From positions 1-64,000 of the forward strand of contig CACYWZ010000001.1 of assembly GCA_902778325.1 (NCBI GenBank): a stretch of DNA of 64,000 nt, read 5' to 3'. Below the pieces are notes generated by a model. It was not told where the DNA came from. It did no database searches and was given only the letters and a program-made list of their open reading frames with translations. Positions 1 to 64,000 of this stretch are shown here, piece after piece (the first letter of the stretch is position 1; each line of letters starts with the position of its first letter). Source of the DNA: an uncultured Spirochaetaceae bacterium. Lineage in GTDB: Bacteria > Spirochaetota > Spirochaetia > Treponematales > Treponemataceae. The position numbers and the translations under genes are program-made.

Positions 1-132
1 TACCTCGAATGCCATAAGCATAGCCACTTCTCTGGCCAAATCTCTGAACTCCTTGCTCGTAGTGTTCTTGTCTCTCATCATCGATACCTTGTGCTGAATC
101 AGCGGATGATCGAATACCATTATCTTTCCCAT
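1..132 (-). CDS. upp: uracil phosphoribosyltransferase, N-terminal 44 codons (cut by window edge)
   Basis: Salvage enzyme that makes UMP from uracil and PRPP in the cytoplasm. Only the first 44 codons are visible. The start [17 protein letters not shown], followed by MRDKNT and [17 protein letters not shown], matches the conserved Upp N-terminus ([13 protein letters not shown]). The ATG at 132 is preceded by a strong AGGAGGA ribosome site at 135-142. It lies downstream of, and in the same direction as, the truncated LacI gene. The catalytic C-terminal PRPP loop is outside the window. Confidence 0.9.
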
Positions 133-230
133 AAGTTCCTCCTGTGTTTCTGTTTATTTACCTTCTATATTATATAGATATTATTAGCTATTATGTGTTC
201 AATTCGTTAAACTTTAGCAATCACTTTTAT

Positions 231-614
231 CTACTTAACGATGTCATAGCCGGCGCTTTTAATCATGCGGTTCATAACGCCGAAGCCCGCACCCTTGGTG
301 TCTATGGCACGGATGAAGATTATGTCATAGCCCTGATTTTCCACAAGTTCGCGGAATGTGTTAAGCACACCAGAAAACAGCGGGTGCGCAAAACCGCGTG
401 CCATCTGAACATCATCATAGATTATTCCGATAAGGTTCGTTCTCTTTGTTGTAAGTCCGCGAGCCATACTGTTCGGCTCATACCCCATCTCGGACGCAGC
501 ATTGATGATTTTATTCCTCGTTGCTTCTGTTAAATGTCCCGTACCTGTAAGTGCACGGGACACAGTCGGCGCGGAATATCCCGTGGCTTTGGCTATGTCA
601 TATATAGTCGTCAT
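231..614 (-). pseudogene. truncated LacI-family regulator (DNA-binding domain plus start of the sensor domain)
   Basis: The first 60 residues are a textbook LacI helix-turn-helix and hinge helix (TIYDIAKATGYSAPTVSRAL, then NSMARGLTTKRTNLIG). The effector domain that normally brings these proteins to about 330-350 residues stops at residue 127, and only 98 bp separate the stop from upp, so the missing part has been deleted rather than frameshifted. The start overlaps the GH43 stop by ATGA (611-614), so it is the last gene of the sugar operon and probably encoded its local repressor. A protein of this length could still dimerise weakly and bind DNA but should not sense sugar. The family call is secure; loss of function is inferred. 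Confidence 0.85.
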
Positions 615-2230
615 TCTGCCCTATCAAGCCCGTTGTAATCAAAATATTCAAAGCAAGCGCTCTTCTTGTAGAACTCTGTATCAACACAGAACATTCCTAC
701 GAATGCCCCCGTAAAGCCCATTCCGCAATACTCGTCAGAAAGCTTTGACGCATCGCCCAACGGTCTTATAGCGCGGAATGTCTTTCCGTCTTGAGACCAG
801 AAGAACTCCGCTTTTTCATGCTCAACTTTTACTCTGAGCCAAACAGCACCCTCCTTGAGAGGAATCTCCATTCCGCGCTCAAAGAAATTATTTGGCATAA
901 GAGTATTGAGCTGCAATATCTTTCCTCGATTCTCATCATAGGTAACCTGCAAAAGATACTGAGTTTCCTCATCATAGCGGTAGCAAAGTCCTGCATACTG
1001 CTGGAAATAATCAGGCTCAAACTCCATTTTTGTTTCTGCCGTGAAGCAAAAATCTGTCTGACGACGAGCAATTACACTCTGCTCATAGAACGACCATGGT
1101 GACTGACCACCTGTAATCGTAAGATATCCAGGTCGCTTCTTTGTTGAAGCGCGCTCTTCAGTAATTGGAGTTCTGAGTGTCTTGAAATCAAGAAGGTAAG
1201 AGTCGTCGTTGAAAGTGTAGTGAACGTGTCCTGCTCCTGGGAAAGACTGCTTTGTGTCTTTTGGAGCGGTAACGTTAACAAATTCAGGCGGAGTATTACT
1301 CAAAGAGCCATCTGTTTGCTTTACATACGGCCAATCTTCTTTCCACTCAATCTCTGCAAGACCTGTCTCACGACCAAGAACGCAAGACTTTCCATCAACA
1401 GAAAGAGGGCGTCCACAAAGATAGACAAGATATGTTTTTGTGCCATCAACAGAAGAGCACCAACTTCCATGACCTGCTTTCTGCAACTTGAGTTCAGGAT
1501 GCCCGTAAGACGAAATCAGAGGGTTGTGCGGATGAACTTCATAAGGACCTTCGATATTGCGAGAGCGCCCAAGGCTTATAGCATGCTCATAGCTTGTGCC
1601 ACCTTCAGCAGCTGCAATGTAGTACCAGCCATTTCTCTTGTAAAGATGAGGACCTTCAACCATTCCAATATCTGTTCCCAAGAAAATCTTATGGCGAGTG
1701 TCAGAAAGGCGCTTTTCCTCAGGGAAATACTCTCTCATAACAATGCCAGAGAACTGTCTAGGACCAGTCTTTCTGTAATCCCACTCCATATTGATGTACC
1801 AATGGCGACCGTCGTCATCATGGAACATTGAAGCATCAAAGCCCGAAGCATTCAAGAAAACAGGGTCAGACCAAGGTCCTTCAATTGATGGAGCTGTTGT
1901 TAGATAATTTGGACAATCTTTCATTGTTCCGAAATCCCAGTTTCTTACGTTTGTGTAAATCAAATAGAAAAGTCCGTTTGAATATGAAAGGCAAGGTGCC
2001 CAAATACCACAAGAAAACTTCTCACCATTCATATCAAGGAGGCGTTTCTCTGAAAGTGGAGAAGGTACAGCCGTCCAGTTCACAAGGTCTTTTGAGCGGC
2101 TGATTTCAACACCTGGATACCATTCAAATGTTGAGTTGGCGATATAATATTCACCGTTTGCCATACAGATTGAAGGGTCTGGATGAAAACCTGGCAAAAT
2201 CGGATTATTTACACGAACTGTGTCACTCAT
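611..2230 (-). CDS. glycoside hydrolase family 43 beta-xylosidase / alpha-L-arabinofuranosidase
   Basis: A 539-residue enzyme that removes xylose or arabinose from xylo-oligosaccharides. It has no signal peptide, so it should act in the cytoplasm on sugars brought in by the adjacent ABC transporter. The GH43 five-blade propeller is at about 8-320, with the three family acids visible: the base Asp in GFHPDPS, the pKa-modulating Asp in GFDASMFHDDDG and the general acid Glu in VEGPHLYKRNG. A C-terminal concanavalin-like beta-xylosidase domain follows (about 330-530). ATG 2230 has an AAGGAGAG ribosome site. It lies downstream of two permease genes and ends on the LacI start. The exact substrate is inferred from the family. 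Confidence 0.9.
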   Translation of the reverse strand: MSDTVRVNNPILPGFHPDPSICMANGEYYIANSTFEWYPGVEISRSKDLVNWTAVPSPLSEKRLLDMNGEKFSCGIWAPCLSYSNGLFYLIYTNVRNWDFGTMKDCPNYLTTAPSIEGPWSDPVFLNASGFDASMFHDDDGRHWYINMEWDYRKTGPRQFSGIVMREYFPEEKRLSDTRHKIFLGTDIGMVEGPHLYKRNGWYYIAAAEGGTSYEHAISLGRSRNIEGPYEVHPHNPLISSYGHPELKLQKAGHGSWCSSVDGTKTYLVYLCGRPLSVDGKSCVLGRETGLAEIEWKEDWPYVKQTDGSLSNTPPEFVNVTAPKDTKQSFPGAGHVHYTFNDDSYLLDFKTLRTPITEERASTKKRPGYLTITGGQSPWSFYEQSVIARRQTDFCFTAETKMEFEPDYFQQYAGLCYRYDEETQYLLQVTYDENRGKILQLNTLMPNNFFERGMEIPLKEGAVWLRVKVEHEKAEFFWSQDGKTFRAIRPLGDASKLSDEYCGMGFTGAFVGMFCVDTEFYKKSACFEYFDYNGLDRAE

Positions 2231-2260
2231 TTATTCTCTCCTTATTTTTATTCATTGCGC

Positions 2261-2366
2261 ATATGCATGCATATAACATTCGCATACCTATGCGTATAAT
2301 CACCTCATACGCATGCGTATAGATATCTCATACTTATGCGTATGAACATCGTATACGCTTGCGTAT
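2261..2366. repeat. five 14-bp palindromes at an exact 23-bp period
   Basis: Units at 2261-2274, 2284-2297, 2307-2320, 2330-2343 and 2353-2366 follow ATACNNATGCGTAT; the central one, ATACGCATGCGTAT, is a perfect palindrome and the first is ATATGCATGCATAT. They are separated by 9-bp spacers that are not conserved. The array fills the gap between the second permease stop and the GH43 ribosome site. Zero-loop palindromes at about two helical turns suggest stacked protein-binding sites on one DNA face rather than RNA hairpins. Function unknown. Confidence 0.85.
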
Positions 2367-2373
2367 TTATGGC

Positions 2374-3213
2374 TTATTCTTTTACACCACCCATTGTCAA
2401 ACCGCTGATGATGTAGCGAGACATAAAGGCATAGAAGATGATAATTGGCACAAGAGAAACAGCGATACCAAGATAGATTCCGCCGTACTCTGTGCGGTAA
2501 ATGTCACCGCGAAGCATCTGAACGAGCATAGGGAGCGTGTATTTTTCTGTGCTAGAGAGCAAAACGAATGGTGTCATGAAGTTGTTCCATGAACCAACGA
2601 AGCAGAAAATAGCTTGGGTGGCGATTGCAGGCTTAATGACAGGGAGAATAATCTGATTGAAAATCAGGAACTCTCCTGCGCCGTCAATACGAGAAGCCTC
2701 AATAAGCTCAAATGAAAGGATTGATTCAAGATACTGCTTCATAAAGAGAACAGTACCAGCAGAAGCAATGCTTGGAATGATGAGCGGAATGAAGCTGTTC
2801 ATCAAATGAATTTTTGAGATGAACTGACAAAATCCAATGAATGACAAAGAAGCAGGGAGCATGATAAGCATCATTATCAAGTTCCAAAGGAGTTTTCTTC
2901 CTCTAAATCTGTAGATATGGATTGCATAAGCTACGAGAGAAGAGAAGTAGACGCACAAAATTGTAACGCAAGCAGACACAAAGAAACTGTTGCCAAATCC
3001 TTGCCAAATTTGGAAGTTGCGGCTTGTAAGAATACGCCAGTTATCGAGAGCGTGAGTGCTTGGGATAAGCGACAAACCAGAGTTAATTTCGGCATTATTG
3101 CGTGTTGCGTTAATAAGCATAACCCAAACAGGCACTACAGCGATAAGACCGAATATAATCATAGCAATGTGAACTATGGTTTCTTTTATCTTTATTTCTC
3201 TTGTATAGGTCAT
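2374..3213 (-). CDS. carbohydrate ABC transporter permease, MalG-like
   Basis: Inner-membrane permease (279 aa) of a CUT1 sugar importer. It has about six hydrophobic segments, the first at about 14-35 (IAMIIFGLIAVVPVWVMLI). The cytoplasmic EAA loop that docks on the ATPase is seen as EASRIDGAGEFLIFNQIILP. It starts 9 bp after the MalF-like gene, so the two are cotranscribed and form a heterodimer. No ATPase gene is in the operon; these systems usually borrow a shared MsmK/MalK-type ATPase encoded elsewhere. GH43 follows after the 23-bp palindrome array. Confidence 0.92.
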   Translation of the reverse strand: MTYTREIKIKETIVHIAMIIFGLIAVVPVWVMLINATRNNAEINSGLSLIPSTHALDNWRILTSRNFQIWQGFGNSFFVSACVTILCVYFSSLVAYAIHIYRFRGRKLLWNLIMMLIMLPASLSFIGFCQFISKIHLMNSFIPLIIPSIASAGTVLFMKQYLESILSFELIEASRIDGAGEFLIFNQIILPVIKPAIATQAIFCFVGSWNNFMTPFVLLSSTEKYTLPMLVQMLRGDIYRTEYGGIYLGIAVSLVPIIIFYAFMSRYIISGLTMGGVKE

Positions 3214-3222
3214 TTTTTCCTC

Positions 3223-4137
3223 CTAGTGCTTCTTTGGAGCTCTTTCTTTTGTGATTTGGTTGATACACCATGCAAGAATAATCGTGATGATGAACATACC
3301 GATAGAAATAGCCGCTGCATAAGAGTAATTGTTTTTACCTTGGAAAGCAGTGTTGTACATATAAACTGCGGTTGTGCGGATTTTGTAATCTGGTTCTCCA
3401 TGCATACCTGTGATGAGGAACGGAATATCAAACATCTGCATACCACCAACCATTGACGTGATTAAAAGGAAGAACATCATTGGGCGAAGCTGCGGAATAG
3501 TAATGTGCCAAGTGCACTGCCATTCGTTTGCGCCGTCGATAACAGCCGCTTCGTAAAGAGATGGTGAAATACTTGTGATAGCAGCCATCAAAAGAATAAG
3601 CGTCTGACCACACCACATCCACCACTGAATAAATGCTACGATTAAGCGCATTGCCCAAGGATTTCTATCGAACTGAAAAGCCTCTGATAAAAATCCTATC
3701 TTCATCAAGAACTGATTAACAGGACCAATCGGATAAGCAAAAAGGCTCTTAAAAAGGATAGCAACAGAGGTCGCCATCAAAAGATTCGGAAGATAGAATA
3801 TAGCGCGGAAAAAGTTCTTTCCATGAAGATTAAGTTTTACATCGGTAAGCCATATTGCAAGAACAAGAGCAATACCGAGCTGTGGAACAAAGTTCAAGCC
3901 CCAAATGATAAATGTGTTTTTTACAGCTCCCCAGAAATAAGGGTCTACAATTAACTTTTTGAAGTTGACAAGTCCGACAAGATTGAAACTTGTTTTAAGA
4001 CCTTTCATATCTCCAAATGAAAGCAAGAATGTGTATACTGTCGGCCATAAGTTGAATATCAAAAAGACAACGACGAAAGGCAGGGTAAACCAATAGCCAA
4101 AGACGTTCAGACGGTCTTGTGCGCCCTTTTTTGTCAT
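3223..4137 (-). CDS. carbohydrate ABC transporter permease, MalF-like
   Basis: Partner permease (304 aa) of the CUT1 importer. The first transmembrane segment is at about 12-32 (WFTLPFVVVFLIFNLWP), with five more after it. The EAA loop reads EAAVIDGANEWQCTWHITIP. It follows the binding-protein gene after a 158-bp gap holding two inverted repeats, and is followed 9 bp later by the MalG-like gene. Family and role are secure; the transported sugar (a xylo- or arabino-oligosaccharide) is inferred from GH43. Confidence 0.92.
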   Translation of the reverse strand: MTKKGAQDRLNVFGYWFTLPFVVVFLIFNLWPTVYTFLLSFGDMKGLKTSFNLVGLVNFKKLIVDPYFWGAVKNTFIIWGLNFVPQLGIALVLAIWLTDVKLNLHGKNFFRAIFYLPNLLMATSVAILFKSLFAYPIGPVNQFLMKIGFLSEAFQFDRNPWAMRLIVAFIQWWMWCGQTLILLMAAITSISPSLYEAAVIDGANEWQCTWHITIPQLRPMMFFLLITSMVGGMQMFDIPFLITGMHGEPDYKIRTTAVYMYNTAFQGKNNYSYAAAISIGMFIITIILAWCINQITKERAPKKH

Positions 4138-4206
4138 AGTAGTAACTCCTTCTATCTATGATTTTTTTTTGTAAGATAAGCAAAAGGGATTTTTATTTTT
4201 TTTCAA

Positions 4207-4281
4207 ATAAGGCATAGCCGTCTTTCCCTATTTTTTTTAAGAACAACTATGCCTTATCTTATTAAAACAGGCTACGCCTGT
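4207..4281 (-). terminator. intra-operon stem-loops after the binding-protein gene
   Basis: An 11-bp inverted repeat (4207-4217 with 4247-4257, ATAAGGCATAG and complement) and a compact hairpin ACAGGC-TAC-GCCTGT at 4267-4281, followed on the minus strand by TTTT. They lie between the binding protein and the permeases. Such stems commonly cause partial termination or stabilise upstream mRNA, keeping binding protein in excess of permease. That role is inferred. Confidence 0.6.
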
Positions 4282-4295
4282 AAAAGGGGGCTAAC

Positions 4296-5597
4296 CTAGT
4301 CAAGCATTGAAGAAACCTGTGCCTTGAAGTCACTCAAAGCCTGTTCCTTTGACTTCTCGCCGTTAGCATAAGCTGCAACTTCCTCAGTGAAATACTGCTC
4401 AATCTGCTGGTCTGTTCCCTGAATCAACTTTCCGTCGATACCTTTAGCCATTTCGCAGAAATCTTTGTAGTGATTCTGTCCAGCAAGGTATGGCTCAGAG
4501 AATGTATCCTTAATCTTGTTCTGAACATTCAAGTTACCAACTGTATCGCCTGAATCTTTTGCATACTGCTCAAGGAATCCGTCATCTGTTGCGAGATACT
4601 TAATCATCTCTTTTGCTGCAGCTGCGTTCTTTGTTCCCTTGTATGCTGCAATCCAAGTACCACCCCAGTAGTAACTAGCAGGACCTGCGCACATAGCCCA
4701 ATCACCAGATGTTTCAGGTGCGTTTGTCTTCAAAACATAGTGGAGTCCCCATGTTGGAAGGAGGTAGCAGAATACTTCTACAGGATTATCTTTTTCGTCC
4801 TTGAGTGTTCCCTTCATACCAGCATACCAACCTTCTGACCACTGAGCAACGCGTCCATCATAGTGGTTGTCATGCATAAGTTTGCACATATCCATGTATT
4901 TTTCCATTGCTGGGTCAATAACGAGTTTGTCGTTTACAACCCAAGGGTCTTTTCTTGCACCCTTGTATGGCATAAACATATCACCAGATGAAGAAACGAT
5001 GTCACAAAGTCCGTCTGATTTCTGCTTCAAAAGCTCTGCTGTCTGAACGAATGTATCGAGGTCTTTTACATACTTCTGTACTTCTGCAGGATCGTCTGTA
5101 CCGAGATATTTCTTTGCAAGGCTGCGGCGATAGAACAATGCGCCAGGAGCAACCTGCCAAGCCATACCGTAGACGTGTCCCTCATAAGAACCAATCTGCA
5201 TTGGGTAGTCAGCCATCTTGTCTTTTACCTCTGCATAAACATCATCAAGAGGAAGCAAAAGACCAGATTCGATGTACTTGCGGACAAATGCGTTCTCAAG
5301 AGCAAAGACATCTGGACAACCGTTTCCACTCTGAAGAACAGGGTCGAGCTTGTTCGGAAACTGGTCAGTTGGAGTCATTGAGTACTCAACTTTCACATCT
5401 GGATGAGCAGGTGTGTAGTAGTTGTCAATCATACCCTTCAGCTCATCTGTGAATGACCAAACAACAAGATTGCTACTATCTTTCTTGCCACTAGTAGAAC
5501 TTGAAGCTGCGCTAGAGTCTTTTGACCCACCACAGCCAACCACCGCAAAAGCTGCCGCACAAAGAGCTGCAGCCATCAAACACTGTCTTTTCTTCAT
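4296..5597 (-). CDS. sugar ABC transporter substrate-binding lipoprotein
   Basis: 433-residue extracytoplasmic solute-binding protein of the CUT1 type. The N-terminus MKKRQCLMAAALCAAAFAVVGCGG is a lipoprotein signal with a VVGC lipobox; a Ser/Lys-rich linker follows. The mature part is a type 1 bacterial solute-binding fold (LVVWSFTDELKGMID at the start; aromatic GDWAMCAGPASYYWGG stretch). It is the first gene of the operon, directly after a consensus promoter with a LacI-type operator. It captures the oligosaccharide for the MalF/MalG-like permeases. The sugar is not determinable from sequence. Confidence 0.93.
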   Translation of the reverse strand: MKKRQCLMAAALCAAAFAVVGCGGSKDSSAASSSTSGKKDSSNLVVWSFTDELKGMIDNYYTPAHPDVKVEYSMTPTDQFPNKLDPVLQSGNGCPDVFALENAFVRKYIESGLLLPLDDVYAEVKDKMADYPMQIGSYEGHVYGMAWQVAPGALFYRRSLAKKYLGTDDPAEVQKYVKDLDTFVQTAELLKQKSDGLCDIVSSSGDMFMPYKGARKDPWVVNDKLVIDPAMEKYMDMCKLMHDNHYDGRVAQWSEGWYAGMKGTLKDEKDNPVEVFCYLLPTWGLHYVLKTNAPETSGDWAMCAGPASYYWGGTWIAAYKGTKNAAAAKEMIKYLATDDGFLEQYAKDSGDTVGNLNVQNKIKDTFSEPYLAGQNHYKDFCEMAKGIDGKLIQGTDQQIEQYFTEEVAAYANGEKSKEQALSDFKAQVSSMLD

Positions 5598-5626
5598 ATC
5601 TAACCCCTATATTAGAAATGTTTTTT

Positions 5627-5683
5627 AAGGTAATCGGTTACCTTAACATTTTCATTATAGGAGTACCTTTTTAATTCTGTCAA
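5627..5683 (-). promoter_or_regulatory. sigma-70 promoter with LacI-type operator for the sugar operon
   Basis: Read on the minus strand: -35 TTGACA (5678-5683), an 18-bp spacer, -10 TATAAT (5654-5659), both perfect consensus. From 5644 to 5627 lies the near-perfect palindrome AAGGTAACCGATTACCTT, with the central CG typical of LacI-family operators. The palindrome covers the expected transcription start, so a bound repressor would block initiation. The likely cognate repressor is the truncated LacI gene at the operon's far end, or a paralogue. Confidence 0.85.
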
Positions 5684-5830
5684 GTTTTTTCTTTGCAATT
5701 TTTTTCACAAAATATTTCGGCTTATTATGCTATTGCTAGGGGTAGTCATGTGTCTTGGAGCAGTATAGAAGCAGTAATGGAAGTCTGAAGAAGCAATAGA
5801 AAATGTTTTTGATTTTTTTGACTTTCGGTA

Positions 5831-5859
5831 TTGACTTTTTTTCGGACATTGTATACTAT
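5831..5859 (+). promoter_or_regulatory. promoter of the initiator tRNA gene
   Basis: -35 TTGACT (5831-5836) and -10 TACTAT (5854-5859) with a 17-bp spacer; TATACT at 5852 is an alternative -10. It ends 13 bp before the tRNA. Confidence 0.6.
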
Positions 5860-5872
5860 TTTTAACATACGA

Positions 5873-5945
5873 CGCGGGGTAGAGCAGTTGGAAGCTCGTC
5901 GGGCTCATAACCCGGAGGCCGCAGGTTCGAGTCCTGCCCCCGCTA
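5873..5945 (+). tRNA. initiator tRNA-fMet (anticodon CAT)
   Basis: A 73-nt cloverleaf with no encoded CCA. Acceptor CGCGGGG pairs with CCCCGC, leaving position 1 (C) opposite U72 unpaired. The anticodon arm CGGG-CTCATAA-CCCG has three consecutive G-C pairs. The T arm is GCAGG-TTCGAGT-CCTGC. The 1:72 mismatch and the GGG/CCC stem are the two marks of the bacterial initiator tRNA. Its 3' part is the left attachment site of the mobile element and remains intact. Confidence 0.95.
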
Positions 5946-5981
5946 TAACAGACCACTCAGAAATGAGTGGTTTTTTGTTTT
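5923..5981 (+). repeat. left attachment repeat (attL) of the integrated element
   Basis: 59-bp direct repeat covering the tRNA T arm, acceptor 3' strand and the tRNA terminator. It matches 22494-22552 at 56 of 59 positions. The intact tRNA is on this side, as expected when an element recombines into the 3' end of a tRNA gene and restores it. Confidence 0.9.
5952..5976 (+). terminator. intrinsic terminator of the initiator tRNA
   Basis: Hairpin ACCACTCA-GAAA-TGAGTGGT followed by six T. The same hairpin is present in the right attachment repeat. Confidence 0.85.
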
Positions 5982-6214
5982 TAACTGAAGCAAACTGGAC
6001 CTCAATAGACAAATAAGACCAAAAATAGTGGCATTCTGCCCTTGGTTACCTACAATATAACACTAGATTTTAAAATTGACAATTCAATAAAATTCATCTG
6101 AATTCACTGAAATTCAACTTTTACTTAAACTTCTTACTTTGAGTTCGTGGGCCGTAGGTTTTTGGCCTGCGGGATAAAGCATTTTAGATCAATTTTGCAA
6201 TCTTTTTTCAATTT

Positions 6215-6253
6215 TTTACACAAACTTAACAATTCTTTAATTGCAATTTTACT
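6215..6253 (+). promoter_or_regulatory. Pho box upstream of phoB
   Basis: Direct half-sites at 11-bp steps: TTTACA (6215), TTAACA (6226), TTAATT (6237), TTTACT (6248). This matches the Bacillus-type PhoP/PhoB box (TT-A-ACA repeats, 11-bp period). A -10-like TATAAC is at 6263-6268, only six bases before the phoB ATG. Autoregulation is inferred. Confidence 0.75.
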
Positions 6254-6274
6254 CAAATCATTTATAACTAAGAT

Positions 6275-6943
6275 ATGGTTTATATTCTTGAAGACGATGA
6301 CAACATCCGTAAGCTCATCAATTATTCATTAAAAAGTCAGGGATTTGAAGTTCAGGATTTTGCACTGCCTTCTGCATTTTGGTCAGCTCTTCAAACTAAA
6401 AACCCGGATCTACTTTTGCTGGATATAATGCTTCCTGAAGAAGACGGTATTTCCATTCTAAAAAAGCTTCGTTCAAATCCGAAAACTTCTACAATTCCCG
6501 TAATCATGCTTACCTCAAAAGATTCAGAATACGATGTTGTTACAGGCCTTGATTCTGGTGCTGACGATTATGTTACAAAACCTTTTGGAATGATGGCTCT
6601 TGTTTCCCGCATAAAAGCAGTTCTTCGCCGCTACGAAAAATCAGATTCTCATAAAGAACTTCTTGAGGCTGGCGGAATTAAAATTGATGAAAATCAGCAT
6701 ACAGTTTTTGCAGGCACCCAGCAGCTTTTTCTTACAGTCAAGGAATTCGACCTGCTTGTCCTGCTTATAAAAAATCGCGGAAATGTGCTTACCCGTGAAC
6801 AGCTTCTTGAATCTGTATGGGGCCTTTCTTCCGAGATAGAAAGCCGCACCGTAGATGTTCACATTCGTACCCTGCGTGCAAAACTTGGTGAATATGAAAA
6901 AAATATCGAAACAATCCGCGGAGTCGGATATAAGTTTAATTAG
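6275..6943 (+). CDS. phoB: phosphate regulon response regulator PhoB/PhoP
   Basis: 222-residue OmpR-family response regulator. Receiver domain at 1-120 with acidic pocket EDDD, phospho-acceptor Asp in LLLLDIMLPEEDG, Thr in IMLTSKD and Lys in YVTKPF. A winged-helix domain follows (about 130-222: EFDLLVLLIKNRGNVLTREQLL, VDVHIRTLRAKLG). It pairs with the downstream sensor kinase PhoR and should bind the 11-bp repeats before each transcription unit on the element. No ribosome site precedes the ATG, and a -10-like box sits six bases upstream, so the mRNA may be leaderless. The name rests on family plus pst/phoA context. Confidence 0.9.
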   Translation: MVYILEDDDNIRKLINYSLKSQGFEVQDFALPSAFWSALQTKNPDLLLLDIMLPEEDGISILKKLRSNPKTSTIPVIMLTSKDSEYDVVTGLDSGADDYVTKPFGMMALVSRIKAVLRRYEKSDSHKELLEAGGIKIDENQHTVFAGTQQLFLTVKEFDLLVLLIKNRGNVLTREQLLESVWGLSSEIESRTVDVHIRTLRAKLGEYEKNIETIRGVGYKFN

Positions 6944-6954
6944 GAATGCAGAAA

Positions 6955-7068
6955 GCGAAATTAAGAATTGGGCGTGCCGGCAACAAGTTGCCGTCGTGCG
7001 TTCCGCAATTCCGCTGTCGCTCCAATGCCTTCGGCATCGCTTCGCGTTGCTCCATGCACTCACGCATT
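6955..7068. repeat. GC-rich palindromic insertion between phoB and phoR
   Basis: About 110 bp clearly richer in G+C than the flanks, with local palindromes GGCAAC-AA-GTTGCC and ATGCC-TTC-GGCAT and CGCTTCGCG-like runs. It separates two genes that are normally adjacent. It resembles in composition the insertions inside pstB and pstA. No open reading frame of note. Confidence 0.55.
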
Positions 7069-7090
7069 AACATAAAGGAGATTGCTCAAC

Positions 7091-8419
7091 ATGAAACCAA
7101 AATCACTGACCTTTAGAATCTTCATCAACACTTTTTTTGTTGGAACTCTTATTTATTTTATCTGTGCGTTTTTATTCATTTCAAATATGTACGGATATTT
7201 TGAAAAGCAGATTTTTTCAGAACTTAAAACCGAAAGTTTATTTTTGGAAAATTCAGTCTTAAATCAACAATTGGACCATCTTTCCGAATTACAAACAGAA
7301 AATCGTATAACACTTATCCACTCTGACGGAACCGTTTATTTTGACAATAAAGTTGATGCTGCCAAACTTGAAAATCATGGAGCAAGACAGGAATTCCTTG
7401 AGGCAAAAAACAACGGCTCAATTCAAATTTCCCGTTTCTCTTCCACAATGACAGAAAAAACTCTTTACTTTGCACGGCTTCTTCCAAATGGGGATGTCCT
7501 TAGAATCAGCTGCAATCAGCATTCTGTGTGGGTTCTTGTTTTAGGAATGAGTCAGATTTTGTTGATTATGCTGGTAATTGCAGTAATCATTTCAGGTTTG
7601 TCGGCTAACTGGATTAGTAAAAAAGTTGTAGAACCATTAAACACAATTGACTTTGAAAATCCGGAAGTTTCAGAAGTTTATGAAGAATTGAAACCATTTA
7701 CCAAACGCATCATAGAAGAAAATTACGAAAAAGCGCAGAGGGAAGAACTTCGTCAGCAGTTTACGGCAAATGTAAGTCACGAATTAAAAACCCCTCTTAC
7801 AAGCATTTCAGGCTTTGCAGAAATCTTAAAAGCTGGTGGAATAGATGAAGCCACAACAAAAGATTTTGCCTCATCAATTTATGATGAAAGCCAGCGGATG
7901 ATAAATCTTGTAAACGACATTATCAGATTAAGCAAACTCGATGAAAAATCCATCAGTCTTGAAAAAGAAGCCTTGAGCCTGAGAGAAATGTGCCGCGAAG
8001 CAATTGAAGCTGTTTCTGTTAATGCCAGAGCAAAAAATGTATCTATAAATCTTACCGGGGACTCCGGCTTAATCAACGGTGTACGGCCTGTTATTTATGA
8101 AATGGTTTTTAATCTGATAGACAATGCCGTAAAATACAATGTTCCGGACGGAAAAGTAGAAATCAACATAAAAAACTTTATGGAATCAAACCGGGTATTT
8201 TTTACAGTCCAAGATACAGGAATCGGAATCCCAGCCGCAGAAAAAGACCGAATTTTTGAACGCTTTTACAGAATAGACAAAAGCCGCTCAAAACAAAACG
8301 GCGGAACAGGGCTTGGCCTATCAATTGTAAAGCACGCCGCAAAATATCACGATGCCAGCATTCTTGTAAACAGCGAAGTTGGAAAAGGCAGCACTTTTAC
8401 GGTAATTTTTCCAATGTAA
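7091..8419 (+). CDS. phoR: phosphate regulon sensor histidine kinase PhoR
   Basis: 442-residue membrane kinase. TM1 is at about 9-31 (FINTFFVGTLIYFICAFLF), an extracytoplasmic stretch follows to about 150, then TM2 (VLGMSQILLIMLVIAVIIS). The dimerisation/phospho-acceptor helix has NVSHELKTPLTSISGF; the ATPase domain shows NLIDNAVKYN, DTGIGIP, FYRIDKSRS and GTGLGLSIVKH. It autophosphorylates and passes phosphate to PhoB. I chose ATG 7091 because AAAGGAG (7074-7080) lies ten bases upstream; a TTG at 7082 is too close. PhoR normally gets its signal from the Pst transporter through PhoU, both encoded here. Confidence 0.9.
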   Translation: MKPKSLTFRIFINTFFVGTLIYFICAFLFISNMYGYFEKQIFSELKTESLFLENSVLNQQLDHLSELQTENRITLIHSDGTVYFDNKVDAAKLENHGARQEFLEAKNNGSIQISRFSSTMTEKTLYFARLLPNGDVLRISCNQHSVWVLVLGMSQILLIMLVIAVIISGLSANWISKKVVEPLNTIDFENPEVSEVYEELKPFTKRIIEENYEKAQREELRQQFTANVSHELKTPLTSISGFAEILKAGGIDEATTKDFASSIYDESQRMINLVNDIIRLSKLDEKSISLEKEALSLREMCREAIEAVSVNARAKNVSINLTGDSGLINGVRPVIYEMVFNLIDNAVKYNVPDGKVEINIKNFMESNRVFFTVQDTGIGIPAAEKDRIFERFYRIDKSRSKQNGGTGLGLSIVKHAAKYHDASILVNSEVGKGSTFTVIFPM

Positions 8420-8421
8420 AT

Positions 8422-8438
8422 TTTACATAAACTTAACA
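8422..8438 (+). promoter_or_regulatory. Pho box upstream of the Na/Pi symporter
   Basis: TTTACA-TAAAC-TTAACA directly after the phoR stop. A weak -10 (TATTAA, about 8473) lies six bases before the ATG at 8483, and no ribosome site is visible, so a leaderless start is possible. Confidence 0.65.
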
Positions 8439-8482
8439 AAAATAATATTCTAAAACTTCACTTCCTCTGTCATATTAACAAT

Positions 8483-10132
8483 ATGATTTGGAATGTAATA
8501 TCTCAGATTGCGGGTTTTATTGGTGCTCTTTGTCTCCTTCTTTTTGGAATGAATATGCTTAGCAACGGTATTCAAAAGGGGGCCGGAAGCGGGCTGCAGA
8601 AGTTGCTTGGAAAAATCACTGGGAACCGTTTTTATGCGGTGCTTACTGGAATCGGGGTTACTGCCATTATCCAGAGTTCAGGAGCTACGACTGTTATGGT
8701 GGTTTCCTTTGTAAATGCTGAGATTCTGACTCTGGAACAGGCAATCGGCGTAATTTTTGGTGCAAACATTGGCACTACAGTCACCGCCTGGATTGTATCT
8801 TTTTTTGGATTTAGTTTTTCCATAGCGGCTATGGCAATTCCTCTTTTTGGATTGGGCTACATCATTAAATATTTTAAGAAATTCCGAATTCACAATTTTG
8901 CTGAATGTTTTATGGGGTTTGCTCTTTTGTTTATGGGGCTAGGGCTTCTTAAAGAAAGCCTGGAACTTGGACCTGCTGCTACAAGACTTTTTACAGCAAT
9001 AAACAGCTGGGGAATTGGAGGAATCTTTTTAGGCGTTCTGATTGGTGCCATTATAACAGCTCTGATTCATTCAAGTTCCGCCATGACTGCAATCGTTCTG
9101 ACTATGGCTGCCAATGGAAGTTTAAGCTGGGAACTTAGCGCAGCAATCGTTCTTGGAAGTAACATTGGTTCAACGGTAGATGCGGTAATGTCCAGTTTTG
9201 GTGCCAGCGTAAATGCCCGACGTACAGCCCTTGTTCATGTGGCATTCAATGTTACGGGAACAGTCCTTGCCCTGCTAATTTTTAAACCTTTTCTTCAACT
9301 TATAGATTTTATTGTCCCACTTAAACCTTCTGAAAATATTACAACTCACATTGCAATGCTTCATACAGTTTTTAATATCTGTGCGACTTTATTGTTTATC
9401 CCTTTTGTTAATCAGATTGCAATAATTGCCCGTAAAGTCATTAAAGAAACTTCAGAAGAAAAAGACGAACATTACCATCTTCCTGCAATTCTTCCTCATT
9501 CAAGAATCAGTGCAGATTTATATTCCTACCAGATTCAGACTGAAATTACAAAAATGAGCGCAAAAGTTATAGAGATGTTTGATTCTGTGTGTAACAGTTT
9601 TGTAAATCCACAAAAAGCAGATGAAGAAAACGACCATGTAAAATATCTTGAAAACTACATTGATGAAATGAACGCCGCCATCACCGAATTTTTGCAGAAA
9701 TGTTCGCGTCTTCCAAATGCAAATCATAACGATCGCCAGCATTTTTCTTCACTTCTGCATGTAACTGATAATCTTGAGAATCTCAGCGATGAGACCTGTT
9801 CTTTGATGCATACAGTCCGAAAATATGTAACTGACACGGAATACAAAACGGATTCAAAACGCAGTCACGAAATCATGGATTATGTTGAAAGTGTCCGCAT
9901 TTTCTTTGAACAGACTTGTGTCTACTTCACAATCGGTTCCTCAGCCGAAGAACGACTTTCCGGTGAAGCCATTGAACAAAAGATTGACAGAACTAAAAAA
10001 GAGCTTAAAAAGGCCAGCCGTAAACGTCTTGAATCTGGTGCCGATGTAAAGGAAGAACTTAATTACATGGATATGGTTCGCAAAATTGAACGAGCCGGCG
10101 ATTGTGTTTATTCGATTTTGCAGTGTTTGTAA
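8483..10132 (+). CDS. Na+/phosphate symporter family protein with C-terminal PhoU-like domain
   Basis: 549-residue low-affinity phosphate transporter of the NptA/YjbB type. The membrane part (about 1-310) holds the two inverted Na/Pi repeats with their QSSG and HSSS signatures (QSSGATTVMVV, GANIGTTVTA, HSSSAMTAIVLTMAA, GSNIGSTV). The C-terminal 200 residues are a helical PhoU-like domain (IEMFDSVCNSFVNPQ, VRKIERAGDCVYSI). It moves Pi across the inner membrane; family members can work as exporter or importer. It follows phoBR in the same direction with its own Pho box. Confidence 0.88.
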   Translation: MIWNVISQIAGFIGALCLLLFGMNMLSNGIQKGAGSGLQKLLGKITGNRFYAVLTGIGVTAIIQSSGATTVMVVSFVNAEILTLEQAIGVIFGANIGTTVTAWIVSFFGFSFSIAAMAIPLFGLGYIIKYFKKFRIHNFAECFMGFALLFMGLGLLKESLELGPAATRLFTAINSWGIGGIFLGVLIGAIITALIHSSSAMTAIVLTMAANGSLSWELSAAIVLGSNIGSTVDAVMSSFGASVNARRTALVHVAFNVTGTVLALLIFKPFLQLIDFIVPLKPSENITTHIAMLHTVFNICATLLFIPFVNQIAIIARKVIKETSEEKDEHYHLPAILPHSRISADLYSYQIQTEITKMSAKVIEMFDSVCNSFVNPQKADEENDHVKYLENYIDEMNAAITEFLQKCSRLPNANHNDRQHFSSLLHVTDNLENLSDETCSLMHTVRKYVTDTEYKTDSKRSHEIMDYVESVRIFFEQTCVYFTIGSSAEERLSGEAIEQKIDRTKKELKKASRKRLESGADVKEELNYMDMVRKIERAGDCVYSILQCL

Positions 10133-10200
10133 AATATGGTCGTTCCCTTGTGTTCGCTGCCCTCTATGTTGCTACTAACGGAGGAAGGGGCATCAGGTAA

Positions 10201-10247
10201 AAATTACCACCTAAAACTACACTTTCGGGTAATTTAGGTGGTAATTT
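10201..10247. terminator. bidirectional terminator between Na/Pi symporter and phoA
   Basis: A perfect 15-bp stem (AAATTACCACCTAAA, 10201-10215, with its complement 10233-10247) and a 17-nt loop between two convergent genes. The A/T ends of the stem could supply a U-tract in both directions. Confidence 0.75.
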
Positions 10248-10270
10248 CCAGAAAATCAGTGGTCTGGCCT

Positions 10271-11791
10271 CTAGTCTTTCACAACCTTAGTAAGTTTTGC
10301 CATTTTCTTGTAGATTTCTGTGTTGTCGTAGAAGCCTTTGAATTCTTCCTGACCTGCACCTAAGGCAAATACTGGAACTGGCAAACCTGTATGACTGTTT
10401 GAAGTCCAGCCCAATCCTGCCTTTGCATTCAAAATGTGAGTGATTGTAATTGTAAGTGGCTCGTAAGTTCCGTACAAATCATATTCCTGCTGATTTCGAC
10501 TCTTATCGTTTTTGATTGTCTTCTCGTAAGCTGTCTTGATACGTCCAAGTTCGTAGTCTGTAAGAACAAGTCCGCCATTTTTATCAGAACCATTTGAACC
10601 TGGAAGTTTAAGGCCAAAGAGTTTTTCTACATCCGCCATAACAGTTTCAAAACTTGTACCGTTCTTTTTGTAAGACGAAACATAATCTGAATCAAACTTT
10701 GCGTATGAGATTTTCTGTCCGTCCAATGTTCGGAAGAACAAGTTGTAATCTGTTCCAGCATAGCCGATTGTAAGTCCCCCAGTTTCGTGATCTGCAGTTA
10801 CAAGGATCAGTGTCTCTTTAGGATGTTTATTATAGAAAGAGATTGCTTCTTCTACGGCCTCGCTCAAAGCCAATGTGTCTGCAATTGAAGAACGGGCATC
10901 GTTAGCATGGCAAGCCCAGTCAATTTTTCCGCCTTCTACCATCATGAAGAAACCTGTTTTGTTATCTAGAATTTCAATTCCTTTGCGAACATAATCCCGA
11001 AGCGACCACTCTCCAGATTTTCGGTCGTTGTCATAGCTCATGGAATCTGCATCAGCCAATGTTTCCGCAACAAGGATTGCCTTGTCACCATTTTTAAGTG
11101 CATCCGCTGATTTTTGATCAAAACAAACTTTGTAACCTGCCTGCTTAGCAAGCTCATAAATTGAAGTTTTGTCTTTGTTTTTGTCCTGAGGTTCCATTAA
11201 AGCACCACCAGCAAAATAGTCAAAGTTTGAAACAACAAGTTCTTCACCAATTGCATAGTTTGATTTCCGGCTTGCCTGATGAGCGTAAGTTGCTGCGGGT
11301 GTTGCGTGATTCAAGTTTACTGTAGAAATTACACCAATCTTGTATTTTTTCTGATCCCGAAGCTGTTCTGCAATTGTGCGGTACTTAATCTTTTTTGTAA
11401 TGTCCACATTAATTGAAGAAGAATGAGTTTTGTAGCCAGTAAAAATTGATGTGGCAGTTGAAGCCGAATCTGGTGCAAAAGAAGTTGCATCGTAAGTGCT
11501 TGCCGAACCTGCTACAGGAAACTGATAAAAACTTAAAGCTTTCATTTCTGGTGAATCAGATGGATTTTCTGATTTTTTTACAACATCAACAATTCCTGCT
11601 GCATCTTTACCTGCATAGTAAGCAGCACTCTGAATCTGTGGATAGCTCATTCCATCCCCTACAAAAACAAACATGTATTTTGGAGTCCCTTTTCCTGTAA
11701 CTGGAGCAGTAATTTTTGCTTCTGCATGAAGGCTTGCAGAAGCAACCAGCAATGTAGCCAAAACTAAAGCTGTTTTTTCTAATTTTTTCAT
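10271..11791 (-). CDS. phoA: periplasmic alkaline phosphatase
   Basis: 506-residue metalloenzyme that frees Pi from organic phosphate outside the cytoplasm. Signal peptide MKKLEKTALVLATLLVASASLHAEA. Metal ligand FVGDGMS at about 44; nucleophile Ser in APDSASTATSIFTGYKT; metal ligands HATPAATYAH, VEGGKIDWACHAND, VTADHETGG; a C-terminal SNSHTGLPVPVFALG with the last zinc His. The length is typical of bacterial PhoA. It has four Pho half-sites upstream and a long 5' hairpin over its ribosome site. It is monocistronic, converging with the Na/Pi gene across a terminator. Confidence 0.93.
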   Translation of the reverse strand: MKKLEKTALVLATLLVASASLHAEAKITAPVTGKGTPKYMFVFVGDGMSYPQIQSAAYYAGKDAAGIVDVVKKSENPSDSPEMKALSFYQFPVAGSASTYDATSFAPDSASTATSIFTGYKTHSSSINVDITKKIKYRTIAEQLRDQKKYKIGVISTVNLNHATPAATYAHQASRKSNYAIGEELVVSNFDYFAGGALMEPQDKNKDKTSIYELAKQAGYKVCFDQKSADALKNGDKAILVAETLADADSMSYDNDRKSGEWSLRDYVRKGIEILDNKTGFFMMVEGGKIDWACHANDARSSIADTLALSEAVEEAISFYNKHPKETLILVTADHETGGLTIGYAGTDYNLFFRTLDGQKISYAKFDSDYVSSYKKNGTSFETVMADVEKLFGLKLPGSNGSDKNGGLVLTDYELGRIKTAYEKTIKNDKSRNQQEYDLYGTYEPLTITITHILNAKAGLGWTSNSHTGLPVPVFALGAGQEEFKGFYDNTEIYKKMAKLTKVVKD

Positions 11792-11798
11792 AAAAAAT

Positions 11799-11857
11799 CC
11801 TTGTTACCTGAAATAGATTTAATCATCTGGAACAAATGATTTTTTCAGATAACAAGG
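11799..11857 (-). promoter_or_regulatory. phoA 5' leader hairpin covering the ribosome site
   Basis: Nested inverted repeats: CCTTGTTA with TAACAAGG, TGAAA with TTTCA, and an inner AATCAT with ATGATT. The distal 3' arm on the minus strand contains the AAGG Shine-Dalgarno of phoA. A -10-like TATATT lies just upstream, so the hairpin would begin at the mRNA 5' end. It could regulate translation or stabilise the transcript; this is inferred. Confidence 0.5.
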
Positions 11858-11874
11858 TCAATATAAAATATGTG

Positions 11875-11913
11875 TATTAAGCCTTAATGTAGGATGTGTT
11901 AAGCCTTTGTAAA
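11875..11913 (-). promoter_or_regulatory. Pho box upstream of phoA
   Basis: Minus-strand half-sites at 11-bp steps: TTTACA (11913), TTAACA (11902), TACATT (11891), TTAATA (11880). The first lies inside the last codons of the yibE/F-family gene. Confidence 0.75.
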
Positions 11914-13023
11914 ATTGTCTTTGTTTGTAAGAAGAATTCCAGAAATAAAGGCGGTTAATGGAGCTGTCATTGCAAGTCCAAAACTTCCTGCAATTGTGTT
12001 GATGATTTCGGCGGCTACCACATTGTTATTCAGAATATTGTAAACTGGAGTTCCCTGAGCCATAAAAGTCATAAGAAAAGCGATGCAACTTCCAGAATAT
12101 GCCAGCAAAAGTGTAGTTGTCATTGTTCCCATGGCGGCACGAGCAACTGCAAGTCCTGATTTTATGGCTTTTTTTGTTGAAATGTCCGGACAATTTCGTA
12201 CAACTTCAGACACAGCTGAGGTAATATCAACACTAAGATCCATTACAGAACCGCTGGCCCCAATAAAAACAGAGGCCATAAAAATCTGAGTTAAGTTCAA
12301 ATCGGCAAAACCTGAATACAAAAGTGCCTCAGAATTTGCCATTACCGCTCCGTGAATATGAAAAGCTTTACTACAAATTATTGAAAGAATCATGGCAAAA
12401 ATAATTCCGCTCATTGAGCCAAAGAATGAAGATAAAAGCCGTTTATCAAGCCCGTAAACAAAAAGAAGAATCACGAAAGTCATTATGGCAACTGCAACTA
12501 GTCCAACAAAAATCGAATTATAACCTTTTAAAAAGAGCGGAACTAAAATTTTCCACAAAACAAGAATCGTGATTACAAAAGACAAAACCGAGCGAAGACC
12601 AACACCACGAGCAAAGCAAATCAGAAATAGTGCAAAAGCAATTGCAAGAACAAGTTCGCCATCAAGGCGGTAGTAATCAATTAGATTGATAGAAATTATT
12701 TCTCCTTCGTCATGATGTACAACAGCCTGAGCTTTATCTCCTGGTCTAAAAAGTTTATCCTGAGAAAGAGAACCTCCCAGCATATTCCAGCCAAACGAGG
12801 TCTGTCCCTCAAATCTGCCAGTTAAAAAACGAACTTTGCAAATCTGTTGACCGGTGCGAATTAATCCTGTATCAATAAGGCTTGAATTATCCACTTCTTC
12901 AACAAGCACTTTGCATTTTTCAGCATCCTTAAATTGAAGAGCACCTTCAAAACCGGTAGGAAGAAATATTAATACTACAATAACTATCGAAATTCCAACC
13001 AAAAAAGAAAATCGATGTTTCAT
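11899..13023 (-). CDS. YibE/F-family membrane protein in the pst-phoU operon
   Basis: 374-residue inner-membrane protein. The N-terminal TM (FSFLVGISIVIVVLIFLPTG) is followed by a beta-rich extracytoplasmic domain to about 115, then about eight TM segments. YibE/F signatures include GASGSVMDLSVDITSAVSEV and ARAAMGTMTTTLLLAYSGS. I chose ATG 13023, which overlaps the phoU stop (ATGA) and has GGGAGAGAGG upstream, over an earlier in-frame start at 13056. It is therefore translationally coupled to phoU. The family has no firmly established function; coupling to phoU suggests a part in phosphate handling. Confidence 0.85.
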   Translation of the reverse strand: MKHRFSFLVGISIVIVVLIFLPTGFEGALQFKDAEKCKVLVEEVDNSSLIDTGLIRTGQQICKVRFLTGRFEGQTSFGWNMLGGSLSQDKLFRPGDKAQAVVHHDEGEIISINLIDYYRLDGELVLAIAFALFLICFARGVGLRSVLSFVITILVLWKILVPLFLKGYNSIFVGLVAVAIMTFVILLFVYGLDKRLLSSFFGSMSGIIFAMILSIICSKAFHIHGAVMANSEALLYSGFADLNLTQIFMASVFIGASGSVMDLSVDITSAVSEVVRNCPDISTKKAIKSGLAVARAAMGTMTTTLLLAYSGSCIAFLMTFMAQGTPVYNILNNNVVAAEIINTIAGSFGLAMTAPLTAFISGILLTNKDNFTKA

Positions 13024-13655
13024 CCTCTCTCCCCAGTCAACGCAAAAATTACCCATTCTGCAATATTTGTAGCGTGATCACCGATACGTTCTATGTATTT
13101 TGCAATCAAAAGATAATCAAGAATTGTTTCTCCTTCTGTCGTTTCACGAATCTTTTCAACTAAGTCTTTTTTTATTACGTGGTACAAATCATCAATTACA
13201 TCATCGTGAGCAATTACATTTTTTGCTTTGTTAAAATCTTTGTCTATGTATGACTGCACCGCATCGTGAAGCATTATGATTATTTCAGAACTCATCTCGG
13301 TTATTTCATTCATTTTCCCATATTTACAGTCAGGAACATTCAAAACCAAATCTGCCACATCAGCCGCGTGGTCCCCGATTCGTTCCATATCCGTAATCAT
13401 TTTTAATGCCGCTGTTATCATTCTTAAATCTGTTGCCATTGGCTGCTGCTGGAGCAAAAGCTTCATGCACTGAGCTTCAATTTCCCTTTCCATTTCATTT
13501 ATGGCTTCATCATTCTGACCTACAGTTTTTGCTGCTTCAGTATCACGTCCCATTAGTGCAATCATGGAACTTTCAATGGCAATTTCTATCATCTTTCCCA
13601 TATTGATAATAGCTGAGTTCAGCTTCTTTAATTCCTGTTCATATTTTTCTCGCAT
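13020..13655 (-). CDS. phoU: phosphate signalling protein PhoU
   Basis: 211-residue helical protein of two three-helix repeats. Each carries the PhoU metal-cluster signature: DMERIGDHAADVADL and YIERIGDHATNIAEW. It links the Pst transporter to PhoR and represses the regulon when phosphate is plentiful. ATG 13655 has GGAG nine bases upstream; a TTG start at 13676 overlapping pstB is less likely. It lies between pstB and the yibE/F-family gene in one operon. Confidence 0.93.
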   Translation of the reverse strand: MREKYEQELKKLNSAIINMGKMIEIAIESSMIALMGRDTEAAKTVGQNDEAINEMEREIEAQCMKLLLQQQPMATDLRMITAALKMITDMERIGDHAADVADLVLNVPDCKYGKMNEITEMSSEIIIMLHDAVQSYIDKDFNKAKNVIAHDDVIDDLYHVIKKDLVEKIRETTEGETILDYLLIAKYIERIGDHATNIAEWVIFALTGERG

Positions 13656-13668
13656 TTTTTTTTCTCCA

Positions 13669-14502
13669 TCAACCAAAACGTCCGGTTATATAGTCTTCCG
13701 TCTTTTTCATCTTAGGCTTACTGAAAATCTGTTCGGTATTACCTGACTCGATAATTTCTCCCAACAGGAAGAAAACAGTTTTATCGCTTACACGAACTGC
13801 CTGCTGCATATTGTGGGTAACAATTACAATGGTGTATTTTTCTTTTAGTCCAAGAACACAGTCTTCTATTTTTGAAGTTGAAATTGGATCCAGAGCCGAA
13901 GTTGGTTCATCCATAAGCAGGACTTCTGGTTCTACTGCAAGAGCACGTGCAATACAAAGCCGCTGCTGCTGACCTCCACTTAATTCCAATGCTGATTTTT
14001 TCAGGTTATCTTTTAATTCATCCCAGATTGCCGCATTCTGTAGGGAAGTTTCAACAATTTCATCTAAATCGGCTTTCCGCTTAATTCAGTGAGTTCGTGG
14101 TCCATAAGCAATATTGTCATAAATGCTCATAGGAAAAGGATTAGGTTTTTGAAATACCATTCCCACATTTTTACGAAGCCGGTTTACGTCGGTGGATTTT
14201 TCGAGGATATTCCAGAAAACGGAGTGTTGCGGGGTGTCCCCGCTAGAGAGGATAGGACGCAACGAAGTGCGGCCGTAAGGGGAAACTTTCCAGCCATTCC
14301 TAATTAGAATCTCCCCATTGATTTTACATCCTTCCACCAGATCATTCATACGGTTTATGGATTTAAGCAAAGTAGATTTTCCGCAACCACTTGGCCCAAT
14401 AAACGCCGTAATCTGATGCTCGGGAATTTCAAGATTTATTTTTTTAAGGGCATGAAAGCTGCCATAAAATAAATCAAGATTTTTAATTTCTATTTTATTC
14501 AT
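13669..14502 (-). pseudogene. pstB: phosphate ABC transporter ATPase PstB with in-frame TGA and an inserted segment
   Basis: 278 codons in one frame. Codons 1-138 hold Walker A GPSGCGKS (36-43) and Q-loop [10 protein letters not shown]; codon 139 is TGA (14086-14088). The same frame then runs on as [12 protein letters not shown] to the signature [10 protein letters not shown], Walker [13 protein letters not shown] and the H-loop VTHNMQ. PstB normally reads RTHGIK here, so TGA replaces a Gly codon (GGA) by one base change. Residues about 68-97 are a GC-rich insertion absent from the family, between INGEILI and [11 protein letters not shown]. Without read-through or restart the ATPase is lost; a sequencing error is also possible. 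Confidence 0.88.
14212..14301. repeat. GC-rich element inserted in frame within pstB
   Basis: About 90 bp, GC-rich against AT-rich flanks, containing GCGGGG-TGT-CCCCGC. It encodes about 30 residues that PstB proteins lack, between Walker A and the Q-loop. Segments such as AACGGAGTG and GCAACGAAGTG-GG recur, in the opposite orientation, in the pstA insertion (AACGGAGTG, GCAAGCGAAGTGAGG). Confidence 0.6.
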
Positions 14503-14514
14503 ATCGTCTCTCCA

Positions 14515-15453
14515 TTATTTTTTGACTCTTTTTGCTACCACATTTGCAAAAGCATTAATCCCCACAACCATTGCCAAAAGCACAACAGCCGTAGCAAAGG
14601 CCTGCCCGGTATGAAGTCCTTCCGAACTCAAAACATACATGTGAATTGCAAGCGTTCGTCCAGACCCAAACAGATTTTTCGGCACCTGAGCTACAGTTCC
14701 CGCAGTGTAAATTAAGGCAGCAGTTTCACCTGCAACGCGCCCGGTTGCAAGAATTACTCCACTCAAAATACCTGGCACAGCACTTGGCAAGATTACCTTA
14801 AACACCGTGCGTAATTTTCCGGCTCCAAGTCCATAGCTTCCTTCCCGGAATGAATCTGACACCGCAAGCAAAGCTTCTTCTGTAGTCCGCATAATTGTTG
14901 GAAGAATCATTATTGCAACAGTTGCGGCTCCAGCCATCAGCGAATATCCCCAGTGCAAAAATTCCACAAACAGCAGCATTCCAAAAAGTCCATAAATAAT
15001 AGAAGGAATGCCTGTTAAAGTTTCTGTAGTCATGCGAACCACATTCACAAAGCGGTTTCCTTTACGGGCGTATTCCACAAGGTAGATGGCACTTCCAATT
15101 CCCAAAGGACAAGCAATCAACAATGCAAGCAGCGTTATAATCAAAGTGTTCACAAGAGCCGGCACCACCGAACAATTTTCCGAATTGTATTTCCAGCTAA
15201 AAAGTGATGAAGACAAATAAGGCACGCCTTTTACAAAAATGTAGACAAGCATATAAATCAAAACTGCAAAAGTGATTCCTGAACAAAAATAAACACCAGC
15301 TCTGACAAATCCAGATTTTGTTTTTATGGAAGTTGCGCCCGCAAGCGGTCGCCGGACTTTCCTCACTTCGCTTGCGCTCATCGTCCTCGCCTCCACTCCG
15401 TTCCGGCTGCGGTCGACTAAAGGTGCTCCAATCCCTAACTCAATTTTCATCAT
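14515..15453 (-). CDS. pstA: phosphate ABC transporter permease PstA, with extra N-terminal insertion
   Basis: 312-residue inner-membrane permease with six TM segments from about residue 52 (AGVYFCSGITFAVLIYMLVY). PstA signatures are GIPSIIYGLFGM and the ATPase-docking loop EGSYGLGAGKLRTVFKVILP. Residues 5-42 (rich in Arg, Ser, Gly and Val) match nothing in the family and are encoded by GC-rich DNA. The start overlaps the pstC stop (ATGATGA). It works with PstC as the membrane channel of the high-affinity Pi importer. Confidence 0.92.
   Translation of the reverse strand: MMKIELGIGAPLVDRSRNGVEARTMSASEVRKVRRPLAGATSIKTKSGFVRAGVYFCSGITFAVLIYMLVYIFVKGVPYLSSSLFSWKYNSENCSVVPALVNTLIITLLALLIACPLGIGSAIYLVEYARKGNRFVNVVRMTTETLTGIPSIIYGLFGMLLFVEFLHWGYSLMAGAATVAIMILPTIMRTTEEALLAVSDSFREGSYGLGAGKLRTVFKVILPSAVPGILSGVILATGRVAGETAALIYTAGTVAQVPKNLFGSGRTLAIHMYVLSSEGLHTGQAFATAVVLLAMVVGINAFANVVAKRVKK
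15328..15441. repeat. GC-rich element inserted in frame at the pstA N-terminus
   Basis: About 114 bp, GC-rich, open in the pstA frame and encoding about 38 foreign residues. Read on the minus strand it shares AACGGAGTG and GCAAGCGAAGTGAGG-like words with the pstB insertion. Such in-frame elements are known from Rickettsia (RPE); I do not know a named equivalent here. Confidence 0.55.
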
Positions 15454-16298
15454 AAGCGTCCCCTCTTTTTTACAAGATTAAAAGTCAAATTAATCAGCAG
15501 AATAAATACAAACAAAACAACACCAGTCGCAATAAGAGCATCCCTGTGAAGGTCAGTTGCATACCCCATTTCAATAACGATGTTCGCTGTCAAAGTTCTT
15601 ATGCCTTTCAAAATTGAATCCGGGATTCGAGCTTGATTTCCGGCAACCATAATAACCGCCATTGTTTCACCAATTGCACGACCAATTCCTAGAATTATTC
15701 CAGCCATAATTCCAGATTTTGCTGCAGGCAACATAGTCTTAAAAACACTTCGTTCATGGGTTGCACCAAGAGCACAGCTTCCCTCGTAAAAACTTTGAGG
15801 AACAGCATTCAAGGCACTTTCAGAAACAGAAATAATTGTTGGTAAAATCATCATTCCGAGAAGAATACTCGCTGTAAGAATAGAAGAACCATTTCCTCCA
15901 AAAACATTTCGGACAGCAGGCACAATTACCATAAGTCCAAAAAATCCGTAAACTACACTTGGAATTCCCGCCAGTAAATCAATTGCAGGTTTAAGAATTT
16001 TATGCAGCCATTCAGGACAGAACTTTGACAGAAAAACTGCAGTCATAAGTCCAACTGGAACTCCAACAATAACGGCTCCTGTAGTTACATAAAAACTTCC
16101 AAGAATCATGGGAAAAATGCCATAAAGATCGTTTCCCGGTTTCCATTTAGTTCCAAACAAAAAATCTGCAACTCCAATTTTTTGTATAGCCGGAATGCCA
16201 TTTGCAAATAAAAACAGACAGATTAAAATAACAGCAAGAAAACTGAATCCCGCCGCCAGGAGAAAAATAATTTCCCAGAATTTCTCTTTAATTTTCAT
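15450..16298 (-). CDS. pstC: phosphate ABC transporter permease PstC
   Basis: 282-residue inner-membrane permease. TM1 is at about 10-32 (IIFLLAAGFSFLAVILICLFLF). PstC signatures: FLFGTKWKPG, LAGIPSVVYGFFGL and docking loop EGSCALGATHERSVFKTMLP; GRAIGETMAVIMVAGN near the end. First gene of pstCAB-phoU-yibE/F, with its own Pho half-sites upstream, separated from pstS by a terminator. Length is normal. Confidence 0.94.
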   Translation of the reverse strand: MKIKEKFWEIIFLLAAGFSFLAVILICLFLFANGIPAIQKIGVADFLFGTKWKPGNDLYGIFPMILGSFYVTTGAVIVGVPVGLMTAVFLSKFCPEWLHKILKPAIDLLAGIPSVVYGFFGLMVIVPAVRNVFGGNGSSILTASILLGMMILPTIISVSESALNAVPQSFYEGSCALGATHERSVFKTMLPAAKSGIMAGIILGIGRAIGETMAVIMVAGNQARIPDSILKGIRTLTANIVIEMGYATDLHRDALIATGVVLFVFILLINLTFNLVKKRGRL

Positions 16299-16319
16299 GG
16301 CTCTAATTTAAATGAAGAT

Positions 16320-16358
16320 TGTTAAGATATAAGGAAGGATTTGTTAAGATTATGTTAA
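16320..16358 (-). promoter_or_regulatory. Pho box upstream of pstC
   Basis: Minus-strand TTAACA at 16358 and 16347 (11 bp apart) and again at 16325 (22 bp further, with a degenerate site between). It implies pstCAB-phoU can be transcribed separately from pstS. Confidence 0.7.
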
Positions 16359-16362
16359 AAAA

Positions 16363-16394
16363 GAAAACCTCCAGTTTTTTAGCTGGAGGTTTTC
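16363..16394. terminator. terminator between pstS and pstC
   Basis: Perfect 12-bp stem GAAAACCTCCAG / CTGGAGGTTTTC with an 8-nt loop. It follows pstS on the minus strand and could work in both directions. Confidence 0.8.
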
Positions 16395-16454
16395 AATTAT
16401 TTGGGGGATAATTCAACGTAGTGTGCCTTGACTCGTCGTATTGCCTGTTGATTA

Positions 16455-17318
16455 TTATTTTACTTCATTCCACTTCAAAGTTTTTCCAGTAAAAATCTGT
16501 TCTACCTGGGCTTTTGAAAGGTTTTCTGTTGGATTTGATTTGTTTACAATTACGGCAATTCCATCAATTGCAATTGTAACTTCCTGAACGCCCTTTGATT
16601 TTTCTGAATCTTTAAGACTGCGACTTACCATTCCAATATCGCAGGTTCCGTTGATTGCGTTTGTTACCCCAGTTGTACTATCGGAAGTCTGAAGTTCGAT
16701 CTTTGCATTTGGGTTTTCGCTTTTGTATGCTTCAATCAATTTTTCCATAACTGGTGAAACTGAAGATGAACCTGAAACTACAATTTTTCCGCTGGCTTTT
16801 GAAGAAATGTAAGACTTAGCTGCAACTTGAATATACTTGTTAGCAGCAATAACTTTTTGTCCTTTATCACTTAAAATAAAATTAACGAAATCCTGAGCAA
16901 CAGGGGTAAGCCCCTCTTTTACTGCAATATTGAACGGACGACTAATTTTATACGAACCATTATTGATGTTTGAAACAGTTGCATCTGCACCGTCAATTTT
17001 TACGGCTTTTACAGAATCATTTAGTGAACCAAGTGAAACATAACCAATAGCATAATTATCACCGGCAACACTTGCAAGCATTACTGCAGTTGAATTTGTA
17101 ATTGCAGCTTCGTCAGTTGTGTAATCAACTTTTTTACCTGATGTATCTTTTTTTTCAATACCAAAAAGTTCAATAAAAGCACCCCGCGTTCCAGATCCGT
17201 CTTCCCGACTCAAAACTGTAATTGATTTCTTGCTGTTAAATTTTGGAGCAGCATAAACCGAACAAATCGATGTAGCCAAAATTGCTCCAAAAATCATTTT
17301 CTGTAGATTGATTTTCAT
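16455..17318 (-). CDS. pstS: periplasmic phosphate-binding protein PstS with swapped halves
   Basis: 287 residues. Signal peptide MKINLQKMIFGAILATSICSVYA, with no lipobox Cys. It captures Pi for PstCAB. In ordinary PstS the ISGSSSVSP phosphate loop comes first and the SREDGSGTR loop second. Here VLSREDGSGTRGAFIEL is at about 35-51, followed by ITNSTAVM and YAIGYVSLGSL, and the GSSSVSPVMEKLIEAY loop comes after, ending with IFTGKTLKWNEVK. All phosphate-contact motifs are present, so this is a circularly permuted version, not a broken gene. I believe similar forms occur in Clostridia. First and only gene of its unit, with a strong Pho box. Confidence 0.9.
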   Translation of the reverse strand: MKINLQKMIFGAILATSICSVYAAPKFNSKKSITVLSREDGSGTRGAFIELFGIEKKDTSGKKVDYTTDEAAITNSTAVMLASVAGDNYAIGYVSLGSLNDSVKAVKIDGADATVSNINNGSYKISRPFNIAVKEGLTPVAQDFVNFILSDKGQKVIAANKYIQVAAKSYISSKASGKIVVSGSSSVSPVMEKLIEAYKSENPNAKIELQTSDSTTGVTNAINGTCDIGMVSRSLKDSEKSKGVQEVTIAIDGIAVIVNKSNPTENLSKAQVEQIFTGKTLKWNEVK

Positions 17319-17375
17319 AATAACTCCTTGAGATTTTAGTCTCTTTATTAAGATGTCCTAAATCTACAGGAGTTG

Positions 17376-17414
17376 TGTTAAGTTCCAATGTAAAAATTGT
17401 TAAGAACATGTAAA
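17376..17414 (-). promoter_or_regulatory. Pho box upstream of pstS
   Basis: The best example in the window. Minus-strand half-sites: TTTACA (17414), TTAACA (17403), TTACAT (17392), TTAACA (17381), all 11 bp apart. Confidence 0.8.
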
Positions 17415-17439
17415 AAAATAATAAAGAGTCCAGAGAACA

Positions 17440-17801
17440 TCGGTCTTTGGCAGAAAATCCAAAAAGACAGAGTCTTGTTGGCGGAGGATTAGAAAGGGCA
17501 ACGTTGCCCTTCTCGGGTTTCCAAAGGGCAGAGCCTTTTGGTGGCTATGAAGTGGAGAAAAAAAGCGGTGAAAGTTTCCTTTTTGGGAAGCTTTCATTTG
17601 CCCGCGCTTTTCGGAACGGAAGAGACAAGGGGTCGAGGGGATATGCCCTCGCACAATAGAAATTTGTTCGCAGATTTTTGTAAAAAACGTGGGCAAACTT
17701 CTATTGTGTTAGAACTTGGCCACAAGTTCTGGGGGAGTGCCGAAGGCTTTTTTTTCATGCCTTTACGGCTCATTTTCTGTAAGGGAAACGGTGCGCTAAC
17801 T
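17440..17801. repeat. GC-rich, palindrome-rich non-coding block between pstS and the relaxase
   Basis: No credible gene. It contains the perfect palindrome AGGGCAACGTTGCCCT, a 15-bp inverted repeat CACAATAGAAATTTG (17652-17666) with its complement at 17694-17708 (one mismatch), and directly after it AGAACTTG-GCCA-CAAGTTCT (17711-17730). The block separates the phosphate cargo from the mobility module. The paired hairpins could be a nick site or replication signal, but this is unproven. Confidence 0.55.
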
Positions 17802-17837
17802 AAAAAAAACGCAATCAAGCAGTATTGCAAGATTGCG
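17802..17837 (-). terminator. intrinsic terminator of the relaxase gene
   Basis: On the minus strand CGCAATC - loop - GATTGCG (17837-17810) followed by eight T (17809-17802), 23 bp beyond the relaxase stop. Confidence 0.85.
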
Positions 17838-17859
17838 TATTTGTTGAAAACTGGAAGAA

Positions 17860-19617
17860 TTACCGCTCAATGTCGTAATTACGCGAGCGGATTTTTTTTC
17901 TGCGTTCCTGAACTTCTGGAATTGCTTCCTTAATTTCACGAACTTCCTTAATCTGGCTGAGTGTATTTCCTCTCATGCCTTTTTCGATGTACTCTCCGAA
18001 ATTGCTGCAGTAGCTTTGCCTCATGTCTTCCGCAACAATCATCAGTTCATCTGGTGTCTTGTTCCAGAAGTGTTTTGCAAAATACTGCGCCTTATGAAGC
18101 CATCCGCAGAACTTTTCTTCAAGACCGTTAAACCATTCGCAAAGGCCTTTTCCATCTCTTCTTCTTGCCATAAGTCTTGCATCGTCAAACTTTATGTCAT
18201 CTGCAAAAGTGAAGTATGGGGTAGCCGCATTGTTGTTGACTTTCTCGGCCCTTTCTGCGAGTTCCTTAGTTTCCCTCAGAATCTGGTCTAAGGCTCTGTC
18301 TTTTTCTTTTACCTCCTTCTTTTTCTTTTTAAGTTTCTGCACGAACTTGTGAAGGGATTCGGAAGCATGTTTTCTGGCGTTCGCTAAGAAAGTCTCTTTT
18401 TTTGCAACATTTTCCTCGCGCTCTATTAATTCATCTTCCCTGTCGCTCAGCTTGAATTCCCTGCTCTTAAAGTCGTACTCCTTCTGTTCAACATACGCGT
18501 TATGCTCTTCCTTTTCTTTTTCAAGGTCCTTTGCCTTCTGCTTGTTTTCTTCTGCTTGTTTCTGGTTGTCTTTTTCCCATTCAACATTATCAGCCGATTC
18601 TTTATCAACTGCCTTTACATTTTGAAGAAGCTTTTCTCCAAGTGCGTAAACTTCACTTTTAATGCTCGGGTCTTTTGAATAAATGTAATCTTCCGTTGTA
18701 AGATGGTCTCGCTTTTCATTCGGATTCTCTATTTCAAGGCCATGCTCACGTGCGATTTTTACTAAAAGATTCCTCTGCGCATTAGTCCATTGAATCAGGT
18801 TTGTTACCATGCGCGATTTTGTGGTTTTCTCGCCTTCGGCTTCTGCTTCTTCAGTCTGTTCTGTTTGCACTGGCTTATCTTTAAGACTTTCAAAACATTT
18901 CATACGCTCGTTCAGCGGAACTTCTTCAAGCAAAGGCTCTTCCTTCTTTTTTCTGCGTGGTTTCTTCCTCAGACCGTAGACTTTCTCTGCGACTTCCGGA
19001 TCAATCTCTATGTTCATGATGCCTTGTTCAAGTAAAGCACCGTTCATGGAGTTTTGAATCTTCTGTCCGCGCTTGCAGTTGTAGGATATGGGGATATAGT
19101 CTAAGTGCATGTGGGGCGCACCTTTTACAAAACCACCGTTTCCGTCCTTCCGCATTTCATCCGCATGGTAGTAAGCACCGATTACCTTCATGTTTGGATT
19201 CTGCTTCTGGAACTCTTCCAGAAAAGCCTTGTAAATTTCCTTCTGGACTTCTGGATCTGGCATCTGTTCAACGTTGCCGATTGTAATAAGGGCTTCCCTT
19301 ACGGGTACAAGGTCTTTTGATTTCTTTACCTTTTCCCAATAAGAATTGAACTGACGTTCCTTCTTTCTCTGCTTACCGTTGTATTCTCTGAAAGCTTCTC
19401 CGAAAATCTGCTCGTAGGCTTGTTTTGGGGGAACGTCAATCCATGTTTCGTGCAGTCCGCCTTTTACAATGTGGTCTTGCTTTTCACAATATTTGGGGTC
19501 TCTGATATTGTGTTCTCGGCAAGCCTGATAAAGCTTCTTGCGTTTTCTCCCGCTTGAATCAATTCCATCTTTTTCCATTCCGCCGTTGTGGAAAGATGCC
19601 GTATAGCTTTCGCTCAC
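17860..19617 (-). CDS. MobV-family relaxase (plasmid mobilization/Pre-like protein)
   Basis: About 585 residues. It nicks the transfer origin and pilots the strand in mobilization. The N-terminal Mob/Pre domain shows SFHNGGMEKDG, then EQIFGEAFREYN, the REALITIGN stretch and the metal-binding motif GAPHMHLDYIPISY with the preceding YYHADEMRKDG, as in MOBV enzymes. The C-terminal half is a long charged coiled coil (about 330-480) as is usual. I favour GTG 19617, with AAAGGAG nine bases upstream, over a TTG at 19665. It follows the ParB-domain gene in the same direction. Confidence 0.87.
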   Translation of the reverse strand: MSESYTASFHNGGMEKDGIDSSGRKRKKLYQACREHNIRDPKYCEKQDHIVKGGLHETWIDVPPKQAYEQIFGEAFREYNGKQRKKERQFNSYWEKVKKSKDLVPVREALITIGNVEQMPDPEVQKEIYKAFLEEFQKQNPNMKVIGAYYHADEMRKDGNGGFVKGAPHMHLDYIPISYNCKRGQKIQNSMNGALLEQGIMNIEIDPEVAEKVYGLRKKPRRKKKEEPLLEEVPLNERMKCFESLKDKPVQTEQTEEAEAEGEKTTKSRMVTNLIQWTNAQRNLLVKIAREHGLEIENPNEKRDHLTTEDYIYSKDPSIKSEVYALGEKLLQNVKAVDKESADNVEWEKDNQKQAEENKQKAKDLEKEKEEHNAYVEQKEYDFKSREFKLSDREDELIEREENVAKKETFLANARKHASESLHKFVQKLKKKKKEVKEKDRALDQILRETKELAERAEKVNNNAATPYFTFADDIKFDDARLMARRRDGKGLCEWFNGLEEKFCGWLHKAQYFAKHFWNKTPDELMIVAEDMRQSYCSNFGEYIEKGMRGNTLSQIKEVREIKEAIPEVQERRKKIRSRNYDIER

Positions 19618-19704
19618 TGTTGTACTCCTTTGGGCAGGCACTTTCGCTTTTGGCTTTTGGAACAAAGGCCCTGGGAGTAGCCCTTGTTTCCGTTTTACCT
19701 TGTA

Positions 19705-20559
19705 TTATGCGCTCAGAGATTTTTCAAGATCTTCAAGGCTGATTCCTTTTCTAATCTCACTGATTGCGTAACGAACACCTTTTGCAAAGGCTTCATCCGT
19801 CTTTGTTTTGGATACTGACTTTGCAGTTGATTTTTTTGCTACAGGCTTTGCTTTCACTTCTTCAGCTTTAGCTTTTGCCTCCGCTTCTGACTCAGGCTTT
19901 GGAGCTGCTGGGGAGACAGTCTCTTTGTCGGACTTTTCTTCAGACTTTGGCTCTGGCTTAGGCTTTTTCTTGTCCTGAATCTGCTTGTAAACCTGATTCA
20001 TGCTGATTTCATCTTTCTTGATGGCTTCCAGCTGCTCAGGGCTTGCTTCCTTCAAAACAAGTCTTGTTTTTTCAACTGTTTTTGCTGAGACTCCAATCTG
20101 CTTTGCGATGATTTCAGATGCCTTTCCCTTTTCACCGACTACGTTTCCTTTACCTTTCTCAAAGTTGAAGTTTGCGACTGCATCTAAAAGAGCTTGTCCG
20201 CTTAAGTTTCTGCGGTTTATCTGCTCTTTGATTGCAAAAGTCTTTGCTTCTTCGATGTCTGCAAAGTTGTGTATGATACAAGGAATTGTCTTGTTTCCCA
20301 GAGATTCCCATGCGCACTTTCTTGTGTGGCCGTCAATCAGAATGTTTTCCTTTCCGCGCTTCCAGATGTGAATCTCATGTCCTGACTTGAAGCCCTCTTC
20401 TTTCATCGACTGTTTCATTTTTTCGAGAACATCTTCTTCCATGACCAGAAGTTTCTGGAACTCTGGAATGAGAACAATGTCTTTGATTTTGAGAATTTTC
20501 TTCTCGCTGATTTTCTGTGTGGTGTCTTTCACCATGCTGATAATATCGTTAAGTTTCAT
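19705..20559 (-). CDS. ParB/Spo0J-like nuclease-domain protein
   Basis: 284 residues. The N-terminal ParB-like domain (about 25-115) contains the CTP/DNA-binding type motifs LIDGHTRKCAWE and KEQINRRNLSG; a central helix-turn-helix follows (ASEIIAKQIGVSAKTVEKTR). The tail is Lys/Glu/Ala/Pro-rich and probably disordered. It lies between the excisionase-like gene and the relaxase. On integrative elements such proteins serve in regulation, partition of the excised circle or relaxosome accessory roles; which one is unknown. AAGGAT precedes the ATG. Confidence 0.82.
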   Translation of the reverse strand: MKLNDIISMVKDTTQKISEKKILKIKDIVLIPEFQKLLVMEEDVLEKMKQSMKEEGFKSGHEIHIWKRGKENILIDGHTRKCAWESLGNKTIPCIIHNFADIEEAKTFAIKEQINRRNLSGQALLDAVANFNFEKGKGNVVGEKGKASEIIAKQIGVSAKTVEKTRLVLKEASPEQLEAIKKDEISMNQVYKQIQDKKKPKPEPKSEEKSDKETVSPAAPKPESEAEAKAKAEEVKAKPVAKKSTAKSVSKTKTDEAFAKGVRYAISEIRKGISLEDLEKSLSA

Positions 20560-20643
20560 ATATTTATCCTTATGTGTTGTTTGTGTTTGTTTTTCACTGA
20601 CAGTCAGAAAACTTCCGGACTGCCAGTGCCGACTTCTAAGTAC

Positions 20644-20841
20644 TTAGGCTGATGTCTGTAAGCGTTCAACGAATGCCAGAACATCAGAATTCTTGTACTT
20701 TCTTCTGCGTCCATCTTTGAAGGCCCTTTCTTTCAGCCAGTCATAGCGTTCGCAGGAATGAAATGAAGAAGGTGCGCATCGTAAGTATTCGATGACTTCC
20801 TTCTGGAGCCAGAGTTTATCTGGTGATGTTTCATTTTTCAT
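20644..20841 (-). CDS. excisionase-like small DNA-binding protein
   Basis: 65 residues from ATG 20841, which has GGAGG upstream; a longer TTG start at 20856 would include the ribosome site. The sequence LWLQKEVIEYLRCAPSSFHS and RRRKYKNSDVLAFVERL fits the MerR-like helix-turn-helix with wing found in Xis/HTH_17 proteins. Located directly downstream of the integrase, where element excisionases usually lie, but in the operon order integrase-xis-parB-mob. Family call moderate. Confidence 0.7.
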   Translation of the reverse strand: MKNETSPDKLWLQKEVIEYLRCAPSSFHSCERYDWLKERAFKDGRRRKYKNSDVLAFVERLQTSA

Positions 20842-20887
20842 GTGCTGCTCCTCCAAAAGATAAAGTTTTAACTCTCTCCGATTATTC

Positions 20888-22345
20888 TCAAGCTCCTGCC
20901 TTCTCAGGTAAAAGCTTCAGTGCATTTTCTTCTTCATCCTTTATGACATAAACTGCATCCGAGCTAAGTTTTTTAAGGATTGGTGAAAACAAATGCTCCG
21001 TACTTTCTGCAATCTTATTCAGGGCAATTTCTTTCTGAATATGATTTGCATAATTGTTGAATACACTTTCAGTTTTATGGCCTGAACCAATCATACAGAT
21101 TCTCTGGTCGCCGATATCAGAAAGTGTATTTGTACACCATTCATGACGGAAACTGTGGAAGGTAATTTCTTTGGGATTCGGATACCCGATTGATTCCAGA
21201 GCCCTTCTGAGATATCTGTTGAATCTTTTAGGTGACAAAGGCTTATCGGGACTTTGAGGACTGAAGAAGATAAACGATTCAGGTCCTGTTCCCCACGGAT
21301 TAAAGGACGCCTGATTCAATATCATGTCTCTTAATTCAGGCGGGATTCTGAATTCTCTTTCTTCTCCGTTCTTTGGAGATTTGAGTCCTTCATAAGGGCT
21401 GTATGAATGGCGGATAAAAATTCTGTCTTCACCGATATCACGAATCTGAAGTGCAAGAATTTCTCCCTGCCGCATTCCAGTAAAACAGGCAATAACGCAT
21501 GCAAGTTTTACACGGTCGTTATCCCATTCAGCGTTGAAGAGCTTTATAGTCTGTTCAAGTGAAAGAATAACTTTTTTCTTTGGAGTGCTCTTAGGAAGAA
21601 TGATTCCTGAATAACAGTTGTTTTCCGTCATTCCGTTCAGGTGTGCCCATTTCAGGGGAATTGTCACCGCCTGAAGAACTGCCTTTACAGTTTTTGGTGA
21701 AAGTTTCTGAGTGGACTCAGCCATAAAGATTTTCTTCACATCATCTCTGGTAATTTCTCCAAGAAGCTTTTCTTCCAGAAGAGGTTTCCAGTAATGCTTG
21801 ATAATGTTTCTCATGTTCAGGATATGGCGGTTTGTTTCAGAATGACCTTTTAATTCCATTTCACGAAGATAAGCAGATTTATCCCGCGTCCAGAAATCAA
21901 TAAGGTATTCCATTGCATCACAGTCACCTTTTGCATTTGTCCGTACAGCGGCTTGAATGATTTTTCGGGCTTTCATTACCTCGATAAGATCATTAATTTC
22001 CTGCTCAGACAAATCATTCGTCCTGAGATAGTTGAGAATAGAAATAAATGTGAAGGATTGTTTGCCGATTGCTCTTCCAGTTCTGGATGTTCGTTCAGGT
22101 ACACAGCCTTTTACGACCCATTCCATTACCGTACGTTCGGCATCAGTTTTGTTTTCTTTTCCCGTACTTTTGTTGCGGGAAATTGTTCCGTCTGGGAGAC
22201 GGACTTGAGCATACCAAAATGGTGAATGCTTTGTTTTGAATAAAAGATAAGGTTTATTCAAGTTCCTTTTCCTTACCTCGGGCAGGCAGAAAAGGTATTT
22301 ATACTTTATCATTATGGTTTCTAAATGTAAAGTACATTCTGACAA
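20888..22345 (-). CDS. int: tyrosine recombinase (site-specific integrase)
   Basis: 485 residues from a TTG at 22345; an ATG at 22312 giving 474 residues is an alternative, and neither has a strong ribosome site. N-terminal arm-binding segment, core-binding SAM-like domain at about 150-260, catalytic domain at about 270-460 with Arg in TGMRQGEILAL, HSFRHEW (H-x-x-R), the GSGHKTESVF histidine and the nucleophile Tyr in NNYANH. It reads away from the right att repeat, whose edge is 149 bp upstream. It should recombine att sites in the tRNA-fMet 3' end. All catalytic residues are present. Confidence 0.93.
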   Translation of the reverse strand: MSECTLHLETIMIKYKYLFCLPEVRKRNLNKPYLLFKTKHSPFWYAQVRLPDGTISRNKSTGKENKTDAERTVMEWVVKGCVPERTSRTGRAIGKQSFTFISILNYLRTNDLSEQEINDLIEVMKARKIIQAAVRTNAKGDCDAMEYLIDFWTRDKSAYLREMELKGHSETNRHILNMRNIIKHYWKPLLEEKLLGEITRDDVKKIFMAESTQKLSPKTVKAVLQAVTIPLKWAHLNGMTENNCYSGIILPKSTPKKKVILSLEQTIKLFNAEWDNDRVKLACVIACFTGMRQGEILALQIRDIGEDRIFIRHSYSPYEGLKSPKNGEEREFRIPPELRDMILNQASFNPWGTGPESFIFFSPQSPDKPLSPKRFNRYLRRALESIGYPNPKEITFHSFRHEWCTNTLSDIGDQRICMIGSGHKTESVFNNYANHIQKEIALNKIAESTEHLFSPILKKLSSDAVYVIKDEEENALKLLPEKAGA

Positions 22346-22493
22346 ATACGCGTATTTTTAATCCTTATCGTTTACTTTATATTCGAATTTTCAGTTTTAA
22401 GCCCCTGAAAACAGCAAATATAAGTAAAGCTAATTCCTTATACTATATAGAATTAAACCATCCGGATTCTAAGTGGCATAAAGAGGGCCATCA

Positions 22494-22552
22494 AGGTTCG
22501 AGTCCTGCCTCCGCTATAGCAAACCACTCAGAAATGAGTGGTTTTTTGTTTT
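22494..22552 (+). repeat. right attachment repeat (attR) of the integrated element
   Basis: Copy of the tRNA-fMet 3' end and terminator, 56/59 identical to 5923-5981; the three changes are all transitions (C/T, A/G, G/A). No 5' tRNA half precedes it, so it is the displaced end. Confidence 0.9.
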
Positions 22553-22706
22553 ATAGACTGAAATTAGCTGAAAATCAGATTTCTACGACATAGCGCTAAA
22601 TAAAAAATAAATCAGAAGAACTCATAGAAGATTTTGCGAAATTCCTTCAAAACTTAAATTTATGCTATACTGTTTTATTCAAATTATGTAATCAAGAATT
22701 ATTTTT

Positions 22707-22731
22707 AATAGTGCCATTATTCGACACTATT
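22707..22731 (+). promoter_or_regulatory. inverted repeat upstream of hsdM
   Basis: AATAGTG (22707-22713) and CACTATT (22725-22731) with an 11-bp gap, about 30 bp before the hsdM ATG. Placed and shaped like an operator for the restriction locus; the binding protein is unknown. Confidence 0.4.
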
Positions 22732-22761
22732 ATGTATATTAGACGTATGGAGTTTTTATAA

Positions 22762-24326
22762 ATGGCAAAATCAAAAAAACAAGTCAGCTTCGAAGACGCT
22801 CTTTGGGGAGCTTGCGATAAACTTCGCGGAACAGTTGAACCAGCAGAATATAAACACGTTGTACTTAGTCTCATCTTCTTAAAATTCGTAAATGATAAAT
22901 TTGATGCCCGCCGCGCAGAACTAAAGGATGAAGGCAAAGAAAAATATATCGATGTTCAGTCATTCTACACAATGAAGAATGTTTTCTTTGTGCCGGAAGA
23001 AAGCCGCTGGTCCTTTATCATGCAAAATGCAAAACAAAATGATATTGCTCTCAAAATCGATACAGCGCTCAATACAATAGAAAAACAAAATCCGTCTCTA
23101 AAGGGCGCGCTTCCAGATAACTATTATTCCCGCCTCGGAATTGATGTTTCAAAGCTTGCGGCGCTCTTAGATGAAATAAACAACATTCAGACAAATGCAG
23201 ATAAAGAAAACGACATAATGGGCCGTGTGTACGAATACTTCCTTACAAAGTTTGCCCTCCAGGAAGGCAAGGGTAAGGGAGAATTCTATACGCCAAAATC
23301 TGTTGTAAATCTTATTGCAGAAATGATTGAACCATACAAGGGAAAAATCTATGACCCCTGCTGCGGTTCCGGCGGTATGTTTGTTAGTCACTTAAGTTTA
23401 TAGAAAATCATGCAGGAAACTCAAAAGATATTTCTGTATATGGTCAGGAAGGAACAACTACAACCTATAAGCTTGCAAAGATGAATCTTGCAATTCGCGG
23501 AATTCCTTGCGACCTTGGCGATAAAGCAGCTAACACTTTTACAAACGATCTTCATAAAGATTTACGAGCCGATTACATTATGGCAAATCCACCATTTAAT
23601 CAGAAAGACTGGCGAGCAGAAAATGAACTTGTAAACGATGCCCGCTGGAACGGCTATACAGTCCCTCCAACAAGCAACGCAAACTACGCCTGGATTTTGC
23701 ACATGGTTTCAAAACTCAGCACTAACGGAACCGCAGGCTTTCTTCTTGCAAACGGTGCATTGAGTGGCGAAGGTCAGGAATTAGAAATCCGTAAGCAGCT
23801 CATAGAAAACAATCTTGTAGAAGCAATTGTAATTCTTCCAAGAAATCTTTTTTATACAACAGATATTTCCGTAACGCTTTGGATTTTGAACAAAAACAAA
23901 AAGAGCCGCACTGTTGAACAAAATGGAAAAATCAAGAATTACCGCAACCGTGAAGACGAAGTTCTTTTTATGGATTTGCGTCAGATGGGAAGTCCTTTTG
24001 AAAAAAAATACATCGAGCTGACTCAGGAAGACCGCGACAAAGTAACATCAACCTTCCACGCATGGCAGCAGGCCGGAGCAAACGAAACTTACAAAGATAT
24101 CCCGGAATTCTGCTACAGCGCAAACAAAAAGGAAATTGTCGAAAAAGGCTACAACCTTGTTCCAAGCCGCTACATTGAATTTGTAAACCGCGATGAAACA
24201 CAAGATTATGATTCAGCAATGAAAGCTCTTCAATCAGAATTGACAGACCTTCTTAAACAGGAAGAAGAAAGCAAAAAAGAACTACTTGGTGTTTTCAAAG
24301 ATTTGGGTTACGAGATTAAGCTGTAG
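22762..24326 (+). pseudogene. hsdM: type I restriction-modification methyltransferase HsdM, frameshifted
   Basis: About 521 codons in two frames. The first part has the HsdM N-terminal helical domain (VSFEDALWGACDKLRG) and SAM motif I DPCCGSGGMFV. The second has catalytic motif IV MANPPFNQKDW and the C-terminal region. After GTT at 23383-23385 one C seems missing: restoring it gives FVQSLKFIENHAGNSKD as in the family and joins the frames. Without it the protein ends at residue 213 before the NPPF motif. The site is not a homopolymer, so phase variation by slippage is unlikely. Mutation or sequencing error are the alternatives. Confidence 0.88.
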
Positions 24327-24337
24327 GAGTACGAAAT

Positions 24338-25204
24338 ATGACAGAAAACACACAGATAAAACTGTTTGAAGATAAAAAAGTCCGCACCCTTTGGGATAAA
24401 GAAAGCGAAGAATGGTATTTTTCGGTTGTGGATGTGGTTGCTGTTCTGACGGAAAGCCCTAATCCACGAAAATACTGGAGTGTATTAAAAACTCGTCTTA
24501 AAGCAGAAGGAAGTGAGTTGACTACAAATTGTAGTCAACTGAAAATGCCATCATCAGACGGTAAAATGTACAAAACCGACTGCATGAACACCGAGCAGCT
24601 TTTCCGCCTGATTCAGTCAATTCCTTCTCCAAAGGCTGAACCATTTAAACTCTGGATGGCTCAGGTTGCAAAAGAACGTCTTGATGAAATGCAGGATCCT
24701 GAGCAGGGAATTCAGCGGGCTTTGGCAGAATACCGGGCTTTAGGATACTCGGAAAACTGGATAAACCAGCGACTCAAATCTATAGAAATCCGCAAAGACC
24801 TTACTGATGAATGGAAAAAGCACGGTTTAAAAGAAGGCGTTCAGTTTGCCACTCTTACTGACATTATTTACAAAACATGGGCAGGCAAAACTGCTAAAGA
24901 GTACAAAGAATACAAAGGCCTCAAAAAAGAAAATCTTCGTGATAACATGACAAACAAGGAACTTGTCTTGAATATGCTGGCGGAACTTTCTACAAAAGAA
25001 ATCTCTGAGTCCAACGACCCTAAAAATTTTAGCGACCATGTAAAAAATGCAGTTGACGGCGCAAGTATTGCAAAAAATGCCCGCATTGAACTTGAGCAAA
25101 AAACTGGAAAAAAAGTCGTAACGCCACTCAATGCAAGAGACGGCATCGGTCTTACAGAAGATACAAAGGCCTCTGTTTTTTTGGAAGATGAGGAAGAAAA
25201 GTAG
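24338..25204 (+). CDS. Bro-N domain protein of the type I restriction locus
   Basis: 288 residues. The N-terminal Bro-N/phage antirepressor domain is at about 6-115 (IKLFEDKKVRTLWDKES, EWYFSVVDVVAVLTESPNPRKYW, CMNTEQLFRLIQSIPSPKAEPFKLW). A conserved C-terminal half follows (GYSENWINQRLKSIEIR, ENLRDNMTNKELVLNMLAE, TGKKVVTPLNARD). This architecture is common next to hsdM/hsdS genes, and phage antirepressors share the Bro-N part. It probably binds DNA; its role with the restriction system is not known. It starts 11 bp after hsdM and ends one codon before hsdS. Confidence 0.82.
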   Translation: MTENTQIKLFEDKKVRTLWDKESEEWYFSVVDVVAVLTESPNPRKYWSVLKTRLKAEGSELTTNCSQLKMPSSDGKMYKTDCMNTEQLFRLIQSIPSPKAEPFKLWMAQVAKERLDEMQDPEQGIQRALAEYRALGYSENWINQRLKSIEIRKDLTDEWKKHGLKEGVQFATLTDIIYKTWAGKTAKEYKEYKGLKKENLRDNMTNKELVLNMLAELSTKEISESNDPKNFSDHVKNAVDGASIAKNARIELEQKTGKKVVTPLNARDGIGLTEDTKASVFLEDEEEK

Positions 25205-26329
25205 ATGAGTGCGAATTATAAAAAACTTGGGGATTATATACAGCCTGTTGATGTCCGCAATTCTGATTTGAAAGTTTCTCATTTGCTTGGGTTAAGCATA
25301 GAAAAATGTTTTATCGAATCTATTGCAAATACAATCGGAACAGATTTTAGACCATACAAAATTGTCAAAAAAGGACAGTTTGCTTATGGCCCGGTTACTT
25401 CTCGTAATGGTGATAAAATTACAATTGCTCTTTTGAAGGAAGCTGATGTTTGTATCATTTCAAGTTCCTATTCTGTTTTCGAAATCACTGACACAACAAA
25501 ACTTCTGCCTGAATATCTTATGGTTTGGTTCAGCCGCCAAGAGTTTGACCGATATGCCCGCTATAAATCTCACGGAAGTGTCCGCGAAATTTTTGATTGG
25601 GATGAAATGTGCCGAGTTGAACTTCCAGTTCCCGACCTAAAAGAACAAGAAAAAATCGTAAACACCTACAACGCCATCACAAAACGCATCCAGATTAAGC
25701 AGAAGATAAATGAAAATCTGGAAAAAACGGCACAGTGTTTGTTTGATGAATTATTTATGGGTAATAATGATGATTTAATTGAGTTGAATGAAATTATTGA
25801 AGTGAATCCTGAACGAACTCTAAAAAAGGGAGAAGTATATAAATGCTTTGATATGTCTTCATTACCAACTAAAAATGCAATCCCATTTGAATACGAATTA
25901 AAAGAATATAATGGTGGAATGAAATTTAGAAATGGTGATACCTTGATGGCTAGAATTACGCCATGTCTTGAAAATGGAAAAGCAGCATATATAAATCTTC
26001 TTGATGAAAAAGAAATAGCATTTGGCTCAACTGAATTCATTGTTTTATCAGCTAAAAGAGATTTTCCATCATCATTTAATTACTTCTTGGTCAGAAATAC
26101 AGATTTCATTACTTATGCAATAAAACACATGAATGGTTCTAGTGGAAGACAAAGAGTTTCTGGTGAAGATATTGGTAGATTTATGATTCAGAGACCAAAG
26201 AATGAAGATTTAGAAAATTTTAATCTGTTAGGTAGTGAAGTATTGAGGGAGATGAAAGAATCTTCATTGGAAATCGCTAAATTGCAAGAATTAAAGCAGC
26301 TAGTAATTTCTCGCATAAGCGGAATTTAA
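25205..26329 (+). CDS. hsdS: type I restriction-modification specificity subunit HsdS
   Basis: 374 residues with two target recognition domains. TRD1 (about 1-150) ends in the conserved helix VPDLKEQEKIVNTYNAI; TRD2 (about 185-335) has the family signature GGMKFRNGDTLMARITPCLENGK and SGRQRVSGEDIGRFMIQRP, followed by the second helix. It sets the DNA target for both HsdM and HsdR. Start directly abuts the Bro-N stop. No truncation visible. Confidence 0.9.
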   Translation: MSANYKKLGDYIQPVDVRNSDLKVSHLLGLSIEKCFIESIANTIGTDFRPYKIVKKGQFAYGPVTSRNGDKITIALLKEADVCIISSSYSVFEITDTTKLLPEYLMVWFSRQEFDRYARYKSHGSVREIFDWDEMCRVELPVPDLKEQEKIVNTYNAITKRIQIKQKINENLEKTAQCLFDELFMGNNDDLIELNEIIEVNPERTLKKGEVYKCFDMSSLPTKNAIPFEYELKEYNGGMKFRNGDTLMARITPCLENGKAAYINLLDEKEIAFGSTEFIVLSAKRDFPSSFNYFLVRNTDFITYAIKHMNGSSGRQRVSGEDIGRFMIQRPKNEDLENFNLLGSEVLREMKESSLEIAKLQELKQLVISRISGI

Positions 26330-26338
26330 GGAGAGAAA

Positions 26339-28792
26339 ATGAGCAAAATTGAAGAAATAAATATAAAAAATCTTGCTGTATTTAAAGATTTTGTATGGAA
26401 AAACAGCGTAAAAACAAAAGATGGGCAAAATATTTTTTTGTCAGATATAAATATTTTTTATGGGCGTAATTATTCTGGAAAAACAACACTGTCTAGAATT
26501 TTTCGAGCATTTGAAACAGGTGTAATTTCGGATAAGTATCAATCTCCAGAGTTTTCATTAAAAATAAAAGGCGAAAAAGAGGAAATAACACAAAAGAATA
26601 TTTGTAATAAAAGAAATATTCGCGTATTTAACGAAGACTTTATAAAAGAAAATTTATCATTTATTGTTGATCCTGATAAAGAAATAAAATCTTTTGCAAT
26701 TTTAGGAGATGATAATAACCGAATAATTAGTGAAATAGAGAGATTAAAATCTGAACTCGGGGAAAATGAAGAGGGAAAACAAAAAACTGGGTTATATAAA
26801 TATCAAGAAGAAGCACAATCTCAATTTACGGATGCAAATTCTGAATATATTAGAGTTTCTCAGAATTTAGAAGCCCTGCTAAAAACAGAAGCGACAGATT
26901 CAAAAAAAGGAATAAAATACCAATCTGATTTGTTTGGTGACCAAAATTATACAATTGCAAAACTAAAAAATGAAATAAATAAGGTTTTAGACAATTCATA
27001 TAAACAAATATCTTCGGAAGAGGAAGAAAAACTGAAAGCTCTGTTAAAAGAGGAAATAAAATCAGTAATAAGTAAGAAAACGGATGTATTAAACTATATT
27101 TCTTTGTCTGCATCTGTAAAAGAATTAGTTGAACGAAAAATTGAAGCATCACAAAAAATTCAAGAATTGGTTGAAAATTCTCTTCTAAATGAATGGGTAA
27201 AACGAGGAAAAGAAGTTCAAAAAGGCAGAACTATCTGTGCATTTTGTGGAAATCCGATTTCATCTGAACGTTGGAATTTGTTACAGAAACATTTTAATGA
27301 AGAAGTTGATAAGTTGGATATAGATTCAACTTATCTAATAAATAAATTGGATGCGGAAATATCCCATATAGAAAAAATTTGTACAATAAATGAAAATAGC
27401 TTTTATACTGAACAACAAAAATCTTTATTTGAAATAAAAAATAAGTATTCAAATTTTTTAGATTTATATAAGAAAGCAATAACACAACTCAAAGAAAAAG
27501 TTAACTATAAATGCAAACATGTCTTTGAGACTATAGAATTTTCAGATTCCAATAATTCAATAAGTGATTTTGATATTATTAAAGAAGAATACAATGCATT
27601 GGTTTCTGAAGCGAATGACTATGCGAAAGAACTAGATAGTAAGAAGAAAAATGCTCAAGAAGAATTACGCCTTAATGAAATATTTAATTTTTTGCAAACT
27701 ATAAATTATTCAACACAAAAAGCAGATATTGACTCAAAAAAATCGATCGTTAATGAAAAGCAGTCGATGTTAGATGATATAAATACAAAAATTAATAATC
27801 TGCTTGTTTTACTTTCTCAGAAACAAGAAGAGTTAAACGATGAAGAAAAAGGTGCTCGAAAAGTTAATGAATATCTTTCCAATTTCTTTGGAAATAATTC
27901 CCTTCAACTAAAAGCTGTTAGAAAAAAGGATATTCAAGCAGATGATGATGAAAGACATCTGTATTTTGAAATCCAGCGAAATGGTGAAAAAGCATATAAT
28001 ATGAGCGAAGGAGAGTGTAGTCTTGTCGCATTTTGTTATTTTATGGCAAAACTTGATGATGTAAATACAAGTGGTATAAAACCTATTATTTGGATTGATG
28101 ATCCAATTTCTAGTTTGGATAGCAATCATATATTTTTTATGTATTCACTTATTTCAGAGAAAATAGCATTAAATAATAATTTTGAACAATTATTTATTTC
28201 GACTCATAATTTGGATTTTTTGAAATATTTGAAAAGATTACGTAATACTTTTATCGAAGCAAAAAGTATGAAAAAATGGAAAGGAAATGATGTTTACATT
28301 CAGAAAGAAGCCCAAAAGGAATATTTTTGCATAACACGAAATGGATTATACTCTACAATAATTCCTATGCCTTCCTATATGAAAGAATATGTAACAGAAT
28401 TTAATTATCTTTTTAATGAAATTTATAAATGTGCAAATATAGAAAATGCTACAGATGATAACTATCCTTCTATTTATAATTTTGGTAATAATGCACGAAA
28501 GTTTTTAGAGATATACCTCTTTTATAAATTTCCAGATTCTTCAATTCCAGATAGAGAGAAACAACGTTTATTTTTTAATTCTGAAGAATTACCTGTAATT
28601 CTAAATGAAAGAATCGATAATGAATATTCTCATTTAAATGGTGATATAGAACGTGCAACATTACCGATAGAAGTTCCTGAAATAAAAAGAGATGCACAAT
28701 TAATTTTAAATAGATTAAAAGAATTAGACTTAGAACAATATAATGCTTTACTGAATAGTATAGGCGTCACTGTAGAATCTACAGCTAGTTAA
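26339..28792 (+). CDS. RloC-like anticodon nuclease (ABC-type ATPase with zinc hook)
   Basis: 817 residues. Walker A GRNYSGKT (42-49), long coiled coils, a CxxC zinc-hook apex at C300-C303 (CAFCGNP), ABC signature NMSEGECSLVAF and Walker B PIIWIDDPISSLDS (about 582-595), H-loop ISTHNLDF. The C-terminal region carries a likely nuclease triad R720-K-F-L-E724 and H765 (EYSHLNG), matching the RxxxE...H pattern of PrrC/RloC. RloC proteins cut tRNA anticodons and excise the wobble base after DNA damage or phage infection, and lie in type I loci. It sits between hsdS and hsdR. Clearly AAA_13 family; the nuclease assignment is strong but untested. Confidence 0.83.
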   Translation: MSKIEEINIKNLAVFKDFVWKNSVKTKDGQNIFLSDINIFYGRNYSGKTTLSRIFRAFETGVISDKYQSPEFSLKIKGEKEEITQKNICNKRNIRVFNEDFIKENLSFIVDPDKEIKSFAILGDDNNRIISEIERLKSELGENEEGKQKTGLYKYQEEAQSQFTDANSEYIRVSQNLEALLKTEATDSKKGIKYQSDLFGDQNYTIAKLKNEINKVLDNSYKQISSEEEEKLKALLKEEIKSVISKKTDVLNYISLSASVKELVERKIEASQKIQELVENSLLNEWVKRGKEVQKGRTICAFCGNPISSERWNLLQKHFNEEVDKLDIDSTYLINKLDAEISHIEKICTINENSFYTEQQKSLFEIKNKYSNFLDLYKKAITQLKEKVNYKCKHVFETIEFSDSNNSISDFDIIKEEYNALVSEANDYAKELDSKKKNAQEELRLNEIFNFLQTINYSTQKADIDSKKSIVNEKQSMLDDINTKINNLLVLLSQKQEELNDEEKGARKVNEYLSNFFGNNSLQLKAVRKKDIQADDDERHLYFEIQRNGEKAYNMSEGECSLVAFCYFMAKLDDVNTSGIKPIIWIDDPISSLDSNHIFFMYSLISEKIALNNNFEQLFISTHNLDFLKYLKRLRNTFIEAKSMKKWKGNDVYIQKEAQKEYFCITRNGLYSTIIPMPSYMKEYVTEFNYLFNEIYKCANIENATDDNYPSIYNFGNNARKFLEIYLFYKFPDSSIPDREKQRLFFNSEELPVILNERIDNEYSHLNGDIERATLPIEVPEIKRDAQLILNRLKELDLEQYNALLNSIGVTVESTAS

Positions 28793-28846
28793 TTAGATTT
28801 TAGGGGCGTTGCAGTGGTGTCCCCCGCCTAATAAATGGAGAAAAAT

Positions 28847-29429
28847 ATGGCAGAAAATAAAACTGGCGAAATAGTAATTTTTAAGACTTCTGATGATAAA
28901 GTTTCTATTGATGTTAGATTTGAAGGAGAAACTGTCTGGCTTACTATTGACGATATGGCTTTTCTTTTTGAGAAATCGCGTTCAACTATAAATGAGCATA
29001 TTCTGAATATTTTTGAAGAGAGCGAGCTTGAAAAAGAAAACGTAGTGAGAAAAATCGGAAATTCCGATTTTTCTACCAAGCATACAAATTACTACAACCT
29101 TGATGTAATAATTTCGGTTGGGTATAGGGTTAAGTCTTTGAGGGGAACTCAGTTCCGCCAGTGGGCAACAAAGCGGCTGAACGAATATATCCGTAAAGGC
29201 TTTACTATGGACGATGAACGGCTGAAAGAAGCAGGTGGCGGTGACTATTGGAAAGAGCTTTTGGCTCGAATCCGCGATATCCGTTCTTCTGAAAAAGTTA
29301 TGTATCGGCAGGTTCTGGATTTATATGCGACAAGTGCGGACTATAATCCTAAATCGGCTGAATCTGTTGCATAACGTAATGCACATGAGTGATTATGGTG
29401 AGCAGCTTGACAGCAAAAGAATTGAATAA
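28847..29429 (+). pseudogene. RhuM-family gene with internal deletion
   Basis: The first about 170 residues match RhuM proteins (VWLTIDDMAFLFEKSRSTINEHI, VGYRVKSLRGTQFRQWATKRL, YRQVLDLYATSADYNPKS), which are normally about 330 residues. The frame stops at 29374. Immediately after, in another frame, MHMSDYGEQLD matches a segment the family has near residue 260, ending at 29429. So about 80-90 codons have been lost and the end is frameshifted. I use ATG 28847 (GGAG six bases upstream). RhuM genes often sit in type I restriction loci; their role is unclear. Confidence 0.8.
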
Positions 29430-29452
29430 GATTGAAAATAAGGAGAAGTAGT

Positions 29453-32400
29453 ATGCAATTCACAGAACACAGTCTTGAACTTTCGATAATGGAGCTCTTT
29501 GAAAACGAAGGATATACTCACCAGACCGGGCAGGATATTCATCGCGAAAAGACTGATGTTCTGCTGCCTGAATTGCTTGCAACATTTTTGCGCCATCGCT
29601 ATGCGGCAGATTTTTTGACTGAAAGTGAAATCTCTTCCATTATTACTCAGCTCAAAAACATAAGCGGCTCTGATTACGATGCCAACAAGCGGATGCTGGA
29701 CTTAATCTGTAATGGCTTTACGTTCCGCCGCGAAGATAAAAATCAGAAAGACCTTTTTATTCAGCTTATTGATTTTGAAGAGCCTGAACGAAACTTTTTT
29801 GAAATTGTAAATCAAGTAGAAATACAGGGGCGGGAGCAGCTTAGAATCCCAGACGGAATTGTTTATATAAACGGACTTCCTCTTGTAGTGCTTGAGTTTA
29901 AGTCGGCAATCAAAGAAAATACAACAATTGAAGATGCTTATAAGCAGCTTACAATCCGCTATCGCCGCGATATTCCGGAGCTTTTCAAATACAATGCTTT
30001 TGTTGTAATCAGCGACGGAGTGAATAATAAGATTGGTTCGCTCTTTAGCCCTTATGAATATTTTTATGCCTGGCGTAAAGTTGAAAGCACAGACAAGGAA
30101 GTTGATGGAATCTCCTCTCTTATAACAATGGTAAAAGGACTTTTCCGCAAAGACAGGCTTGTAAAAGTTATAAAGGATTTTGTTTACTTTCCTGATTCCA
30201 GTGATAAAGAAACAAAAATTGTCTGCCGTTATCCTCAGTTCTTTGCGGCTGAATCTTTGTATAAAAGTATTGGCTCTGCAATCCGTCCTAAAGGAAATGG
30301 TAAAGGTGGAATTTACTTTGGAGCTACTGGCTGCGGTAAAAGCTACACAATGGTTTTCTTGAGCAGGCTTTTGATGAAGTCCCGCGAGTTGAACAGCCCG
30401 ACAATTGTTGTAATTACTGACCGAACAGACCTAGATGCCCAGCTTAGTAAAATCTTTGTTGAAAGTAAAAACTATATTGGCGATGAAAATGTTGAATGTA
30501 TAGAAAGCCGTGCCTTGTTGAAAGAAAAACTTGAAGACAGAAAAAGCGGTGGTGTCTTCCTTACGACCATTCAGAAATTCTGTGAGGATATAAAGCTGCT
30601 TTCTGAGCGTTCAAATATTATCTGTATAAGTGACGAAGCTCACCGCAGTCAGAATAATCTTGAAGAAAAAACTATAATTACAGATAACGGCGTTGAACAC
30701 AAATACGGTTTTGCAAAGTATCTGCATGATTCACTTCCTAATGCAACTTATGTCGGCTTTACTGGAACTCCAATTGATGAAATGGCTCAGGTCTTTGGTG
30801 ATGTTGTTGAATCCTACACAATGAAAGAATCTGTTGCCGATGGAATCACAGTAAATCTTGTTTATGAAGGCCGTGCCGCTAAAGTAATTCTTGACCAGAA
30901 GAAAGTGCGCGAGATTGAAGAGTATTACGCTCAGTGCGAGGAAGAAGGTGCAAATGAAGCGCAGATTGCTGCAAGCAAAAAGGCTGTTGCAAATCTTGAT
31001 GCAATTATTGGCGATGATGATGTAGTTGCAGAAGTTGCCCAGGATTTTATTAATCACTACGAAACTCGAGTTCGCGAAGGTGCAACTGTTGAAGGTAAAG
31101 CAATGTTTGTCTGCTCAAATCGTGAGATTGCTTATAAGCTCTGGCAGAAGATTGTAGAGCTTCGCCCTGAGTGGAATGAGAAGAAAGACTGCGGAGATAA
31201 AGATTATAAGCCAATCGAAAAAATCAAAATGGTAATGACTGAGAACAAGGCAAAAGATACAAAAGGTCTTTTTGAACTTCTTGGTAATCACGAATACAGA
31301 AGAGAACTTGACCGTCAGTTTAAGAAGGTAGAATCAAACTTTAAGATTGCAATTGTAGTTGATATGTGGATTACAGGCTTTGACGTTCCTTCTCTTGATA
31401 CAATCTACATTTACAAGCCATTGCAGAAGCACACTTTGATTCAGACAATCAGCCGTGTAAACAGAACTTACAAAGGCAAAGACCGCGGTTTGATTGTAGA
31501 CTACATCGGAATCAAGCGGGCAATGAACGAAGCTCTCAAAAAATATACCGGCGATGACAATGAAGAGTTTGAAGATACAGACAAAGCCGTTGCAATTGTA
31601 AAAGACCAGATCAGTGTTCTGGATGCAATGTTCAATGAGTTTGATTCTTCTGACTATTACAATGGAAGCCCGCTTAAGCAGCTTGAATGTTTGAATAAGG
31701 CTGTTGAATTTGTTCAGGCAAGTGAAGAATTAGAAAAAAGATTTATGGATGCTGTTCGCAGATTGAAAAAGGCATTTAATCTTTGTTCTTCCAGTGAATC
31801 TATCACAAAGAATGATAAAGACAAAATCAACTTCTATATTGCAATTCGTTCAATATTATTCAAGCTTACAAAAGGCGATGCTCCAGATATTACAACAATG
31901 AATCATCATGTTGCACAATTAATTAATGAAGCAATTAAAGCCGACGGAGTAGAAGAATTGTTCCAGGTTGGAAAGAATGTAAACTTTGACATCTTTACAC
32001 CAGAATATCTTGAAAAGATAAATGCTATACAACTTCCAAATACAAAAATCAAAATCTTACAGCAGCTGCTCCAGCAGGTAATTGCAGATTATAAACGCAC
32101 AAATAAAATCAAGGCAATGGAATTCAGCGAGAGAATGAAGAAGCTTGTTGAAGAATATAATAACCGCCACCTTGATGATTTTACAGTACAGGTTCTTGAT
32201 GAAGTAACAAAGCAGTTGAATGAATTACTCAATGATATTCAGAAAGACAAAGAACATTTTAAGGAATTAGGAATCAGCTTTGAGGAGAAAGCTTTTTACG
32301 ACATTCTTGTAAGCTGCGCAAAGAAGTTTAATTTTGAAGACCAATATCCTGATGACAAAATGAAAGACCTGGCAAAGAAAGTTAAGGCTCTTGTTGATGA

Positions 32401-32566
32401 TAAAACAAAATACACTGACTGGGACCAAAAAATAGACATAACCGCAGAAATGGAATGCGATTTAATGATGTTGCTTGATGATAATGGTTATCCACCAGTT
32501 CCAAGATATGAAGTGTATCGGGAAGTATTTGAACAGGCTGAGAATTTTAAGAAGTATGCAGAGTAA
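29453..32566 (+). CDS. hsdR: type I restriction endonuclease/translocase HsdR
   Basis: 1037 residues. N-terminal PD-(D/E)xK nuclease (about 100-190: IPDGIVYINGLPLVVLEFKSA). Superfamily 2 helicase motor: Walker A FGATGCGKSYTM, DEAH box ISDEAHRSQ, motif III YVGFTGTP, motif VI QTISRVNRTYKGKDRG. C-terminal helical domain for binding HsdM. ATG 29453 with AAGGAG upstream is preferred over a TTG at 29432. HsdR is intact, but with HsdM frameshifted no protective methylation is expected, so the complex should not assemble. Confidence 0.93.
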   Translation: MQFTEHSLELSIMELFENEGYTHQTGQDIHREKTDVLLPELLATFLRHRYAADFLTESEISSIITQLKNISGSDYDANKRMLDLICNGFTFRREDKNQKDLFIQLIDFEEPERNFFEIVNQVEIQGREQLRIPDGIVYINGLPLVVLEFKSAIKENTTIEDAYKQLTIRYRRDIPELFKYNAFVVISDGVNNKIGSLFSPYEYFYAWRKVESTDKEVDGISSLITMVKGLFRKDRLVKVIKDFVYFPDSSDKETKIVCRYPQFFAAESLYKSIGSAIRPKGNGKGGIYFGATGCGKSYTMVFLSRLLMKSRELNSPTIVVITDRTDLDAQLSKIFVESKNYIGDENVECIESRALLKEKLEDRKSGGVFLTTIQKFCEDIKLLSERSNIICISDEAHRSQNNLEEKTIITDNGVEHKYGFAKYLHDSLPNATYVGFTGTPIDEMAQVFGDVVESYTMKESVADGITVNLVYEGRAAKVILDQKKVREIEEYYAQCEEEGANEAQIAASKKAVANLDAIIGDDDVVAEVAQDFINHYETRVREGATVEGKAMFVCSNREIAYKLWQKIVELRPEWNEKKDCGDKDYKPIEKIKMVMTENKAKDTKGLFELLGNHEYRRELDRQFKKVESNFKIAIVVDMWITGFDVPSLDTIYIYKPLQKHTLIQTISRVNRTYKGKDRGLIVDYIGIKRAMNEALKKYTGDDNEEFEDTDKAVAIVKDQISVLDAMFNEFDSSDYYNGSPLKQLECLNKAVEFVQASEELEKRFMDAVRRLKKAFNLCSSSESITKNDKDKINFYIAIRSILFKLTKGDAPDITTMNHHVAQLINEAIKADGVEELFQVGKNVNFDIFTPEYLEKINAIQLPNTKIKILQQLLQQVIADYKRTNKIKAMEFSERMKKLVEEYNNRHLDDFTVQVLDEVTKQLNELLNDIQKDKEHFKELGISFEEKAFYDILVSCAKKFNFEDQYPDDKMKDLAKKVKALVDDKTKYTDWDQKIDITAEMECDLMMLLDDNGYPPVPRYEVYREVFEQAENFKKYAE

Positions 32567-32575
32567 GGAGAAAAT

Positions 32576-33503
32576 ATGTTAAAAGAAGAATTTACAGAAT
32601 GGGCAAATAATGGCGGAATTCGTTCACAGGATTCAGGTTATATTAGTCATGCTATTAATATTAGAATGGTGGTTGGATTTAAAATTACCAAATGCTGATG
32701 TTGGCAATCTCTTTCGTTATGAAACATTAGCAGAGTTTGAAGAAAAACTTAAACAAATAAAAAATGACGTAGATTTTTACGAGGTAAATAAAAAAGACCA
32801 AAGAGGTCGTCCTCAGGCAGCACTCAATAAATATACTGAGTTTCTTAAAGGAAGAAATTACATACCAGTTATACATGAACATAATGAGGTAATAAGAAAT
32901 ATGAAAGATACAGAATATTATAAGGATCTTCTTGTAGAAAACAAAAATATAATTCTTCACGGTGCACCTGGTACAGGAAAAACTCATCTAGCAAAGAAAA
33001 TTGCAGAAGCCATGGGATGTACTGAAAATGAAATTGGTTTTGTTCAGTTTCATCCAAGTTATGATTATACAGATTTTGTTGAAGGATTGCGACCAGTTGA
33101 AAATTCAAATGGTGAAATTGGATTTGAACGTAAAGATGGAGTATTTAAAAAGTTTTGTGAAAAAGCAATTCTTTCATCAAGTGATACAGAAAATATATGG
33201 AAGGAGTTAAATGATAATCCTACAGTTTGGAAAGTTTCTCTAGAAGGGAGTGGAGATAATCCAACGCGTACAGATTGTATGACAAACGGATATATACGAA
33301 TAGGTTGGCCTGCATATGGAGAAGTTGCTGACTTTTCAAATTTTTCTGGATATACAGAAGACGGTGGAAGCGTTATTCTTGTTGCCTTCCAATCAAAAAT
33401 GAAAGTTGGAGATATTGTATTATCATGCTATTCTGCTACAGAAATTGATATTGCTCCAGAAACTCTATATTCGGAAAGTTATAAATATTCCAAAGAAGAA
33501 TAA
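32576..33503 (+). pseudogene. McrB-like AAA+ restriction GTPase, frameshifted and truncated
   Basis: The start MLKEEFTEWANNGG (ATG 32576, AAGGAG upstream) runs about 30 codons and then shifts frame near 32660; the following frame continues with EWWLDLKLPNADVGNLF. Walker A is present (NIILHGAPGTGKTHLAKK) with the FVQFHPSYDYTDFVEGLRP motif typical of McrB-like AAA proteins. It ends within an EVE/PUA-like insert (KVSLEGSGDNPTRTD, GYIRIGWPAYGE), before Walker B, and there is no mcrC partner. It is a decayed remnant of a type IV system. Confidence 0.78.
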
Positions 33504-33573
33504 ATCATTTTGAACCTTTCAGTTAGTGGTGAACATTTTGAAAAAATTCCACCACTAAAATAATGCCCTTTAC

Positions 33574-34179
33574 TCAATTCCCATAATTCAATTTCTTCCA
33601 GACTTTAATAAGCCATTTCTGATTTTCTTTAACCCAGAAAACAAGTTCATCGCAAGTCTGGAACTGTAGTTTAGGTAAGTTTCTTAAAACAATCATATCA
33701 ACAAAATCATAAGAATAATGCGGTTTATTCTTGATTGCTGACTGATAACGCTGCCAGATATTTTGAGGTTCATGTCTCCAGTTACTTTCCAATCCAAAGA
33801 CTTCTGAATTGAATTTAGTTCGCAAACTAGATTCTGTTTCCATCAAAAAACTTCCACCATCACTAGCCCATGACCATTTATCAGCATATCTACAAGAGTA
33901 ATCTACTCCTGCCACAATTTTATCTGTTGGTAAATCATCGATAGTTTGATATGGACAATAAACCCAATCACCAGAACATATTTCTTCGCTGAAAAGCATG
34001 CATTCTAAACAAAAATTCGATTCTCTTTCGAAAATCTGTTGTATCTCATACTTTTTACAAAGTTCGTAACAATACTTCTTGTCTGATCGCCTTTTGCTTC
34101 GATGATAAACAGATCGAGAATACTTATCAGAACCTCCACAGTAAGAACCGCCCATGTGCTTTTTGTAACTTCTACTCAT
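33574..34179 (-). CDS. hypothetical protein, Cys-rich and basic at the N-terminus
   Basis: 201 residues, not recognised. The start MSRSYKKHMGGSYCGGSDK is basic; two further Cys pairs (YELCKK region and FCLECMLF) could bind metal. Many aromatic residues and WSWASDGGSFLM in the middle; no signal peptide or TM segment. ATG 34179 has GGAGG upstream. It lies between the McrB remnant (convergent) and the RNA ligase gene (same direction). No function can be proposed. Confidence 0.6.
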   Translation of the reverse strand: MSRSYKKHMGGSYCGGSDKYSRSVYHRSKRRSDKKYCYELCKKYEIQQIFERESNFCLECMLFSEEICSGDWVYCPYQTIDDLPTDKIVAGVDYSCRYADKWSWASDGGSFLMETESSLRTKFNSEVFGLESNWRHEPQNIWQRYQSAIKNKPHYSYDFVDMIVLRNLPKLQFQTCDELVFWVKENQKWLIKVWKKLNYGN

Positions 34180-34270
34180 TTAATCCTCCACGCATATTAG
34201 TTATCTACATGAAGTCAAATAAAAATCGTTTATAATCCATTTTTTATTCTCCATAATTTATATAATTCAG

Positions 34271-34291
34271 CTGTCCGAAGAAATCGGACAG
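34271..34291 (-). terminator. hairpin downstream of the RNA ligase gene
   Basis: CTGTCCGA-AGAAA-TCGGACAG, 8-bp stem, 12 bp beyond the stop. No good U-run on the minus strand, so it may protect the 3' end rather than terminate. Confidence 0.5.
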
Positions 34292-34302
34292 TTGATTTTC
34301 TT

Positions 34303-35355
34303 TTACTTCTGCTTCAAAAGGTAATCGTTATTTATCACCTTCATCGAAAGCGGACCTTCAAGAATTTTGCTGTAAACCGGTTCAATCGGCCTGATAACAA
34401 TTCCTTCCTTGTGATTACCGCTAGCATACTTTCCCTTTGCCCTTTCGATGAACTCTTCCACACTTTTATAAGGAAGGTGATCCCCAGTTTCTTCAACAGG
34501 AACCATGTTCAAGCCGGCAGCCTCACAGAAAGCCTGCATCTTTTGAAGCCCCAGTCTCTTTCCCTGATCCATATCCCGCAGAGTAAAAACGTACCATTCA
34601 GCTGTCACAAGCTTGAGCGGATTCTTCTGTATACCTTCTCCACAGAACTCACCCTGAACTGCTACATTTTTCAAACCTATAGCCTCAGCTCCCTTTTTAA
34701 TTTTCTCAATCACATTATGCTTATGAACGAACTTCCATGCCGGGCTAGTCTCATCATCAGCAATTTCGTAATTCCTTGAGCAGATCCCAAAATCACCGTC
34801 AATCAAATACATAGTCACGCTGGTTCCATCCATCTTGGTTGAGATGTAATATGGAACGCCCTTGAACTCATCAATCAAGCCTGGTTCTGCATGAACTCGG
34901 ATTTCGTCAGTCTTTGGAATGCCGTGTGGAAAGTCCCCGATAACTCGTCCGCTACCAGTTGCGATTTCTGCAACTTCCCATTTCTTTACGCCAAGCTGTT
35001 CGCTTACGATATCCCCCGTCTTCCAGGCAAGACCATCAAGTGGTTCGATACCGTCCAGAATTGAAAGCGGCAAAACAAGTCCCTGTGAAACCTGTCCACG
35101 GAAATTTCTTGTCTTCATCAAAAATCCTTCGCTATTCAAGTCATTGCTTCTGTAACATCCGTCTCGCAGAAACTCAAACTCAGGCTTTACCGGCAAAAAT
35201 GCATCCACTTCAAAGTAAACGCATAAATCATATTTTTTAAACTCTCCCTTCTTGGCAACACATTTCCATCCCAAAACGGAAACGACTTCTATCCTGTCAG
35301 CCCCTTCTATCGGCTGCACGTCCCAGATAGTCTGGACACTTGCTAATTTTCTCAT
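34303..35355 (-). CDS. ATP-dependent RNA ligase, DRB0094/Rnl5 family
   Basis: 350 residues. N-terminal OB-like domain typical of this family (MRKLASVQTIWDVQPIEGAD, VLGWKCVAKKGEF, YFEVDAFLP). Nucleotidyltransferase motifs follow: I TKMDGTS (adenylated Lys), III VQGEFCGEG, IV KEGIVIRP, V SMKVINNDYLLK. It seals nicked RNA with ATP; Deinococcus DraRnl is the studied member. The natural substrate is unknown. It is close to the RloC-like nuclease gene, which damages tRNA, but reads the opposite way and is 5.5 kb off, so a link is only a possibility. Confidence 0.88.
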   Translation of the reverse strand: MRKLASVQTIWDVQPIEGADRIEVVSVLGWKCVAKKGEFKKYDLCVYFEVDAFLPVKPEFEFLRDGCYRSNDLNSEGFLMKTRNFRGQVSQGLVLPLSILDGIEPLDGLAWKTGDIVSEQLGVKKWEVAEIATGSGRVIGDFPHGIPKTDEIRVHAEPGLIDEFKGVPYYISTKMDGTSVTMYLIDGDFGICSRNYEIADDETSPAWKFVHKHNVIEKIKKGAEAIGLKNVAVQGEFCGEGIQKNPLKLVTAEWYVFTLRDMDQGKRLGLQKMQAFCEAAGLNMVPVEETGDHLPYKSVEEFIERAKGKYASGNHKEGIVIRPIEPVYSKILEGPLSMKVINNDYLLKQK

Positions 35356-35500
35356 GATATTTTCCTCTGATTACAATAAGGGCGTAACGGAACCCTTTTT
35401 ATTTGGTAGCGATGATTTAATTGTATGATTGGAAGTTCAGTCTGTCTGTAAACCTCTGTAAACCATTAATTTAAAAAAATGACTTACAGACATAAAAAGA

Positions 35501-35830
35501 CTAGGCACTCAGGCGCAATTTGCAATCGTTACAATTCTTGTTGCAGAGCTTTTCAATCTTGTTTGAAACGCATGAAACTTCGACTTCAATCATGCGCTGA
35601 ATTACAATCTCTTCGACTGTTGCATCAAACAAGTGTGCAAGCACCAGCAAGTTGTCGATTGTTGGAATTGACTTTCCACTTTCCCAAGCATAAACAGACT
35701 GCGGATATTCAAAACCGAATACAGCTTGAATATCGTGGACAGTGTATCCACTTTTGATTCTGAGTGATTTGATTTGTGCACCGGTTGCTTTCAGATCAAC
35801 AACCGGCCTTTGAATAGTTACAGTTCTCAT
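35501..35830 (-). CDS. XRE-family regulator with C-terminal Cys cluster
   Basis: 109 residues from ATG 35830, which has GGAG nine bases upstream; an earlier in-frame ATG at 35842 is possible. Helix-turn-helix at about 17-70: IKSLRIKSGYTVHDIQAVFG, QSVYAWESGKSIPTIDNLLVLA. The last 25 residues hold four cysteines (CVSN, CNKNCNDC), suggesting a metal or redox sensor. It overlaps the end of the 62-residue gene upstream. Two AAACTRTTAGTTT palindromes lie about 320 bp upstream and may be its targets. Confidence 0.78.
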   Translation of the reverse strand: MRTVTIQRPVVDLKATGAQIKSLRIKSGYTVHDIQAVFGFEYPQSVYAWESGKSIPTIDNLLVLAHLFDATVEEIVIQRMIEVEVSCVSNKIEKLCNKNCNDCKLRLSA

Positions 35831-35984
35831 ATGATTTTTCTCCATTAACAAAAACTCCATTATCTTTTATGTCTGCACTTAGCAAGCCATAAATCCAAGG
35901 TGTGCGTAGAATTGTCGAATAGCATCTCTTTTTGCCTGTCATCGCACGAGATAATTTTGTAATGTCAAATGTGTCTGTGCTCAT
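35796..35984 (-). CDS. small hypothetical protein (62 aa)
   Basis: MSTDTFDITKLSRAMTGKK at the start; basic, no TM segment, not recognised. ATG 35984 has AAAGGAG at good spacing, so it is likely translated. It overlaps the start of the XRE gene by 35 bases in another frame, which implies translational coupling. Confidence 0.5.
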   Translation of the reverse strand: MSTDTFDITKLSRAMTGKKRCYSTILRTPWIYGLLSADIKDNGVFVNGEKSYENCNYSKAGC

Positions 35985-36144
35985 TACGCACTCCTTTCAT
36001 AAAAGATATTTTTACGCCAACGGCGCAGCGGGTTTTTGTCTCAGGCTTATAAAACCAATGAGACACGGCGCTCGGCTTCTTAGGGCCAGCGACTTTAATT
36101 TGTGTTTTGTAGATTCACTTTAGCAAATAAATTTTCATTTGTCA

Positions 36145-36199
36145 TTAAACTGTTAGTTTAAAATTGCGAGTTTTCGACCTAGTAAACTATTAGTTTAAA
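36145..36199. promoter_or_regulatory. two matching palindromes (operator-like)
   Basis: TTAAACTGTTAGTTTAAA (36145-36162) and AAACTATTAGTTT (36184-36196), same core AAACTRTTAGTTT, 37 bp apart. They lie upstream of the small-protein/XRE pair and over the 3' end of the antitoxin-like fragment. Consistent with paired repressor sites. Confidence 0.5.
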
Positions 36200-36305
36200 T
36201 TTGAAGTTCTTCTCGAATCTCTTTCATCGCCTGTTCAAAATCCTGTGCCCGACCTTCTTCAATATCTGCCAGCCCTTCAAACAATTGATTAGGGCGTAAA
36301 GACAA
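36195..36305 (-). pseudogene. C-terminal fragment of a small antitoxin-like gene
   Basis: 37 codons reading SLRPNQLFEGLADIEEGRAQ then DFEQAMKEIREEL and a stop. An amphipathic acidic tail like this is common at the end of type II antitoxins, but the family cannot be fixed. A stop lies just upstream, and it abuts the hsdM fragment on the other strand, so both look like leftovers of one rearrangement. Confidence 0.4.
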
Positions 36306-36691
36306 ACGTGCTTTTCTTTACCCGCGGAAAAACAGACAAGAACAATACAAAAGAAGTATGGTTCTATGACCTTCGCACCAATATGCCGAGTTTTGGCAAA
36401 ACAAACCAACTCAAAAAAGAGCATTTTGCCGACTTCATCAAAGCCTACACCGCAGAAGACCGTACTTCTGTTAAGGACGAACGCTGGAACTGCTTTACCC
36501 GCAAAGAGATTGAAGAAAAAGGAAACAGCCTTGACCTTGGGCTTATCCGCGACGAAAGCATTCTGGATTATGAGGACCTTCCCGACCCAATCGACAGCGC
36601 AGAAGACGCAATCGAGCAACTTGAGCAGGCAGCAGATTTAATAAAAGATGTTGTGCGGGAGCTGAAAAAGACGGAGATAACTGAGGATTAA
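36293..36691 (+). pseudogene. C-terminal fragment of a second HsdM (N-6 DNA methylase)
   Basis: 132 codons open from 36293. GVKTNVLFFTRGKTDKNNTK, VWFYDLRTNMPSFGKTN and HFADFIKAY match the C-terminal third of type I methyltransferases, after the catalytic domain. No SAM-binding or NPPF motif and no start. It is not similar enough to the 22.7-kb hsdM to be its copy, so a different type I system once stood here. Confidence 0.8.
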
Positions 36692-37262
36692 TTCTCTTCT
36701 GTCATTGGAAAACTTGTTTCGGTGCTTCGACTCCGCTCAGCAACCGCGGTCATTGAGCATAGTCGAAATGCGGTCATTGAGCGGAGTCGAAATGAATGCA
36801 GCGAAATAAGGAAAGGCACGCACGCGGATGCTGAAACAAGTTCAGCATGACGGGCACACGAACTTCCACGAAATAAGGAAAGCTGACTTTGATGAAAGAC
36901 GAGTTTCCTCAAAATAAGGAAGGCTGACTTTGTTGAAAGATGGGTTTCCTCAAAATAAGGAAGGCTGACCTTGCTGAAAGCGAGTTTCCTTAAAATAAGG
37001 AAGGCTGACCTTGTTGAAAGATGGGTTTCCTTAAAATAAGGAAGGCTGACTTTATCGAAAGCGAGTTTCCTTAAAATAAGGAAAGGTACGCGGATGCAGA
37101 AACAAGTTTGAGCATGACACACACGCACAAGAATTGTCACGGGAGAACTTACTTCGACTACGCTCAGCAAGCGAAGGTGGTGAATGAGAATTACTCTCCT
37201 CTTGATAAAATGAAAAATCTCATTCAAAATGCTTTTCAGCGAATACGCTAAGGAGTTATTTT
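36692..37262. repeat. intergenic repeat block: palindromic words and a 40-41-bp tandem array
   Basis: At 36726-36739 and 36778-36791 a 14-bp inverted repeat TTCGACTCCGCTCA. At about 36900-37085 five tandem units with GTTTCCT at 36903, 36944, 36984, 37025 and 37065 (period 40-41). Each unit contains TTTCCTTAAAATAAGGAA, a near palindrome, and GGCTGACYTTG. An open frame across it on the minus strand only reflects the repeat. No gene seen. Confidence 0.8.
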
Positions 37263-38330
37263 ATGATTAGACTAAAAAAGATAATTGCCGCATGTGCAAT
37301 TATGACGGTTGCAGTTGCAGCTTTTGCGGAGACACGCGAGGCGCTTTCAAAAATCGCTGTGAACAAGAAAGGCTCAAACTTCCAGTATTGGACAAAGGAT
37401 TCTGCTGCTCTTGAGTCGCTCAAATCTTATGTGAAAGACGCAACAAACAAAAAGAGCGCAAACTTTATCCCTGTTGAAGACCGCATTGCTGTTTTCGATA
37501 TGGACGGAACGCTTCTTGGTGAGCGCTCACCTTGCTACTTTGAGTGGATGATGTATCTTGAGCGCGCTCTCAATGACGAGTCATACACGCCGTCAGAAGA
37601 GGACCGCGCTTATGCGGAAGTTGTCAAAGACGCGATTTACAACAGCGGAATTCCTGGCGATATGGAAGGAAAAGAGGCTCGCTCTCAGTCTTCTGTTTTT
37701 GCGGGAATGACGCAGGAAGAATATGCAGAGTATGTGAAGAAGTTCATGGAAACAAAGGCTGAAGGGCTGACAAACCTCAAGCGCGGAGAGGAGTTCTATC
37801 TTCCGATGCTCGAAGTTGTTTCATTCCTCAACAACAACGATTTCACGGTTTACATCGTTTCCGGCTCTGACCGCGACGCAATCCGCATTCTTGTTGACGG
37901 TGTTCTTGACGTGAAGCCGAATCACATTATTGGAACAGACGCGATGATTCTTGCAGAAAATCAGGGCGACAAAGACGGCTTGGATTACACTTTCAAGAAG
38001 GAAGGCGAAAAGCTCGTTCGTGGTCAGTTCTTGCTCAAAGACGTGAAGATGAACAAGGTGCTGAACATCGCTCAGGAAATCGGAAAGCGCCCGGTTCTTG
38101 CTTTCGGAAACTCTTCAGGAGATTCATCAATGTTCAACTACACGATTTCAAACCCGCAGTACAAGGGTTTGGCGTTCTCGCTTTGTTGCGATGACCTTGA
38201 GGACGACCTCGGAAACACTGCGAAGGCTGACAAGATGAAGGCAGATTGCGAGAAGAACGGCTGGATTGCTGTTTCAATGCGCGATGATTGGACAACGATT
38301 TACGGTTACAACGTAAAGGTTGAAAAGTAA
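37263..38330 (+). CDS. secreted HAD-superfamily phosphatase
   Basis: 355 residues. Signal peptide MIRLKKIIAACAIMTVAVAAFAET, so periplasmic or outer-surface. HAD motif I IAVFDMDGTLLGE (nucleophile Asp), motif II YIVSGSDRD, motif III Lys region and motif IV LAFGNSSGDSSMF (Asp). It probably dephosphorylates small organic phosphates outside the cytoplasm. AAGGAG precedes the ATG; a terminator follows. Single gene. Substrate unknown. Confidence 0.82.
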   Translation: MIRLKKIIAACAIMTVAVAAFAETREALSKIAVNKKGSNFQYWTKDSAALESLKSYVKDATNKKSANFIPVEDRIAVFDMDGTLLGERSPCYFEWMMYLERALNDESYTPSEEDRAYAEVVKDAIYNSGIPGDMEGKEARSQSSVFAGMTQEEYAEYVKKFMETKAEGLTNLKRGEEFYLPMLEVVSFLNNNDFTVYIVSGSDRDAIRILVDGVLDVKPNHIIGTDAMILAENQGDKDGLDYTFKKEGEKLVRGQFLLKDVKMNKVLNIAQEIGKRPVLAFGNSSGDSSMFNYTISNPQYKGLAFSLCCDDLEDDLGNTAKADKMKADCEKNGWIAVSMRDDWTTIYGYNVKVEK

Positions 38331-38354
38331 AGTTTAACAACTTTACTTTCTTTC

Positions 38355-38395
38355 AGGACTGAATGTGCTGTTTATGCGCTTTCAGTCCTTTTTTT
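38355..38395 (+). terminator. terminator of the HAD phosphatase gene
   Basis: AGGACTGAA (38355-38363) pairs with TTCAGTCCT (38381-38389), followed by seven T. Confidence 0.85.
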
Positions 38396-38411
38396 GTGTG
38401 GGCGTGTTTTG

Positions 38412-39320
38412 CTATTTTCGGCCGATTGTGTCGCGCTTTTGCCCCGAAAGGTCAAGGAAAATCTCAACGTCGTGAAAGCCGTTCTCGCGAAAAAGCGCGG
38501 CTGTTTCATCAGCGTTGTACTCTCCGCTTTCAACGATTAGCGTTCCGTGCGGGGCAAGGTGGGAAAATGATTGGGGAACAAGAGAGCGCATAATGCCAAG
38601 ACCGTCGTTTTCGGCTGTCGCGTTCCCAAATAAATCAACATCGCCATCGAGAGCAAGAATCGGCTCGGCTCTCCCATCGTCAAGGAGCGAAAGCGCTTCG
38701 GCGTGCGGGATATACGGGGGGTTTGACAAAATGATGTCGAATTTCAGCGGAAGGGCGGCAAACAAGTTGCTCCTGACAAAGCGGACTCGCTCACGATATT
38801 CGCTTTCGATGAGAGCCTCAGCGTTTTTCTTGGCGACTTCGAGAGCCTTTTCGCTTATGTCCACAAGAGTGAACGACGGAAGCATTTCGCGCGGGAAAAT
38901 CTTTTGCTCAATGCACTCCGCCAAGAGCGAAAGACCAATGCAGCCGCTTCCTGTGCACATATCGCAAACGTTCAGAATGCGATTTGTTCCTCGAAGGCTC
39001 GAAAGTTCTTCAAGCGCCTTTTCAACGAGCAATTCAGTGTCTGGTTTTGGGATTAAAACATCGGGGGTGACAAAAAAATCGCGGGCGAAAAACTCCTTTT
39101 TTCCTGTTATGTACGCGATAGGAAGCCCTGTTTTTCGTTTTTCGATGAGTGAAACAAATTGCGATAATTGGGTGTCAGGAAGCTCGCTGTCTTTTTGGAA
39201 AAGAAGCTCTGTTTTTGTCTTTCCGCTCACAAATTGAAGAAGGCACTCGCTGTCAAGGCGCGCTGATGGCGATGAGGTGAGATTTTTTGCGCCGAAATCT
39301 TTTGCTTGTTGTATTGTCAT
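38412..39320 (-). CDS. prmC: peptide chain release factor N5-glutamine methyltransferase
   Basis: 302 residues. Methylates the GGQ glutamine of RF1/RF2. N-terminal helical domain to about 90, SAM motif VCDMCTGSGCIGLSLL and catalytic ILSNPPYIPHAEA, then PILALDGDVDLFG as in PrmC/HemK. Convergent with the HAD phosphatase gene and downstream of leuS on the same strand. Full length. Confidence 0.93.
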   Translation of the reverse strand: MTIQQAKDFGAKNLTSSPSARLDSECLLQFVSGKTKTELLFQKDSELPDTQLSQFVSLIEKRKTGLPIAYITGKKEFFARDFFVTPDVLIPKPDTELLVEKALEELSSLRGTNRILNVCDMCTGSGCIGLSLLAECIEQKIFPREMLPSFTLVDISEKALEVAKKNAEALIESEYRERVRFVRSNLFAALPLKFDIILSNPPYIPHAEALSLLDDGRAEPILALDGDVDLFGNATAENDGLGIMRSLVPQSFSHLAPHGTLIVESGEYNADETAALFRENGFHDVEIFLDLSGQKRDTIGRK

Positions 39321-39394
39321 AAAACTATTATCGGTATTTTCTTTTCCAGCATAGTGCTAGCGACTTTCAAATCCACTTGCTTGAGGATAAAAAA

Positions 39395-39417
39395 TCCCCT
39401 CTCCAAAATGGCGAGGG
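39395..39417 (-). terminator. terminator of leuS
   Basis: Minus strand CCCCTCGCC-ATTTT-GGAGAGGGG followed by ATTTTTT. Confidence 0.8.
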
Positions 39418-39454
39418 GGTTGGGGGGTGAGGTCTACAAAACAGCTCTCGGCTG

Positions 39455-42001
39455 TTATTTTACTACCACGTTGACCAGTTTTCCTGGGACAACGATAATC
39501 TTTGCGACTGTCTTGCCCTCGGTGAACTTCTTAAAGCCCTCGGTTTCTTTTGCAAGAGCCTCAAGTGTTGCGCTATCGGTGTTTGCCGCCGCTTCGAACT
39601 TGGCGCGGAGCTTTCCGTTAATCATAACAGGGAACTCCTTTGTATCGTCTTTGCAGAACTCTTCGCTAAAGGTCGGATAGCTCTCATATGCCAAAGTCTT
39701 GTCGTGTCCTGCCTTCTGCCAAAGCTCTTCGGCAAGATGCGGAGCGTAAGGCGCGATTAAAAGCACGAAGCCTTCCCACATTGCGCGAGGAAGCGAATCG
39801 AGCTTTGAAGCCTCGTTGACGAAAATCATCATCTGGCTGATTGCTACGTTGAAATCGAGGTTCGCTGTGTCTTCGCTGACCTTCTTCACGGTCTTTGCGT
39901 ATGTCTTTCGAAGAGAAGAAAGAGCCTTGTCTTCAATCTTGCCCGTGATGTCGATGTCGGTCAATGGCTTTTCGCTCATCGTCCAAATCTTGTCGAGGAA
40001 GCGGTTCACGCCAATCAAGCCCTGTGTGTTCCACGGCTTCGACACTGTGAGCGGTCCCATGAACATCTCGTACATTCTCACGCTGTCTGCCCCGTAAGTC
40101 TTAATCATCTCATCGGGATTGACGACGTTCTTCAAGGATTTAGACATCTTTGCAACGACTTTTTCAAGCTCCTCGCCGTCTTCCTTGCTGTAATACTTGC
40201 CGTCTTTCTCTTCCACCATATCCACAGCCACAAGCGACTTGTTTTTGCGCTGATATGCAAAGCTCGTAATCATTCCTTGATTTACAAGACGCTGGAACGG
40301 CTCTTTTGTGCTGACAATTCCGAGGTCATAGAGAACCTTGTGCCAGAAGCGAGCATAGAGCAAATGCAAAACCGCATGCTCCGCGCCGCCGACGTAGAGG
40401 TCAACAGGCATCCAGTAATTTTCCTTTGCCTTGTCTGCGAAAGCCTCGCTGTTCTTTGGGTCGATGTAGCGAAGATAATACCAGCAGCTACCCGCCCACT
40501 GAGGCATTGTGTTGGTTTCTCTACGAGCTGCGCCTCCGCATTTTGGACACTTGCAGTTCACCCAATCCGTGATGTTAGCAAGAGGGCTTTCTCCCGTGCC
40601 TGTCGGCTGATAGCTCTTGACAGCAGGAAGTTCGAGCGGGAGTTCGCTTTCTGGAACAGGAACAGTGCCGCAAGTCGGACAATGCACGAGCGGAATAGGC
40701 TCTCCCCAATAACGCTGACGGCTGAAAACCCAGTCGCGCAACTTGTAGTTAACCGCCTTTTTGCCAATGCCCTTTTCTGCAAGGAACTCAAGCATTTTGG
40801 CGATTGCGTCTTTCTTGTTTAATCCATCGAGGAATTCTGAATTGACGTGAATACCGTCTTCTGTCCAAGCCTGTGTTTGCACATCGACTTCGCTTTTGAG
40901 GACTTCGATAATCGGGAGATTGAACTTCTTTGCAAACTCCCAGTCGCGCGTATCGTGGGCAGGAACAGCCATAATCGCGCCAGTGCCGTAAGAAATAAGG
41001 ACATAATCCGCAATCCAAATCGGAATGAGCTTGCCGTTCACGGGGTTAATCGCATAGCTTCCGCTGAAAACGCCCGTCTTTGTCTTTGCAAGGTCGGTTC
41101 TTTCAAGGTCGCTCTTCTTTGCAGCCTCTTCAACGTAGGCTTCAACAGCCGCTTTCTGCTCTTCGGTCGTGAGAGTCTTCACCAGCGGGTGCTCAGGAGA
41201 AACAACCATATATGTCGCGCCAAAAAGCGTATCACAGCGAGTTGTGTAAACGGTCAAAGTCTTGTCTGTCGGCTTTCCGTCTTTGTCTGCAACGGTGAAA
41301 TTGACTTCTGCGCCCTCGCTTCTGCCAATCCAGTTTCTCTGCATAGCCTTAACGCTTTCGCTCCAATCCAAGCCGTCGAGGTCTTCGAGAAGTCTGTCTG
41401 CATAGGCGGTAATCTTCAAAATCCACTGTCTGATTGTCTTGTGAGTAACCTGTGTGCCGCAGCGGTCGCAATGACCTTCTTTGACTTCCTCGTTTGCCAA
41501 ACCTGTCAAGCACTTAGGACACCAGTTAATAGGGGTTTCTGCTTCGTAAGCAAGACCTCTCTTGTAGAGCTGAAGGAAAATCCACTGAGTCCACTTGTAA
41601 TAATCTGGGGTACAAGTGCGCACTTCTCTGTCCCAATCGTAAGAAAAGCCGAGAGCCTTAATCTGCTCGGTAAAATGCTCGATGTTCTTGAATGTGGTTT
41701 CGGCGGGGTGTGTGCCTGTTTTGATAGCGTAGTTTTCGGCAGGAAGACCGAAAGCGTCGTATCCCATCGGGTGCAAAACGTTGTAGCCGTTCATACGGAG
41801 ATAGCGGCAATAGATGTCGGTTGCGGTGTAGCCCTCTGGGTGACCAACGTGCAAGCCAGCTCCCGACGGATACGGGAACATATCAAGGACATAGCGGCGT
41901 TTTTCTTTTGGGAAAGACGGGTCTTCGGTTGCGCGGAAAGTCTTGTTGTCCGCCCAATATTTCTGCCATTTCGGCTCGATAGTTTGGAAAGGATATGCCA
42001 T
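39455..42001 (-). CDS. leuS: leucyl-tRNA synthetase
   Basis: 848 residues, class I synthetase charging tRNA-Leu. HIGH-type motif [14 protein letters not shown], editing (CP1) domain at about 225-415 ([30 protein letters not shown]), KMSKS motif [17 protein letters not shown]-terminal tRNA-binding domain ([11 protein letters not shown]). Two zinc-type Cys clusters: [12 protein letters not shown] and [11 protein letters not shown]. Complete and normal length. Long plus-strand frames across it are shadows. Confidence 0.97.
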
Positions 42002-42074
42002 AAAAAGCCTCTTTTTGCAAAAGTTGCCCTATCATAGCATTTTACGCCCTCTTTGTAAAAGCCATATTATTGCC

Positions 42075-43340
42075 TTATGAGTTTTTCATTAGGGAAAGAA
42101 AGAGAGGGGTGATAGCTGGGTCGAATTGTTTTCCGATGTTCTCTGCAATATAGGAAAGTGCCCTCTCTCTAGGCAAAGCCTTTTTATATACTCTTTCCAT
42201 CGTAAGCGCGTCATACACGTCTGCAATCGCCATAATTCGCGCTTCTATAGGTATTTCTTCACCCTTTAATCCTTCGGGATAACCAGAGCCGTCCCATTTT
42301 TCGTGATGATACTTTGCAACATTGTACACAAGCTGTATATACTCGTTATCTGTTATGTCTTCGAGCAAATGCTTTACAATCTTTCCGCCCTCGCTCGTAT
42401 GCTTTTTTATTATTTCAAATTCCTCATCTGTCAATCTTGCTGTTTTTCGCAAAATAGTGTCTGGAACTACGAGTTTTCCAACATCGTGCAAAGGTGCTGC
42501 GCTTATCATCATATCAGCAAACTTTTCATCTATGTTGTAAATCCCTATTTCCATTGCCTTTTTCACAATCAATTCAACATAATGAGCTGTGTTTTTGATG
42601 TGCGTGCCTGTGTTTGAATCCCTGCTTTCCACCAAATCCGCGATACCGACAATGATTTTATCCTGCATAGCGCGGATTTTCTCATTTTTTTCGCTGATAC
42701 CTTTCATCATATCCTGCAAGGTCAGCCCCTCATAATACAGATAAAGCACAATCCCTGTTATCGTCATTCCGAAAAAAGCCGTACGCGTGGCACTGTGAAT
42801 TATCGAGGGAACTACACTGCAAAAAACAAGAAGCAAGGCTGTAATAAGAGTCAGCGCATCGCGATTTTGAAACCGCTTTGACAAATGATAGAGCATTGTA
42901 AGCTGATAGACGAACGTAATTGAATAAACAAGAATATAAATAAAATACCATTCTCCGCGCTTATAGCCCTCTGGAGTGATATTGATTATCTTTGCAAAAG
43001 GAAGAAGAGCGATTTCCACTCCAACATGAATAATTACGATTATCCAAAAGGGCTTTGCTGATTTCTTAAGCCCGCAGCCATAAGCCATCAAAATGGGGAG
43101 CATCGGAGTTATGCAAAACTCAAGCAACTTGAAGCACTGATGTATATTTGGGCTAACGGGGTGCAAGTTCAGCCACACGCCAATCCACTCAGCAATCGCT
43201 CCAATAGACATAAAGCCATAAAGCGCAGAAAACCAAAACTTTGAGGATTTGGGAATAGCTGTAACAGAATGAATGTGAAAAATCATTCCAATTGAAGCAA
43301 TAACACAAGTTACTATTAAAACACTATAAATTGAATTCAT
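42075..43340 (-). CDS. membrane HD-GYP domain protein (putative cyclic-di-GMP phosphodiesterase)
   Basis: 421 residues. The N-terminal about 215 residues form seven or so TM segments, like the 7TM sensor found on some kinases. The C-terminal HD-GYP domain has HDVGKLVVPD, HHEKWDGSGYPEGLKGEEIP and ARIMAIADVYDAL. It should degrade c-di-GMP in the cytoplasm in response to a membrane signal. Single gene after leuS. Activity is inferred from intact HD and GYP motifs. Confidence 0.88.
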   Translation of the reverse strand: MNSIYSVLIVTCVIASIGMIFHIHSVTAIPKSSKFWFSALYGFMSIGAIAEWIGVWLNLHPVSPNIHQCFKLLEFCITPMLPILMAYGCGLKKSAKPFWIIVIIHVGVEIALLPFAKIINITPEGYKRGEWYFIYILVYSITFVYQLTMLYHLSKRFQNRDALTLITALLLVFCSVVPSIIHSATRTAFFGMTITGIVLYLYYEGLTLQDMMKGISEKNEKIRAMQDKIIVGIADLVESRDSNTGTHIKNTAHYVELIVKKAMEIGIYNIDEKFADMMISAAPLHDVGKLVVPDTILRKTARLTDEEFEIIKKHTSEGGKIVKHLLEDITDNEYIQLVYNVAKYHHEKWDGSGYPEGLKGEEIPIEARIMAIADVYDALTMERVYKKALPRERALSYIAENIGKQFDPAITPLFLSLMKNS

Positions 43341-43760
43341 GGTCTACTTATATAAATCTTATAACGTTTTTGGAGGCACTTCTTATAATCACACGCCAAA
43401 ATCAGCCATATCATAACATTTTTTTACAAACTTGTTGAAGTTGTCACAGCCGCAAAAGGCAGTTTTGCTCACATTAAATCTTGCGAGTGCGAAAAATCAA
43501 AAAGACGAGCTCACATTAAATCTTGTGAGCAAGAAAAAACAAAAAGATGAGCCCACAATAAATAATGTCTAAAGCCTAATTTCAGAAACGACCTCACATC
43601 AAATCTAGCGAGCAGGAAAAAGCAAAAAGACAAGCTCACATAAAATAATGTCTAAAGCCTAATTTCAGAAACGACCTCGCATAAAATCTAGCGAGCAGGA
43701 AAAGACAAAAAAACGCCCTCACTAAAAACTTAGCGAGGGCATTCGCTGAAAAAGGCAGAA
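43341..43760. repeat. intergenic tandem array, 41-42-bp period
   Basis: Seven units starting at 43468, 43510, 43552, 43593, 43635, 43676 and 43718. Most begin with CTCACATTAAATCTTGTGAG-like imperfect palindromes followed by an A-rich linker (AAAAACAAAAAGA). Alternate units carry AATGTCTAAAGCCTAATTTC instead, so there is an 84-bp higher-order period. The last unit is the terminator of the LRR gene, suggesting the array grew by copying a terminator hairpin. No gene seen. Confidence 0.8.
43706..43740 (-). terminator. terminator of the LRR gene
   Basis: Minus strand GCCCTCGCTAA-GTTT-TTAGTGAGGGC (43740-43715) followed by GTTTTTTT. Confidence 0.85.
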
Positions 43761-44711
43761 TCAGCCGAAACTTACAGGGATTTCTCTGTGAGTTTTGCAG
43801 TGGATTTTATCAATGCCAGACGGAAATCCGACTTTTTTGCGGCTGTCTTCAAAGTGGATTTCTGTGATACCGTCAAGGCTCAAATAAGTATCAACGCCAA
43901 ACGTTTTGTAATCAGGCTTGTAGCCCTTTAGCTCCCTGAAGTCCATCGTATAGCCTTTGGGGACAGTGAGAACTCCGCGCTTTTTCGGCGGGCAAGCGAT
44001 AAGTTTCTTGTCCTTTTTGCCGTAAAGCACGTTATCGAACGCAACAAGGTTCTCGTTATCGGCTGCCACTGTTATTTCCTCTACAGAGGAGTTTTCAAGA
44101 ATCATATCTGTATTCCAACTACCGAGCATTTTTCCGCTTGCAATTCCAGCGCAAGATGCAGGAAGAGCAATAGATGTGATTTTCGGGTTTACGCCGTCAA
44201 GATAATTGTCTTCGTTGAAGTACAACTGCTCTACTGAAACATCTCCGTCTTTGCATTGCACACAAAGAGCAGAAACGACGTAACTCCAATCTTTTCCTTT
44301 TACGATATTGTTCCACTCTTCTTTTGTGCCTTCAAAGCGTATCTCAGAAAGCGAGGAGCATAGCAAAAAAGCTTTATCGCCAATCACTTTAAGGCTGTTC
44401 GGCAGCACAATGCGCTCAAGATTGCGGCAATAAGCAAAAGATGAGTTTCCAATAACTTGCAGTGAATCGGGAAGAGAAACTGAGAAAAGATTGAATCGAT
44501 AGCTGAATGTATCTCCGTCCAAAAATCTCAAATCGCAAAGAGATGTCAAATCAAGATTGATTTTCCGAGATTTTTCGCTATCGGTTAGCCAAAGACTATG
44601 CAAATCTTCGCTTTTTGCGCTTCCTTCGATTTTTATGTCGTATTCAGCGTCTGGCAAATCTTTGATTATTGATTTCGCTTCTTCGATATTCATTGAAAGT
44701 TGTACGCTCAT
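43761..44711 (-). CDS. BspA-like leucine-rich repeat protein
   Basis: 316 residues from ATG 44711 (GGAG upstream; a TTG at 44723 is less likely). LRR_5/BspA-type repeats: LFSVSLPDSLQVIGNSSFAY, LERIVLPNSLKVIGDKAFLL, LSEIRFEGTKEEW, then a second set (ITSIALPASCAGI, EEITVAADNENLVAFDNVLY, GVLTVPKGY). No signal peptide, so apparently cytoplasmic, unlike many surface BspA proteins. Role unknown. It starts 16 bp after the IMP cyclohydrolase gene and is probably cotranscribed. Confidence 0.82.
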   Translation of the reverse strand: MSVQLSMNIEEAKSIIKDLPDAEYDIKIEGSAKSEDLHSLWLTDSEKSRKINLDLTSLCDLRFLDGDTFSYRFNLFSVSLPDSLQVIGNSSFAYCRNLERIVLPNSLKVIGDKAFLLCSSLSEIRFEGTKEEWNNIVKGKDWSYVVSALCVQCKDGDVSVEQLYFNEDNYLDGVNPKITSIALPASCAGIASGKMLGSWNTDMILENSSVEEITVAADNENLVAFDNVLYGKKDKKLIACPPKKRGVLTVPKGYTMDFRELKGYKPDYKTFGVDTYLSLDGITEIHFEDSRKKVGFPSGIDKIHCKTHREIPVSFG

Positions 44712-44727
44712 CTTTTGCTCCAAAAAG

Positions 44728-45441
44728 TTATTTGTTCTTGTTCACAATGCGGCTTTCGTATTTGCCTGTTTCAATGTCGATGAAACGAGTGAAAAGAGAT
44801 ACTTTGTTGTCGGCGTTGAGGCTGTTCCAGACAGAGTTTGTGAACTCATCGATGTCACCCTTGATGTCAACCAAAGTCGGCTCGCCTTCATAACTTGGGA
44901 GCGGATTTCCGTCGCCCATGTATGTATGGATGAATCTGCCCTGTCCTGCTTTTGGGTTTTCGTAGGCGAATGTGAAGCGATTGCAACCGCTGTCATCTCC
45001 GTTGTCGCTCTTCAAGATAGAAAGCGCATAGTTGTAGTTGCCGTTTTCGATGTGCATGATGCCTGAAATGCGAGGGGTGAAGTTCGGAGCGTCTGGCTCG
45101 AACTTTCGAGAGCGCAAAGACTGCTCGAATGTGAGCTGCTTGTCCATTCCTTCATAAATAGTGTCTGTCTGGTCGCCATTTGTAACGATTGTTTTGTTTC
45201 CAAGAACGCGGACAGGTGCGTAGATGATAAGGCTTGGGTCTGTGAGTTTTGACGGGTCAAAAGCCTGTGTGCGAATGCCCTCGCCGTCCTCAACGAAAAC
45301 GCGATTGCGGCTGTTTTCGCTTCTTCCCATGATGAAATAGGCAACTACAGCCTTCTTGCCGTCAGCACTCTTTCCGATGACAATTCCACGTCCTGGATAG
45401 CTTGTGCGTCCAATTTCTTCGTTCAATGAAACCATTTTCAT
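44728..45441 (-). CDS. IMP cyclohydrolase, PurO-like family
   Basis: 237 residues. Family features: RTSYPGRGIVIGKSADGKK, AYFIMGRSENSRNRVF, TIVTNGDQTDTIYEGM, FTPRISGIMH and NRFTFAYENPKAGQGRFIHT. The family catalyses the last step of purine synthesis, closing FAICAR to IMP, in organisms that lack PurH's cyclohydrolase part. It is not next to other pur genes here. The family is clear; the reaction is inferred from PurO. Confidence 0.85.
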   Translation of the reverse strand: MKMVSLNEEIGRTSYPGRGIVIGKSADGKKAVVAYFIMGRSENSRNRVFVEDGEGIRTQAFDPSKLTDPSLIIYAPVRVLGNKTIVTNGDQTDTIYEGMDKQLTFEQSLRSRKFEPDAPNFTPRISGIMHIENGNYNYALSILKSDNGDDSGCNRFTFAYENPKAGQGRFIHTYMGDGNPLPSYEGEPTLVDIKGDIDEFTNSVWNSLNADNKVSLFTRFIDIETGKYESRIVNKNK

Positions 45442-45517
45442 TTGTTTACTCCTTTAATGCGGCAATTTCCGCGCTTTGTGTATTTGTAGCAAAAATCGCT
45501 TTTTGTGTCAAAATCTT

Positions 45518-46819
45518 TTATCGAAGAGAGCGGCACTCGAGATAAAATCGCTTCTCGTCCGCTTCTCCCATGCTGAAACTCTTTCGTGGGAGCGTTCCGC
45601 GCGAAACGATTGTTGAAAAGAAGCCGTCCTTTTCGATTGGCGGGAGGAAAATGCTCACTGCGCCAACTTTTGAAAGGCGCAATAGTTCTTCTTCGCCGTG
45701 GATATAATCGATTTTTGTCTGGACGTGATTTGAAAGGTATGCGTCAAGAACTGGCTGCAATCGGCTTACGGCAAGTTCTTTTATGTTCGTTTTTAGGAGG
45801 CGGAAAGTCAGTGTGTCCGCTTCTTTGAACGAAAAGCCGAATGTCGCGCCGTCTTTGCTGTCGCTCACGGCTTTTAGCATTTCATTTTCGCTTTCAACAT
45901 CGCAAACTTTGCCTTCGAGAGATGAAGCAAGATAAGAAAGGAGCGATTTTGCGTCTGCGCCAAAGAGTGCGCGGTGGATTGGCTTGAAGTCCAAGGCGTC
46001 GTCATAGATATTCACGATTTCGGCAAGGGCATAGCGTAGCGGGTGGTCTGTTGTTTCTGGGTGCGCTTTTTTGTAATCTTCCCATACGGCTTTTGCTGTT
46101 GCAAGCGAGTGGTTTCCGTCGCCGACTGCGAACATAAACACACTTCCGTCACTTGCGGTGTTTGCGCTTCTGACGCTTTCAAGGGCGTCATAAAAGCACT
46201 TTATTGCTCTGTCGCTCTTTGCTTTCCAGCCAGAGATGTGTCCGCCTGAAAGCATTAAATCGCCGTCATAAGCGATTTCGCCGTCAAGTTTGGCAATTTT
46301 TCCGACTTCGCCGATGAGAGCGTTTTCTTTGTCGTTAACCAAAAGCATAATGTGCGGGCTTTCGAGGGCAGCTCCGTCACGGATTGCTTTTCTTGGCGGG
46401 ATTCGCTCTGGGATTGTGGCTTCTGTTGCGCGGATTAGTGAGCGGCTGCCGCTTGTCCAGTCGTAAGTTTCAAGGTCGACTGCTGCAACGAGTCCGCATC
46501 TTTTTTTGCCGTTCAATACTGTTCGCTCAAGGTAAACAAGGGAGCGGACGGCTGGAGCAAAAACTTTGTCAGAGATGTATTTTTCCATATCGGCGTGGAT
46601 TTTTGAAATGCGCTCTTTTTTGTCTTCGCTTTCCAAAAAGACTTCTGGGAAAATAAGATTGAGTGTCGAAGGAGAATCTCCTGCGATATTCTTTGCTTTT
46701 TTCCAATACTCTGCGTCCTGCGTGTACTGGTCGCACGCAATTACGCTCCACTTTTCAACGTCAACATTCGACGGTAACAAGATTTCTGGAATATCAATTC
46801 CGTATTTTTCGCTTTTCAT
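45518..46819 (-). CDS. DUF1015 family protein
   Basis: 433 residues. Matches the DUF1015 pattern: VIACDQYTQDAEYW near the start, VYLERTVLNGKKRCGLVAAVDLETYDW, MFAVGDGNHSLATAKAVW and IDYIHGEEELLRL near the end. No signal peptide or TM segment. The GDGNHSLATAK motif suggests an enzyme, possibly serine or kinase related, but the function is not established. Divergent from rpoN, 46 bp apart. Confidence 0.85.
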   Translation of the reverse strand: MKSEKYGIDIPEILLPSNVDVEKWSVIACDQYTQDAEYWKKAKNIAGDSPSTLNLIFPEVFLESEDKKERISKIHADMEKYISDKVFAPAVRSLVYLERTVLNGKKRCGLVAAVDLETYDWTSGSRSLIRATEATIPERIPPRKAIRDGAALESPHIMLLVNDKENALIGEVGKIAKLDGEIAYDGDLMLSGGHISGWKAKSDRAIKCFYDALESVRSANTASDGSVFMFAVGDGNHSLATAKAVWEDYKKAHPETTDHPLRYALAEIVNIYDDALDFKPIHRALFGADAKSLLSYLASSLEGKVCDVESENEMLKAVSDSKDGATFGFSFKEADTLTFRLLKTNIKELAVSRLQPVLDAYLSNHVQTKIDYIHGEEELLRLSKVGAVSIFLPPIEKDGFFSTIVSRGTLPRKSFSMGEADEKRFYLECRSLR

Positions 46820-46865
46820 AGATAAAAATATACCTTGATTTCGATTTTTATGCTATCATTAAGTT

Positions 46866-48302
46866 ATGTCTGGTATCAATTTAGGAATAACACAAGTTCA
46901 AAAGCAAGTTCAAGTTCAAACTATGAGTCAGCGCCAGATTCAATCGCTGGAAATACTTTCTTTGGGAAGCGACGAGCTCAGAGAGCGCATTTTCCGCGAG
47001 GCTGACAAAAATCCTGCATTGGAAATTCTTTCAGACCCGCTTGAAAGCGACCCGACTGCTCGCGGTGAAGACAAGCCGCGCTCCAACGCTCTCGACCGCT
47101 ATGCAAGTGTTACGGCGGCAGGAACGGAAGCAAGCGACAATTTTCAGGCGATTATAGAAGCCGCTCCTGATGAAAAGGAATCTCTTCAAGACCATTTGCT
47201 AAGCGAATTGTCAATGATTAATTTTGATGATAATGGCGAGACTTTTGAAATTTGCTCTCTTATTGTCGGAAATCTCGATTCGCATGGGCATCATATTCTT
47301 GCGCCTGAATCGCTTTCTCCTGACTTTCTTGATGAAAAGAAACGCGAAAAACTTTATAAGTGTCTTGGTATTGTTCAAAATCTTGACCCTGTCGGCTGTG
47401 CTGTAAAAAATGTGTGGGAAAGTCTGCTTGTTCAAGCAAGGGCAAATGGGTGCTCAAACGATGCGCTTATTTTTCTTCTTGACGGGCATGCCGATATGCT
47501 AAATCCTCCAAAAGCTGACAAAATCTTGAAGAAAATATCGCTTTACCGAGAGGGCATTTTGAGTCTTTTCGGGCTTCCACCTTCTGAGATGGAAAAACTT
47601 GAGCGGACTAAATCATATACAGAAGCCGACATAACAGAGGCGCTTTTGTTTATGAAGACGCTTGACCCGAATCCCGCTTCTGCATTTTCGTCTTCGCCTG
47701 CGGTCTATATTCAGCCTGATGTTCGTGTTGAAAAGGCTGTCGATGATGACAAAAATGAGTTTTTCAAGATTTCGCTTTGTCGAGGGAATCTTCCAGAAGC
47801 CGCTATTACAAGCGACTTAAAAGATGACAGCAAGTTTGCAAAAGATGCTATTCGCGAGGCACGGGCATTCTTGAACGAGATTGCATTCCGTGAATCAACG
47901 CTTCTTTCGGCTGTGGGCGAAATTGTGAAAGTGCAAGGTGAGTTTTTCAAGAAAGGCCCGCGCTATCTTGCTCCTCTTCGTCAAAAGGACGTCGCAAAGG
48001 CGGTTGGTGTTCACGAAACGACTATCAGTCGCATGGCAACGCGCAAATATCTTCAATGTGAATGGGGTCTTTTTGAAATCGGCTACTTTTTCACGAATCA
48101 AGCAGGAAGCAGTGAAGGCACTTCACAAGAGGGCGCAAAACGGGAAATCGAAGAGATTTTGAAGGCGCACAAAGACGATAAAAAGCCTTTGTCAGACCAA
48201 AAAATTGCAGATATTCTTTCTGAGCGCGGTATAAATATTGCGCGAAGAACTGTTGCAAAATACAGAGCCGCGCTAAATATCAGTTCTTCCTACGATAGAT
48301 AA
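46866..48302 (+). CDS. rpoN: RNA polymerase sigma-54 factor
   Basis: 478 residues. Gln-rich region I for activator contact (QVQVQTMSQRQIQSLEIL), acidic region II, core-binding region (LQDHLLSELSMINFDD, LDPVGCAVKNVWESLLVQ), helix-turn-helix (KDVAKAVGVHETTISRMATRKYL) and the RpoN box INIARRTVAKYRAALNI. It directs transcription from -24/-12 promoters with enhancer-binding ATPases. Single gene. Complete. Confidence 0.95.
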   Translation: MSGINLGITQVQKQVQVQTMSQRQIQSLEILSLGSDELRERIFREADKNPALEILSDPLESDPTARGEDKPRSNALDRYASVTAAGTEASDNFQAIIEAAPDEKESLQDHLLSELSMINFDDNGETFEICSLIVGNLDSHGHHILAPESLSPDFLDEKKREKLYKCLGIVQNLDPVGCAVKNVWESLLVQARANGCSNDALIFLLDGHADMLNPPKADKILKKISLYREGILSLFGLPPSEMEKLERTKSYTEADITEALLFMKTLDPNPASAFSSSPAVYIQPDVRVEKAVDDDKNEFFKISLCRGNLPEAAITSDLKDDSKFAKDAIREARAFLNEIAFRESTLLSAVGEIVKVQGEFFKKGPRYLAPLRQKDVAKAVGVHETTISRMATRKYLQCEWGLFEIGYFFTNQAGSSEGTSQEGAKREIEEILKAHKDDKKPLSDQKIADILSERGINIARRTVAKYRAALNISSSYDR

Positions 48303-48318
48303 AATACGAAAGATAAAA

Positions 48319-48906
48319 TCAGACGTTTTTTATTGTTACGGTGGCGTGGCGGAGGCGCATAAAATCAAACAACAGGCGTCTTTCTGCGCTACGACCGTAA
48401 AGGAAATATGTTGCGGGTTCCCAAAGCGCGACCCAGCCGATAATCGCAAAACTTTCGCTCAATATGCTCAAAAACGGGTGTCCGTCGGCGTTTGTTCTGA
48501 ATATATGTGCCAAAAACAAAAACACGCCAAGGACTGCAATCCCCAGTGCAAGGAGCAAAAGCCATCTGCGTAGTGATTTTTGGTTTCGGATTAGTTGTTC
48601 TTCTGCGCGTCGGTGAAAGTGATTTTTGAACGCGGCTCTCATTATTTCTATGTCGTAAAGCGATACGTCGTCTGCAATGAACTCGATGGCGATGCGGGAG
48701 TTTTCTGCTTTGTATTCGAGTTCTTTTAGTATGTATGATTCGATTCTCGAGGAAAGTTCTCTGCTTTGTACAGGAGAGGGGTCGAGCATATTGTATAATT
48801 CGTCAGCGTTATAAAGTCGTATCGGAATTGTCGTTTCATTGAACAACTCGGCGAGTTTTTTGACTAGCTTGGTTTTCTCCTCAAGCCGCTCTATACTAGA
48901 ACTCAT
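48319..48906 (-). CDS. hypothetical membrane protein with two TM segments
   Basis: 195 residues from ATG 48906 (GGAGGCGAGAG upstream); a longer frame back to 49050 would overlap the neighbouring gene's end and is unlikely. Soluble N-terminal part to about 115 (helical, charged), then TM1 (LLLLALGIAVLGVFLFLAHIF) and TM2 (FAIIGWVALWEPATYFLYG). It looks like a family of bacterial small membrane proteins; function unknown. 28 bp downstream of the ankyrin-like gene, same strand. Confidence 0.65.
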   Translation of the reverse strand: MSSSIERLEEKTKLVKKLAELFNETTIPIRLYNADELYNMLDPSPVQSRELSSRIESYILKELEYKAENSRIAIEFIADDVSLYDIEIMRAAFKNHFHRRAEEQLIRNQKSLRRWLLLLALGIAVLGVFLFLAHIFRTNADGHPFLSILSESFAIIGWVALWEPATYFLYGRSAERRLLFDFMRLRHATVTIKNV

Positions 48907-48934
48907 TTTTCTCTCGCCTCCACTATTTATTCTA

Positions 48935-51900
48935 TCACAGTAAAATCTCTTTTGGAATAGAACCTTCGGGAAACTTGTCTTTCCATTCAGTGAGATAATC
49001 AAGAACCGTTTTGCCGTCTTGGTCTGGAATATCAAATCTAGCCCCTGCATTTTTGAAGAGCGTTAAAAAATGATTGAGCTTAAATGCAGTGTCTTTGCCA
49101 TATTTATCACGGAAATCTTTTTCAAACATACGCTTGTCAGTCGCATAACTTGGATTTAACCACACTTTTGTGGATTCGATTTGATTTAGCACAAACATAT
49201 GCAAATCTGTTTCATATTTTGCCTTGCCAAAATTGCCAATCCCGCGAATACGCTTATTGATAACGCCCGATAACTCTTTTTTGCAATCGGTAAGCAAAAA
49301 GGATAAAAATGAATAATTGCGGTCGCGAATACACTTTGCAAGCAAAGTTTCTGTAGCTGCGAATGTTCTTTCCCACTCCCAATCCACGCCAGCCACGTCA
49401 GCCGAATAATCTTTTATCAAAATGCGAGCTATATCAAGCACATCATTAAAAACTCCGCCGTCAGTGCTGTCAACTTGGTCTGCAAGATAATAGAGAGTAT
49501 CAACAGAAATCGGCTTTGTTTTTGAAGCAAGATACTTGATAATTTCGATTAGATTTTTCTGCTGCTCAAAGCAAATATTATTTTCTGGTTTTATATGCTT
49601 CACAAATGTTCCAACTTCCAAATCTGGAATATTTGCTATTTCTGAAAAGAAATCCTTATCACGATAGTGATGTTTATCTTCAGAAAGAATACCTCTTGTA
49701 ACTGTTTTTCGCCGAGGTATTGAGTGAACAACGAGAGACTTTGAACTTTCTTTCCGATTTAAGTTTTCTGCAAATTGCATAAATAAATCATATTTACGAA
49801 TTGCATATTGCAAAGGAGTTACGAAATCTTCGCTGATATACAACGTTGAAAGATTGCTTTTTTCAGAAGGCAAATGCTCCACAATCAGCTCCACAAGCTC
49901 AACATCATAGCTGTCTATTGCAAGCTGCAAAGCACTCACGCAATGACGTATATTAAGACAAATTGCTTCGTTTGTAATATGATTGCTGTTTTTTTCGATA
50001 AGAGGCTTTATAACATAAGCTTTCAGATTGTCGGCTTGTTTTATCAAAGCCTCATAATCTTCATTTGTTCTCCCTGTTTTTGAATTATGCAAGTTGCACA
50101 TTTTTTCGATAAAAACATTCATTGCATTTTCTGCTATAGAACTTGTCAGAGCTTTTATTTTTTCATCAGATATATTCAGTTTCTCAAATTTCGTTGCAAT
50201 CGCTCTGTAAGGTCTATTCCAAGCAGTTTGAAGCTCTGAAATAATCTCTGCGTATTGCCTTGAATACTCCCAATCAAATCCGTAAATCAGATTTTTGTAT
50301 CTTTCCAAAGCCCGAATTAACGGAGTTGCACCACATTCATCGTTTGCAAACAGTTTCTTTTCATCTTTGGTTTTGATAAAGTTTTCAATGTTCTCAAAAT
50401 CAATTTTGCTTTCTGCTTTCATAACAGCAATAGAAAGATTTGAGTACATTCTCCGACCGAGTTTTTGGCGAGTTCTTTTATTCTCTTTGGATAAAAGATT
50501 ATCGATTTTCTTTTTATCTGAAAAATCTGCAACAAATCTTGGTAGCAAAATTTCTTCGTTAACACATTCCTCTTCAAACTTTTTCAGAGCAGATTCTTGA
50601 AAGCTGAACTTTGTGGCAGGAAAATTTAGCCAAAAGTTTTCTTCTGCATTGTAAGCCGTCAAATAAGTTTTTTTAGAATCCTCGTCAAAAATGCCAGTTA
50701 CATAGGCAAATTCCCAGTATGATTTTCCAGGCTTTAAGATAGAGGCTTCATCTGTGTCATCTTGATTGTTGTCGATTATGTCTTTCAGAGGCTTTCTGTT
50801 AAAATACACATCAGCAGCTATTGCATCAGAAAGAAATTCCCTTAAATTCAATCCAGCAAAGTATTTGTAAGTGTTAAACGTTTCGCGAAAAAGAGAAAGT
50901 GCATTTTCAATTTTCGTCTTATCCTCATCGCTGTCATCAAATGCAATCGAAAATATTATTTTTCTCGCTGTATACCAGTTCTTCGTAAATTTTGCAAGTT
51001 CATCATCAAAAGAATCAAAAGCCCTTTCATAATTTTTCGTCTGAGCTTTTGACAATCGGCAATATGAATTGACATAGTAGCAGTGTGCGTCAATTATGAG
51101 ATTTGTTCTTTGCTGTAGCTTTTCACCAAGATTTACATATTGCAAAAGATATTTTATATCATCATCTGATAAACCGCTTCTATCACCTGTCATTGCAAGC
51201 CGCATACAATCTTCTGCACCAAAATCCAGCCGATACTGAAAACCAAATGGATTACATTTTGCAAGAGAACACTTTTCAAGAGGATTATCAGAACCTAAAA
51301 CAACTCCATTTACAGAATAGCTTTGATTCTGAGAAAAAGAAATAATATTATAATAAATCTCGCGGATATAACAGCAGGTGTTTGTAAAAAGCTCTTGTAT
51401 TTCCGTTTCCGAAAGCAAAAATACCTCTTTTAACGCAGCCTTTGTTCCAAGAAAAAGATAGTGCCGCAATATTTTTTCTGAAACATCTTTCTTTTTATCT
51501 TCACTTCTCTGCGTTGCCAAAATGTTTTCAAGCAGCTTTTTTATTGTAGACCATTTTGATTTCTCTGAAATATCCACGCTGTTAAATTCTGTCTCTGATG
51601 AAGATATAATTTTTGCATAAGTTTCATTGCATATCTCATTTAAAATATCCTCAGCCTTATTTCTCTCTTCATCTGTTTTCAGATACACAAAATAAAGTCC
51701 GATATAATAGCTTACCAAAACTTGGATATTCACTTTTTTAGTATGGCAAAACACACTGTCGTTAACTCCCTCTGCAATCAATTCTTGCAAGATTTGAGGA
51801 AACGAAAGAAAAGCAAAAACTGCTTGAGAAAACGCATTATATTTATTTGCTTCTTTTGCAAATTTTAGAATTCCCTTACTAAGCTCACTTTGACCATCAA

Positions 51901-52054
51901 TAAGATGATACTTACTAAACTCTGTTTTTGGCTCTTGCTTTGTGTAATCATTCCGAGTCTTTGTTTCAAAACCATTGTCTTCCCACCAGCTTCCAAGCAA
52001 ATGAAATACAAAATCTGCAATTTCTGACAAAGTCGCTTTTCCATACTCATTCAT
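48935..52054 (-). CDS. large hypothetical protein with scattered ankyrin-type repeats
   Basis: 1039 residues, AT-rich, no signal peptide or TM segment. Most of it is helical and unrecognised. Ankyrin-like units: ECGATPLIRALERYKNLIYG (about 580), YISEDFVTPLQYAIRKYDLF (about 755), and the end GARFDIPDQDGKTVLDYLTE (about 1015). GGAG precedes ATG 52054. It is divergent from the viperin operon across 213 bp. Length, base composition and ankyrin units fit a protein-binding or defence-type accessory gene, but no function can be claimed. Confidence 0.65.
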   Translation of the reverse strand: MNEYGKATLSEIADFVFHLLGSWWEDNGFETKTRNDYTKQEPKTEFSKYHLIDGQSELSKGILKFAKEANKYNAFSQAVFAFLSFPQILQELIAEGVNDSVFCHTKKVNIQVLVSYYIGLYFVYLKTDEERNKAEDILNEICNETYAKIISSSETEFNSVDISEKSKWSTIKKLLENILATQRSEDKKKDVSEKILRHYLFLGTKAALKEVFLLSETEIQELFTNTCCYIREIYYNIISFSQNQSYSVNGVVLGSDNPLEKCSLAKCNPFGFQYRLDFGAEDCMRLAMTGDRSGLSDDDIKYLLQYVNLGEKLQQRTNLIIDAHCYYVNSYCRLSKAQTKNYERAFDSFDDELAKFTKNWYTARKIIFSIAFDDSDEDKTKIENALSLFRETFNTYKYFAGLNLREFLSDAIAADVYFNRKPLKDIIDNNQDDTDEASILKPGKSYWEFAYVTGIFDEDSKKTYLTAYNAEENFWLNFPATKFSFQESALKKFEEECVNEEILLPRFVADFSDKKKIDNLLSKENKRTRQKLGRRMYSNLSIAVMKAESKIDFENIENFIKTKDEKKLFANDECGATPLIRALERYKNLIYGFDWEYSRQYAEIISELQTAWNRPYRAIATKFEKLNISDEKIKALTSSIAENAMNVFIEKMCNLHNSKTGRTNEDYEALIKQADNLKAYVIKPLIEKNSNHITNEAICLNIRHCVSALQLAIDSYDVELVELIVEHLPSEKSNLSTLYISEDFVTPLQYAIRKYDLFMQFAENLNRKESSKSLVVHSIPRRKTVTRGILSEDKHHYRDKDFFSEIANIPDLEVGTFVKHIKPENNICFEQQKNLIEIIKYLASKTKPISVDTLYYLADQVDSTDGGVFNDVLDIARILIKDYSADVAGVDWEWERTFAATETLLAKCIRDRNYSFLSFLLTDCKKELSGVINKRIRGIGNFGKAKYETDLHMFVLNQIESTKVWLNPSYATDKRMFEKDFRDKYGKDTAFKLNHFLTLFKNAGARFDIPDQDGKTVLDYLTEWKDKFPEGSIPKEILL

Positions 52055-52206
52055 AATTTCTCCAAGTTGCTTTTCGTAAGAAAATCATATCGAAAAGCCT
52101 AAAATTTTGCAAATTCCATTTTCAGCGAAATTTTCAGCGAAAAAATGTCAGAAATATAGCGTATCGCGATTTTAAATACTGGAGTATCTTTTTCATAGAT
52201 TCTAAT

Positions 52207-52246
52207 TAAGTGCAAAAGTGTTAACTAAAATGCGGTTTTGCACTTA
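52207..52246 (+). promoter_or_regulatory. inverted repeat in the leader of the viperin operon
   Basis: TAAGTGCAAAA (52207-52217) and TTTTGCACTTA (52236-52246), perfect 11-bp arms, 18-nt gap, ending 7 bp before the AAGGAGG ribosome site of the first gene. It could be an operator or an RNA hairpin controlling the operon. Confidence 0.55.
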
Positions 52247-52267
52247 GTGTTTTCAAGGAGGAAGTCA

Positions 52268-52498
52268 ATGACAAACAAAGACCTAAAACAAGAACTAAAA
52301 AGCGTATTCCGCTCGTACCGCAGAATGAACGCGAGCACAGAAAGCAGACTGTCCGCGCTCGGAATCAAAGTTGCACGACAGCGAAACCACATCGTCTTGA
52401 GAATTGGAAACGGACGACATATCCCGATTGCCTGCACAGGAAGCGACAAGCGTGAAGGATTAAATATCGCAGTCAAAATAATGAAAGCAATGCTGTAA
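52268..52498 (+). CDS. 76-residue protein encoded upstream of viperin
   Basis: ATG 52268 with AAGGAGG upstream. Very basic (MTNKDLKQELKSVFRSYRR), then LGIKVARQRNHIVLRIGNGR and PIACTGSDKREGLNIAVKIM. The pattern of an R-x-R/NHI strand followed by GR-x-IP-I recalls the small alpha-beta dsRNA-binding-like fold of HicA, without a clear family match. 28 bp before the viperin gene, same direction, so likely cotranscribed. It may be a partner or regulator of viperin. Confidence 0.65.
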   Translation: MTNKDLKQELKSVFRSYRRMNASTESRLSALGIKVARQRNHIVLRIGNGRHIPIACTGSDKREGLNIAVKIMKAML

Positions 52499-52526
52499 AA
52501 CCTGCAATTTCGCAAAGGAGGATTTT

Positions 52527-53348
52527 ATGAACACAAAAGGAAAAACACTCAACTGGCATTTCACAACTGCATGCAATTTTTGCTGTCGATACTGCTTCAT
52601 CGAAAATGCCAAAACTCTCGATTTCCAAAGCTATGTGCGAACACTTGAAAAAATCGCACCGCATTTTACTCGTATAAATTTTGTAGGCGGAGAGCCAACA
52701 GTGTCGCCCTATCTTTTGCCGCTAATGCGCCGCACTCGTGAGTTAGGACTTGACTGCACAATCGTAACAAACGGCTACAACCTCATTCACAAAGCCGATG
52801 ACTTTCCTGAATTATATGATTTGTGTTCGACAATCGGTATCAGCATTGACTCGCTCAAAGACGAAACAAATGCTAAAATCGGTCGCGCTCACAAAGGCGA
52901 AATCATCTCAAGAAGCGAATACGAAAGCCTTTGCAAAAGAATAAAAGAGAATGGACTGCGGCTCAAAATCAACACGGTTGTCAGTGCGTTGAACAAAGAC
53001 GAAGATTTTTCAGATTTTTACAGCACCACAAATCCAGACAGAATAAAGCTCTTTCAATGCCTCAAGCCCAAACGTTGCTTAAAGCAAAACTATGACAAGT
53101 TATTGATTTCCGCTTCCGATTTTGCAGCTTTTGTCGCGCGCCACAGCTCTTTCGCCGATAAAATCATAGCTGAAGACAACGAAGCAATGACCTGCGCCTA
53201 CTATATGCTAGACGCAGAGTGTCGCATTCTCAATGACACCAAAGGCACAAAAAGCCCATCTTTAGCCCTCTCAGACGTGAGCGCAGAAGAGGCGCTCTCA
53301 TTTTCGTCCGTGCAAATCAAAAAATATAACGCCCGCTATATCGCGTAA
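52527..53348 (+). CDS. prokaryotic viperin (antiviral radical SAM enzyme)
   Basis: 273 residues. Radical SAM cluster CX3CX2C at C16, C20, C23 in LNWHFTTACNFCCRYCF. Viperin-specific stretches: INFVGGEPTVSP, IGISIDSLKDETN with IGRAHKG, LRLKINTVVSALNKDED, RIKLFQCLKP, AYYMLDAECRILNDTKG and the tail SLALSDVSAEEALSF, which parallel the animal protein motif for motif. Viperins convert CTP, GTP or UTP to 3'-deoxy-3',4'-didehydro nucleotides that stop viral RNA polymerases. No N-terminal membrane helix, as expected in bacteria. GGAGG precedes the ATG. The nucleotide used cannot be told from sequence. Confidence 0.88.
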   Translation: MNTKGKTLNWHFTTACNFCCRYCFIENAKTLDFQSYVRTLEKIAPHFTRINFVGGEPTVSPYLLPLMRRTRELGLDCTIVTNGYNLIHKADDFPELYDLCSTIGISIDSLKDETNAKIGRAHKGEIISRSEYESLCKRIKENGLRLKINTVVSALNKDEDFSDFYSTTNPDRIKLFQCLKPKRCLKQNYDKLLISASDFAAFVARHSSFADKIIAEDNEAMTCAYYMLDAECRILNDTKGTKSPSLALSDVSAEEALSFSSVQIKKYNARYIA

Positions 53349-53438
53349 CAAAAAATTTCGCAAACTGTAGCGCGCAAGAAATTTTTATGCTAAAATTTTT
53401 TGCGCATACGAATAAAAAATGCACAAAAAGGAGAAAAC

Positions 53439-56066
53439 ATGAAACAGACACAAATGCAACTATATTTTGAGGGCGCGGCGGGAAATGTTACTGGCTCGTG
53501 TTCGCGCCTTTCGTACACTTGCGGCGATGAAAAATATCAGATTTTAGTTGACTGCGGGCTTATGCAAGAGGCGGAAGAAGGCGAAATAAGCGTGCCAAAA
53601 TGGAGTTTTGAGCCATCAGAAATCAGCGTCGTACTTTTGACACACGCCCACATCGACCACTGTGGCGCATTGCCATTGTTGTACAATAACGGCTATGCAG
53701 GAAAAGTCTTTGCAACAGACGCCACAATCGAACTTGCCCAAATAATGCTTGCCGACATCGCAAGAACAACAAAACTCTTTGAAAAAGACGACATCGACAA
53801 AATACGCTGGCAAAGCGTCGACAGCATTGAAGCTGGAAGAGAGCAAGCAAAATATTTTCCGATATTGCCGTTCATTCGCGCAAACTTTATTCGCTCGTCC
53901 CATATTCTTGGCGCATGCGGAGTTTATGTGCAGTGGTTCAAATCGATATGCGAAGAAGGCGAAGCAATCGAAAAAGGCGCAAACGCTTACGAAAATTATC
54001 AGACAATTTTCTTTTCAGGCGATGTCGGACGCTCGTTTGATGGCATAAACGAAGAATCAACATTCTTGAAACCAAACTTTTATCCGTTCACCTCTGATAA
54101 GCAAAGAGAGTTTTTCGTTCTTGAATCCACCTACGGAAACAGAGTCCATGGCGAAAATACAGATTACAAGTCAAAACTCGCTTTTCTTGAAAAAACACTC
54201 AAAACCGCGCTTTCGGGGAACGGATACGCCGTCATTCCAGCCTTCGCGCTCGACAGAACGCAAACAATCCTCGGCGATTTGTTCGACGTGCTCAAAACAA
54301 AAGCGATTTTGGAAAAAAACAACATTGACGATGAAGCCATCAAAGCAGAAATCAAGAAAATAGAAAGCGAGAGCGCAAGCGACAAAAAAGCCAAAAAAGA
54401 AAAAAAAGCCAAAATTGCAGAATTGCAAAAAAAACTCAAAGAGCGAAAAATCATTTGCGTTCACTCGCTTTCCCCGCTCGGAAACCAAATCAACCGCGTC
54501 TATGCAAAGAACTTAGGCGTCGAATCAAAAACGATGGACAAAAACGGCAAAATCCGATTTCGCTATTTGAACAGAAATCCCGAAATCCCAGATGAATACA
54601 AAAACGAAGAAAACACCAGCAGCGATTTTGAAAGCGACGACAACGTAAAACAGAGAACCACCTGCTTGCTCGAAGGAAAGTTTTCGGGAGAAGACTTCGC
54701 GAACGATTTTGTGTTCACGAACGAAATAATGTTCGAGCAAAAGAAGGTCGGCTCTCTTCTCAAAAGCCTTCCGAAAAACGCCTCCGTGTTCTGCCGTCCG
54801 CAATCTGTCGTCGTGGGCGCAAGCGGAATGTGCGACAGAGGCTTTATTCTTGGCGCAATCGAAAAGGCGCTAAAAGATGAGAACGCAACGATAATTCTCA
54901 CGGGCTACACGCCGAAAGGAAGCGCGGGCGAGATAATCAAAAGATTTTCAAACGGAATTGAGAACGCAGGCTTTTCAAAGCAAGAACTTTTCAACAAAAC
55001 AATCCCGTCCACAAAAGTGCGTCTTTTTGAAGTAAAGGCAAAAGTCGTCGATATGTCCGAGTTTTACAGCGCGCACGCCGACCAGAAAGAGCTTTTGACA
55101 TACGTCTTTGACAATCCCGCAAAGCCCAGAACAAAGCCCGTGCAAGTCTTTTTGAACCACGGCTCAATCGCTGGCGGTCTCACGCTTGCCGACAAAATCG
55201 ACGCTTTCAACTCCCGAATCGCAAACGGCGCTGTCGTTCCGCGAACGCTCGTCACCTCCCCCGCTTTCCGCGCTTTCGACATTTCAGGCGACGAAGTCAT
55301 ATCGCTTTCAACCGACGAGGAAAAAAGCGCCCACGAGAAGCTAATCGATGAGGCTGTAAAACTCCTCGCCGAAGAGGGCGAAAGCGAGAGCGCCGAGAAA
55401 ACAGAGCAAAGCAGCGAAAATGCAATCGAGGGCGAGAAAGCGAAACCAGAAGATAACGAAAGCGACGACGACGAAATTGACGTTTTCATCAAAAACGAGA
55501 TTGTCAAAAAAATGCCTTTTTTGATTTTGGACGTCGACATAAAAGAGGCAGTCACAAGCGTGATAAAACCAATGATAACAAAAGAAAAACTCAATGTCGA
55601 AAGTGCAAAAGAAGCACGAAAAGCGCTTTTGGCATGGCGAAAGGAGACTGAAAAAAACGCACACTTTCCGGAACTTGATTTCCTCAAAGAGAAAATCGAA
55701 AGCGACGAGATTTTCACTTCCGACACGCTGCAAGGCGTTTTGAGCGATTATGAAAAGCGATTTTCCGAGATGATTCTCGACGGATTTTCCGAGACGAAAA
55801 GAGAGATTGACTCTTTGCAAGCCCTTTTTGACGAAAGGAGCAAGGACAGTCTTTTGTGCGATATGCCCTACACGCTCTCTCTTCCGCGTCAAATCGACAA
55901 AATGTCAAAATCGTTTTTGAGGACAATCTTTGATGCGCTCAAAAAAGAGAAAGTCCGCGCTTTTGCAAAAGAAAAACTAAAGGAGTGGGAGATTTTTCCA
56001 AAACCGCTTGGCGAGGATGAAAAGATAACAGAAAACATGCTGTTTTCCGACGAGGTTCTCGACTAA
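53439..56066 (+). CDS. metallo-beta-lactamase/beta-CASP family protein (RNA-processing type)
   Basis: 875 residues from ATG 53439 (AAAAAGGAG upstream), not the earlier frame start at 53400. MBL motifs: LVDCGLMQEAEE, LTHAHIDHCGALP (HxHxDH), RSSHILGACG, FFSGDVGRSFDG. beta-CASP: FVLESTYGNRVHGE, MCDRGFILGAIE, LTGYTPKGSAGE, EFYSAHADQKELL, FLNHGSIAGG. A Lys/Glu/Ala insert sits at about 300-340, and an acidic linker plus helical domain follow from about 630 to the end, well beyond the usual about 460-540. Such proteins are RNA nucleases; the extra parts are unusual. Confidence 0.85.
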   Translation: MKQTQMQLYFEGAAGNVTGSCSRLSYTCGDEKYQILVDCGLMQEAEEGEISVPKWSFEPSEISVVLLTHAHIDHCGALPLLYNNGYAGKVFATDATIELAQIMLADIARTTKLFEKDDIDKIRWQSVDSIEAGREQAKYFPILPFIRANFIRSSHILGACGVYVQWFKSICEEGEAIEKGANAYENYQTIFFSGDVGRSFDGINEESTFLKPNFYPFTSDKQREFFVLESTYGNRVHGENTDYKSKLAFLEKTLKTALSGNGYAVIPAFALDRTQTILGDLFDVLKTKAILEKNNIDDEAIKAEIKKIESESASDKKAKKEKKAKIAELQKKLKERKIICVHSLSPLGNQINRVYAKNLGVESKTMDKNGKIRFRYLNRNPEIPDEYKNEENTSSDFESDDNVKQRTTCLLEGKFSGEDFANDFVFTNEIMFEQKKVGSLLKSLPKNASVFCRPQSVVVGASGMCDRGFILGAIEKALKDENATIILTGYTPKGSAGEIIKRFSNGIENAGFSKQELFNKTIPSTKVRLFEVKAKVVDMSEFYSAHADQKELLTYVFDNPAKPRTKPVQVFLNHGSIAGGLTLADKIDAFNSRIANGAVVPRTLVTSPAFRAFDISGDEVISLSTDEEKSAHEKLIDEAVKLLAEEGESESAEKTEQSSENAIEGEKAKPEDNESDDDEIDVFIKNEIVKKMPFLILDVDIKEAVTSVIKPMITKEKLNVESAKEARKALLAWRKETEKNAHFPELDFLKEKIESDEIFTSDTLQGVLSDYEKRFSEMILDGFSETKREIDSLQALFDERSKDSLLCDMPYTLSLPRQIDKMSKSFLRTIFDALKKEKVRAFAKEKLKEWEIFPKPLGEDEKITENMLFSDEVLD

Positions 56067-56078
56067 AAAAAATAACAA

Positions 56079-56109
56079 AAGGTCGCCCGAGTGTTCCGAC
56101 GACCTTTTT
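56079..56109 (+). terminator. terminator of the MBL/beta-CASP gene
   Basis: AAAGGTCG ... CGACCTTTTT hairpin just after the stop; it also forms the first unit of the following tandem array. Confidence 0.65.
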
Positions 56110-56324
56110 CTGTTTGGAAATTGTCTGTCCGAATGTCCCGACGACCTTTTTCCGTTTGGAAAATGCTTGTCAGAATGTCCCGACAGCGTTTTTCCGTTTG
56201 GAAATTGTCTGTCCGAACGTCCTGACGGCGTTTTTCCGTTTGGAAATTGTCTGTCCGAACGTTCCGACGACCTTTTCCGTTTGGAAATTGTTTGTCCGAA
56301 TGTCCCGACGGCTTTTTCCAAAAA
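56090..56324. repeat. intergenic tandem array, 42-bp period
   Basis: GTTTGGAAA recurs at 56112, 56154, 56196, 56238 and 56279 (period 42, 42, 42, 41). Consensus: TTTCCGTTTGGAAATTGTC then TGTCCGAAYGTCCCGACGACC. It contains the palindrome TTTCC-GTT-TGGAAA and shares CGACGACC with the adjacent terminator. Open frames run through it in several directions only because 42 is a multiple of three. Confidence 0.85.
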
Positions 56325-58313
56325 TCAAAGCGGCTCAAGGGAATCAAGCGAGTTTTCTTCCGCTTTTTCTTCTGGGAGCGGCGGCAACTCCTCAAGTTCC
56401 TCAAAGTCGCCATCTGTTGCAAAGCCGACTTCTTTTGCGAGTTCCTCTGTCTGCGTAAATCCCGCGTTGTCGACTGTCTTGAAGCTCGCAAGGACGTTTC
56501 CGACTTCGTTCATATTCGAGTAGTTTCGCATAGACAAAATGCTGATTTCCTGAATACGCTGCGTGATGTCTTCTGTTCCAATCTTGATTTCGTTAATGCC
56601 GTTCATTGATGTGGCAAAAATCTCGTGGAGCGTCGTCATATCGCTAGAAACTCTTTCCTGCTGCGTTTCGAGCTCGCCGCAGTAGCCGTTGATTTTTTCG
56701 GCGGAAGCGTTGATGTCGGCTGTGCGTCCAGAGATTTCGCGTGTCAAATTGTCGGCGTTTGCGACGCTTGTCGTGATTTCTTTGAGCGACTCAAGCATGT
56801 CGCTTGCCTGCTCGCTGACTTTTCTGAACGCTTCCTGCGCGTTGCTTGATGACACGTTCGCCTCGTTCACTTTGTCGATAATCGCGTAAATCGAAGAAGA
56901 GATTCTGTGCGCGTTCTCACCTGTGCTTTCCGCAAGGCTTCGGATTTCCTCCGCAACAACGCCAAATCCCTTTCCAGCCTCGCCTGCGTGCGCTGACTCG
57001 ATTGCGGCATTCATTGAGAGGAGGTTTGTTTGCTCACTAATTGCGTCGATGATTGTGACGATTTCGCGAACTTCATCGAGCATTCCTGTAATATCGCCAA
57101 GGATTTTGTTTGTTGCCGAAATCTTGTTGTCGCCATCGCTGACGAGGACTTTCATTTCTTCGGCGCTCGCTGTCTTTTGGACTGCCATGTAGTTGATTTC
57201 GCTCAGCGTGTGCGTCATGTTGTCGACATCGCTCTTGTTTTTCTCGATTGCACGGGTCTGCTTTGTGTTGTTGTCGATGAGGACGCTTGAAACTTGCGTC
57301 ATTGTGTTAAGAGAGTCCATTGTGCGCTCGACGACTGTGTTGAGCGAATTGAACTGCTCGGTCATTGATTTTACGTTCGCGTTGATTTCGTGTGTAGCCG
57401 CCGCGGTGTCGCTCGAAGCGTTGTCAATCTGCTGTCCTGACTCGATTGAGTTCTGCGCGCTTTTCTTGACGACAAGGAAGAACGCGTTGAGGTGGCTTGC
57501 GGCATTGTTGAGGTCTGACTGCAATGCGCCGATTTCGTCGTGCTCTGTGATTCTTGAGCGCGCTGTGAGGTCTTTTTCGGCAAGCATTGAGGACATAATC
57601 TGCAAGTTTTTGACGCGGTTCGTTATCTTTTTGGTGATTCGGCGCACGATGAGCATCATTATGAGGATGTCAAAGGCGGAGAATGAAAAGGCTATAATGC
57701 GGAAAACGCGGTCAAGGAAGGCGACTTCTTTGTCGAGTCCGTCGGAAAGCGCTGTTATAACGCTTACGAGTCCGTCGCTCGTGAACTTGAGTGTTGAAAT
57801 CACGTCCAAGTATCCCATCTCCGCAATGACGGCGCGAAGGTCGCTGTATTCTTTGTGGAGCGCGACTGCCTGAAGCAAACCATGGGCGGCAACTGAGTTT
57901 TTGAACGCAAGCGGTGTTTCAAGTTCAACAAGATTTTTGTAATGCACCGAAATCTCGTTGAACTTGTTTTCGAGGAACTTCCAGACGGATTCGATGCTAT
58001 TGACTCTGTCTTTCAAGTCGCTCGTAAGAAGGCGGCGCCCGCTTCCATTGATGATTATGTCAAAACTTTTTCCACATTCTGCAAGGAGTTTTTCCCACTC
58101 CACAGAAATGTAGCCCATGTCCATTCCGCTCGCATTAAGGCGGTCATTAAAACTTGAAACGCGCTCATAATTAAACTGCAATCTGGCAAGCTGATGCTGA
58201 TAATCTTTTAGTTTTATTTCTTGGCTTGAGCCAAAAATAAGCACGAACGAAAGGATAATGAACTGGCAGATAAGCCACGCGATAAGCCAGCGGAACTTGG
58301 TATTAAGTTTCAT
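56325..58313 (-). CDS. methyl-accepting chemotaxis protein
   Basis: 662 residues from ATG 58313 (AGAGG upstream; a GTG lies six bases earlier). TM1 at about 8-28 ([20 protein letters not shown]), periplasmic helical sensor to about 205, TM2 ([18 protein letters not shown]), HAMP ([17 protein letters not shown]), and the signalling hairpin [20 protein letters not shown] with [18 protein letters not shown]. The C-terminal tail is acidic and Pro-rich ([18 protein letters not shown]). It signals to CheA/CheW. The ligand is unknown. Confidence 0.93.
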
Positions 58314-58435
58314 AATCACCTCTTGAAAAAATGCGAAATATTAGATAAACACATTAAATTATAGGGTTATTATACACCAAAAATTCGGGCTTTTGGAATA
58401 AAAAAAAGTCATATTTATCAAAAAAGTCGGAAAGC

Positions 58436-58471
58436 AAAAATAAACCCGTCTCGGTACAATTCCGAAACGGG
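58436..58471 (-). terminator. terminator of the GNAT gene / polymer cluster
   Basis: Minus strand CCCGTTTCGG-AATTGTA-CCGAGACGGG followed by TTTATTTTT. Confidence 0.8.
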
Positions 58472-58488
58472 GAGCGAGAATGAGAAAA

Positions 58489-59049
58489 TCATAGTTTTCG
58501 CATCATTGTGTAAATGTTTTGCAATCTGCCGTCTTTGAGCTTTACTCCGTCTGGGATTAATCCTGTTATTCTAAAGCCCATTTTTTCGTACAAAGCTCTG
58601 GCTCGGCTGTTGCCTTCAACAAACTCAAGTTCAATTTGCTCAAGATATTCGTTTTCTTTTGCGATGTTGAAAAGTTCTTGAAAAAAGCGAGTGCCAATGC
58701 CCAAGTTCCAGTATTCGCGCAAAAGTGCAATTCCAACCGTCGCGCGATGTCTGGTCTTTAAGTCTTTGCCCCAGCTAATGTCGCAATTTCCCGCGATTTT
58801 GCCGTCCACAAAGCAAAAGAGCATCGCCTTTGTGTCAGATTTGTTCGATTCTGCCAAAAAGCTCTGTTCGCTTTCGATGGTCGTGTCTGCCCATTCTTCG
58901 CTGTATCGCAAAAGAAAGTCGGTTTCGCCGCAAGATTTTGTTATAAAATCAAGTGCAGCTTTTGCTTCTGCTTCGTCGCTGTCGTTCGCGCTTCTGATAA
59001 CAGCTTTTCGCCCGTCTTTGAGCGTGAACTCTATTGCTTGTCTAATCAT
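58489..59049 (-). CDS. GNAT-family N-acetyltransferase
   Basis: 186 residues. Acetyl-CoA fold: AGNCDISWGKDLKTRHRATV then GIALLREYWNLGIGTRFFQEL (the pyrophosphate loop, here N-L-G-I-G-T) and VEGNSRARALYEKMGFR. Its start overlaps the end of the TagB-like gene by 8 bases, so it is translationally coupled to the polymer cluster. The acceptor may be an amino sugar or amino-alkyl group of that polymer, but a protein or small-molecule target is equally possible. Confidence 0.87.
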   Translation of the reverse strand: MIRQAIEFTLKDGRKAVIRSANDSDEAEAKAALDFITKSCGETDFLLRYSEEWADTTIESEQSFLAESNKSDTKAMLFCFVDGKIAGNCDISWGKDLKTRHRATVGIALLREYWNLGIGTRFFQELFNIAKENEYLEQIELEFVEGNSRARALYEKMGFRITGLIPDGVKLKDGRLQNIYTMMRKL

Positions 59050-60271
59050 TCTTTTCGAGCTCGGCGAGTTTGTTAATCATATAATCCGCGGTTCTCTTGC
59101 CCGCCTCTCCGATGTGCTGCCACGCCTCTGCCTTGAAATGCGCGCGTTTTTTGGCAAGTTCTGGACTGTCGGAAGCGTTCTTGATGACTTCGGCGATGTT
59201 CGGGAAATCCTCTTCTTTGATTGGAATGCCGATTTCCTGTAGCGTCGTAACCGCCCAAGGCTCGTGTCCTGTGTCGTAAATGTCGTATGGAAGCAAATCC
59301 ATTTCGGCATTTGCGTACATAACAGGCTTGTCGCAAAGGAACGTGTAATCGTAAACGATGCCAGAAAAGTCCGAAATCATAATGTCGGCTTTCTTTAGCG
59401 AATAGATGTTGTCACGCTCGTTGTCCCAAGACAAGTTTGGAGCGTCTTTGTATCGCTCCTGCAAGCGCTCGAGCATATCCTTTTCGCTAATGCGGCTCTG
59501 CGGGTGCGGGCGAACGATGATGCGCATTCCGCTTTTGACGAGCGGGTCAAGCAACTTTTCGCCATAAAGACCGAGCAATGCACTCTTTCCCCAAGACGGA
59601 GAGACAAGAACCGTAAACTCATGGTTTTCTTCTGCTGGAATTGCAGCGATTTTCTCTTTGAGGACATCGAGATATGTGCAACCAACCGTAACGAGTTCCT
59701 TTGCTGGAAGCTCGCGCTGTTTTTCGAGAAGCCTGATGTCGTCAGTTTGATAATCGCCCGTCATCAAAACGCTGTCAAAATAATCCAAGCCGAACAAGCG
59801 GTACATCGTCGAATCTGTGCAAGAGTGGAAGATGTGGCTGTAATGCTTGACGTTCTTGCTGCGCTTTAGCTGGTAGACTTGAAGTCCCGGCGTCGTCATA
59901 AGAACAATGCCCGCTGAAAGCATATTGAGCTTTGCATAAGCGACGTTTCCTGTTCCAATGCACTCAGGCTTTACGAACTTGAAGCCTTTCTCAAAAATCG
60001 GGTCATCTTCTGTTCCCGTGAAATAAGTAAGTTCTATTCCGCGCTTTTCAAACTCTTCGGCAACAGGCAAAAACACCGTGAAATAGCGCTTATCCTCGCA
60101 GTAGACGACGTATTTTTTGTAGGACTTGTCGAGTTCAGCGCCTTTTTTGCCCGCGAACAAGAGCTTGAGTTTCAAGAGCAGAGCCTTCGCCAAAAAAAAC
60201 AGCGTCGCCGCCGCTCCGATTAAAATCGAGAACAGCATTGAGCCTGTTCCCGGGTCAATATAAAGTAACAT
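59042..60271 (-). CDS. CDP-glycerol glycerophosphotransferase-like protein (TagB/TagF type)
   Basis: 409 residues. A membrane-anchoring helix is at about 10-38 (GSMLFSILIGAAATLFFLAKALLL). The GT-B transferase part has FHSCTDSTMYRLFGLDYFD, VGCTYLDVLKEK, SPSWGKSALLG, IIVRPHPQSR and ADIMISDFSGIVYDYTFL, the motifs of the teichoic acid polymerase family. It adds CDP-activated alditol phosphates to a lipid-linked or surface polymer at the inner face of the membrane. Between the fusion enzyme (upstream) and GNAT (overlapping, downstream). Confidence 0.88.
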   Translation of the reverse strand: MLLYIDPGTGSMLFSILIGAAATLFFLAKALLLKLKLLFAGKKGAELDKSYKKYVVYCEDKRYFTVFLPVAEEFEKRGIELTYFTGTEDDPIFEKGFKFVKPECIGTGNVAYAKLNMLSAGIVLMTTPGLQVYQLKRSKNVKHYSHIFHSCTDSTMYRLFGLDYFDSVLMTGDYQTDDIRLLEKQRELPAKELVTVGCTYLDVLKEKIAAIPAEENHEFTVLVSPSWGKSALLGLYGEKLLDPLVKSGMRIIVRPHPQSRISEKDMLERLQERYKDAPNLSWDNERDNIYSLKKADIMISDFSGIVYDYTFLCDKPVMYANAEMDLLPYDIYDTGHEPWAVTTLQEIGIPIKEEDFPNIAEVIKNASDSPELAKKRAHFKAEAWQHIGEAGKRTADYMINKLAELEKND

Positions 60272-60293
60272 AATTTTCTCCGTGTACGAGATA

Positions 60294-60420
60294 ACAAAAG
60301 TGCGGGGTTATACCCCCGCGGTTATGCGGGATTATAGTCCCGCACCACTGCATGACCATAGCCCCGCACCACCGCGGGATTATAATCAAGCACCACCGCT
60401 TGACCAGAACCCCGCAGTGT
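60294..60420. repeat. GC-rich 24-bp-period palindromic array
   Basis: GCACCACYGC words start at 60342, 60366 and 60390, with related GC words at 60318 and 60414 (period 24). It contains GCGGGATTATAGTCCCGC and GCGGGGTTATACCCCCGC, which are near palindromes. Located between two genes of the same operon, so it is probably transcribed. Function unknown. Confidence 0.65.
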
Positions 60421-60427
60421 GCATTTG

Positions 60428-62395
60428 CTATTTTTCGATGAACTCTTTGATAAGACCAAGCACTTTGTCCATATCGGCTTTCGGTGCGACTGTTATGCGC
60501 ATTGAAAGTCTGCCCGCTTCTGTCCAGAGGCGAACGAGATAGCCGTTGTCTGCAAGGTAGTCCTTGAGAGCTTGAACGTCGATTCCGTCGAAGTGAATAA
60601 AGATGAAGTTCGCTGCTGAATCAAACGCTTTTACGCCCTTGATTTTGTTGATTTCGGAGATGAAATCTGCTTTGAGCTGAATAATCGTTTTGGTAAGCTC
60701 ATTGTAATATTTCTTGTCTTCGAGCGCCGCAATCGCAACTTTGCGTCCGATGTTTGAAACGCGGAACGGGTTGAGGTCGAGTTTGAAGACCTGTCGTGCC
60801 ATCGGTGTGCAAAGTCCGTAACCGATACGAACGCCTGCAAGACCGTAAAGTTTTGAGAATGTGCGAGCGAAAACGACGTTGTTGTATGTTGTCAAAAGGT
60901 ATTTTGCGTCGTACTTAACTGTTGAGAATCCCAAGTACGCTTCGTCAACGATAACGAGTGATGTCGGGTTGTCTTTGATGATGCGCTCAAGGTCTTTTGG
61001 GCTAATCACAGCGCCTGTCGGGTTGTGAGGTGTTGTGATGACGATAATGCGAGGTTTTGTTGCAGCGGCTTTGCTCATGAGTCCTTCAACGTCGAACTCG
61101 TAAGCATTTTCGCCAGGCTTAATGTCGTAATATGCAGGCTTTGCAAAGTGCAACTCGATTACAGACTTGTAGTAGTTCCAAGCTGGAGCAGAAATCAAAA
61201 CAACATCGTCTTTGTTCAAAACAAGCGTCATAATTGTCTTGATGACGTCAGATGAGCCTGAGTGAATGAAAATGCTGTCAGTTCCGAGTTCTGTTTTCTT
61301 TGAAATCTCGACTGCAAGAGCGTCGTCGCGTGTGAGGTCATAGAGGTACAAGTCCTCCATCTTTGCGTTGTGCATTACCTCAAGACACTTTGGGGAAGGT
61401 CCAAAAAGGTTTTCGTTGACGTGCATTCGTCCTGTTGTCTGCTCAGTGGCAACAACAGAATACTGCTTTGTGTCTGTGTAGTTGGAGAGGTATGAAATGC
61501 GCTGTGTTGAGTTTACGAGTTCTTCTTCCTGAAAGAACTGGTCGATGAAGTCCTTGAAGTTCGGATAGAACTGCAAGATGTCTTCTGTTGTGTCGAACTC
61601 TTTGCACTCAGCGTCGTCATAGCGCTTGATTTTCATCAAAAGCTCTGTGATGTGCTTAATCTGGAAGTCGTCCCAAAGCATATACTTCATATCTGGGTCA
61701 TAGTACTCTTTGACCATCAAATCAACGAACTTTGCGCTGAACGATTTTGAGAAGAACGCCTCACCGATTGTGTACCAAGCCTTTTCTCCGCCCTTCTTGA
61801 CCGATGTCATATATCCGCGGTCGTCCAAACCTTTGACGCAGTATTCGTTGCAGAACTCGTCTGAGTAAAGACAGCCATAGTATGAATCATAGACGTAATC
61901 GCGATAAACGTTGTGAGCAAACCAGTTGTCAGAGCAACAGATATAAGATGCCTTGATATAGTCTTTTGCGGCATAGAGGGAAGACATATTGTTTTTCTCT
62001 TCCCACTCGTTGTTGTCGATAACGATGAGTTCAGGATACTTTTTCGCCATCTCATAGTAGCGCTCTTTGAGGTAGCCAACAACGAGGACGATTTCCTTGA
62101 TTCCAGCATCGTGAAGCTGCTTAATCTGGCGCTCTACCATTGTGTCGCCCTTGATTTCAAACAAGCCTTTTGGAAGGTAGTTTGAAAGCGGCATACAACG
62201 GCGGCTTCTTCCTGCTGCCATAATAATAGCGTTGTCGACTTTGTACGGAGCAAGAGCCTCCATACCAGCGTCTGTCACAGAATTTTTTTCAACCCAGCCA
62301 GCTTTTGTGCAAGCCAAAACTGTATCTGACGAAAATGCACTAACATCTTCATTTCGGCGAACTGCCATCAAATAGTCGAATTCTTGTTCAGTCAT
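60428..62395 (-). CDS. bifunctional nucleotidyltransferase / class I-II aminotransferase
   Basis: 655 residues. A short helical N-terminal domain (1-50) precedes a LicC-like nucleotidyltransferase at about 54-290 (AIIMAAGRSRRCMPLSNYLPK, VVGYLKERYYEM, CCSDNWF), which uses CTP to activate a phospho-amino alcohol. Residues about 310-655 are a HisC-like PLP aminotransferase (MHVNENLFGPSP, TPHNPTGAVIS, VDEAYLGFS, PLP Lys in FSKLYGLAGVRIGYG). AAGGAG precedes the ATG. The fusion suggests one protein makes an amino-alkyl phosphate (for example serinol phosphate) and turns it into a CDP derivative for the TagB-like transferase. That product is inferred. Confidence 0.85.
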   Translation of the reverse strand: MTEQEFDYLMAVRRNEDVSAFSSDTVLACTKAGWVEKNSVTDAGMEALAPYKVDNAIIMAAGRSRRCMPLSNYLPKGLFEIKGDTMVERQIKQLHDAGIKEIVLVVGYLKERYYEMAKKYPELIVIDNNEWEEKNNMSSLYAAKDYIKASYICCSDNWFAHNVYRDYVYDSYYGCLYSDEFCNEYCVKGLDDRGYMTSVKKGGEKAWYTIGEAFFSKSFSAKFVDLMVKEYYDPDMKYMLWDDFQIKHITELLMKIKRYDDAECKEFDTTEDILQFYPNFKDFIDQFFQEEELVNSTQRISYLSNYTDTKQYSVVATEQTTGRMHVNENLFGPSPKCLEVMHNAKMEDLYLYDLTRDDALAVEISKKTELGTDSIFIHSGSSDVIKTIMTLVLNKDDVVLISAPAWNYYKSVIELHFAKPAYYDIKPGENAYEFDVEGLMSKAAATKPRIIVITTPHNPTGAVISPKDLERIIKDNPTSLVIVDEAYLGFSTVKYDAKYLLTTYNNVVFARTFSKLYGLAGVRIGYGLCTPMARQVFKLDLNPFRVSNIGRKVAIAALEDKKYYNELTKTIIQLKADFISEINKIKGVKAFDSAANFIFIHFDGIDVQALKDYLADNGYLVRLWTEAGRLSMRITVAPKADMDKVLGLIKEFIEK

Positions 62396-62414
62396 ATAAA
62401 CTCCTTATATGTGT

Positions 62415-64000
62415 TTACTCTATGTTCTCGCGGCTCCAGCTAGAAGCCTTGAATATGCTGTCTTTTACCCGCCACCACTGGTCTTTTCTGACGGGATAGA
62501 CATAATCGCCTTTCATAAGCCAAGCTTGATGCACATCACTTGCAGAAATCACGACACCGTCTTTTTTGATGTCGCTTGTATCAAGCGGAATGGCTTTGTT
62601 TGTAAACGGATTCACAGGATTTTCTATAATACCATTTAGTGCAAGACTTGGAACATCGCCATTTGTCATAAAAGTCATATCTTCTTTTAGAGAACCTGTT
62701 GCTCCAAAATCTTTCATCATCAAAAGCGGGTGAAAATGTCCGCGTCCTGTATATTTGTCACCTGCAATCTGGTCATCAAGCGCACTATCGACTTCAATGC
62801 AATCTTCCGTTGTGGCGCGGCTGTGGTCTGCAACAAAGATAATGCGGGTGTTGTCATAAACACCGTTTGCTTTGAGATACTTTATCCAAGTAGCAAGTCG
62901 CTTAAATGCAGCCATATTCGTGTGATATGCTTCATTGTCCTTGAACTTTGATGTGCCATAATCAGTTATTTTCTCTGACGGCTTATAATCTGGCGCTTGC
63001 ATAAAAATGCTTGAGTGCGTAAGTTCGTTCACCATACAAACATACGAGCCTGTTTTTGAATCATTAAAATCAGTGAGTTCTGTCAAGAAATCAAGAGGTG
63101 CATAGTTGTTTATGACGTTCGTGTAAGAAGTCGTCGTATCATTTGAGTTCCAATACTTGCCCTTTTGATAGATTATTTCACGCAATATAACAGGACTTTC
63201 GCGGAAAATACTGAAAATAAAAAGATTGTGCTTCAATAAATCATCTGTATTATTCAGACTGTTAGCGCCAGAATGGGCTTTATACCACGCCGTTGAATAT
63301 TTTCCAATCGTTTGGTAGCCCTCGATTTTGGCGTAATTATCAGTTATTGATAAATCTGCATATGCTGAATAATTCGCCCAAGACGGGTCAGTAATCACGG
63401 CATTGAAATCGCCCTGCTCAGTGAAAATGCGTGGCAAAAGCAAAAGAGCCTCGTTTGTTTTTTTGTACAAAAGCTCGTCTTTACGCTTATTCATTTCAAG
63501 TGGTGCGTATTCGTAACCACCATAAACAAGAGGTGCGCCCATAAGTGTGTGTCCATTGAATGAGACTGTGTTCGGATAGAATGTGAAGCCTGAAAAAACA
63601 TCATCAAAACTCTTGTCTTCGCTAAACATTTCTTCAACGAACTGGCTTTCTGAGCGGTCAAGCATAAAGACAACAACGTTTTTCGCGTTCTTTGAAAGAT
63701 GGAAAATCGGTTCGATCTCAACTTCATTCAAACTGCCTGTTGCCACAAACGCCTTGTATTCGCGCTTAATTGTCGCAGTGTTTGAAAATGCCAAGCCGAC
63801 CATCGCAAGCGAAATTACAAAATATGAATAGATGAAAATCTTTCCCTGCAATTTTGAAATTGTAAGCGCAACAAAAACAAAAGCAAGGGCAAGCACAAAC
63901 AGATTTATGAATGAAACTGCTGAAACAGTCTTGAAATCAACTGCGTTCAAGAACGTTAGTGATGTTGAAATATCGCCATAGCCCAGCATAAAGACGAATG
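62415..64000 (-). CDS. LTA synthase/sulfatase-like membrane protein, 5' end outside the window
   Basis: The frame is open through the window end; at least 527 residues are visible. Two or more TM segments near the start of the visible part (VSFINLFVLALAFVFVALTI, IFIYSYFVISLAMVGLAF), then an alkaline-phosphatase-superfamily domain: NVVVFMLDRSESQFVEEMF (metal Asp; the nucleophile appears as TVSFNGHTLMGAP), IIFVADHSRATTED and GRGHFHPLLMMKDFG. Such proteins move glycerol phosphate or similar groups onto surface polymers, or remove them. First visible gene of the polymer cluster. Confidence 0.82.
   Translation of the reverse strand, partial: FVFMLGYGDISTSLTFLNAVDFKTVSAVSFINLFVLALAFVFVALTISKLQGKIFIYSYFVISLAMVGLAFSNTATIKREYKAFVATGSLNEVEIEPIFHLSKNAKNVVVFMLDRSESQFVEEMFSEDKSFDDVFSGFTFYPNTVSFNGHTLMGAPLVYGGYEYAPLEMNKRKDELLYKKTNEALLLLPRIFTEQGDFNAVITDPSWANYSAYADLSITDNYAKIEGYQTIGKYSTAWYKAHSGANSLNNTDDLLKHNLFIFSIFRESPVILREIIYQKGKYWNSNDTTTSYTNVINNYAPLDFLTELTDFNDSKTGSYVCMVNELTHSSIFMQAPDYKPSEKITDYGTSKFKDNEAYHTNMAAFKRLATWIKYLKANGVYDNTRIIFVADHSRATTEDCIEVDSALDDQIAGDKYTGRGHFHPLLMMKDFGATGSLKEDMTFMTNGDVPSLALNGIIENPVNPFTNKAIPLDTSDIKKDGVVISASDVHQAWLMKGDYVYPVRKDQWWRVKDSIFKASSWSRENIE

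Follow-up and report, generated by a model that had tools for sequence, protein, structure and literature searches.

Sequence comparison confirmed a predicted integrative and mobilizable element (IME) of approximately 16.6 kb, inserted in a tRNA-fMet gene with attL at 5923 and attR at 22494 of the window, the 64,000-nucleotide stretch of DNA that was analysed. The explanation that best covers the evidence, and in which we place high confidence, is an IME that uses the tRNA-fMet 3′ end as its attachment site, combines a fixed backbone with an exchangeable phosphate-starvation (pho) cargo, and has moved recently. IMEs with MobV-type relaxases possess a tyrosine integrase, tRNA-derived att repeats and a relaxase of their own, and lack mating-pair genes. 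Like them, the element has a tyrosine integrase, direct att repeats derived from a tRNA 3′ end and its own relaxase, with no mating-pair genes seen; no complete set of conjugation machinery is present among the 14 genes counted between the att sites, 13 of which were otherwise assigned. The host is a gut-type spirochaete.

The integration target is a tRNA-Met(CAT) gene predicted by ARAGORN at 5873–5945 (forward strand), which we take to be the initiator tRNA from its GGG/CCC anticodon stem; upstream synteny is seen among relatives, not with the window. The 59-bp att repeats of the original prediction are present at both ends as forward-strand direct repeats (5923–5981 and 22494–22552, 95% identical, spacing 16,571), but the att core itself covers only approximately 25 bp from 5923: sister elements have only about 23–26 bp of the repeat in common, and the remaining part of the 59-bp repeat consists of a copied terminator. 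A 16-bp repeat core occurs twice in the 64-kb window against 0.02 expected, and a 131-bp tRNA/att query matched only these two sites in the 3.35-Mb genome (E ≤ 0.001). The position of attR is also marked by the end of the match to another genome, G156, and by empty-site comparison, and the right repeat lies 3′ of the integrase at an identical 148-bp spacer in G156, G005, G022, G185 and G062. Chance, or an unrelated tRNA duplication, was ruled out as the source of the right repeat by the att-to-att identity and the sister elements.

The element, or cargo passed among related elements, has probably moved in the recent past from species to species within a single Treponema-type genus, across deep divergences; nucleotide comparisons support this well. 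The pho-pst DNA is 98.5–99.0% identical over 4.2–4.3 kb to that of G156, G082, G041 and G183; recA is 71.2–76.4% identical to the same four genomes, and rpoB with its flanks is 69.6–76.4% identical to G082 and G041 (rpoB was looked for in G156 and G183 and not found). The match to G156, where the element lies on two contigs that are presumably joined, spans 5904 to 22518, from att to att. The left 5.9 kb of the window matches the 1.2 kb before the G156 tRNA in only 37 bp of the tRNA, and has no match in the 4.7 kb before the G156 element. The integrase DNA is 99.8% identical to the G156 copy. An integrase of at least 90% identity and near full length is carried by 8 of 201 genus genomes, including the window's own, with a fragment in G147; three of the eight carriers are without pho cargo on the visible side and three are not judgeable. 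Full-length PstC at 65% identity or above is present in 37 of the 201.

Many of the genomes compared are fragmented assemblies. The near-identity could be a binning artefact, with the same contigs put in several bins, and the fragmentation of most genomes is in keeping with this, as are the short contigs (5.7 and 14.6 kb) that contain the G183 and G041 copies. However, the G000, G156 and G082 copies are embedded in longer contigs (192.6, 63.6 and 101.2 kb), where their flanking DNA is unrelated, and copies differ from one another (89.5 and 90.7% identity in phoA, 78 to 99.7% in yibE/F), which makes such an artefact highly improbable. In naPi (for example, 1/1/24 by codon position), phoR, phoA and parB, third codon positions account for most of the differences from G156 and G082, and in mobV for most of those from G156. 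The pst genes have few differences and no clear third-position bias (pstS versus G082, 3/1/1; pstB versus G183, 2/3/4), so they do not by themselves indicate selection.

The tRNA-fMet 3′ regions of relatives, whose comparison had been proposed as a check, revealed the empty site of the G156 array in G003 and G192 (2 of 32 tRNA-fMet sites compared) and other cargo in G005 and G022. These empty sites concern the G156 array, not a close relative of the window's species, the closest recA among 12 other genomes compared being 76.7% identical (G062). A pho-pst locus of the ordinary chromosomal kind, whose right-hand repeat resembles a tRNA by chance, would be in line with the diverged pho-pst sets that other genus genomes hold without an adjoining backbone in the stretches fetched. 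This reading is barely tenable, and is already contradicted by the att-to-att identity, which begins and stops at the repeats, by the empty sites and by the unrelated flanks; the shared 148-bp spacer also argues against it, and 0 of 18 other pst-bearing stretches are at tRNA-fMet. Pho-pst genes in the same place without the integrase, which would have counted against the original prediction, were not seen among 19 pst-bearing stretches of 5.7–19 kb each, the G156 stretch, which carries the element, being the only one to contain the tRNA-fMet 3′ end. A pst set in G105 lies 2.6 kb from a tRNA-Met, which is not the fMet gene. The near-identity across species, the exact boundaries, the sister elements and the empty sites give strong support to the proposal that the regulon resides on a transferable tRNA-fMet element.

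The fixed backbone of this IME would consist of approximately 190 bp at the left and, at the right, a non-coding block, mobV, a ParB-like gene, a small open reading frame (ORF), the integrase and attR, enclosing an exchangeable cargo module of approximately 11.3 kb. Its left end (5982–6172) is common to other tRNA-fMet elements, with 85–94% identical DNA in eight other genomes. The cargo/backbone junction lies at 17441–17448: the G041 cargo match ends at 17441, and pho-less elements match from 17446–17458. The conserved non-coding block (17446–17859) contains a 15-bp inverted repeat (17652/17694) and is a candidate oriT. On the reverse strand follow the MobV-type relaxase (17860–19665), the ParB-like gene (19705–20559), a 70-aa ORF (20644–20856) and the tyrosine integrase (20888–22345). 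Pfam upholds both the integrase (Phage_integrase, PF00589, with phrog_1) and the relaxase (Mob_Pre, PF01076, 39.4 bits against a cut-off of 25.5), the latter homologous to plasmid recombination proteins. The excisionase-like gene that had also been claimed is unsupported: the 70-aa ORF, the one gene without assignment, occupies the excisionase position and matches nothing in Pfam, NCBIfam or PHROGs. The ParB-like gene, assigned with PHROGs and without a Pfam match, is a backbone component absent from the original prediction. The integrase would excise the element, and MobV would drive its transfer via the conjugation machinery of a helper.

The cargo comprises a PhoB/PhoR pair, Pst and PhoU, the components of a Pho regulon, with PhoB and PhoR below, and PstC and PstA above, the NCBIfam equivalog cut-offs. 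Pfam domains of phoBR, the Na/Pi symporter, phoA, phoU and the yibE/F gene all lie between the att sites, as claimed. On the forward strand are a phoB-type response regulator (6275–6943; top NCBIfam match TIGR02154, PhoB), a phoR-type histidine kinase with an sCache-like sensor domain (7082–8419; NCBIfam PnpS/PhoR) and a Na/Pi cotransporter with a PhoU domain (8483–10132; Pfam Na_Pi_cotrans, and NCBIfam). The reverse strand encodes the alkaline phosphatase PhoA (10271–11791; Alk_phosphatase), with a signal-like N terminus as judged by eye, a YibE/F-family membrane protein (11899–13056; YibE_F), PhoU (13020–13676; PhoU), PstB (13669–14502), PstA (14515–15453; TIGR00974), PstC (15450–16298; TIGR02138) and PstS (16455–17318; PBP_like_2). 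PstS has the permuted halves of a PstS2-like protein, the GTRG half standing ahead of the GSSSV half in a single reading frame. It is colinear with residues 3–265 of PDB entry 4h1x, a solved PstS2, which rules out a novel swapped protein; other solved PstS structures align as two swapped stretches or as one half.

All four genes of the claimed pstSCAB are in place, but the reading frame of pstB, which also has a variable in-frame insert, is broken at codon 139 (14086–14088) by an in-frame TGA that the original prediction missed; both translated pieces match ABC_tran. PstSCAB is thus incomplete in the window copy. The TGA is private to this copy, being absent at that site in 18 of 18 other translated copies, and because of it the regulon may be impaired in the window genome. 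A formerly mobile island, now fixed and decaying, with its ends kept and its cargo non-functional in this host, would account for the private stop codon. Such decay would also fit the pst genes without clear codon-position bias, the second PhoB, PhoR-like and Na/Pi genes located elsewhere in the same genome, and a frameshift in the adjoining hsdM, outside the element, which suggests decay or consensus errors in the assembly. We consider it unlikely, in view of the near-identity of the integrase DNA to G156, the third-position bias in naPi, phoR and phoA, the four near-identical pstB copies elsewhere that are uninterrupted, and the match of the cargo genes other than pstB to homologues across nearly their full length.

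The element's own Pho boxes, as claimed, were recovered as predicted sites. A search for exact TTWACA-N5-TTWACA found five boxes in the 64-kb window against 0.10 expected, and all five precede the element's five pho transcription units on the coding strand: phoB (6215–6231, forward), the Na/Pi symporter (8422–8438, forward), phoA (11897–11913, reverse), pstC (16342–16358, reverse) and pstS (17398–17414, reverse). With one mismatch allowed, the window has 6 boxes against 2.76 expected, and the whole genome has 10 exact boxes against 7 in the control. PhoR, together with PstSCAB/PhoU, would sense phosphate limitation; PhoB would bind the TTWACA direct repeats before these five genes, and its binding would switch on uptake and the secreted phosphatase.

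A Firmicute donor had been suggested, in part from the Bacillus-like boxes. These are not diagnostic, because the resident Na/Pi-phoB operon of the same genome also has an exact box. The suggestion can be kept only if it refers to an ancient origin of the Pst transporter lineage; the recent donors are relatives, and the recent copies lie within the genus. Recent acquisition from a Firmicute would agree with the nesting of PstC among Clostridia in the tree, with the permuted PstS, common in Clostridia, and with an exact box somewhere in 38 of the 80 best loci, mostly Firmicutes, as a raw count. It is nevertheless very unlikely: the closest Clostridial PstC retained reaches 72% identity, 27 genus PstC sequences form one starred clade, the island PhoB shares 59% identity with its resident counterpart against at most 57% for PhoB-like regulators of the 80 loci, and none of the best 80 loci is a Firmicute record above 90% identity across the cargo.

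Pho regulons generally count as part of core physiology. Here a regulon with its own boxes appears to have been carried by a mobile element between genomes 24–29% apart in recA, and because a near-complete kit sits on a recently moved element, a basic stress response can change hands in the way accessory genes do. Does an imported two-component regulon work, and cross-talk, in its new host, and does phosphate supply in gut or rumen select for the element? Unlike other MobV IMEs, the element carries a self-regulated nutrient-stress regulon, exchanged as a block, and a ParB-like gene in its backbone.

Phosphate islands are already known. In marine HIMB59, flexible phosphate-related islands that vary between genomes likewise hold pstSCAB-phoU, phoBR and, in some versions, alkaline phosphatase; in the parts available they are described at one genome position, in a main text without the word integrase, whereas for the present element the vehicle and its att sites are defined and transfer links distant species (PMC10734472). 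In bovine Treponema phagedenis, also a treponeme, a 22.1-kb pst/phoU-phoBR cluster has the same core gene set, by description rather than by sequence, and the authors suggest horizontal transfer; for its edges, the sections available mention a transposase, joined in some strains by a transposon, and not tRNA att sites (PMC8049484). Plasmid pTS2 of Treponema saccharophilum (NZ_AP025290.1) has a pho-pst locus with a PstC 81.5% identical to that of the element, and likewise encodes, on an extrachromosomal replicon, a substrate-binding protein, PstCAB, PhoU, a regulator, a kinase and a Na/Pi symporter. It differs in being a 382-kb plasmid typed as non-mobilizable, and a search of the plasmid collection with the element's integrase gave no match at E 1e-20. 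The literature searched, passages of PMC10322971 and PMC6803676 included, yielded no earlier case of an element of this kind with a Pho regulon.

The cargo can occur outside this backbone, since in G041 its pst end adjoins unrelated DNA. G082 has the pho cargo with a different integrase, and no repeat above 12 bp was found between the end stretches compared for its att sites. Sister elements in G005 and G022 have ends of identical type and different cargo. That of G005 comprises metabolic genes, an amino-acid/5-oxoproline set with a PucR-type regulator, and the statement that such elements usually carry defence or resistance genes does not describe the tRNA-fMet family. The interchangeable slot suggests that exchange can act on entire regulons instead of individual genes. 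A broader proposal, which we advance tentatively and judge a little short of an even chance, is that the tRNA-fMet elements of the genus are general carriers of plug-in regulons, with fixed ends, a mob–integrase module and an exchangeable block holding a complete physiological module and its own regulator. The block could pass to elements with another integrase, as in G082, the phosphate response would be a tradable trait, and an incoming PhoB–PhoR could also take over resident Na/Pi-phoB genes with the same box.

Defence cargo inside the att sites was rejected: PADLOC, run on two island genes only, gave one weak methyltransferase match for the ParB-like gene and none for YibE/F, and the restriction system sits outside attR. 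This type I restriction-modification system (22762–32566, forward strand) is at the same tRNA site, with close homologues to the right of attR in G022 and more distant ones in G156 and G185.

The island is delimited by a 59-bp direct repeat (positions 5923–5981 and 22494–22552; 95% identical), the first copy of which comprises the 3′ end of a tRNA-Met(CAT) gene (5873–5945) and its terminator. The 16-bp core of the repeat occurs only twice in the window, both times within the repeats (0.02 occurrences expected), and a tRNA/att query matches only the two repeats across the 3.35-Mb, 173-contig genome. Fourteen genes were counted between the repeats using the annotation together with Pfam, NCBIfam and PHROGs: phoB, phoR, a Na/Pi symporter gene (naPi), phoA, yibE/F, phoU, pstB, pstA, pstC and pstS, along with a MobV-type relaxase gene (mobV), a ParB-like gene (parB), a 70-aa open reading frame and a tyrosine integrase gene. 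The original prediction of 59-bp att repeats, an integrase and a MobV relaxase enclosing the pho–pst genes is borne out. The excisionase-like gene that it also included is not, as the 70-aa frame has no match in Pfam, NCBIfam or PHROGs, so that the label derives from position alone. The island is a real, recently mobile element with a nearly complete phosphate-starvation regulon, and for it we infer an oriT, excision and regulation. In kind it is already known from mobilizable islands and phosphate islands. Phosphate-related genomic islands of a marine lineage, with pst and phoBR, and in some versions alkaline phosphatase, are described in PMC10734472, and PMC8049484 reports, as unique to bovine T. 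phagedenis, a pst/phoU/phoBR cluster of 22.1 kb for which horizontal transfer was suggested. What is new is the combination, together with the cross-species evidence and the exchangeable slot for a regulon; a literature search, with most subscription journals outside its scope, found no report of an integrative mobilizable element with a Pho regulon in its entirety.

Among 201 genomes searched of the same Treponema-type genus, PstC is 98% identical in four besides the window's own genome (G000). The DNA from pstS to phoU (4.2–4.3 kb) is 99.0, 98.9, 98.8 and 98.5% identical in genomes G082, G183, G041 and G156, respectively, and recA of these genomes is 71.2, 76.4, 74.9 and 75.5% identical to that of the window's genome, the best recA identity to the window's species among 12 other genomes compared being 76.7%. 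The rpoB gene with its flanks is 69.6–76.4% identical over pieces in G082 and G041, and was not found in G156 or G183. The match to G156 spans most of 5904–22518, in pieces of 97.3–98.8% identity except at phoA (89.5%) and yibE/F (77.8%). Outside the element, the left flank (5.9 kb) has only 37 bp of the tRNA in common with G156 (1.2 kb before the G156 tRNA and 4.7 kb before the G156 element compared), and in the right flank the match is limited to pieces of 52–542 bp with 66–81% identity. The G156 element lies on two contigs with an inferred junction. At its tRNA it is preceded by a further stretch with an integrase, so tandem arrays occur at the site. The copies differ mostly at third codon positions in naPi (1, 1 and 24 at the three positions relative to G156), phoR, phoA, mobV and parB; the pst genes have few differences, with no clear codon-position bias. 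The G156 copy (L093:7171–12021) also has Phytase-like and calcineurin-like phosphoesterase genes beside phoA, both absent from the window.

Both empty sites and other cargo, for which the original prediction suggested comparing the tRNA-fMet 3′ region of relatives, were found. The DNA upstream of tRNA-fMet is conserved among many genomes compared, but not with the window. At two of the 32 tRNA-fMet sites compared (G003 and G192), the tRNA runs straight into DNA resembling that right of attR in G156, leaving these sites empty for the G156 array; the first long pieces of this flank are 91% (1,887 bp) and 94% (1,615 bp) identical to G156. Smaller parts of the same flank are present in G145, G199, G103 and G006, with likeness at the protein level. 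The repeat common to the empty-site comparison is approximately 23–26 bp. Directly after tRNA-fMet or attR, loci L100, L103, L281, L286 and L290 contain a unit of approximately 190 nt, the start of which lies close to the reverse complement of the tRNA T-arm and the end of which is another copy of the tRNA 3′ end; the unit may be a small repeat or RNA derived from tRNA.

Eight of the 201 genomes, G000 included, have the integrase with 90% identity or more along almost its entire length, and a fragment with 97% identity is present in G147. Two of the eight carriers, G000 and G156, have the pho cargo, and G005 and G022 have other cargo between the same element ends; no pho genes were found in the 11 kb of the cargo side of G076, and the contigs of G062, G185 and G075 are too short for their cargo to be judged. 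The G005 cargo (10 proteins scanned) includes genes for LamB/YcsF, a carboxyltransferase (5-oxoprolinase-type), a D-glutamate-cyclase-like protein, a branched-chain amino-acid transporter, an aminotransferase, Fe-ADH, AAA and a PucR-type regulator. That of G022 (5 proteins scanned) includes a sulfatase-modifying-factor/flavodoxin protein, DUF3737, a hydrolase, a weak TetR-type match and a cupin/CMD protein. The cargo junctions are sharp: backbone homology stops at approximately 6172 and resumes at 17446–17458, and the pho match of G041 stops at 17441. In G001, a related left end is followed 8.2 kb further by a second att copy, and the interval encodes a DNA adenine methyltransferase and an EVE/AAA protein; no integrase of the element's kind was found on that contig, and G001 was therefore excluded as a member.

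The cargo block is also transferred from one vehicle to another, as indicated by G082, which has the pho cargo and a ParB-like protein 98% identical, yet an integrase of 55–56% and a relaxase of 68–73% identity, and by G041, in which the pst end of the cargo adjoins unrelated DNA. Sister elements with an integrase 54–55% identical and a conserved right end are present at loci L070, L071, L072 and L073 (G147, G200, G082 and G086); their right ends continue into differing G/C-rich, repeat-like sequence, and no tRNA was found in these stretches. Not every occurrence of the regulon in the genus is linked to this element, since among 19 stretches (5.7–19 kb each) with pst genes from other genomes the tRNA-fMet 3′ end is present in only one (G156), and mobV, parB and integrase matches lie beside pst genes only in G156 and G082 among the stretches fetched. 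Full-length PstC with at least 65% identity is encoded by 37 of the 201 genomes, with a partial match in G113. In G000 (94% complete) the search found no further PstC with a similar score: of five matches, the best two are the island PstC and PstA, and those of the others that were listed are weak. PstC-like matches were obtained in 75 plasmid records, 73 of them below 60% identity; pTS2 of Treponema saccharophilum (L323, NZ_AP025290.1; 382 kb) has a PstC match of 81.5% and a pho–pst set comprising a substrate-binding protein gene, pstCAB, phoU, a regulator, a kinase and a Na/Pi symporter.

The PstC tree (135 rows, quick method, SH-aLRT support only; without six more genus genomes that have PstC, full-length in five and partial in one) places the window's PstC within a 27-row genus clade (support 99). 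Four other rows form a second genus clade (support 99), and G024 is the single genus row apart. All 32 genus rows lie inside a 97-support set of 78 rows, the remainder mainly Clostridia; of 24 other spirochaetes retrieved in the phylum search, 23 fall outside this set, spirochaete records L190 and L217 also fall within it, and many forks of the tree are weak (60 of 130 open). Across the best 80 loci of the PstC homologue search, mostly Firmicutes, the order of the PstS halves is by our own count permuted in 61, canonical in 12 and incomplete in 7, and the permuted PstS is colinear with PDB entry 4h1x, 'Phosphate-binding protein pstS 2'. Together with a best retained Clostridial PstC of 72% identity, the tree and the permuted PstS point to a transporter lineage of Clostridial affinity, but an old one. 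The Firmicute donor originally hinted at is thus upheld only as an old origin of the transporter, and the regulator does not point to Firmicutes, because the island PhoB is closer to the resident PhoB (59% identical) than to the PhoB-like regulators of the 80 loci (at most 57%).

Exact matches to TTWACA-N5-TTWACA number five in the window, all on the coding strand and ahead of phoB, naPi, phoA, pstC and pstS (0.10 expected; five reached in 0 of 100 shuffles). As a sequence pattern, this agrees with the proposal that the island genes have their own Pho boxes, all five preceding pho transcription units. With one mismatch allowed, six boxes are found versus 2.76 expected, a count matched by 5 of 100 shuffles, so the signal resides in the exact sites. 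Genome-wide there are 10 exact boxes (7 for a control with the pattern read backwards), of which the island accounts for five. The other five are two overlapping on contig C51 and one on C32, within unrelated open reading frames, one on C56 where two permease genes meet, and one on C82, 58 bp upstream of a resident gene for a Na/Pi symporter, itself followed by a PhoB-like regulator. In other genomes, boxes number five in G082, four in G156 and four in G099; 38 of the 80 loci have an exact one somewhere (a raw count).

The host phosphate genes outside the island comprise a Na/Pi symporter with a PhoU domain (C14), the Na/Pi–phoB pair (C82, L300) and a PhoR-like kinase, 55–56% identical (C27, L320). 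The C82 pair and C27 kinase match a single three-gene operon of G200 (L322) at approximately 97% at the protein level, which indicates that the operon is split in this assembly. The C82 symporter is present in 11 of the 201 genomes (E up to 1e-60), so this second Na/Pi–phoB–phoR operon may be mobile too.

The pstB gene contains a TGA at 14088–14086 that is absent at that place in 18 of 18 other translated copies (G009 omitted, its second piece not found), and this counts against the reading. Outside the element, hsdM is also split by a frameshift, with two frames in the window versus a single open frame in G022, so consensus errors in this assembly are a possible explanation. Across the genus, a single site of PstB holds an in-frame insert that varies (window 14180–14300; translated spans of 249–297 residues). 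It partly resembles a palindromic repeat and recalls the kind of element that inserts itself into reading frames; the 120-bp stretch has no other copy in the window. The hsdM gene belongs to a type I restriction-modification system at 22762–32566, in which two additional candidates for defence genes, PDC-S13 and PDC-S06, lie between hsdM and hsdR; PDC-S06 has a weak PrrC-like match.
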